DNA of 35,238 bases from Chthoniobacterales bacterium (GTDB taxonomy: Bacteria; Verrucomicrobiota; Verrucomicrobiia; Chthoniobacterales; UBA10450): NCBI GenBank assembly GCA_025934755.1, contig JAICWQ010000011.1, positions 1-35,238 of the forward strand. Reading direction: 5' to 3'. Position numbers and translations under genes: made by a program. Of this stretch, positions 1 through 35,238 are shown in pieces. Under the pieces are notes generated by a model. The model saw only the letters and a program-made list of their open reading frames with translations. It was not told the origin of the DNA and ran no database searches. Position 1 is the stretch's first letter, and each line of letters begins with the position of its first letter.

Positions 1-180
1 GGCGGCGGCAAACTCGAACCGCGTGTGGTCCAGTTGGGGGAGCAAATCGGCGATCACTACGAAGTTAAGAGCGGTCTCGCCGAAGGGGAACGCGTGATCG
101 CGAGCGCGAACTTCCTGATCGACGCCGAATCGAAAGTGCAAGGCGCGCTTAAGGACCTCGAACCGACGGCAAATCATTAG
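1..180 (+). CDS. C-terminal end of an RND efflux periplasmic adaptor (CusB/HlyD-like), partial, truncated by window start
   Basis: Frame 1 is open from base 1 to TAG at 178-180: ...GEQIGDHYEVKSGLAEGERVIASANFLIDAESKVQGALKDLEPTANH*. The 'V.SGL.EGE.V..SANFLID.ES' ending is typical of CusB-type adaptors, and cusA-like gene follows 8 bp later. Absent from the ORF track because it has no start in the window. Confidence 0.85.
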   Translation, partial: GGGKLEPRVVQLGEQIGDHYEVKSGLAEGERVIASANFLIDAESKVQGALKDLEPTANH

Positions 181-188
181 ACCGGCCA

Positions 189-3100
189 ATGATCGAACGC
201 ATTATCGCAGCAAGTGTCAGGAATCGTTTCCTCGTATTTGTGCTCACGCTTTTTGCGATCGGCGCCGGCATCTACACCTTGGAGCAAACGCCGCTCGATG
301 CGATTCCCGATCTAAGCGATGTTCAGGTAATCGTTTATACCGATTGGGAAGGACGGTCGCCCGATCTGGTGGAAGACCAGGTCACTTATCCGATTTCGAC
401 TGCGTTCATCGCCGCGCCGAAGGTGAAGTTTGTCCGCGGCGAATCGATATTCGGCAAATCGTTCGTCTACGTAATTTTTGAAGACGGCACCGACATCTAT
501 TGGGCCCGTTCACGCGTCATCGAATATCTCAACTCAATTCGCGGTTCCTTACCCGAGGGCGTAAACCCGGCGATCGGTCCGGACGCGACTGGCGTAGGTT
601 GGGTTTACGAGTACGCCCTCGTGGATGATTCTGGAAAGCTCGATCTTTCACAGTTGCGATCGATTCAAGACTGGAATCTCCGTTATGCGCTTGAATCTGT
701 AAAAGGTGTCGCCGAAGTCGCGCCCGTTGGCGGTTTCGTAAAGGAATATCAGATCGATCTCGATCCCAACGCATTGCTCGCCCACGGCATCCCGTTGAGT
801 GAAGTCGTCGCACGTGTGAAATCGAGCAATGGCGACGTCGGCGGCAAAACCTTTGAGGTCGCCACCACGGAATATTTCGTGCGTGGCCGCGGCTATTTCA
901 AAACCATCGCCGACATCGAGAACGTCGTGCTTAAAGTTGAAAACGGGACACCAATTTACGTCAAGAATGTCGGCAAAGTTCATCTCGGCGGTGCGCTGCG
1001 CCGTGGTGTCGCTGAACTCGACGGCAAAGGCGAAGTGGTCGGCGGAATCGTGGTGATGCGCTATGGAGAAAATGCGCTCAACGTAATCGATGGCGTCAAA
1101 CGCAAGATTGATAGCATCAAGTCCTCGCTGCCGGCAGGTGTGCGAATCATTCCGACCTACGATCGGAGTGAATTGATCCATCGCTCCATTTCGACCCTAC
1201 GAGAAAAGCTGATCGAGGAATGCATCGTCGTCGCGCTGGTCTGTCTTGTCTTCCTTTGGCACCTCCGCTCAGCGTTGGTCGCCATCATTACGTTGCCGAT
1301 TGCGATCCTCGCGTCGTTCATACCGATGTTCTACTCGCACCTAACGAGCAACATCATGTCGCTCGGCGGAATCGCGATCGCGATTGGCGCAATGATCGAC
1401 GCAGCCATCATCATGGTAGAGAACGCACACAAATCTCTGGAACGCTTTCGGGAAGACCACAGCCGCGAACCAACCAATGGCGAACGCATCAACGCGATTA
1501 TTGCCGCGGCTAAAACGGTAGGCCGTCCCCTCTTTTTCTCGCTCCTTGTCATCACCGTAAGTTTCCTTCCGGTGTTTTCCCTCACCGCACAGGAGGGCCG
1601 CTTGTTCAAGCCCCTCGCCTTCACCAAAACATTCTCGATGTTTTTCGCGGCGATCCTCGCCATCACCCTCGCTCCGGTCCTCATGACGTTGTTGATCCGA
1701 GGGAAGATTGCCCCGGAAACGAAAAATCCCGTGAATCGATTCTTGATTTCGATTTATGAGCCGGCCCTGAACTTTGTTCTGCGTTTCCGCGGACCGGTAT
1801 TGTTCGGCGCATTGTTGCTTCTACTGCTGACAATTTTCCCGTTTGCGAGACTCGGCAAGCAATTCATGCCGCCGTTGAACGAGGGAACGCTGCTCTACAT
1901 GCCAACCGCAGTGCCCGGAATGTCGATCACCGAAGCGACGAAGATTCTCCAAATACAAGATCGGCAACTAAAGAAGCTTCCGGAGGTCACAAGGATTTTC
2001 GGAAAGGCTGGCCAAGCTGACACGCCGACTGATCCCGCACCGCTCTCGATGTTTGAAACGATCGTGTCACTCAAGCCGTTCGATCAATGGCCCCGCGGTA
2101 TGACCTGGGAAAAATTTCTGAGCGAGCTCAACATAAATCTTCGCACGCCGGGCATGGCGAATATCTTTTGGATGCCGATCCAAACCCGCACAGAGATGTT
2201 GACGACGGGATTTCGGAGCGCGTTAGGAATAAAAGTTTTCGGCCCCGATTTGCAAGGCATCGAAAACCTCGCTGTTCAGATCGAGAAAGCGATTGTCGAT
2301 CTTCCCAACACCCGCAGCGCGTTCGCTGAACGGACGGTAGGCGGCTATTTTCTGGATTTCGACGTGAACCGAGAAGCAGCGGCGCGTTATGGGTTAACCG
2401 CTGGCGATGTAAATGACGTTGTCGAGACGGCCATTGGTGGCAAGACAATCACGACAACAGTAGAAGCACGTGAGCGCTATCCGGTGAGGGCACGATACGC
2501 TCCGGATTTTCGGCAGGACCTCGATTCATTGAAGCGGGTGTTGATTCCAACTCCGACTGGCGCGCAAATCCCGATTTCACTTGTCGCGGACATTCGTTAT
2601 CGGACTGGCCCGCCCAGCATTCGCGACGAAAACGGGCAGTTAGTTGGCTTCGTCTTGATCGATCCGGCGACCGGCGACATCGACGGCTATGTGCGTAAGG
2701 CGGCAAAACGTATCGCGGAGCGGATCAAATTCCCGGCTGGCTATCACATCGAATGGGCTGGTCAGTTTCAATACATCCAGCAAGTCGAGGAGCGTTTGAA
2801 AATGATCGTGCCGCTTACGCTGTTAATCATTTTTCTGTTGATCTATTTCAATACCCGTTCGGTTGTGAAAACTTTCATTGTTCTTCTTGCCGTGCCGTTT
2901 TCTCTGATCGGAGCGTTCTGGCTGCTTTGGCTCCTCGGTTATCAGATGAGCGTCGCAGTCTGGATCGGCTTGCTCGCCCTGGCCGGCCTCGATGCCGAAA
3001 CCGGAGTCGTGATGTTGCTCTATCTCGATCACGCCTGGGAAAAGTTCCGCGCCGAAGGCCGAATGAAATCAATGATCGATCTTCGCGCGGCCATCCACGA

Positions 3101-3341
3101 AGGCGCAGTACAGCGTCTCCGGCCGAAAGTGATGACGGCGTGCGCGATCTTGTTCGGACTATTGCCCATCATGTGGGCGCCGATCGCACAAACCGGCGCC
3201 GACGTAATGAAACGGATCGCTACGCCAATGGTTGGCGGCATCGTCACCAGCGCGCTCCTCGAGCTTCTTATTTATCCTGTAATTTTCTTGATTTGGAAGC
3301 GATACACTCTTGACGAAGCTATTGATGTATCATCCGAATGA
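189..3341 (+). CDS. cusA: Heavy-metal efflux RND transporter permease (CusA/CzcA, HME-RND)
   Basis: 1050 aa. MIERIIAASVRNRFLVFVLTLFAIGAGIYTLEQTPLDAIPDLSDVQVIVYTDWEGRSPDLVEDQVTYPI is a classic HME-RND N-terminus; follows a CusB-like end. Confidence 0.95.
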   Translation: MIERIIAASVRNRFLVFVLTLFAIGAGIYTLEQTPLDAIPDLSDVQVIVYTDWEGRSPDLVEDQVTYPISTAFIAAPKVKFVRGESIFGKSFVYVIFEDGTDIYWARSRVIEYLNSIRGSLPEGVNPAIGPDATGVGWVYEYALVDDSGKLDLSQLRSIQDWNLRYALESVKGVAEVAPVGGFVKEYQIDLDPNALLAHGIPLSEVVARVKSSNGDVGGKTFEVATTEYFVRGRGYFKTIADIENVVLKVENGTPIYVKNVGKVHLGGALRRGVAELDGKGEVVGGIVVMRYGENALNVIDGVKRKIDSIKSSLPAGVRIIPTYDRSELIHRSISTLREKLIEECIVVALVCLVFLWHLRSALVAIITLPIAILASFIPMFYSHLTSNIMSLGGIAIAIGAMIDAAIIMVENAHKSLERFREDHSREPTNGERINAIIAAAKTVGRPLFFSLLVITVSFLPVFSLTAQEGRLFKPLAFTKTFSMFFAAILAITLAPVLMTLLIRGKIAPETKNPVNRFLISIYEPALNFVLRFRGPVLFGALLLLLLTIFPFARLGKQFMPPLNEGTLLYMPTAVPGMSITEATKILQIQDRQLKKLPEVTRIFGKAGQADTPTDPAPLSMFETIVSLKPFDQWPRGMTWEKFLSELNINLRTPGMANIFWMPIQTRTEMLTTGFRSALGIKVFGPDLQGIENLAVQIEKAIVDLPNTRSAFAERTVGGYFLDFDVNREAAARYGLTAGDVNDVVETAIGGKTITTTVEARERYPVRARYAPDFRQDLDSLKRVLIPTPTGAQIPISLVADIRYRTGPPSIRDENGQLVGFVLIDPATGDIDGYVRKAAKRIAERIKFPAGYHIEWAGQFQYIQQVEERLKMIVPLTLLIIFLLIYFNTRSVVKTFIVLLAVPFSLIGAFWLLWLLGYQMSVAVWIGLLALAGLDAETGVVMLLYLDHAWEKFRAEGRMKSMIDLRAAIHEGAVQRLRPKVMTACAILFGLLPIMWAPIAQTGADVMKRIATPMVGGIVTSALLELLIYPVIFLIWKRYTLDEAIDVSSE

Positions 3342-3349
3342 AAGGAGGT
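3340..3349 (+). promoter_or_regulatory. Strong Shine-Dalgarno (AAAGGAGGTG) overlapping the 3' end of cusA
   Basis: gAATGAAAGGAGGTGGCGACATGAAAATGG: AAAGGAGGT lies about 6 nt before the ATG at 3356. Confidence 0.75.
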
Positions 3350-3355
3350 GGCGAC

Positions 3356-3550
3356 ATGAAAATGGTATCAAGCTTAATCCTAATGGTGCTTCTCGCGATC
3401 AGCACTCTCGGAACGGAGAAAAAGAAGATGACCTGCACCCTCACGGGTAAGGAAGTCAAAGCATGCTGCTGCGAGGAGCTAAAGAGCGGGAAAATGTTCT
3501 GCACTCTGGCGAAAAAGGAAATCGATAAATGCTGCTGCACCGGAATGTGA
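3356..3550 (+). CDS. Small secreted Cys-rich peptide with two C-T-L-x2-K-E-[VI]-x2-CCC modules (putative metal-binding)
   Basis: MKMVSSLILMVLLAISTLGTEKKKMTCTLTGKEVKACCCEELKSGKMFCTLAKKEIDKCCCTGM*: signal peptide plus 8 Cys in two repeats; near-perfect SD; adjacent to cusA. Confidence 0.8.
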   Translation: MKMVSSLILMVLLAISTLGTEKKKMTCTLTGKEVKACCCEELKSGKMFCTLAKKEIDKCCCTGM

Positions 3551-3613
3551 AGCAAACCACCGTCCAGCCACAGTCGTTCGTTAAAACGACATACGGCGCG
3601 GACTATCAAACTG

Positions 3614-3808
3614 TTACTTCTTCGACTTTCCCGGTTGTTTAGTTGGGGGATTCGTTGGCGTATCGCAGCATGGCTCTTTTTGGATCTTTCCGCTCGCCAT
3701 ACATTTATACGTTCCATCCTTTTGCTTGACGCACATCGTTTCGCGCGGTTTGGCACTGAGTACGCCGGTCATGAAGCCGAGGAAAACAATTGTGCACAAG
3801 AATCTCAT
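3614..3808 (-). CDS. Small secreted Cys-containing peptide, convergent with the previous gene
   Basis: Internal ATG at 3808 gives MRFLCTIVFLGFMTGVLSAKPRETMCVKQKDGTYKCMASGKIQKEPCCDTPTNPPTKQPGKSKK*: signal peptide then C...CMASGKIQKEPCC. Confidence 0.6.
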   Translation of the reverse strand: MRFLCTIVFLGFMTGVLSAKPRETMCVKQKDGTYKCMASGKIQKEPCCDTPTNPPTKQPGKSKK

Positions 3809-4120
3809 CGGTCGAACCGTAAAACAGATTGATTGAAATTGCCAGAGCGACAGCGACAACACCGGAACATTATAAATTAGCGGGAGCGGGAACCCTGAAA
3901 ACTCACCCCCTGTCCTCTGCCAGAGCGCTCGCACCGCTCCACTCCAAACGAGCAGTCCTAAAAGCGCGAAACAAATCATGCGGCGCACGCGTCCCCCCCA
4001 ACACGATAACCGGGACGAGCATCTAATTCGAAAACGACGGCAAGATCATAAAACCAACGTTCCAAAGCAATGCCACCAGTCTGAGTGCCAAGTTGGGGAT
4101 TTTTTTAACCATGCCCGAAA

Positions 4121-4140
4121 GCGGTGCGAGGACGCACCGC
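4121..4140. repeat. Perfect 8-bp-stem hairpin GCGGTGCG-AGGA-CGCACCGC (REP-like candidate)
   Basis: Read directly; followed by ACTCCAAAG. A degenerate relative (GCACCGCtcCACTCCAAA) lies at about 3930-3949. Confidence 0.65.
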
Positions 4141-4205
4141 ACTCCAAAGATCTGCTCGCTTTTTTTAAACCTAGCGTCAGGCTCAAAAACGGGCTAACGA
4201 ATTTC

Positions 4206-5393
4206 ATGGGGAACCGGCGATTATTTGCAATCGCAGTTTTTTGCGCACTGGTTTTTTGTGCGCTGTTTTCCGGCTGCTCGCGTAAAGCGCCTCCAGCAGG
4301 ACCGGCTGCGCCTGAAGTTTTGGTGACAACGGTCCAGCCGCGGGACGTGCCGCGCGTCCTCGAGCGCGTCGCGACACTTGACGGATTCATCAACGCCAAT
4401 ATCAACGCGCAGGTGCAGGGCTACATCACTTCGCGCGAGTACAAGGAAGGCAGCGTCGTTAAAAAGGGCGATCTCCTTTTTCAAATCGATCCGCGACCTT
4501 TCGAAGCTGCGGTCGCCCAGGCCAAGGCCACGTTGGCAAAAGACCAGGCCAACCAGGCGAAGGCGGACGCGGACGAAAAGCGCGCGATGGATTTGTTCAA
4601 TAAGAAAGTGATCAGCGCCCAGGAACGAGATACTGCGACCGCTGCTGCCGGTTCGAGCAGGGCCAATGTTCAAGCGGATGAAGCCGCCGTTAAACAAGCT
4701 GAATTGAACCTTGGTTACACGAAAATAACCGCGCCGATCAACGGGGTCGCCGGAATCGCGAATGCGCAAGTGGGCGATTTGGTCGGCCCGACTACTGGAT
4801 CGCTGACGACGGTCTCCCAGGTCGACCCAATCAAAGCGATCGTGACCGCGGGCGAAGGACCGTTCACGGATTTTGTGAGCCGCCATCCTGACCCCGACGA
4901 ACGCCAGCGCTACGTGAACTCGCTCCAGTTCGATTTAATTCTGGGCAACGGCAACGTTTATCCGCACAAAGGAAAATTTTACGCGCTCGATCGGAGCCTC
5001 GATGTGAAGACCGGTTCCATCCGCTACGAAGTCACGTTTCCAAATCCGGGAAATGAGCTTCGACCGGGTCAATTCGGAAAAGTCCGTTTCGTCGCCGATA
5101 TCAAAAAAGGCGCAATGGTGGTACCGCAGGAAGCGGTGAACGAGCTGCAGGGAAATTATCAAGTCGTCGTGGTCGATCAAAACAACAAGGCGACCATTCG
5201 CCCCGTAAAAGTAGGCGAGCGGCTCGGCGGGTTTTGGGAGGTAACCGAAGGATTGAAAGCGGGCGACAAAGTAATCGTCCAGGGCTGGCAAAAAGTCCGC
5301 GAAGGGGCAGCTGTATCGGTAAAAGATTGGACCCCGCCGGCGCCGGAGGAATCCCCCAGCCCCCAACCCACAACGACTCCGCAAAATCCCTGA
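4206..5393 (+). CDS. RND efflux periplasmic adaptor lipoprotein (AcrA/MexA family)
   Basis: Start at ATG 4206: MGNRRLFAIAVFCALVFCALFSGCSRKAPPAG, with LFSGC lipobox; then VLVTTVQPRDVPRVLERVATLDGFINANINAQVQGYITSREYKEGSVVKKGDLLFQIDPRPFEAAVAQAKA. Confidence 0.93.
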   Translation: MGNRRLFAIAVFCALVFCALFSGCSRKAPPAGPAAPEVLVTTVQPRDVPRVLERVATLDGFINANINAQVQGYITSREYKEGSVVKKGDLLFQIDPRPFEAAVAQAKATLAKDQANQAKADADEKRAMDLFNKKVISAQERDTATAAAGSSRANVQADEAAVKQAELNLGYTKITAPINGVAGIANAQVGDLVGPTTGSLTTVSQVDPIKAIVTAGEGPFTDFVSRHPDPDERQRYVNSLQFDLILGNGNVYPHKGKFYALDRSLDVKTGSIRYEVTFPNPGNELRPGQFGKVRFVADIKKGAMVVPQEAVNELQGNYQVVVVDQNNKATIRPVKVGERLGGFWEVTEGLKAGDKVIVQGWQKVREGAAVSVKDWTPPAPEESPSPQPTTTPQNP

Positions 5394-5399
5394 TCGATT

Positions 5400-8300
5400 A
5401 TGTCAGAGTTTTTTGTCCGGCGGCCGATTGTCGCGATCGTCATCGCGATTTTGATGACGCTGCTCGGCGCGGTCTGCATTTTCGGGTTACCGATCGCGCA
5501 GTATCCAAAAATCGCGCCGCCTGAAATTCAAATCCGCACTCATTACACCGGTGCTGATGCACTGACGATTGAGCAATCGGTCGCGGCGCCGATCGAGCAG
5601 CAACTGAGCGGGGTCGACAATTCGAATTACTTCTATTCGATCAACGCCAACACCGGCGACGTGCGAATGGTGATTAACTTCGACGTTTCAACTGACGCGA
5701 ATGTCGATCAGATCCTGACCCAGCTCCGGGTGTCGCAGGCGCAATCGCAATTGCCTCAAGACGTGAACAATTATGGGGTGACCGTTCAAAAGTCGACCAC
5801 GGCGCCGTTGATGTTGATTTCGCTGTTTTCACCAAAAGGAACTTACGACGGAATTTTTCTCGCCAATTACGGTTACATCAACCTGGTCGATCAACTCACG
5901 CGGGTGCCCGGAATTTCCAACGTCCAGGTGTTCGGCGCCGGGCAATACGCGATGCGACTCTGGGTCAAACCGGACCAACTGGCCAAGCTCGGCATCACCG
6001 TGCCCGACATTATCACGGCGGTCCAAAAGCAGAACACGGTTAATCCGGCCGGCCAGGTCGGGAGCGAACCGATTCCGAGCGGACAAAAATTTACCTACAC
6101 CGTCCGGGCCCAGGGCCGGTTGCAGACGCCGGAAGAGTTCGGAAACATAGTTGTTAGGGCAAATCCGGACGGCTCGTTCGTTCGGGTAAAAGATATCGCC
6201 CGCATCGATCTCGGCGCGCAGACCTACAATCTGCGGGGACGACTCAACGGACAACCGGCGGCAATTCTCGCCTGTTATCAGCTCCCGGGAACCAACGCAG
6301 TCACAGCAGCGCAGGGAGTGCGCAAGCTGATGGCGGAAGCGAAGCAGCGGTTCCCAACCGACATCGACTACGCGGTTTCACTCGATCAGACACTCGCGGT
6401 GACCGAAGGCATGTCTGAAATCGTGAAAACCCTGTTCGAGGCGCTTGCTCTCGTCGTCCTCGTTGTTTTCATCTTTCTGCAGGGCTGGCGGGCAACACTG
6501 ATTCCATTGTGCGCCGTGCCGGTCTCATTAATTGGAACCTTCGTGCTCTTTCCCCTGTTCGGTTTTTCAATCAACACCCTGTCGCTTTTTGGATTGGTGC
6601 TGGCGATTGGACTTGTCGTCGACGATGCGATCGTCGTAGTCGAAGCGGTGGAACGTCACATCGAAGAGGGAATGGCCCCGCGGGAGGCAACGCTCCAAGC
6701 GATGCGGGAAGTATCCGGACCGGTGATCGGTATCGCACTCGTGCTTTCGGCCGTTTTCATTCCGACGGCCTTTCTCCCTGGCATCACCGGCCGATTGTAC
6801 CAACAGTTCGCCCTAACGATTGCGATCTCGGTGATTTTCTCGGCGTTCAACGCCCTCTCACTGAGTCCCGCGCTGTCGGCAATGTTGCTACGGCCCCGAA
6901 AAAAAACCCGTGGTCCTCTGAGTTGGTTTTACGACCGCTTCAATCGTGGTTTCAGCCGCGCGACCCATGGCTACGTAAATTGGTCGCGCTTCGCCATTCG
7001 GAAAACTCTGCTCAGTTTCGGATTGCTCTTGGTCCTTGCGGTCGGCGCCGGTTTTTTCGGCGCAAAGTTACCCAGCGCGTTTTTGCCGGAAGAAGACCAG
7101 GGTTACGTTTTTCTCGCCCTCCAACTGCCCGATGCCGCTTCGCTCGAACGGACCGATCAAGCGTGCCGGAAGATCGAGGATTTCCTGAGCAAAACCCCGG
7201 GTGTGCAATACACGACCAGCGTCATCGGATTCAGTCTGCTGAGTCTCGCCCAAAATACTTACAGCGCGTTTTTCTTTGTCACGTTCAAGCCTTGGAGCGA
7301 ACGAACCAAACCGGAGGAACAATACGGCGCGATCAAGGCGAGACTAAACAAATACCTGGCGAGCATGAGTGAAGGGATCGCATTCGCTTTTCCGCCGCCG
7401 GTGATTCCCGGGGTTGGGACGGCGGGCGGTTTCACTTTTGTGCTGGAAGACCGCTCGGGCAAAGACGTGAAGTTTCTTTCTCAAAACTTGAAAACCTTTC
7501 TCGATGCCGCACGCAAACGCCCCGAGCTCACGGGATTGATCACCACATTTCTGCCAAACGTCCCGCAGGTTTTCGTCAATGTCGACCGCGACAAAGTGGT
7601 GAAGCAGGGCATCGATCTCACCTCCGTTTATCAAACGCTGCAGACATTCATGGGCGGGTTTTTCGTGAATTACTTCAACCGGTTCGGCCGGACCTGGCAG
7701 GTATACATAGAGGCCGAGGGCGAATATCGGACCGATGCCAAAAACGTCGGCCAATTCTATGTCCGCAACGCTACTGGTCAGACCGTGCCGCTGGACGCGA
7801 TTTCGACAATCGAGAATATCTCCGGCCCCGAATTCACTCTTCGCTTTAACGAATATCGGTCGGCGCAAATCAACGGCTCAGCCGCTCCGGGTTACAGCTC
7901 CCTTCAGGCAATGGACGCGCTCGAGGAAACATTCCGTCAAACCATGCCTAACGACATGGGTTACGATTATCTCGGAATGTCCTACCAGGAAAAGAAAGCG
8001 CAGCAAGGCGTTTCGCCGGCTGCAGTGTTCGGTTTGTCGCTGCTCTTCGTGTTTCTTATCCTGGCTGCGCTGTATGAAAGCTGGTCGTTGCCATTCAGCG
8101 TTCTTCTCGGCACGCCGGTCGCAGTCTTCGGCGCGTTCGCGACCCTTTGGCTGCGCGGAATGCAAAACAATATCTACGCCCAAATCGGTTTGATCATGCT
8201 GATCGGCCTCGCCGCGAAAAACGCGATCCTGATCGTCGAGTTCGCGAAAAAGGAATACGAAAAAGGGAAACCTCTGCTCGATGCCGCGCTTGAGGGCGCG

Positions 8301-8525
8301 CGATTGCGTCTGCGGCCAATCCTAATGACATCGTTCGCGTTCATTTTCGGTTGTCTGCCGTTGTGGTTTGCCAGCGGCTCGGGCGCGGTCGCTCGTCGCG
8401 TCCTTGGTTCAACCGTGATCGGCGGAATGATCGCCGCCTCCGGAATCGCGATTTTTCTGATCCCGGTAACATTTTATGTAATCGAGCGTTGGTTCGCGGG
8501 ACACGAAAGCAAGGTTGAAGGTTGA
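5400..8525 (+). CDS. Multidrug efflux RND permease (AcrB/MexB family, HAE1)
   Basis: 1041 aa. [72 protein letters not shown] is a textbook HAE1 N-terminus; C-terminal [21 protein letters not shown]. Confidence 0.96.
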
Positions 8526-8541
8526 GGGCTGAAGGTGAAGG
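8511..8541 (+). repeat. Degenerate heptamer tandem: AAGGTTG AAGGTTG AGGGCTG AAGGTGA AGG
   Basis: Read directly; covers the last codons (KVEG) and stop of the RND permease. Confidence 0.75.
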
Positions 8542-8547
8542 AAGTTG

Positions 8548-8610
8548 CTGTAGCGGCAGGCGTGTCGCCCACGAAATTGGGAAACGCGGCCGACACGGCC
8601 GCCTCTACAG
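8548..8610. repeat. Imperfect inverted repeat, about 22-bp arms (CTGTAGcGGCagGCGTGTCGcCC ... GGCCGACACggCCGCCTCTACAG)
   Basis: Outer 6 bp are perfect (CTGTAG/CTACAG), with an inner CGTGTCG/CGACACG match; lies between two heptamer tracts. Confidence 0.65.
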
Positions 8611-8627
8611 GTCAGGGAAACGACTCC

Positions 8628-8690
8628 TTCATCCTTCATCCTTCATCCTTCATCCTTCATCCTTCATCCCTCATCCTTCATCCTTCATGC
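8628..8690 (-). repeat. Heptanucleotide tandem repeat, nine units of TTCATCC (GGATGAA on the minus strand)
   Basis: 63 bp = 9 x 7. Units 1-6 and 8 exact; unit 7 CTCATCC; unit 9 TTCATGC. Confidence 0.97.
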
Positions 8691-8751
8691 CTCCCCGCAC
8701 TTGAAATTGTTCTGGACGTCCGGGCGTTTTATCGCCGGAATTTAGCGAACG

Positions 8752-10701
8752 ATGAAACAGTTTTTGCTGGCCTGCGCGTTTCCGGCATTGTTAACAGCTC
8801 AGAACATGGATCTGACCGAACAGCTTGGTAAAACCGTTCTTTACGGCGATATCGCGATTTCTCCGGATGGAAACCAGGTCGCCTGGGTCCAGTCGACCGC
8901 CGCTACGACTTCGAAAGAAACTTACACTTCCAAAACCGCGCCCGGATCTTCGGCAATCAAGATCACACTTGGAAATGGCGGGAACCGGGTTGACGCCCAG
9001 CCGGCATGGTCGCCCGACTCAAAAACGCTCGCTCTCCTTTCCAATGCCGGAGAGGGCGATCAGAAACAGCTGTGGCTGGTTAATGCAGACGGGTCGGGAG
9101 CGAGGAAAATGACCAAGCTCAGCGGGTATGCCGCCCGTCCCCGCTGGTCCCATGACGGAAGGCAAATCGCTCTATTATATATAGAGGGAGCCGGCGGAGG
9201 AGGCCCGCTCATGGCCGCGCCATCCACGACGGGCGTCATCGATAAGGCGATTCACAATCAACGGATCGCCGTTCTCGATGTCGCGACCGGGGAACTGAAG
9301 CAGGTTTCGCCGGGTGACCTGCATGTTTACGACTTTGACTGGTCGCCGGACGACAAAATGTTCGCGGTGACGGCGGCCCCCGGTCCGGGCGATAACAACT
9401 GGTGGATCGCGCAGATTTACAAAATCGACATCGCCACGGGTAAACCGACGTCGATTTACAAACCTTCTCTTCAAATCGCGGTGCCCCGTTGGTCGCCGGA
9501 CGGAAAACAGATTGCCTTCATCGAAGGGATCATGAGCGATGAAGGATTTCACGGCGGCGACTTACTTACAATTCCGGCCAACGGAGGCAGCGCGACCGAT
9601 CGCACCGCGGGCCGGAAAGGATCCGTGAGCTCTTTATTCTGGGTGGCGCCCGATCGAATCCTTTTCACCGAGTACGTTGGCGGCGGAAGCGCGATCTCAG
9701 AGCTGTCATTGCCCGAGAAGTCGGTGCACACAATTTCGAAGGGCGCGGAAGGCCTCCACGCGTTTGGCAATTTTCCGAACTTTGCTCTCTCGGGGGACGG
9801 GAAATTCGCGGCAGCGGTCCGAGGCAGTTACAACACGCCACCCGAAGTGTGGGGCGGATTCCTCGGCCAATGGCGACAGTTGACGAAAAATAATGCGTCA
9901 TTGCCGATGACCTGGGGCAAAGCCGAAAGCATCGACTGGACGAACGAAGGATTTCACATCCAAGGCTGGCTGATTCCGGCGGCGAAAATCGAAGCTGGTA
10001 AAAAATATCCGATGGTCGTTCTCATTCATGGCGGCCCGTCCGGTGTAACGACATCGGAATGGCCGGCTGGCGCGGGGATGGCCCGCGCGATCATTGCCGC
10101 ACTTTCCTCTCGCGGTTACTACGTGCTATTGCCAAATCCGCGTGGGAGCTACGGCCAGGGCGAAGATTTCACTCGGGCAAATGTGAAAGATTTCGGTCAC
10201 GGGGATCTTCGCGATGATCTCGCCGGGGTGGACGCGGCGTTGAAAAAGTATCCGATCGACCCCCAACGACTCGGGGTTACCGGCTGGAGCTACGGCGGAT
10301 ATATGACGATGTGGACCGTGACCCAGACCGACCGATTCAAAGCTGCGGTCTCGGGTGCAGGTATTGCCAACTGGCAGAGTTATTACGGCCAAAATTTGAT
10401 CGACCAGTGGATGATTCCGTTTTTTGGGGCATCGGTCTATGACGATCCGGCCGTTTACGAAAAGAGTTCGCCGATCAAGTTCATCAAAAATGTGAAGACG
10501 CCGACCCTCATCATCGTCGGCGAACACGACGCCGAATGTCCGGCGGCGCAGTCTTACGAATTTTGGCACGCTCTTCGAACGCTTGGTGTTCCAACCCAAC
10601 TCATTATTTATCCCGGCGAAGGCCATCTTTTTCTGAAACCAGAAAACCAGGCAGACAGACTCAACCAGACGATTGCCTGGTTCGATAAATATCTGAAGTA
10701 G
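8752..10701 (+). CDS. S9 family peptidase (acylaminoacyl/prolyl-oligopeptidase-like), exported
   Basis: 649 aa: beta-propeller repeats (AISPDGNQVAWVQ, ARPRWSHDGRQIALLY, VPRWSPDGKQIAFIEG), then alpha/beta hydrolase with GWSYGGYMT nucleophile elbow and HDAECP/GEGHLF catalytic Asp/His regions. Confidence 0.93.
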   Translation: MKQFLLACAFPALLTAQNMDLTEQLGKTVLYGDIAISPDGNQVAWVQSTAATTSKETYTSKTAPGSSAIKITLGNGGNRVDAQPAWSPDSKTLALLSNAGEGDQKQLWLVNADGSGARKMTKLSGYAARPRWSHDGRQIALLYIEGAGGGGPLMAAPSTTGVIDKAIHNQRIAVLDVATGELKQVSPGDLHVYDFDWSPDDKMFAVTAAPGPGDNNWWIAQIYKIDIATGKPTSIYKPSLQIAVPRWSPDGKQIAFIEGIMSDEGFHGGDLLTIPANGGSATDRTAGRKGSVSSLFWVAPDRILFTEYVGGGSAISELSLPEKSVHTISKGAEGLHAFGNFPNFALSGDGKFAAAVRGSYNTPPEVWGGFLGQWRQLTKNNASLPMTWGKAESIDWTNEGFHIQGWLIPAAKIEAGKKYPMVVLIHGGPSGVTTSEWPAGAGMARAIIAALSSRGYYVLLPNPRGSYGQGEDFTRANVKDFGHGDLRDDLAGVDAALKKYPIDPQRLGVTGWSYGGYMTMWTVTQTDRFKAAVSGAGIANWQSYYGQNLIDQWMIPFFGASVYDDPAVYEKSSPIKFIKNVKTPTLIIVGEHDAECPAAQSYEFWHALRTLGVPTQLIIYPGEGHLFLKPENQADRLNQTIAWFDKYLK

Positions 10702-10724
10702 CCAAAGCCAGGGCGAATTCCACT

Positions 10725-10760
10725 GGAGATCGGCAGATAAATATCGGGCGGTCTCCGATT
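10725..10760 (+). terminator. Candidate intrinsic terminator after the S9 peptidase gene
   Basis: GGAGATCG...CGGTCTCC (one wobble pair) followed by gaTTTT, 24 bp after the stop codon. Confidence 0.4.
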
Positions 10761-10882
10761 TTAACCAAACCCACAGGTGGTCGCGTTAGTGATGCGATAA
10801 TTGTTCGCGGACGTCCAAGAAGATTTGCGCTCGACGAACCTGGGGCTGGCTTGTTTCGTGCTGTTTCTTCGCAGCGTTTGTT

Positions 10883-11092
10883 ATGGTTCGATTGGAGATA
10901 GATTTCAAACCGGGTTGGTTCGAACGAAAGTTAATCCGACAAACCAAGCTCGATGTTCTGCGACGTCTCGGCGGCCACGATTTTCGGCTTCTTCGGATCG
11001 TGCTGAAGAAGCGTGATGGCCGGGTTGCCTTTCAATTCATCGGCGACTCGAGCAGCGTAGAAAAAGCCAAGAACCTTCTTGGCATCTGCTGA
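10883..11092 (+). CDS. Small hypothetical protein (69 aa)
   Basis: MVRLEIDFKPGWFERKLIRQTKLDVLRRLGGHDFRLLRIVLKKRDGRVAFQFIGDSSSVEKAKNLLGIC: globular-looking composition; ends just before a convergent gene. Confidence 0.5.
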   Translation: MVRLEIDFKPGWFERKLIRQTKLDVLRRLGGHDFRLLRIVLKKRDGRVAFQFIGDSSSVEKAKNLLGIC

Positions 11093-11108
11093 TTCAATCG
11101 AGATCTGC

Positions 11109-12278
11109 TTATCGGCGACCGCGCCAGCCGGGCGGCGGGATCAGGTTTGCAGGAACACCCGCCGCTTGAAGCATGGCCAAACCATTCGTCGGATTGCGCC
11201 ACATGACTTCGCGACTGATCCGCTGTAGCGCGTTCGATCGCGCCGTGGGATCTGCAATATTGTCGGCCCAGGCAATAGCGTCCTGCGGGTTCGTGGCCGC
11301 CATTGAAAAAGCCAGAGCGGCGGCAGCGGCATCGTATGAATTGCCGGGAGGCAACGAACTTACCCAATTGATCGCCGCATTGAGATCATCGCGGGCCCAT
11401 TCCCGCATCACTTGCGAAATTGTGCGAGCTTCGGCTTGCGGATCGGTCAACCCAATCGCCCAGTTCGCTGCGGACATTGGATCATCTGCCGCCCAGGTTC
11501 GTGCGACTTGAGCCAGTGGCGATTGCCAGCCAGTCCCGCCCATTCCGCTCTGCATGGCTTGCAACGCCGCGGCCTGAGGATCAATCGTGGCCCATTGCCG
11601 ATAAATCACACTGCTTAACGATTCGTTTCCGGGAAAATCCCCTAACGACTGGGCCATCGTCAGCGCCGCCGCCGGGTCGCTTTCGGCCATAAAACTGAGG
11701 ACTCCTCGCAACGCCATGTAACGAAGGTTCGATTCCGGGATCGCTTTGGCGCGATCGAGAGCGGATTGCAAATCCACGCTGGCGAGCGATTCGAAAACAT
11801 CGTCGGCCATATATTCGTAGCCGTGGTTCGAGTTGGCGAAATTGAGGGCAGCTTCGGGATCGTCCTGCACCCAGCGCGCAATCAACAATCGCGATGCGAG
11901 CTCGCGTTCGTTACTGCCTGGAATGCGCTGGACCCGCTTCAAGACATCGGCAAAGTCGGACCGGTTCAATCCGCTGATCAATGCCTGCAGATCTTTTGCT
12001 CTCTGACGCGGATCACGCTCTGCCAGAATCGTGTTCAAAGATTTCGCGCGAAAAGTGCTTGGCGGCTCCGATTTTGTCGTCGCGGGCGCGCTTTTCGTTT
12101 GCGCTTCGGGCACAGGCTCCTTAACCGCAACCGACTGGGATGCAACCGGGTCCACCGGTTGGGCCGCAGACGAGTTCGAGTGACGATTAAATGCCCGATC
12201 AAGCACCGCGCCGCCGGCTACTGCGATTCCAAGAATCAAAACGTACCAGGGATTAATTTTCGCCGCCATCTCCCACAT
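11109..12278 (-). CDS. Exported/membrane-anchored protein with about seven degenerate ~36-aa helical repeats
   Basis: 389 aa; N-terminal hydrophobic segment INPWYVLILGIAVAGGAVL. Repeats: WVQDDPEAALNFA, MAESDPAAALTMA, WATIDPQAAALQA, WAADDPMSAANWA, WARDDLNAAINWV, MAATNPQDAIAWA, MWRNPTNGLAMLQ. Confidence 0.8.
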   Translation of the reverse strand: MWEMAAKINPWYVLILGIAVAGGAVLDRAFNRHSNSSAAQPVDPVASQSVAVKEPVPEAQTKSAPATTKSEPPSTFRAKSLNTILAERDPRQRAKDLQALISGLNRSDFADVLKRVQRIPGSNERELASRLLIARWVQDDPEAALNFANSNHGYEYMADDVFESLASVDLQSALDRAKAIPESNLRYMALRGVLSFMAESDPAAALTMAQSLGDFPGNESLSSVIYRQWATIDPQAAALQAMQSGMGGTGWQSPLAQVARTWAADDPMSAANWAIGLTDPQAEARTISQVMREWARDDLNAAINWVSSLPPGNSYDAAAAALAFSMAATNPQDAIAWADNIADPTARSNALQRISREVMWRNPTNGLAMLQAAGVPANLIPPPGWRGRR

Positions 12279-12335
12279 CTTCCTAAAATACCGCGGTCTG
12301 CGCCAGCAGAAATCCGCGTAAAGCGCGACCTACCT

Positions 12336-12821
12336 TCAGAACGGATAGTGAAGGCGTAACAGCTGGGGCTTGGCGCCCAGCGAGACCACGAATATTTCAC
12401 TATAATCGCTGTCTGGAATCTGGACCGGTCCATCAATCCCGATCGCTGTTAGGATATTCGGAATCGTGTCGCCATGCCCTACGACCAGGGCATTGCCATT
12501 CAGTTGGCGCAATTTTGAAACGAGCGCCGCGATATCTTTTCCGGCGACGATGGTTGGGCTGATGCCGGTTGAGCTCGATGTCGGGACGGCCGTCTCCTGG
12601 GTGCGCTTAAATTCGCTGGTGAAGATTGCTGTGATCCCTGCGTCTTTTAGAATTCGCGCGAGCGCCTTCGCCCGGTCGCGGCCGGCAGGAGACAAATCCG
12701 GGTCCTTCGGATCGTTGGCTGCCTTTTCCGCGTGACGAACGATCACGACAATCGGTTCTGCTGACGCAAACGACACCGCAATCAACGACGCGACAAATAG
12801 AACAAGGACCTTCATCCACAT
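12336..12821 (-). CDS. Histidine phosphatase superfamily protein (phosphoglycerate mutase-like/SixA-like), exported
   Basis: Signal peptide MKVLVLFVASLIAVSFASA; catalytic VVIVRHAEKA; second catalytic His in VVGHGDTIPN. Confidence 0.88.
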   Translation of the reverse strand: MWMKVLVLFVASLIAVSFASAEPIVVIVRHAEKAANDPKDPDLSPAGRDRAKALARILKDAGITAIFTSEFKRTQETAVPTSSSTGISPTIVAGKDIAALVSKLRQLNGNALVVGHGDTIPNILTAIGIDGPVQIPDSDYSEIFVVSLGAKPQLLRLHYPF

Positions 12822-12927
12822 ATGCTAGCAGAAAAATCGTCTTTCGAAATTAAGCACCTCGGTCGCCAGACTCGCTGAGTCTGATCTTTTCCCGCCACAT
12901 GTTGAACGTCGCGACTTTCTGCGTCTG

Positions 12928-12955
12928 GTCACTTGTCACATGTCACTGATCACTC
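12928..12955 (-). repeat. Heptamer repeat GTCACTT GTCACAT GTCACTG ATCACTC
   Basis: Four consecutive 7-nt units read directly. The ATG at 12940 (start of the epimerase ORF) lies inside unit 2. Confidence 0.85.
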
Positions 12956-13929
12956 TGTCGATCGAGGCCCACGAGGAAATCTGGCCGCTCAAGGAAACGT
13001 TCCGGATTTCGCGCGGCAGCCGAACTGAAACACGTGTGATCGTTGCCACCATCAGCGACGGCGAGCACACCGGGCGCGGCGAAGGAGTGCCAGTGCGTCG
13101 TTACAATCAGACATCCGGCTCTGTGCTGGCCCAGATCGAAGCGATCAATCCCGATGACAATTTTAATCGCACGAGTTTGCAATCGCTTTTACCTCCCGGG
13201 GCGGCCCGAAATGCGCTGGATTGCGCGCTTTGGGACCTGGACGCGAAACGCTCAGGCAAACGCGTTTGGGAAATTGCCGGGATTCCGGTGGCTTCTGAAA
13301 TCGAAACGTCCTTCACCATCAGCCTGGATGCGGCGGAAAAAATGGGCCAAGCGGCAAAGTCACACTCGGCCGCGCCGATCCTCAAATTAAAACTCGGAGG
13401 CGACAGAGAGGATTTGGCACGCGTAACCGCCGTTCGCAAATTTGCCCCCACTGCCCGTCTTTTAATCGATGCCAACGAATCGTGGTCGCCGGAACATTAT
13501 CGAGACCTCGCGCCTGAGTTGAAAGAACTCGGCGTCGAGGTAATCGAGCAACCGTTTCCAGCTGATGCCGATGAAGTTTTGGAAAAACTGGATCATCCAG
13601 TGCCGGTTTGCGCAGACGAAAGTTGCCACACCACGATCGACCTTCCGCGGTTAAAAAATCGGTACGAGATGATCAATGTGAAACTCGACAAGACGGGCGG
13701 GTTCACTGAGGCGCTATTTTTGTGCGAACGCGCGCGCGAAAATGGATTCAAATTACTGATCGGCTGCATGGCGTGCACCTCGTTAGGCATAGCCCCAGCA
13801 CGATTGCTTGCGAGCGACGCGGACTATGCCGATCTCGACGGCGCGATATTACTCGCCCGCGACCGAGATCACGGACTTCAATGTGCCAAAGGCCAGCTCG
13901 GTTTGCCGCCGCGAGAGCTCTGGGGATAA
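12940..13929 (+). CDS. Dipeptide epimerase (L-Ala-D/L-Glu epimerase-like, enolase superfamily)
   Basis: 329 aa; PLKETFRISRGSRTE N-terminal cap; NALDCALWDLDAKRSGKRVWEIAG; ILKLKLGG; LLIDANESW; VIEQPFPADADE; VCADESCH; NVKLDKTGGFTEAL. Confidence 0.9.
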   Translation: MSLITLSIEAHEEIWPLKETFRISRGSRTETRVIVATISDGEHTGRGEGVPVRRYNQTSGSVLAQIEAINPDDNFNRTSLQSLLPPGAARNALDCALWDLDAKRSGKRVWEIAGIPVASEIETSFTISLDAAEKMGQAAKSHSAAPILKLKLGGDREDLARVTAVRKFAPTARLLIDANESWSPEHYRDLAPELKELGVEVIEQPFPADADEVLEKLDHPVPVCADESCHTTIDLPRLKNRYEMINVKLDKTGGFTEALFLCERARENGFKLLIGCMACTSLGIAPARLLASDADYADLDGAILLARDRDHGLQCAKGQLGLPPRELWG

Positions 13930-13973
13930 GAGAAGTGACCAGTCTCAAACCGCATAGGTCTCGCGATTTGGTC

Positions 13974-16676
13974 TTACTCGCAGCGAAGAGCCACCATTGG
14001 ATCGACTTTGGTTGCACGGCGCGCCGGCAAATAACAAGCGAGGAGCGCGACCCCGATGAAAACGACGATGGCAATGCCAAAAGTCATCGGGTCTAGTGGC
14101 CTGATGCCGTAGAGTGAACCGGCCATCAATTGTGAAACCAACAGGGCGCAGATCAGACCAACCGTCGCGCCGGTGATCGCGAGTCCGAAACCGTAAGCCA
14201 ACAGCATCTGCAGAATCGTGCGTCGATCGGCGCCGAGGGCGAGCCGGACCCCAATTTCGTGGGTGCGTTCGTTTACCAGATAAGAGAGGACTCCATAGAT
14301 TCCGATCGCCGCCAACACCAACGCCGTCAGAGCAAACACGCCGACGATCTTGAGCGAAAAGCGCCGCTGGTCGAGCGAGGCCGAGAGCGTGTCCGTCAGC
14401 ATTTCTGCACTGAAAACAGGGAGCGTCGGATCGACCGACTGCACTTGCTTGCGCACTTGCTCGGGAATTGCAGCGGCATCCAGATGTCCTCGCAGAAAGA
14501 TCGCAAGATGTTTCGCACCTCTTTGATAAAGGTCGGTGTAGATTTGCGGGACGTTGGTGTTCTCGATCGATTCCGTCCGCGCATTTGCGACAATGCCGAC
14601 GATCGTTGTCCACCCAGTCACGCGTTGTGAAAGTTTTATGTGTTGGCCAATCGGATCTTCGTTAGGCCAAAGTGTCTGCGCCATCGATTCATTGATCACA
14701 GCGACGGCTTCCACGTCGTTCTTATCAAGATCGTTGAACATGCGTCCGCGGCGCAGGGTCATGCCCATTAAATGAAAATATTCCGGCGTAACGGTCGATT
14801 CATCGACCAGGGGCGCCTCATTGCTTTGGGTCTGTCTTCCTTCGATCATCATTGGAAGGGGAGGATTTTGATTGTTCCGGTCGTGCCCGAGCGGCAGGGC
14901 CGCCAGATCCCCCATCGCCACTTCTTCAACCCCGGTTAGTTGTTTGCAGCGCCGAAGAACGTCCCGGAAAAATGGCGCCTCCTGCGCCGCCGTGGCGTAG
15001 TTATCCATTTTTGGATCGTTTGGATACGGAATCCTCGTCTTGATCGTCATGACGTTTTGGGGATTGAACCCCAGCGGCGCACTCTGCAAATCCCAAAAGC
15101 TGTGGAGCAGCAAACCGGCTGCGATCAACAACACCAGAGACATGGCGAATTCCGTTATTACCAATGCCCGTCTGGCGCGGGCCTGTTCGCGTGATCCGGT
15201 GGATGCACGCCCTTCCTGCTTGAGCGCGTGACTGAGTTCCGGATGGCGAGCAGACAATGCGGGAGCAAGCCCAAAGATTATACCGGAGAGGACGGAGGCA
15301 CCCGATGCAAACAGCAACACGGTCCAGCTAATCGATATTTCATTCAACCTCGGCAAACTTTGCGGCACGAGATGGATGAGAAAATCTTTCGTGACGACGA
15401 GGACGCCCAAACCAATCGCGCCGCCGAGCAACCCTAGAAGCAAACTTTCCGTCAGCAATTGGCGGGTCAGCCTGATTTGTCCGGCCCCAAGTGCCCGTCG
15501 AATGGCCAGCTCGTGAGTTCTGACGCTGCCGCGCGCGAGCAAGAGGTTTGCTACATTGACACAAGCAATCAGGAGAACCAGGCCGACCGCGACGACCAGC
15601 ATGATGAGGGTCTGGCGCACATTACCGATCACGCTCTCTTTCAACGGGACCAATCGAATTCTCCATCCCATTTGGGCTGGATAATCGCTGGAATATTTTT
15701 TTCGCAATGAGGTGACCAGCGCGTCGACCTTGCTTTGCGCGCCCGCGATCGTCAGGCCGGATTTCAATCGCGCGATTGCAGTTGGCAGATTTCGCCCGCT
15801 TCGCGCCGGCTGATCTGACAATGGCGCTCCGTAAAAACTGGTGGCGGCCCAGACTTCAATGTTTCGCTCTCGGAACGAGGTCCCGGGGTCGTGAAAACTT
15901 GCGGGCATGACTCCGACGATTCGATACAAATCGGTGTCCATTCGTATGTTCTTTCCGAGGATGTCCGGATCGGAACCGAACATGCGCTTCCATAAGCCGT
16001 CGCTAATCACGACTTCGCCAATGAATCCCGGTGAATGGTCGGTCCCTGGAAAGGTGCGGCCAAGCTCAGGCTTTACGCCTAACAAATCGAAATAATTCGG
16101 CGCTTCAATCAGCAAGCTGACCCGGGCGGGTTCGGCCGCGCCTGTCAGATTGTTGTCGTCGTACCAGGCGGGAGAGACGTTCTCGAAAATCCCGGAGTGC
16201 TGAAGGTCCTGCCATTCCGGCTCAGACATGCCAACGTCATGCGCCCCAATTCCCTCAAGTTCGTCGACAATCCTTACAAGCTGGTCGGAGCCGGGATACG
16301 GAAGTGGATGCAAGAGCGTAGCGTCGACGACTGTGAAAATCGCGGTCGTGGCCCCGATGCCCAGCGCGATTGTCAAAACGACAACTGCGGTAAATCCCGG
16401 CGATTTTCGCAACATTCGAATGCTAAACCGCAGGTCCTGAAGAAGGATGTCAACGAAGTTTCCGGCGATCGCGTCGCGACATTCTTCCTTAAACCGCTCC
16501 GGACTCCCGAACTCGAGACGAGCGCGGCGCTGGGCTTCCGCTCGAGTTAATCCGGAACGTTCCAGTGCGTCCGCACGAAGTTCGAGGTGCGATTGAAGTT
16601 CTTCTTTCAGCTCTTGCTCGGTGCGGTAACGATGGCCAAATCTTCCGAGCAACGATCTGAAATAGGCCAGTCTCAT
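13974..16676 (-). CDS. ABC transporter permease, FtsX/MacB_PCD duplicated type (ADOP-like)
   Basis: 900 aa; N-terminal prefix [42 protein letters not shown]; two MacB-PCD/FtsX halves; paired with an upstream padR gene as in the ADOP class. Confidence 0.92.
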
Positions 16677-16690
16677 TTGTCGCGCTTCTC

Positions 16691-16711
16691 GTCACTCATC
16701 ACTTTTGTCAC
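16691..16711 (-). repeat. Heptamer repeat GTCACTC ATCACTT TTGTCAC between padR and the permease gene
   Basis: 7-nt-spaced [GA]TCACT units; the last TCAC supplies the padR stop codon (TGA on the minus strand). Confidence 0.65.
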
Positions 16712-17049
16712 GCTTCCTGCGGTCGCGCGGCCAAAGCACTCGCGATTGCTTTCGCCAGTCGATTCCATCCATCGGTCTCCTCCCGTAGACGTCTTCGGCC
16801 TTGGGCCGTCAGTTCGTAAAATTTCGCGCGACGATTGTTCTCGGACTTGCCCCATTTCGATTTCAAAAGTCCCTGCCGGACCAATCGAAATAGCGCCGGA
16901 TAAAGCGCCCCCTGCTCCACGAACAATGCTTTGCCGGAAATCTGTTCGATCCGCGAAAGAACGGCGTAGCCGTGGAGTGGCCCCAGCGAAACCGCTTTTA
17001 AAATGAGAAGATCGAGTGTCCCCGGTAAAAGTTCGGCTTCATCACTCAT
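16708..17049 (-). CDS. PadR family transcriptional regulator
   Basis: ELLPGTLDLLILKAVSLGPLHGYAVLSRIEQISGKALFVEQGALYPALFRLVRQGLLKSKWGKSENNRRAKFYELTAQGRRRL: hallmark PadR winged helix. Confidence 0.96.
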   Translation of the reverse strand: MSDEAELLPGTLDLLILKAVSLGPLHGYAVLSRIEQISGKALFVEQGALYPALFRLVRQGLLKSKWGKSENNRRAKFYELTAQGRRRLREETDGWNRLAKAIASALAARPQEA

Positions 17050-17055
17050 AGTGCT

Positions 17056-17093
17056 CTCCTAAATCAATTAGGAGTCTATGAAGCTTCTCCTAA
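17056..17093 (-). promoter_or_regulatory. Candidate PadR operator / SD-sequestering hairpin
   Basis: Perfect inverted repeat CTCCTAA (17056-17062) ATCAA TTAGGAG (17068-17074), plus a third half-site CTCCTAA at 17087-17093, just upstream of the padR start. The gene-proximal arm read in the mRNA is the SD (TTAGGAG). Confidence 0.6.
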
Positions 17094-17244
17094 GCTGTCA
17101 AGGGGAGAGTATTGGCGTTCAGAGAGCAAATTCAGGCCTCAGCCATGCGATGGAGGTAGCAGGTGCGGCCGCAATCCGCCAAGCAGATTCCAGGAGGCTC
17201 TTTGCCTGCAAGGGTTACCGAACCATGGACGGAGCCGTCCCCAG

Positions 17245-18474
17245 TTAACTTTCAGGCACAACCGTTCCGTTCCAGGTCGCAAGCGCAGGCCTGGCGCGGT
17301 CGTTGTCCGACAGTCCGGGTCCGAGCGCCTTACCGGTAACTCTTGCGCGGAGACGATTGATTGGTTGTTCGACCAAACACCACGACACTGCCGCGACACC
17401 CAGGGTCGCCATCCCAAAGACCATCAAACGTAAAGACGGCGTTGTGATCACGAACCGGAGCGATGGTGGCAGCCAGCGATTAAATATCATCGCAACCAGA
17501 GCATGATAAATGTAAAGGCCGTAGCTGATTCGGCCGGCAAAGACCAATCCTGGCAGGGAAAGGAACCGGGCAGCCAATCCGTCAAATCCCGCCGCAGTGC
17601 GAGCAACCAAAATAGCAAACGCGCCGGCCTCGAGCGGTTCCACCAGGACCGATTTCAACTGCGTTGGATCGCTGATTCGCAATACCGCGGCGAGGCTTAA
17701 CATCGACAAACAAATCAGCGCGAGCAGCCAGCCGGCCCGAGTTGCGCGCAATCGGCTCCCACACCATCCCAAGGCTGCGCCTGCCGCAAGAGAGTCGAGA
17801 CTGCCGAACGGCAAGACCCATCGAGCAATCATCGGCATTGAAAACATGACGCATCCAATGCGAAACGCGATTCCCATTAACGCGACAGAAATAATGGCGG
17901 GCAGCATCCATCGTCGCGGCAACAGCAAGATCAGGAGCGGCCAAAATAAGTAAAACTGTTCCTGGACGCAGACCGACCAAAGATGCGAAATCGTCAGCGG
18001 CCACTGATTTGTCGCCGCAATCAGCCAGTTGACCGTCCCAGTGACCACCCATGGCCAAGTATGGCGAACCCCGCCGAGACCGAGAATTAGCGCGACGCCT
18101 GTAAATATAAAATACGCGGGGGCGATTCGAAGATAGCGGCGCCAGTAAAATGCGCCGATTGTTTTCCCGAACGATAGATTCGCCGTTTCCATGCGATCGC
18201 GCGCGCGCCGAAGCGACGCCGTAATGAAGTAACCGCTCAGGACGAGAAACAGCCGAACGCCGGTTGCGCCAAGGTGGATCCAGTCCGGCAACGGAAAATT
18301 CGGAACGTCGGCGCTGAAATGGTCCACCATGACAGTGAGGACGGCCAAGGCGCGCAATCCATCGAACTGCGGTTGGTAACATTCCGACACTCGGCGTCGA
18401 ACGAGGGGCCTCTCCGACGGCTTGGCCTTAGACCCAGCTGCCTGGCCCCACCCCAGATACGAAACCCCAGCCAT
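17245..18474 (-). CDS. Acyltransferase 3 family membrane protein (OafA/YrhL-like)
   Basis: YQPQFDGLRALAVLTVMVDHFS ... GVRLFLVLSGYFITASLRRARD ... WSVCVQEQFYLFWPLLIL ... RISYGLYIYHALV; multi-TM. Confidence 0.93.
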   Translation of the reverse strand: MAGVSYLGWGQAAGSKAKPSERPLVRRRVSECYQPQFDGLRALAVLTVMVDHFSADVPNFPLPDWIHLGATGVRLFLVLSGYFITASLRRARDRMETANLSFGKTIGAFYWRRYLRIAPAYFIFTGVALILGLGGVRHTWPWVVTGTVNWLIAATNQWPLTISHLWSVCVQEQFYLFWPLLILLLPRRWMLPAIISVALMGIAFRIGCVMFSMPMIARWVLPFGSLDSLAAGAALGWCGSRLRATRAGWLLALICLSMLSLAAVLRISDPTQLKSVLVEPLEAGAFAILVARTAAGFDGLAARFLSLPGLVFAGRISYGLYIYHALVAMIFNRWLPPSLRFVITTPSLRLMVFGMATLGVAAVSWCLVEQPINRLRARVTGKALGPGLSDNDRARPALATWNGTVVPES

Positions 18475-18564
18475 TAAGTATCTGACGGGCTTCGGGAGCT
18501 TTCGTTACAAATTTTTTTAGCCGACCGGCAACAAACTGTCATGTTTACGAAATAAAGGCCCGAC

Positions 18565-20253
18565 TCAGGCACAAATTTCCCCGAGAACGGTTTGCAATTC
18601 CTGAAAATTAATCGGCTTGGTCAGGTGATGATCGAATCCTGCTTCAATACTGCGCCGCACATCATCGTCCATGCCGAGTCCGGACAGCGCGATTCCGCGC
18701 AACGGTTGGCGCCGTTTTGCCTGACGAATCAATTCGTAGCCGCTGATTTCCGGCAAACCGATATCGCTGATTAGCGCATCAAACTGTTGCCCTTCGAGAA
18801 TTTCGAGCGCGCTGCGGGCAGAATCAGCCGTTATGACTTCGTGTCCACTTCTGAGCAGAAGTCGCGAAAGCACGCGGCGAGTATCCCCGTGATCGTCCAC
18901 CAACAGGAGTCGCAACCTTTTGGCGTTCGCGACGACGCCGTTCATTCCTTTACCTTGAGTTACGATGGGATCATTGAGCGAATCGAGGCACACTCGAAAC
19001 GTGGCGCCTTGATCGCGCCCGGCGCTTTCCACGACGATCGTTCCGCCATGCAAATCGAGGAGAGTTTTCGAAATTGTCAGGCCGAGACCAAGTCCGCCGA
19101 ATCGTCGGGTGATTGAGCGTTCGCCTTGATGAAAAGGCTCGAAGATGCTGCCCTGTCGTTCCGGTTCGATCCCGATTCCGGTGTCGCTGATCTCGAAGAC
19201 AAACTGGCTCTCTTCATTATTATATGAGCGTACGCGAATGCGGCCGCTTTTCGGCGTGAACTTGACCGCGTTGTTCATGAGATTCCAAAAGACCTGCTGA
19301 ATTCGGACCGGATCCGCCCAGATATGATGGCGGGACGCCGTGAGAGCAACCCCGAAGTCGATCGCCTTCTTCGTGATGTCACCCTTGACGATTTGGACGG
19401 CGTTTTCCAATAACCCGTGCACGTCGACCACTTCGTGGTGCACTTCAATCTTACCCCGAGTGATCCGAGTGACATCCAAAAGGTCGTCGATCAATTGCGC
19501 TTCCAGCTGAACGTTGCGAAAAATAGCCATGACATCTTCGCGAAATTCGGGCGCGAGCTTTTCATTCTCCGAAAGATAGCTCGCCGCAATCATCGCCGGC
19601 ATAAGTGGGGTGCGCAGCTCGTGGCTAAGGGACGCCAAAAAATCGTCCTTCGCCTGGTTCGCTTGTTCCGCCGCTACCTTTGCCGCTTCCAAATTTTCTT
19701 CCGCGCGTTTGCGTTCGGTTATGTCGCGGAAACTCCAGACCCGGCCAACGGGTTTGTTGTCAAGGAGTTGGATCTGCGAATAACGTTCGAGAATCGTTCC
19801 ATCCTTCCACTCCATGACTTCGAAAGTTTCGGGCGGCGCGTTTCGATAGATCTCCATCACGCGCGACACGAATCCTTCGGGGTCTTTGAATCTCTGGCTG
19901 AATTTAATTCGCAACCTATGAGCGTCAGCCCGTTTCAATTCTTCGCGCGTCACGCCCATGATCTGGGCGTACTTCTCGTTAAAATTGCGGACGTTCCCCG
20001 ACATGTCCGTTACCACAATTGCGTCGGTCGTTGAATCCAGCGTCGCCTGCATCATCGAAAGCGAGAGGGCCAATTCCGCGGTCTTCCGTTCGAGCGCCTC
20101 CTTGGCTTGAAGAAGCTCTGAATCGGAAACGTGGTTGTTCGATCCGGCATCAATACTTTGCCGGTCTTTCTTCTTCGCGGACGAGCGCCGCTTCGTCGCT
20201 TTCGAGGGTTTCACTTGGCGCCCAATGATAGTTCTATTGGCCCGAACTGTCAC
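18565..20253 (-). CDS. Hybrid sensor histidine kinase: PAS-HisKA-HATPase_c-REC
   Basis: FLASLSHELRTPL (H-box), NAVKFTPKSGRIRV (N-box), DTGIGIEPERQGSIFEPFHQGERSITRRFGGLGLGLTISK, C-terminal receiver LRLLLVDDHGDTRRVL...DALISDIGLPEISG. Confidence 0.95.
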   Translation of the reverse strand: MTVRANRTIIGRQVKPSKATKRRSSAKKKDRQSIDAGSNNHVSDSELLQAKEALERKTAELALSLSMMQATLDSTTDAIVVTDMSGNVRNFNEKYAQIMGVTREELKRADAHRLRIKFSQRFKDPEGFVSRVMEIYRNAPPETFEVMEWKDGTILERYSQIQLLDNKPVGRVWSFRDITERKRAEENLEAAKVAAEQANQAKDDFLASLSHELRTPLMPAMIAASYLSENEKLAPEFREDVMAIFRNVQLEAQLIDDLLDVTRITRGKIEVHHEVVDVHGLLENAVQIVKGDITKKAIDFGVALTASRHHIWADPVRIQQVFWNLMNNAVKFTPKSGRIRVRSYNNEESQFVFEISDTGIGIEPERQGSIFEPFHQGERSITRRFGGLGLGLTISKTLLDLHGGTIVVESAGRDQGATFRVCLDSLNDPIVTQGKGMNGVVANAKRLRLLLVDDHGDTRRVLSRLLLRSGHEVITADSARSALEILEGQQFDALISDIGLPEISGYELIRQAKRRQPLRGIALSGLGMDDDVRRSIEAGFDHHLTKPINFQELQTVLGEICA

Positions 20254-20370
20254 TGAATTGCTGGACCAGGGAGCTGCGTGTTCTTTCCGTCTTCCGGTCG
20301 GATTTGCTCCTTTCCCCGGTTATCGCCCTTCTCCACTGGCCACGGCCAATTTGTCAGAGCAAATTGCCAC

Positions 20371-20700
20371 ATGGGCTTTATCAATCTCGAGCGACTTCCG
20401 TTTGAGGGAATGTCTTACGAACTTCATGGCGACAAGAACGGCGCGCCGCTCTCGGCTTATATTGTGAACGCGCCTCCCCGAAAAGGTCCGCCCTTACACA
20501 CCCATCCGTATGTCGAAACCATTTTTATGGTCGAAGGCCGCGCTTTGGTAACAATCGGCGATGATACCCGCGAAGCGAAGGCCGGCGACATCGCCATTGT
20601 TCCGGCAAACACGCCGCATCGGTTCGTGAACTGTGGCGACAGCATTCTCCGGCAAATCGATGTCCATGCCTCTCCTCATTTTATTCAGACCAATTTATGA
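20371..20700 (+). CDS. Cupin domain protein
   Basis: From ATG 20371: MGFINLERLPFEGMSYELHGDKNGAPLSAYIVNAPPRKGPPLHTHPYVETIFMVEGRALVTIGDDTREAKAGDIAIVPANTPHRFVN. Confidence 0.85.
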   Translation: MGFINLERLPFEGMSYELHGDKNGAPLSAYIVNAPPRKGPPLHTHPYVETIFMVEGRALVTIGDDTREAKAGDIAIVPANTPHRFVNCGDSILRQIDVHASPHFIQTNL

Positions 20701-20821
20701 CAGATCGTTTGCCAGGGCGCAGCCGTCGGCGAACGTGGGACATTTAACCGTAGCCGAAATTCATTCAGACAAATCTGGTGTTACGACTCTCTCAGCCACG
20801 ACCGGGAATTATTCTCGATCC

Positions 20822-20854
20822 AAAACTGACAGCCGCGTAGCTGCTGACGGTTTT
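20822..20854. terminator. Bidirectional terminator-like hairpin between convergent genes
   Basis: AAAACTGACAGC - cgcgtagct - GCTGACGGTTTT: 10 of 12 arm positions pair, with A-tract and T-tract flanks, between the cupin (+) and collar (-) gene ends. Confidence 0.55.
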
Positions 20855-20909
20855 GTGTTTATTCGATTGCGCCAAACTCGTTAGTTGAACGCAGCGCTCT
20901 TGCGAGCAG

Positions 20910-22823
20910 TCACGGAAATCGGTGTATTGGCGTAGGCGTTGGAGTAGGAGTGGACGTCGGCGCCGTGGTTGCGGTCGGTGTAGCTGAAGCTGCGGGCGTA
21001 GGCGTAGGAGTTGGGCTCGGACCACATCCGCGGAGACACGGAGTGGGAGTCGGTGTGGGAGAAAGTCCAGGCGTTGGCGTAGGAGTTGAAATAATTACGG
21101 GCGTCGGTGTGGGCGTTGGTGTTGGTGTTGGCGTCGGGCTCGGAACGCATCCGCGGAGACAGGGAGTGGGTGTCGGGGTTGGAGTCGGCGTTGGAGTTGG
21201 GGTTGGAGTCGGTGTCGGCGTTGGCGTCGGTGTCGGCGTTGGCGTCGGAGTCGGCGTTGGCGTCGGAGTTGGCGTTGGGGTCGGAGTTGGCGTCGGAGTC
21301 GGCGTTGGCGTCGGAGTCGGCGTTGAGGTCGGAGTTGGCGTTGGGGTCGGTGCGGCAGTCGCCGTCGGCGTTGGAGTTGGCGTTGGGGTTGGGGTTGGAG
21401 TCGGTGTCGGAGTTGGTGTTGCGGTCGGAGTTGGCGTTGGGGTCGGTGCGGCAGTCGGCGTCGGCGTTGGCGTTGGCGAAGGGATCGTAAAGGCGTGTGA
21501 ATGGGCCGCCAGTTGCGATACAGTTATGTTTAACGTAGCTGAGCCTGCGGTCTCGGCCAGGACACCAAGGTCCGGCGAATCATAATGGGCTGCGGCCATG
21601 GCCTGAAGATTTGGTATCGCGAAGGTGCTCTGCCCATCTCCGCCGTAGGTTGTTCCAATCAGATTGAAAAGCGTGTCGTTCTCGGAGATTGGCAAAATGG
21701 TGCCGTAGAGAGCATCCCATGCATCCTCAGACAATCCGTCGGCCGTATTACCGGCTATAATCCGAATTTCCCCGATCAAGGGCTGATCGGTTGCATCCGC
21801 CGACGGAGAATCGGCAAGGAATGGAGCATTCCGGGAAGGGAAAATGCCGAAAAGCGAAATGAGCCACCGCATCACCATCGAGGACTGATAATTGTTTGCC
21901 GTGTTCCCGGTCCCGCCAGTAGAACCGGTGTCGCCTTCGGAAGTCGTGTGGGTGTGAGCCGGAATGTCGGACGCGCTCAATATTAAGTTATCAGTGCCGT
22001 AATTCAGCCCAACTGGGAAAGAATCGTTGTCGTCACCGATGATAATATTTCCGCGGGTGTCGGGAAGGCCCACGGTGGTTGTACCGTCACCGCCATAAAT
22101 TGTCCCGATGTTGCTAAACAGATAATTATAATCAGGCAGCGGTAACAGCCGGCCATCGCAATGCGCCCAGCCGGTCGGTTCAACATTCCACGGCGCGATC
22201 ATCATTTCGCCATTGGACGCGATCAAAAAATTCAAGGCCAGGGAGGGCTGTCGATTGTCGAACGCAACGCCCCCGCCGGTGGCATCGGTATTACCGCCGC
22301 TGGGAAGAGAATGGGTATGGCTGGGCAGGTTGTCGACCGTGACAGAGGGAAACGATGTTCCGACTTTGGTCCCGAGCGGAATGTCGGCACTGGCGCCGAC
22401 CGGCACGCGCCCACGCAAATCGGGTAAAGCAAAGGTCGTTACACCGTTACCGCCATAGGTCGTCCCGATCAGAGTCCAAAGCGCAATGTTTTGACTGATC
22501 GAAAGGAGTTGACCTTCACACATTACCCAATCTTTGGGCGCAAAATTGAATGAAACCGCCCTGATTTCGCCAATAAAGGGCACGGTCCGGTCGGGCGGCG
22601 TTGTTTGGTTGGGTGTTCCGGGCGTTCCGGCGTCGTCCGGGAAAATCCCATTGAGCGCAATAATGTAAGTCAGAGCCAGTGTAGGCTGGCGATTTTCAAC
22701 GGCCTGACCGCCGCCGGTCACGCCCGTGGTATCGGCCAGGAGAAGGAAAATTCCGAGCCCGAAAAGGGCGATCGCGGTCGAGCCTGCCTGACGGACCAGT
22801 CTGTTATGTCGGAATGTCTTAAT
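20910..22823 (-). CDS. Secreted phage-tail-collar-domain protein (three collar domains) with a long Pro-Thr low-complexity C-terminus; start codon unclear (ATT at 22823 proposed)
   Basis: ORF track begins at GTG 22721, mid-protein. In-frame upstream codons read [35 protein letters not shown], a signal peptide, with a stop at 22848-22850 and no ATG/GTG/TTG between. Collar motifs: [41 protein letters not shown] and two more copies. Confidence 0.8.
20934..21480. repeat. Low-complexity hexamer-like repeat (GGCGTT/GGAGTC type) encoding (Pro-Thr)n on the minus strand
   Basis: Continuous GGNGTN repeats; minus strand reads PTPTPT..., interrupted twice by PCLRGC[VG]PS. Confidence 0.9.
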
Positions 22824-22936
22824 ATAGCGGCTGCGAATCGCGACCCTTCACAGGTCGATTCGCAGGGTTCCCGCTAACAAGTCTGCCTGTCCTTGTCGAG
22901 CGAAATCCAAAACCGGAATTCCGGGTCAGGATGCAA

Positions 22937-22968
22937 AACGGGCGCGCCAGGAATTCGACGCGCCCGTT
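22937..22968 (-). terminator. Intrinsic terminator
   Basis: AACGGGCGCG - ccaggaattcga - CGCGCCCGTT, 10-bp perfect stem; on the minus strand followed by TT, 16 bp past the stop of the minus-strand gene ending at 22984. Confidence 0.8.
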
Positions 22969-22983
22969 GGATTTTAACGGTGA

Positions 22984-23550
22984 TTATTCGCAGTAAACTG
23001 CGCCGTCTGGATAATTGCAGCTCGGATCAAACCCGTAGGCCGGATACCAGCAGCCGTTGTCGGCCAGATAATAGTGGCAACCGTCCATCACCACGATGGA
23101 GTAGGTTCTCAACCACCAATCACGCGGATGCGTTCCGATGCTAAAGTGAACGTCGCTCCGGTCGCGGAATCCACGATGGAGCGCGAGGCTCTCATGTGTT
23201 TCTCTTCCGTTACGAAAGACGGTCGTGCTTCGTGTTATGCCGCCTTTTTCGTCAACTCGCGCGCCGGAATGTCGCTCGTCGCCGCCAATTTTCTCTTCGC
23301 TTCTGACACGGGCGCCATCCGGTCTGTTGACGTCTCTCTCTTTAACGTTCGCCTCGGTTCGCGCCCGCTCACTGGGCTGAACGTTTTGTTTCTGAACGTT
23401 CTCCTTTGTCCGGCCAGGCTGAACCTTCTCTTCAGTCCGGGTTGTTTTCGCCTTTTGTTCAGGCTGCTGTTGCTGTTCGTCAGTCGTCGTTGTTTGGGCG
23501 CCGACAGACATCGCGATCGCAAACCCCACCGCTATTAGTAATGATTTCAT
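22984..23550 (-). CDS. Secreted hypothetical protein with charged/Gln-rich linker and C-terminal aromatic/Cys domain
   Basis: From ATG 23550: MKSLLIAVGFAIAMSVGAQTTTTDEQQQQPEQKAK ... TYSIVVMDGCHYYLADNGCWYPAYGFDPSCNYPDGAVYCE; followed by a good terminator. Confidence 0.8.
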   Translation of the reverse strand: MKSLLIAVGFAIAMSVGAQTTTTDEQQQQPEQKAKTTRTEEKVQPGRTKENVQKQNVQPSERARTEANVKERDVNRPDGARVRSEEKIGGDERHSGARVDEKGGITRSTTVFRNGRETHESLALHRGFRDRSDVHFSIGTHPRDWWLRTYSIVVMDGCHYYLADNGCWYPAYGFDPSCNYPDGAVYCE

Positions 23551-23762
23551 TTTCGTTATTGTCCCTTTCTTTGTCCATTCTTGGACGCGGCCGGTTCCGG
23601 TTCTATTTAACCGGAACGGACAAAATTCCATTCCGCAAAGTCTCACCCTGCGCAGTTAAGCACATCCGAACGTGTTAATCGCGAACTCCGGACAATGGCG
23701 GTTGCGCAATCGGCCGAAATTTGCTGCGGAAAAGGCGAAACAATCTGACGCGAGATTTAATT

Positions 23763-24470
23763 TTACTCGGAAACGAAGGCCGAGCGGCGTCGCCGATGAA
23801 TCATCCGCGAGATCCGCAGAATGGGAAATAAAAGCAGGTAAATGAGACTGCTCCAATTACGTGCGACCGGGATCAAGGCTAACCCAGCTGCGATCATCGC
23901 AACCGTGATCAGAGTTAGCAAACGGAACATCACGTAACGAGTGTCGCGCTTTTCCAGGTCATTAAGTCCCAACTCATCCCTCATTCGCCATGCATGGAGA
24001 TAAAGCAGGGCCATCGCGCCATAGACCGCAGCGAAGCCAAGGCCGTAAATCACCAGCAGCGCCGAAAGCTGCCCACCGGTCATCGATACCGGCGGACCGG
24101 CGCCAAAGAGCAACCCCGTGATGCTGAGATTAAAAAGGAACTTCAGGGGGTAGACATAGAACAGGACGAGAAACAGCATCGCGCAGGTTAGGAACCGGGT
24201 CGTGCTATCGTCGATGCCGTACCGTCTGCAGAATTTGTAGTGAGCGTTCCAAATCAGAGCCAGTAACAGGAAGCAGAGGGCGAACGCCGGGAAACCCCGC
24301 ATCGTATTAACGAGGTCGTTGAACGATTTCGGGACATCCAGCGAGACGACAAGCAACGTCAGGGCGAATCCAAAAACCGCATCACTGAAAGATTCGAGGC
24401 GGGTCACTTCGCCTCCACGCAAACGAAATCCGACAAAATCACGGTCCCCGGGCTCGATTGGACGCGCCAT
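23763..24470 (-). CDS. TMEM175/DUF1211 family membrane protein (putative K+ channel)
   Basis: EVTRLESFSDAVFGFALTLLVVSLDVPKSF: FSD signature in TM1; multiple further TMs. Confidence 0.85.
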   Translation of the reverse strand: MARPIEPGDRDFVGFRLRGGEVTRLESFSDAVFGFALTLLVVSLDVPKSFNDLVNTMRGFPAFALCFLLLALIWNAHYKFCRRYGIDDSTTRFLTCAMLFLVLFYVYPLKFLFNLSITGLLFGAGPPVSMTGGQLSALLVIYGLGFAAVYGAMALLYLHAWRMRDELGLNDLEKRDTRYVMFRLLTLITVAMIAAGLALIPVARNWSSLIYLLLFPILRISRMIHRRRRSAFVSE

Positions 24471-24488
24471 GCAGCGCTTTTTTAGCTT

Positions 24489-24516
24489 GTCAGTCGTGAC
24501 TTGTCACTGATCACTT
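24489..24516 (-). repeat. Heptamer repeat GTCAGTC GTGACTT GTCACTG ATCACTT
   Basis: Four consecutive 7-nt units between divergent genes. Confidence 0.8.
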
Positions 24517-24522
24517 CTGGAT

Positions 24523-25062
24523 GTGGCCACTGTTGTCTTTCTCCGCGCCATAAACGTTGGCGGGGCCAACCTCTGTAGACCCGCGCAACTCGCAAAGCAG
24601 CTCACGCAATTCGACATGGTCAACATCGGCGCGGTCGGAACTTTTATAGTCCGCGAAAATGTCAGCGATTCGATCGTGCGCAAGAAATTAAGCGCACGAC
24701 TGGCCAAAGATTTCAAAGTGAAGTGCGAGATCATGATCGTTCCGGCCAAGGCGATCGTTGCCCTTGCGAAGAAAAATCCGTTTTCGAATCAGCCTTCCGG
24801 GCCGGGCTTCACCCATTTTCTGAGCCTTCTGCATAAGGGGCCGGAAACGTGTCCGCCGCTTCCCCTCAACTTGCCGTCAGTTGATTCCTGGCTCCTCCGA
24901 ATCATCGCCATCCAAAATCAATTGGTCCTCGGCGTTTATCGGCGCGAAATGAAAGCCGTTGGTTATCTGGGCAAGATCGAGAAGATTCTGGGCGTGCCCG
25001 CCACCACCCGCAGTTGGACGACGATTGAGAAAGTCGTGAAAACGCTCCGCAGCGACGGTTAG
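24523..25062 (+). CDS. DUF1697 family protein
   Basis: GTG start; ATVVFLRAINVGGANLCRPAQLAKQLTQFDMVNIGAVGTFIVRENVSDSIVRKKLSARLAKDFKVKCEIMI matches the family N-terminus (RxINVGG). Confidence 0.85.
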   Translation: MATVVFLRAINVGGANLCRPAQLAKQLTQFDMVNIGAVGTFIVRENVSDSIVRKKLSARLAKDFKVKCEIMIVPAKAIVALAKKNPFSNQPSGPGFTHFLSLLHKGPETCPPLPLNLPSVDSWLLRIIAIQNQLVLGVYRREMKAVGYLGKIEKILGVPATTRSWTTIEKVVKTLRSDG

Positions 25063-25138
25063 GGAAAATCTGTCCGTGTTCGCCGGTTCCCGATTCTAGA
25101 TCTTCCCAACCGGCCGCGCCGACGATAATATCAGGGCG

Positions 25139-25519
25139 ATGAACAGCGTCTTACGCCGAACGATGGTGATCGCGAGCATGATCAGCCTCATTTCGGTGCT
25201 GACGGCTCGAGCCGGCTCAAAATCATCGGGGCCGCTAACGGAAGACGCTGCCCTAAACCTTCTGTTGCACACCGTGAAGCATGATAATGTTTACGCGAAG
25301 CGGATTTCCTTCGATTGCGTTAGTTTTGAAACTGAAGAGACTACCCGGACCTACTTCGAGGTCGCTCTCCGCGAAAATCACAAGGCGAAATGCGGCGGCG
25401 ATCCTGATACCAGTCCGGTCATCGATCGCTATCGGGTTAATCGAGCGTCGGGAAAGATCGAACGGTACGACCCGACAACGGATAGCTGGCAGCATTATGA
25501 CCCCGGAATCCGCCGGTGA
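25139..25519 (+). CDS. Secreted hypothetical protein
   Basis: 126 aa; signal peptide MNSVLRRTMVIASMISLISVLTARAGS; coherent downstream sequence with DCVSFETEETTRTYFEVALRENHKAKCGGD. Confidence 0.65.
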   Translation: MNSVLRRTMVIASMISLISVLTARAGSKSSGPLTEDAALNLLLHTVKHDNVYAKRISFDCVSFETEETTRTYFEVALRENHKAKCGGDPDTSPVIDRYRVNRASGKIERYDPTTDSWQHYDPGIRR

Positions 25520-25605
25520 GTAGATCCTGAGATTCTGAGCGGGCCCGGTGAAATAAGTTTCAGGTTCAGCTTTCCAATTCTCAACTTCGCTTTTTCGCGA
25601 CCGAA

Positions 25606-26253
25606 TTAACGCCGAGGCGTTGGTGTCGGAGATGGCTTCGGCTTGCCCAAGTCGACGGAAGGAGCAGTTTTTGCGACGGCCGATTGGCCCGGCGCTGGCC
25701 GGGCATCAGTTGCCGGCGGCCCACTAATCGGCGAACCCACGTTGACTGCGATCGCGATGAGCCGCCACTGTCCGCGGACTGAGACAAATTGCAGATCGAA
25801 GTACACCTGCATTGGCACAGAGGGAAAGAACCCGGCCATCCGCATCACTCCGTTTTCGTAGAGCTCGGGCAAAATTGTGAACTGAGGTTCGAGGACAACG
25901 ACACCGGACAAATCAAAACCTTTGCTGCGCAATCCGGCAAAAATCTGAGCCAGACGCTCGGGTGAATTCACATTTTGAAATCCAGGCGCACTGAGTCCGT
26001 AAAGCACGCTGTAATTGCCGGTTTGATTCGCTTGTTGGAGGGCAACCAGGGTGGTGCGGAGGAGAATCAGCACGCTGTTGCGGTCGATCGAAATCGGCTG
26101 CGGCGGCGCCATCGCTGCAACTGCAGGGGGAGGCGTCGCTCCAGGAGCAAGCGCAGGATTCGGGGGAGCCGCGTTCGCGATCGGCGCGAACGCGGTCAAA
26201 AAGACGATTACTAGCGCGAGGCTCGCGGCCAGGCCGGGAACTCGCTCGCTCAA
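25606..26253 (-). CDS. Secreted hypothetical protein, TTGA-overlapped with the upstream YadA-like gene
   Basis: 215 aa; signal peptide (LAASLALVIVFLTAFAPIANAAPP); TTG start at 26253 overlaps the TGA stop of the upstream ORF by 4 nt. Confidence 0.8.
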   Translation of the reverse strand: MSERVPGLAASLALVIVFLTAFAPIANAAPPNPALAPGATPPPAVAAMAPPQPISIDRNSVLILLRTTLVALQQANQTGNYSVLYGLSAPGFQNVNSPERLAQIFAGLRSKGFDLSGVVVLEPQFTILPELYENGVMRMAGFFPSVPMQVYFDLQFVSVRGQWRLIAIAVNVGSPISGPPATDARPAPGQSAVAKTAPSVDLGKPKPSPTPTPRR

Positions 26254-27629
26254 TTCAAGGTGATACTCAGGCCCGCGGCACCGCCAAATTCGCCGTGGAA
26301 GCTGCCACCGCCGGAAATGTTCCCGCGGACGCGCGCATTAGGCGACGTAAAACCGATGCCAATAGCAGCGCCACCTTGATCTTCAAATGCGCCGACCCCA
26401 CCTCCGATTGATATTTTGCCAGGCTGATCGTCGTAGCGGATCTGGCCGCTTGCCATCGCAAGAGCGACACCGCCGCGCTCTTCATTGCGCACATTGGTGA
26501 CTCGAGCGTCCACCGAATTGATCCGGTTGTTAAGTGCGATAAAGCTGCTCGGTCCGAAGCCGGCGACTGCCAGATTGCCAGCGCCGTCGGAAGTTACGAA
26601 ATTTGTCGTACCGGTTTGCGCTGCCGTGCTTGCGGCCGAAGTAATGCCCGGTGCCGTGTAAGTGTTCGTCGCGGTGCCGAAAACCATTTGGTTAGCCCGG
26701 GTGACCGTCGCGCCATTTCCAAGCGCGGTCGAATTAGCAAAGTTAGCCGTCGCTGTGTTCCCGATCGCAGTGGCGCCAGCTCCGGTGGCCGACGCAACAG
26801 TTCCGATCGCAATGCTATTTGCACCGGATGCGAGGCTGGCGTCGCCCATCGCAACACTATTTGTACCGGAGGCGGTGTTGCCACTGCCCACGGCCACGCC
26901 GTTCGAACCGCTAACAGTGTTGAAGTCACCCATCGCGGTGCCGAAACTGCCAGTTGCTGTTATTGTATTGTTATCGCCGACGGCCGTTCCGCCAGTTGCG
27001 CCAGCGGCGACCTGGTTGCCGTTACCAACCGCGGTAGAAAAACCGCCTGCTGCAATGCTTGGACGAGTAGCGACGCCGGTACCGCCGATCGAGGTAGAAG
27101 AAAGACCAGACGCAACGCTGCTCAACCCCATGGCGATCGAGCTGTTACCTGAAGCCACCGCGCCGGTGCCGCCGACGCCATCGCCGCCACCGACTGCTAT
27201 GCTGTAGTTGCCAAGCGAGTTCGGGGAGGTAGCAAAGCTAGCGCCGCTGCCCAAGGCCGTGCTGTAAATGCCTCCGGCGAGTCCGTTGGTGAACGCGCCG
27301 ACGCTGACAACGCCAGCGGTCGCAGCATTAGTCCCTGCACTGAAACCCATCGTTACGGTGTTGTCGCCCTTGGCGAATGCAAACTGACCGACCACAGTTC
27401 CGTTCGCGCCCGACGCGACCGCACCGTTGCCAAGCACTGTCGTATTTGCCCCGCTCGCATTAGAGCCCGTGCCTCCGGCGATGGAGTTGGCCCCGGTTGC
27501 CGCACCTGAAAATCCAGCCGTGGTAAAAATCACTTCCTGCGCGCGCAAAGATTGCGGGCTAAGCAAAACGCCAATCGCGATTGCCCCAACAAAGAAAGTC
27601 GTTCGAAAAAGCCAGGTTAAGACGTTCAT
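26250..27629 (-). CDS. YadA-like trimeric autotransporter adhesin, head repeats plus short membrane anchor
   Basis: Signal peptide MNVLTWLFRTTFFVGAIAIGVLLSPQSLRAQ; many ~14-aa head repeats (NSVAMGDASLASGANSIAIGTVASATGAGATAIGN); C-terminal RINSVDARVTNVRNEERGGVALAMASGQIRYDDQPGKISIGGGVGAFEDQGGAAIGIGF. Confidence 0.93.
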   Translation of the reverse strand: MNVLTWLFRTTFFVGAIAIGVLLSPQSLRAQEVIFTTAGFSGAATGANSIAGGTGSNASGANTTVLGNGAVASGANGTVVGQFAFAKGDNTVTMGFSAGTNAATAGVVSVGAFTNGLAGGIYSTALGSGASFATSPNSLGNYSIAVGGGDGVGGTGAVASGNSSIAMGLSSVASGLSSTSIGGTGVATRPSIAAGGFSTAVGNGNQVAAGATGGTAVGDNNTITATGSFGTAMGDFNTVSGSNGVAVGSGNTASGTNSVAMGDASLASGANSIAIGTVASATGAGATAIGNTATANFANSTALGNGATVTRANQMVFGTATNTYTAPGITSAASTAAQTGTTNFVTSDGAGNLAVAGFGPSSFIALNNRINSVDARVTNVRNEERGGVALAMASGQIRYDDQPGKISIGGGVGAFEDQGGAAIGIGFTSPNARVRGNISGGGSFHGEFGGAAGLSITLN

Positions 27630-27874
27630 CCCGCAACGAAATATCCGGTCGGGCCGTGGCCGTCAAGCATGTTTGTTAGGCCCTCTAAAACTATTTTTGA
27701 GCCCCTTTTTCGCCTCCTTTTAGCCATCTCCCAATAGCTAGCAGACCTCCGACTCCCCAGACCCCATTGGCCCCCAAAAGGCCTGGCTGGAGCGACTACC
27801 TCTCGGCTTCACGGAGGCCGGCCAATCGAGCGAATACAGCCCGGGTCATCTCAGTTCCGGCGGGGCTGGGAATG

Positions 27875-27890
27875 CTCTTATATATAAGAG
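27875..27890. repeat. Perfect 16-bp palindrome CTCTTATATATAAGAG
   Basis: Self-reverse-complementary, read directly; in the 320-bp intergenic region between the cupin gene and the YadA-like gene. Confidence 0.85.
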
Positions 27891-27948
27891 GGCTCAAAGC
27901 TGGGTCGCGTATTCGGCCCTGGCAGCCGGCCCTCCCTGGGCGACCGGT

Positions 27949-28371
27949 TTAACTCGTTTTCCCGGTTGGCTGCGTTCCTGAGAGGTACTCTTGATCGGTG
28001 ACATGTTGCATCCACTCCACGACTTTGCCATCGAGTTCCTCTTGCACTGCAATGTGCGTCATCGGGGTGGTCGACGTGGCGCCGTGCCAATGTTTTTCGT
28101 CCGGCGAAAACCAAACCACGTCGCCCTGCCGAATTTCCTCGATTGGTCCGCCGTGACGCTGCACCCAGCCCAAACCATCGGTGACGATCAGGGTTTGGCC
28201 TAACGGATGCGTATGCCAGGCGGTCCGGGCGCCCGGCTCAAACATCACCCTCGCGCCCCGCCCCCGGGCGGGATCCGGCGATTCAAACAGAGGTTTTATC
28301 TTAACCGAGCCTGTAAACCACTCACTCGGACCATTCGTAGAACCCTGCGAACCGGATCTCTTGATTTCCAT
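27949..28371 (-). CDS. Cupin domain protein
   Basis: [74 protein letters not shown]. Confidence 0.93.
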
Positions 28372-28374
28372 CGT

Positions 28375-28557
28375 TCAATCTCCTTTCTCGCTTCGCTTCA
28401 TCTTGTCACTGGTCACTTCTTTGGGTTTCGGATCATATTCCAGCGCCGCTATAATCGCGGCCAGAGCACCCGAAACACACAACGCCAATAATCCAACAAG
28501 CGTCGCAATGACCGCGTCATACCGACTAGCGCTACGGAATTCCTTTTCCTCCGCCAT
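28375..28557 (-). CDS. Small single-TM protein (60 aa)
   Basis: [60 protein letters not shown]: one clear TM; sits 3 bp upstream of the cupin gene; C-terminus is encoded by heptamer repeats. Confidence 0.55.
28398..28418 (-). repeat. Heptamer repeat TCATCTT GTCACTG GTCACTT
   Basis: Three consecutive 7-nt units, inside the 3' end of the 60-aa ORF. Confidence 0.7.
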
Positions 28558-28649
28558 GGCGCCGATGTATCGACGAAGACGTTGATCGTTTCAATTGTCA
28601 ATTTGTCTGGCTCCGGGCTGTAACCAGTGACATCTGATCTCTAACTCTC

Positions 28650-28663
28650 GTCACGCCTCACTT
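28650..28663 (-). repeat. Heptamer pair GTCACGC CTCACTT
   Basis: Two 7-nt units upstream of the cyclase gene; only two units, so weaker. Confidence 0.5.
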
Positions 28664-28712
28664 CTTTAGATTGCTCCGGGATTGTTATTTGTCGAGATAG
28701 CCGGTAAACAGG

Positions 28713-30854
28713 GTGATGCCGACGGAAGAGCGCAAACTTGCCGCCATTATGTTCACCGACATGGTGGGCTATAGCGCGCTGGCCCAACGTGACGACAAAG
28801 TCGCTCTCGAACTCTTGGAGGAACATCGCCGGTTATTGCGCGAAATTTTCCCTCAGTTTCACGGGACCGAAATCAAAACCATCGGCGACGCTTTCCTGGT
28901 CGAATTCGGAAGCGCGTTGGAAGCGGCCCAATGCGCGATCGAAATCCAGCGCACCCTGGCCAAACGAAATCACGACGTCACATCGGACCGGCGGATCGAA
29001 CTTAAAATCGGCATTCACATCGGCGATGTGGTGCATCGTGACGGCGATGTCTATGGCGATGGAGTGAACATCGCCTCGCGCATCGAAGCGCTGGCCGGCG
29101 CCGGCGGCATTTGCGTCTCGATGGATGTCGAGCGCCAGATTCGTAACGCGCTTGAGGCGCGATTTGAAAAGTTTGGCTCGGCCGACTTGAAAAACATCAA
29201 GCTGCCGATGGAGCTGTTCCGGATTGTCTTGCCCTGGGAATCGGGTGCGAGAACTGCATCTCCTTCACAGCCATCTTCCAAGAAACCGCCCGTCCTCATT
29301 GCCGTGGCCGTTCTCCTGATGATTGCATTCATCGTTGGCGGGTGGTGGTGGTCGGAGCGCCAGAGCAAACACCAGCAATCAACTGCCACTGAGCCAGCGC
29401 CGGTCGCTCCAGCCAGACCGCGTGATCAAAATTCCGTGGCGGTTTTGCCTTTCGCGAATCTGAGCGACGACAAAGGAAGCGAATATTTTTCGGATGGCGT
29501 AAGCGAGGAACTGCTGACTGTTCTACAAAAAATTCCGGGTCTGCACGTGGCTGCGCGCACATCCGCGTTTTGGTTCAAAGGCAAAAACGCCACCGCCCAG
29601 GAAATCGGGCAGAAACTCGGCGTGGCCTATTTGGTCGACGGGAGTGTGCGCAAATCCGGCGAAGCGGTGCGGATAGCTGCCCGGCTCGCCCGCGCTGACA
29701 CTGGCGAGGAACTCTGGTCGGAAAATTATACCCGTAACTTGAAGGACGTGTTCGCAGTCCAAACCGAACTCGCCCAGACGATTGTCGAACAATTGCGGGG
29801 CCGGTTCGGCGGAGCGGAGACGGGTGCGAAAGAGAAAATTCAAGCCGAGGTCCAGGCCGCGGAAAAAGGCGGAACCAAGAACGTCGAGGCCCATGAATTG
29901 TATCTCCAAGGCCGCTTTTATGAAAATCGTCATTCTGAAAAAAGCGCTCGGGACGGTCTCGCTGCTTACGAACACGCCGTCGCCCTGGATCCCGGGTTCG
30001 CCCTGGCCTGGGCGGGCGTCGCGGGAACCAATACGTGGCTTGCCGCTTTTTCCACGGAAGGTGGACAGAAACGCTTCGACGAACATTTGGCCACCGCGCG
30101 TGACGCCATCGCGCGGGCTTTGTCGATCGAGCCGAACTTGCCTGCCGCGTTGCTCGCCCGCGCGACGATCGAGACCAACTTCGATTTTAACTGGAACGCA
30201 GCGGCCCAAACCGTCAGTAAGGCGCTGGCGCTCGCTCCGGCCGATCCGAACGTTCTCATCGCCGCGGGCAACCTCGAGGTAGCGCGTGGAAACATGGATC
30301 GAGCAAAGGAGCTTTATCGCAAAGCAGTCGATCTGGACCCGGTTAACGCGCAAGCCCGGACATTTTTTGCGTTTCATCTGGCGGTTACGAAACAATTCTC
30401 GGAAGCGCGCGACGAATTCCCACGCGTCGTGGAGCTGAATCCGGCAGCGCCCTGGGCGCATGCTGGTCTCGGTCTGGCCTATCTGCTGGAGAATAAATTC
30501 GAGCAGGCCGCAACCGAGGCCCAAGCTGATGCGGGTGACTGGTGCCGGCTTCTTATCGTGAGCTGTGCGCGTTGGGGACAGAAGCGAGGAGCAGAATCGG
30601 ATGCAGCGCTGGCCGAGTTAATCAAAAATTCTGCCGAAACAGCTGCGTATCAAATTGCCGAGGTTTACGCGTATCGTGGTGACAAGGATAAGGCTTTCGA
30701 ATGGCTGGAACGCGCGCGCCGGCAACGCGATCCCGGTCTGGCTGCTTCGCGCAGAGATCCGTTACTGACCAACCTTCAAAACGATCCGCGTTGGAACGCA
30801 TTCCTCCACACGATGGGCCTGGCCGACGACCAATTGAAATCCAGCGCACTCTAA
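28713..30854 (+). CDS. Class III adenylate/guanylate cyclase domain - TM - TolB-N-like domain - TPR protein
   Basis: KLAAIMFTDMVGYSALAQRDDKVALELLEEHRRLLREIF...GTEIKTIGDAFLVEFGSALEAAQCAIEIQ; TM VLIAVAVLLMIAFIVGGWWW; VAVLPFANLSDDKGSEYFSDGVSEELLTVLQKIPGLHVAARTSAF; TPRs (ALAPADPNVLIAAGNLEVARGNMDRAKELYRKAVDLDP). ATG at 28716 is an equally good start. Confidence 0.93.
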   Translation: MMPTEERKLAAIMFTDMVGYSALAQRDDKVALELLEEHRRLLREIFPQFHGTEIKTIGDAFLVEFGSALEAAQCAIEIQRTLAKRNHDVTSDRRIELKIGIHIGDVVHRDGDVYGDGVNIASRIEALAGAGGICVSMDVERQIRNALEARFEKFGSADLKNIKLPMELFRIVLPWESGARTASPSQPSSKKPPVLIAVAVLLMIAFIVGGWWWSERQSKHQQSTATEPAPVAPARPRDQNSVAVLPFANLSDDKGSEYFSDGVSEELLTVLQKIPGLHVAARTSAFWFKGKNATAQEIGQKLGVAYLVDGSVRKSGEAVRIAARLARADTGEELWSENYTRNLKDVFAVQTELAQTIVEQLRGRFGGAETGAKEKIQAEVQAAEKGGTKNVEAHELYLQGRFYENRHSEKSARDGLAAYEHAVALDPGFALAWAGVAGTNTWLAAFSTEGGQKRFDEHLATARDAIARALSIEPNLPAALLARATIETNFDFNWNAAAQTVSKALALAPADPNVLIAAGNLEVARGNMDRAKELYRKAVDLDPVNAQARTFFAFHLAVTKQFSEARDEFPRVVELNPAAPWAHAGLGLAYLLENKFEQAATEAQADAGDWCRLLIVSCARWGQKRGAESDAALAELIKNSAETAAYQIAEVYAYRGDKDKAFEWLERARRQRDPGLAASRRDPLLTNLQNDPRWNAFLHTMGLADDQLKSSAL

Positions 30855-30981
30855 ACTTGCGTCGACATCCCGGGTTCGGTTTGAGTTTTTAGCTTTCCGC
30901 GTTTCAGCTGTCAGCCTCCCCGGCTCAACGCCTCAACTTTCCCCGCCTTTACGCGCAGACAATGTTGAACGACGTTAAACG

Positions 30982-31401
30982 ATGTTTGGATCAAGAAAAG
31001 ACGATTCGCCCACGCCCGCACCCGCGGCATCACCGGAACCGGCACCAACCAAAACTGAACGACAGCCCGATGGGCCAAGAACATCGACCGCTCGCGGTTT
31101 CCTTTCCAGCGAAGTGTCGATCGACGGTGATTTAACCTTCCGCAACGAACTCCTCATCGACGGCAAGGTGAACGGCAAGATCAACGCCACCGGCACCCTG
31201 ATTGTGGGCAAGAACGCGCGCGTTCGTGGCGAGGTGAGAGTAAAAGCAGTGACGATCCAAGGCACGATTGAAGGCAATGTCTTCGCTTCGGAGCGCTGTA
31301 GTCTTGAACCGGGCGCAACCCTGCGTGGCGACATCGAATCGCCGCGCCTGGCTCTCGATGAGAACGCCTCATTTCTTGGCCGCGCCAAAATCAGCCGCTG
31401 A
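30982..31401 (+). CDS. Bactofilin (polymer-forming cytoskeletal protein)
   Basis: FLSSEVSIDGDLTFRNELLIDGKVNGKINATGTLIVGKNARVRGEVRVKAVTIQGTIEGNVFASERCSLEPGATLRGDIESPRLALDENASFLGRAKI. Confidence 0.93.
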   Translation: MFGSRKDDSPTPAPAASPEPAPTKTERQPDGPRTSTARGFLSSEVSIDGDLTFRNELLIDGKVNGKINATGTLIVGKNARVRGEVRVKAVTIQGTIEGNVFASERCSLEPGATLRGDIESPRLALDENASFLGRAKISR

Positions 31402-31413
31402 TTGATTACAAAG

Positions 31414-31434
31414 AAGTGACGGGTGACGGGTGAC
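31414..31434 (+). repeat. Heptamer repeat AAGTGAC GGGTGAC GGGTGAC
   Basis: Three consecutive 7-nt units 12 bp after the bactofilin stop. Confidence 0.8.
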
Positions 31435-31493
31435 GAGACAGCAAGGTCCGCGATCAGACGACGCAGGAGCGGACAGATTGCTGCGTGTAGGAA

Positions 31494-31521
31494 GTTGATA
31501 GCTCATGGTTGAGAGTTAAAA
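31494..31521 (+). repeat. Degenerate heptamer tract GTTGATA GCTCATG GTTGAGA GTTAAAA
   Basis: 7-nt-spaced GTTGA-like units just upstream of the cyclase remnant. Confidence 0.5.
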
Positions 31522-31578
31522 GAAACGTTCCCCGTTTTGCTTCTCGCGCGCTTCGATCGATTCTTTTCCAAGCCCGGC

Positions 31579-31806
31579 ATGGAACGCCGCCTCACCGCAA
31601 TTCTCGCCGCCGACGTGGTCGGTTACAGCCGACTCATGGGCGCGAACGAAACCGATACGTTCAATCGGTTGAAGGAGGTGAGAGAAGATCTCATCAGCAA
31701 CCCGATCGCTCGTCACCAGGGACGAGTCGTAAAACTCACCGGCGATGGAATGCTTTTAGAGTTTTCCAGAGTAGTAAGCGCCGCCCCCTGCGCGGTGGAA
31801 GACTGA
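31579..31806 (+). pseudogene. Truncated N-terminal remnant of a class III adenylate cyclase gene
   Basis: MERRLTAILAADVVGYSRLMGANETDTFNRLKEVREDLISNPIARHQGRVVKLTGDGMLLEFSRVVSAAPCAVED*: cyclase core up to the first helix after the second metal Asp, then stop. Confidence 0.8.
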
Positions 31807-31848
31807 CCAGCTAACTATCCCTGGTCACTTGCCTACTATTGCGCGCTT

Positions 31849-31876
31849 GTCACTTGTCGCTCATCACTTATCGCTT
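31849..31876 (-). repeat. Heptamer repeat GTCACTT GTCGCTC ATCACTT ATCGCTT
   Basis: Four consecutive 7-nt units 7 bp past the stop of the minus-strand helicase gene. Confidence 0.8.
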
Positions 31877-31883
31877 CTTCAAA

Positions 31884-33206
31884 TCAACGGTGTCTTCGAT
31901 AAGACCTGCGCGGCGGACGATTGTTCGATGAAGCATTCCGGAAACGCCAGCCGATCCGGCCGTGCGGAGCGTCGCCGCTTCCATGCGGAGAATTTCCTGG
32001 CAGTCGCGGCTCAATCTTTCGCTGCGGGCCTCGCGCTCGCCGGCCCCGCTCCTCGCGCGGCGGCGCCGCTTGATTATAATCGAAACCTTCCGCGCGTTTC
32101 CGCAAAATGCCGCGGCCGATGAAACGCTCTAGCGAACGCAACGCCCCGTGATCTTCCGGCGTGATAAAACTAATCGCATCCCCGATGGCGTGGGCGCGGC
32201 CGGTGCGTCCGATCCGATGCACATAATCCTCGGAGTGCATTGGAAAATCGTAGTTCACCACATGCGAGATCCCATCCACATCAATCCCCCGGGCGGCGAT
32301 GTCGGTGGCAACCAGGACACGGACGGCGCCCGATTTGAAATCCTTCAACGCGCGAAGCCGCTGATTCTGCGAGCGATTGGAATGAATGGTCCCCGTTTTG
32401 ATTCCGCTGCTTTCGAGACGGCGAGCGATCTTGTCTGCGCCGTGCTTGGTCCGGCTAAAAACGAGAACCGTGTCGAACTGTGGATCGCCTAGCAAATGCA
32501 GAAGCAGCGCAGACTTCAAATGCGGCGGAACTTCGTAGGCAAACTGGGCGACCGTGTCGGCCGGGTTCGCGCGACGGCCAATCTCGACAATTTTGGGCGA
32601 ATGTTGGAACTGGTGAGTCAGCTGCTCGATTTCTCTCGAAAGCGAAGCGGAAAACATCAGGGTCTGGCGTTTTTGCGGCAACGCCTTCACAATCCGGCGA
32701 ATCGGCGGAAGGAAACCCATGTCCAGCATTCGATCGGCTTCGTCGAGCACCAGGAACTCGACGCGAGAAAGGTTGGCCACCCGTTGGTCCATCAGATCGA
32801 TCAACCGCCCGGGCGTAGCTACAACCAGATCGACCCCGGAACGCAAGGCCGCGATTTGCGGACGCTCGCTCACTCCGCCGAAAACCGTGGCCATGCGCAA
32901 CGGAACATGTTTCGCGTAAGCGCGAACGTTCTCCTCGATCTGCGCCACCAGCTCACGAGTCGGCGCGACCACCAGGGCACGCGTTCCGCGCTTCTCACCG
33001 TTGTGCATCGACCCCGCGAGTTTCATTAGAATCGGCAAAACGAAAGCCGCCGTTTTTCCCGTGCCCGTCTGTGCGATCCCGATGACATCGTGTCCCGCGA
33101 GAATGAGCGGGATGGCCGCGACCTGAATCGGAGTCGGCTCCGTGTAACCCGCGTCGTCCACGGCCTGTAACATTTGGGGCGAAAGATTGAGTGCGCGGAA
33201 TGACAT
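31884..33206 (-). CDS. DEAD-box ATP-dependent RNA helicase (RhlE-like)
   Basis: PTPIQVAAIPLILAGHDVIGIAQTGTGKTAAFVLPIL; VLDEADRMLDMGF; SAS (SAT variant); ATDIAARGIDVDGISHVVNYDFP; HRIGRTGRA. Confidence 0.96.
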   Translation of the reverse strand: MSFRALNLSPQMLQAVDDAGYTEPTPIQVAAIPLILAGHDVIGIAQTGTGKTAAFVLPILMKLAGSMHNGEKRGTRALVVAPTRELVAQIEENVRAYAKHVPLRMATVFGGVSERPQIAALRSGVDLVVATPGRLIDLMDQRVANLSRVEFLVLDEADRMLDMGFLPPIRRIVKALPQKRQTLMFSASLSREIEQLTHQFQHSPKIVEIGRRANPADTVAQFAYEVPPHLKSALLLHLLGDPQFDTVLVFSRTKHGADKIARRLESSGIKTGTIHSNRSQNQRLRALKDFKSGAVRVLVATDIAARGIDVDGISHVVNYDFPMHSEDYVHRIGRTGRAHAIGDAISFITPEDHGALRSLERFIGRGILRKRAEGFDYNQAAPPREERGRRARGPQRKIEPRLPGNSPHGSGDAPHGRIGWRFRNASSNNRPPRRSYRRHR

Positions 33207-33421
33207 AACCAGCGGTACTATCGTCTGCTACGCCGATAACGCACCTGTCTTCTTAGCTTTCCTCTCCGTCTCTTAACGACTCAACTTCTCACCTGTCCGC
33301 CGTAGCTTCAGCGAAGGAGCAACACCTGATTGCGCGCTACCTGAGAGGCTTTCCCCCGCAACTCCCAGATTCTAAGCTCCCAGTTGCCGCATCGAAAGCA
33401 CGTAGGCGGATCAATTTTCCC

Positions 33422-33435
33422 GTCACCCGTCACTG
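33422..33435 (-). repeat. Heptamer pair GTCACCC GTCACTG
   Basis: Two 7-nt units about 47 bp upstream of the second TMEM175-like gene. Confidence 0.5.
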
Positions 33436-33482
33436 ACAAATTTTCTTCCTGCTGTCCTGCTTTCCTGAGAAATTCCGCAACC

Positions 33483-34070
33483 ATGAAGACGAATCGCCTC
33501 GAAGCGTTCAGTGACGGCGTCTTCGCCATCATCATTACGATCATGGTCCTCGAACTAAAAGTGCCGCACGATCCCGGCATCAACGCGCTTCGACCGCTGT
33601 TGCCAATCTTTCTCACGTATTTGCTGAGCTTCATTTATCTGGGGATTTATTGGAACAATCATCATCATCTGCTCCAGGTCTGCCGCCGAGTCAGCGGCGG
33701 GATCATGTGGGCCAATCTGCATCTGCTTTTTTGGCTGTCCCTTTTTCCGTTTGTCACCGGTTGGATGGGTCAGAACCACTTTCAATCGATCCCCGTGGTG
33801 CTTTACGGCGCGGTTTTGCTGATGGCCGCGCTCGCCTTTTACATTTTGCAAACACTTATCATTCGGCTGCATGGTTGCGATTCCAAACTCGCCGAAGCCA
33901 TTGGCTCCGATCTCAAGGGCAAACTCTCTCCCGTCCTTTACGCTATTGGAATCGGCGTCTCGTTTTTCAAACCGGCGATCGCTGGTTGCATTTACATCGG
34001 AGTTGCTCTGATGTGGCTCGTCCCCGATCGCAGAATGGAGAAAGCTCTCGAGTCACCGAGCAGGGAGTGA
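33483..34070 (+). CDS. TMEM175/DUF1211 family membrane protein (putative K+ channel)
   Basis: From ATG 33483: MKTNRLEAFSDGVFAIIITIMVLELKVPHDPGINALRPLLPIFLTYLLSFIYLGIYWNNHHHLLQ: classic FSD signature and second-TM region. Confidence 0.93.
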   Translation: MKTNRLEAFSDGVFAIIITIMVLELKVPHDPGINALRPLLPIFLTYLLSFIYLGIYWNNHHHLLQVCRRVSGGIMWANLHLLFWLSLFPFVTGWMGQNHFQSIPVVLYGAVLLMAALAFYILQTLIIRLHGCDSKLAEAIGSDLKGKLSPVLYAIGIGVSFFKPAIAGCIYIGVALMWLVPDRRMEKALESPSRE

Positions 34071-34215
34071 ATTTTACGGGCAGAGTTCGCTGAGGGCATA
34101 TACAAACTTAACATTGCTAGTTCTTCTTGGTTCGCCTCCGCCTTCTCTGCGGTGAAATTTCAGCTTTTCACTTTTCTGCTTTTTTCGCTGAAAGAACGAG
34201 CATCCCGCGGACGTA

Positions 34216-35238
34216 ATGATCAATATGATCAGGGCATGCGCATGGATTATATTGATCGGCGCGACGGCTTCAGCCGCGGCAATTCCAGTCGATGTGCAAG
34301 ATCAGGAGAAAGAAGCTGAAATCAGAAGCCTGACCGAAGTATTGGAGGCAACCGATGATCCCAATGCCAGAGGGGCGCTCAACGGCCAAATCGCGCAGCT
34401 GCAAAATGAGGTGGATCAACACGCAGTCGCACAACTCCACGATGCATGGACAGAAGAAACCGATCCGGAAAAGAAAAAGGATATTGGCGATCGTGTCGCC
34501 GAGGTGGCGATTCAATTACGAAATTACGCCGAGGAGGACGACGACGAAGCGGCCGATCAGGCATTGAAGTTGATCGTTGAGATCGCGACCGATGGAAAAT
34601 TTACACAACGGGAGATCAAAGTTTCAGGAAAGGCTCAGCCGATCGCACTGCGAATCATCAAGTCGTTCAAGCCCGAACTTGCCGATTCGTCTGAGCCGGT
34701 GCCGTGGGTCATTCGACGAATGACCAGTGATCGGTTTGAGATTTGGCTGACGCATCACGGCTGGTTATTCGACAGCAAACGGCATTTGATCAATGAAGCG
34801 CGTCCGCGGCGACGCGATGGTGCGGGCCGCGAATGGTATGGAGCGTTTCTGCCGGACGGTCGCTGGGTTACGACAGACCTGTGGGAGATGGATCGGACCC
34901 TCCATTTCTTTTCACGCGCCGGAAAATGGGAAAAAGATGTCGCCTCGGACAAAATCGTTCCGCCCAAACAGAAAGACGATTGGCCCGAACCGTCGTTGAT
35001 CGGTTGGTGCCGATGTGACCGCAATGGCAAAGGTTTCGTTGTCGATGTCGGCGCAAATGGCGGACGTGGCACGGCCTGGGTGAATTGGAACGGCGAACAG
35101 CGCACTCTCGACGATGACTATGAACCTTGGAGACTTTGTTACCGACGAGATCTGGAGCCAAAAGGAATGTATACTTTTCTCTCGGTGCCGGACGATCGTT
35201 GCGCTGTTGCAATGACGCGGGAGGAACCGGGCCATGGA
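34216..35238 (+). CDS. Exported protein of unknown function, partial (runs off window end)
   Basis: ATG 34216 then uninterrupted in frame to 35238 (341 codons): MINMIRACAWIILIGATASAAAIPVDVQDQEKEAEIRSLTEVLEATDDPNARGALNGQIAQLQNEVDQHAVAQLHDAWTEETDPEKKKDIGDRVAEVAIQLRNYAEEDDDEAADQALKLIVEIATDGKFTQREIKVSG... Not in the ORF track because it is open-ended. Confidence 0.85.
   Translation, partial: MINMIRACAWIILIGATASAAAIPVDVQDQEKEAEIRSLTEVLEATDDPNARGALNGQIAQLQNEVDQHAVAQLHDAWTEETDPEKKKDIGDRVAEVAIQLRNYAEEDDDEAADQALKLIVEIATDGKFTQREIKVSGKAQPIALRIIKSFKPELADSSEPVPWVIRRMTSDRFEIWLTHHGWLFDSKRHLINEARPRRRDGAGREWYGAFLPDGRWVTTDLWEMDRTLHFFSRAGKWEKDVASDKIVPPKQKDDWPEPSLIGWCRCDRNGKGFVVDVGANGGRGTAWVNWNGEQRTLDDDYEPWRLCYRRDLEPKGMYTFLSVPDDRCAVAMTREEPGHG

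Follow-up and report, generated by a model that had tools for sequence, protein, structure and literature searches.

The intergenic DNA of this Chthoniobacterales genome is scattered with arrays of degenerate 7-nt units, and the likely explanation, in our judgement, is that these arrays are the terminal arms, or the detached remains, of small cassettes built around a gene for an S23 protein (23S_rRNA_IVP, PF05635, also named "four helix bundle protein"). A complete cassette would measure about 0.45 kb and consist of a left arm of about 4–6 degenerate units, the S23/IVP gene and a right arm that repeats the left arm's unit class on the other strand; lying between two genes, it could give the upstream gene its stop codon through the left arm and the downstream gene its start through the right arm. 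The explanation draws on the anatomy of the cassettes, their presence in several phyla, the way in which unit class follows the protein, the facing order of the arms, the arm classes shared by orphan arrays and the filled and empty sites, all of which are observed directly. Against it stand the surplus of orphan arrays over S23 genes, the absence of an S23 gene from the window, a search for a transposase or recombinase that found neither, S23 loci with weak, direct or undetectable arms, and a class link that is not strictly one to one.

Heptamer Arrays in the Window and Its Genome

The window, that is, the whole stretch of 35,238 nucleotides that was analysed, is contig 190 of the source genome (G000), a 2.97-Mb draft in 258 contigs. 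We sampled 1.45 Mb of this genome by stretches, some of the early ones having been picked because they contain repeats, so per-genome copy numbers are not to be extrapolated from the sample. Genes were called with a simple purpose-written six-frame caller, and gene counts are therefore approximate.

A first-pass annotation of the window had described dispersed, 7-nt-periodic intergenic repeats, and this description holds both in the window and across the sampled genome. In the 1.45 Mb, intergenic identity at lag 7 is 0.264 against 0.253 after shuffling (z ~10), identity at lag 8 is not raised (0.253), and coding DNA is flat at lag 7 (0.2515). Taken by itself, the window reaches z 3.7 at lag 7 and z 5.6 at lag 21. 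The noncoding DNA of the source genome contains 143 lag-7 tracts scoring at least 9, compared with 9–38 at lags 4, 5, 6 and 8–13 and with 105 at lag 14, which is double the 7-nt period, and exact 5-mer matches number 1205 at lag 7 versus 251–486 at most other lags.

The arrays fall into many classes (among them GTGACNN, GGATGAA/GGTTGAA, CAACGCC/GTTGGGC, CGAAATC, AATTGGC/AATTTCC, GGTCACA, GTTGATA, TTTAAGC and GTTGAGN), several of which contain no stop codon; TAACTGA is not among the classes listed for this genome. TGA occurs in the unit consensus of 124 of 214 tracts, where 49 are expected, and in TGA-class arrays the TGA columns are 0.89–0.94 identical while the remaining four columns are 0.63–0.80 identical. 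Thus the earlier view that units differ around a TGA core was right, TGA being the most constant part of the unit. Roughly 40% of tracts genome-wide belong to non-TGA classes that had gone unseen. Runs of four GTGACNN units in succession number 31 in the source genome and 29 in one congener, with none in the reversed control of either.

The arrays and spacers of the window are as follows, each array with its score against a known class and the score of the reversed control.

8511..8541, plus strand: left (U-type) arm, GGATGAA/GGTTGAA class; 18 to the arm of S23 locus L164, 15 reversed
8542..8627, unstranded: 86-bp spacer that separates two facing arms and is itself a dispersed repeat of hairpin-like form (TGTAGCGGC...GCCTCTACA)
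8628..8690, minus strand: right (D-type) arm of nine TTCATCC units (the GGATGAA class on the minus strand); 29, 14 reversed
12928..12955, minus strand: right-type arm, GTGACNN class; 17, 12 reversed
16691..16711, minus strand: weak GTGACNN-class array that shares the core; 11, 9 reversed
24489..24516, minus strand: GTGACNN-class array; 15, 11 reversed
28398..28418, minus strand: short, weak GTGACNN-class array; 12, 10 reversed
31414..31434, plus strand: left arm, GTGACNN class, just after a bactofilin gene (30982–31401); 14, 9 reversed
31435..31848, unstranded: spacer between facing GTGACNN arms, holding a non-S23 N-terminal adenylate/guanylate cyclase-like fragment (MERRLTAILAADVVGYSRL..., identified by eye)
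31494..31521, plus strand: weak GTTGATA-class tract within the preceding spacer; 14, 12 reversed
31849..31876, minus strand: right arm, GTGACNN class, immediately before the stop of gene 31884–33173 (minus strand); 14, 8 reversed
33422..33435, minus strand: two-unit GTGACNN array 5' of a TMEM175-like gene (33483–34070); 12, 7 reversed

The coordinates that had been proposed fare unevenly: the tracts starting at 8511, 8628, 12928, 24489, 31414, 31849 and 33422 clearly fit a known class, those at 16691, 28398 and 31494 are weak class matches, those at 28650, 30902, 33272 and 34158 score no better than the reversed control, and 13933 is one unit alone and hence no repeat. The arm at 8511 contains the stop codon (TGA, 8523–8525) of an AcrB-family gene (5400–8525), the arm at 12928 includes the start codon called for an enolase-superfamily gene (ATG, 12940), and the array at 16691 lies in the 31-bp gap between a PadR gene (16708–17049) and the gene 13974–16676, both on the minus strand. 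A second copy of the 86-bp spacer repeat (90% identity over 82 bp) was found on another contig, C141 (locus L018), beside an array of the same class. The spacer at 31435–31848 was considered as an S23 slot, which its size of about 410 bp would fit, and rejected on its cyclase-like content. The window contains no S23 gene and no convincing IVP relic, and every array in it is of the orphan type, i.e., not recognised as the arm of an S23 gene.

S23 Genes and Their Arms

The source genome encodes S23/IVP proteins, as IVS elements do, though not inside the window: it has 18 PF05635 genes, 17 of them above the curated cut-off, compared with none in 14 control genomes. Most intact copies have matching inverted arrays on both sides, in about 12 classes:

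L153: GTTGATA arms
L154–L156: GTGACNN arms
L157: TTTAAGC arms
L158 and L160: GTTGAGN arms
L159: GGTCACA arms
L161: GTTGAAN arms
L164: GGATGAA arms
L165: AATTTCC/AATTGGC arms
L166: CAACGCC arms
L167: GTTTAGC arms
L168: CGAAATC arms

At L163, L169 and L182–L184 the arms are weak or undetectable. To score this arrangement, each upstream flank was compared with the reverse-complemented downstream flank. Eight of 13 S23 genes in the source genome score at least 16, whereas 532 other genes have a median of 8.5 and a 99th percentile of 15.8 (p=5e-7 for the S23 excess). In the gene-bearing form S23 is the sole gene between the arms, and no transposase or recombinase was found.

Orphan arrays are far more numerous than S23 genes, and 86% of 154 orphan tracts fit an S23 arm class of their own genome, as against 16% of column-permuted and 32% of reversed controls. 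Solo arrays and short facing pairs that enclose no gene would be gene-less derivatives of the cassette, a description that would cover most copies in this genome and all of those in the window.

Orientation and Facing Pairs

In the source genome the TGA strand runs outward from the nearest gene in 70 cases and into it in 32, so the earlier claim that orientation is non-random relative to genes is confirmed; the split is 44:22 at gene ends and 26:10 at gene starts. When all classes are directed by their S23 arms, the ratio of outward to inward becomes 102:30. Neighbouring arrays of the same class form 27 facing pairs (+-), no back-to-back pairs (-+) and four direct pairs, and the outward bias arises because the arrays lie in such facing pairs. 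The spacers within facing pairs are bimodal, measuring either 10–92 bp or 381–417 bp with one exception of 172 bp, and the large ones are mostly occupied by an S23 gene. Stop codons fall inside an array for 29 of 1145 called genes, compared with 7 when the codon 20 codons upstream is taken instead; these stops may be a side benefit of the arrangement.

Recurrence in Other Bacteria

S23 genes bracketed by inverted heptamer arrays recur in at least six phyla, namely Verrucomicrobiota, Acidobacteriota, Planctomycetota, Bacteroidota, Cyanobacteriota and Gemmatimonadota. The layout is shared by S23 relatives in Lacunisphaera, Opitutaceae, Terriglobia, a second Acidobacteria MAG, Gemmataceae, Bacteroidetes, Solitalea, Flavobacterium and an actinomycete MAG (this last and a few others being weak), by most of 29 S23 loci from the phylum of the source genome, and by plasmid copies in Nostoc, Anabaena, Calothrix, Stanieria, Geminocystis, Gemmatirosa and Riemerella. 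The copies in different phyla are patchy in distribution and 60–73% identical; phage records yielded no close S23. Across 59 S23 loci, the median flank score is 18 for a gene's own pair of flanks versus 9 when the flanks are mismatched (p=5e-27). A period of 7 fits best in 45 of the 59 upstream and 38 of the 59 downstream flanks versus 2 of 59 after shuffling, and arm length is about 4.6 units. Of ten plasmid S23 genes, nine score 15–33; 106 other genes in two 50-kb stretches of Nostoc plasmids have a median of 8.5, the sole other high scorer there being a transposase at 19.5. The Pseudanabaena locus L213 has direct rather than inverted arms and scores 7.

Match Between Protein Subfamily and Repeat Unit

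Each S23 subfamily is associated with its own unit class. In the 59-locus set, pairs of S23 proteins at unrelated sites have matching arm classes in 51% of cases when their similarity is 0.55–0.7 and in only 0–5% when it is below 0.45, and a Mantel test of protein similarity against arm class was equalled in 0 of 2000 permutations. GTGACNN arms, for example, accompany one S23 subfamily in Verrucomicrobiota, Acidobacteriota and Planctomycetota. Such arm-matching pairs have proteins about 64% identical, yet their four-fold codon sites are 26% identical, like unrelated sequence, so silent sites are saturated; since neutral arms would have lost their likeness by then, the heptamer unit appears to be maintained by selection jointly with the S23 protein. 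This we regard as the best evidence that S23 reads the unit.

Within the genus, the presence of GTGACNN arrays follows that of the cognate gene, the 31 and 29 runs being found in the two genomes with intact genes and 0–5 elsewhere among 39 relatives; the link is clear in the genus but not in a wide sample of the phylum. Nor is the link between S23 and unit strictly one to one: genome G143 has 71 GTGACNN matches, yet even the closest of its S23 proteins shares no more than 36% identity with the GTGACNN type.

Filled and Empty Sites

Several cassettes can be compared with sites that lack them. On a Nostoc plasmid, an S23 cassette with GGGAAAA-type arms lies within ...GAGGTAATGGGATTT..., and the site is empty, as a stop/start overlap, in two related plasmids. 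A second Nostoc plasmid cassette, with AGTCAGG arms, lies between ...TTCTAG and ATGCAA..., and a third has replaced about 40 bp of a 52-bp gap, which in another plasmid holds facing arms minus the S23 gene. No consistent target-site duplication was found at these three sites. In the source genome, cassette L157 occupies a stop/start junction at which genome G005 has a gap of 3 bp. The cassettes are probably mobile, and the S23 protein would bind the unit and help its cassette to spread.

By flank scores and predicted folds, the cassette ends are terminal inverted repeats capable of forming a stem, as in an IVS element. The predicted arm–arm RNA duplex has a value of -54.9 for own arms versus -34 for swapped arms, and predicted folds contain a median of 31 pairs with own arms versus 11 with swapped flanks. 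By analogy with the ends of rRNA intervening sequences, the facing arms could pair in the transcript to form a stem around the gene. Own arms are only slightly more complementary than same-class arms elsewhere (p=0.056), which does not amount to demonstrated selection on arm–arm pairing.

Alternative Explanations

Two accounts take the arrays without the S23 gene. In one, they are ordinary long simple-sequence repeats produced by replication slippage, the polymerase favouring heptamers that are then tolerated between genes. In many bacterial genomes the long repeats met most often are heptamers (PMC4679880, citing Mrazek 2007), and perfect long tandem copies do occur in genomes G221 and G124, but the near-identical units that are the hallmark of slippage are not what these arrays contain: a core of 3–5 nt stays fixed while the other columns vary. 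Slippage also does not yield 27 facing pairs against no back-to-back ones, a class–subfamily match across phyla or orphans of the same classes as S23 arms, and we regard it as highly improbable as the sole origin, although it may lengthen arrays. In the other, the arrays are translational stop insulators, selected to present TGA in all frames on leaving a gene, a cause that the first-pass annotation had implied. The excess of TGA in the consensus, the 70:32 orientation and the 29 genes that terminate inside an array agree with this idea, which was dropped as the main cause once it was tested with stop-free classes. Classes with few or no stops are equally outward (CGAAATC 27:4, CAACGCC 13:3), so stop codons are not the general cause of the bias; gene starts, where stops are useless, show it just as strongly, and S23 arms of other clades (GGGAACA, GAGAACG) have no stop at all. 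We give insulation hardly any credence as the general cause. The first interpretation as a whole was therefore sound on non-slippage, structured orientation and the TGA core, unsupported on the general cause, and had missed the partner S23 gene.

The remaining alternative, that the arrays are binding sites for translation regulators and that S23 proteins are host regulators under their own sites rather than the product of mobile cassettes, seems unlikely to us but deserves more weight. TAACTGA repeats of Beggiatoaceae are placed a short way 5' of start codons and have been proposed to be the target of a post-transcriptional binder (PMC4679880). The pentameric S23 ring and the arm length of about 4.6 units also agree with a regulator. 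Some ring proteins, such as TRAP, wrap RNA motifs that are set at regular intervals. Such regulation leaves unexplained the inverted arms on both sides, the patchy 60–73% identical copies in different phyla and the sites that are filled in one plasmid and empty in a near-identical one. It does not conflict with the recognition step in the cassette explanation, where the S23 ring would recognise the repeated unit in DNA or RNA.

Relation to Known Elements

The S23/IVP proteins are four-helix bundles, and the one solved relative is a homopentamer ring (PMC4990558), PDB 2GSC having five chains. In rRNA intervening sequences the S23 gene sits within a 28-bp stem that is cut by RNase III, and these elements, known from the 23S rRNA of Leptospira and Coxiella, have been described as selfish, sporadic, suspected of mobility and probably moved horizontally (PMC4990558). 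The cassettes resemble them in having an S23 gene inside stem-forming terminal inverted repeats, and the best reading, by analogy, is that they may function like rRNA intervening sequences but between genes. They differ in location, since protein genes rather than rRNA flank all annotated plasmid loci and all own-genome loci that were read, in ends that are degenerate 7-nt tandem arrays with a unit set by the S23 subfamily, and in having many copies per genome together with gene-less derivatives. With insertion sequences and MITEs they share terminal inverted ends, gene-bearing and gene-less forms, and filled and empty sites; they differ in lacking a transposase and in ends that are degenerate arrays rather than one fixed sequence, and at the three sites compared no consistent target duplication was seen. 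Avd of diversity-generating retroelements is structurally related to PF05635 proteins (PMC10053308), but in a casual reading no reverse transcriptase was noticed next to annotated plasmid S23 genes.

We rate the system as a new kind because none of the families tested has anything like its ends, class code and gene-less derivatives, although on a more cautious view it could be called an rRNA intervening sequence in an intergenic variant. It is not one of the latter, being in the wrong location, nor an insertion sequence, having no transposase, nor a plain STRR or LSSR, since its units vary outside a constant core and it has a partner gene. Among open-access papers, we found none linking S23 to heptamer arrays.

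A broader proposal, to which we would give even chances, is that a transposase-free mobile element is present bacteria-wide, in which a five-membered S23 ring reads a degenerate heptad code in facing arms; STRRs, TAACTGA repeats and many unexplained heptamer arrays of uncultured bacteria would be its ends or relics, and S23 genes in CRISPR-cas loci, where they are listed as cas-associated (PMC3936711), would be insertions rather than accessory cas genes. The cassette explanation itself links two long-standing questions, where intergenic heptamer repeats come from and what the very common but unexplained S23/IVP proteins do, and it predicts a protein-to-repeat code readable from genomes. It would change the annotation of very many intergenic arrays and S23 genes, cas-associated ones included, and would add a mobile element that carries stops and starts in its ends and could therefore enter operons with little damage.

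The TAACTGA repeats of Beggiatoaceae, cyanobacteria and Bacteroidetes (MacGregor 2015) are likewise stop-containing intergenic direct repeats of a heptamer, patchy across distant phyla and suspected of horizontal movement by no given mechanism (PMC4679880); unlike the arrays described here, they have a single unit, no reported partner gene and a position mostly upstream of starts. The STRR heptamers of heterocystous cyanobacteria, and LSSRs, are also tandem 7-nt units between genes, as the arrays of the source genome are, but STRRs have been described as repeats alone. We know of no report that ties STRRs to S23 or to facing pairs. On Nostoc and Calothrix plasmids, GGGAACA, GGGAGTA and GGGTGTA arrays flank S23 genes on both sides, and facing-arm cassettes may explain the long-known cyanobacterial heptamer repeats.

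S23 cassettes and S23 genes in CRISPR loci

In three genomes (stretches L155, L171 and L172), an S23 (PF05635, 23S_rRNA_IVP) gene between two facing arms lies within seemingly the same gene pair, whose downstream member, a dihydropyrimidinase-like gene (MSLLIKNGEIV), apparently takes its start codon from the right arm, ACATGTCAC. S23 genes are also found in the cas6-cas4 interval of plasmid CRISPR loci of Anabaena and Pseudanabaena:

L211:1198-1566, S23 gene
L213:1204-1563, S23 gene

Because both are flanked by heptamer arrays (GGTGACA and AAAAGCT, respectively), this suggests that they are insertions rather than cas accessory genes.

Possibly similar flanks around PF13366 genes

Bracketing by inverted arrays may extend beyond S23 to PF13366 (GxxExxY) genes of G000, the genome containing the window, five of which look bracketed by inverted degenerate arrays:

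L110:3547-3822, plus strand
L110:11378-11719, minus strand
L119:387-728, minus strand
L047:943-1269, minus strand
L040:696-1046, plus strand

The array units around these genes are about 8-10 nt long (CACGAAT.., CACGGAT.., CAGGAAAG).

Array variants and other features

Two intergenic sites that hold a GTGACNN array in G005, L014:9992-10088 and L025:16313-16448, instead carry inverted arrays of period 8 (GTTGAAGC ... CTTCAACA) and about 10 (CACGAATGGA). Beside a fully conserved GTGACNN array, at L133:2477-2584 and L029:12700-12792, lies a REP-like hairpin, AGGTAGCGGC...GCCGCTACCT, whose stem sequence differs between two congeners, with complementarity apparently kept. In contrast to the degenerate arrays of G000, two distant phylum members hold long, perfect heptamer tandems:

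G221:C1:590511-590613, unit GTGACCC
G124:C1:1924745-1924840, unit GTGACCA

Two further features lie in the window itself:

31537-31806, truncated adenylate/guanylate cyclase-like gene fragment, flanked by two facing GTGACNN arms
21172-21478, 17 copies of an 18-bp tandem repeat, GTCGGAGTTGGCGTTGGC, inside the minus-strand gene 20910-22721
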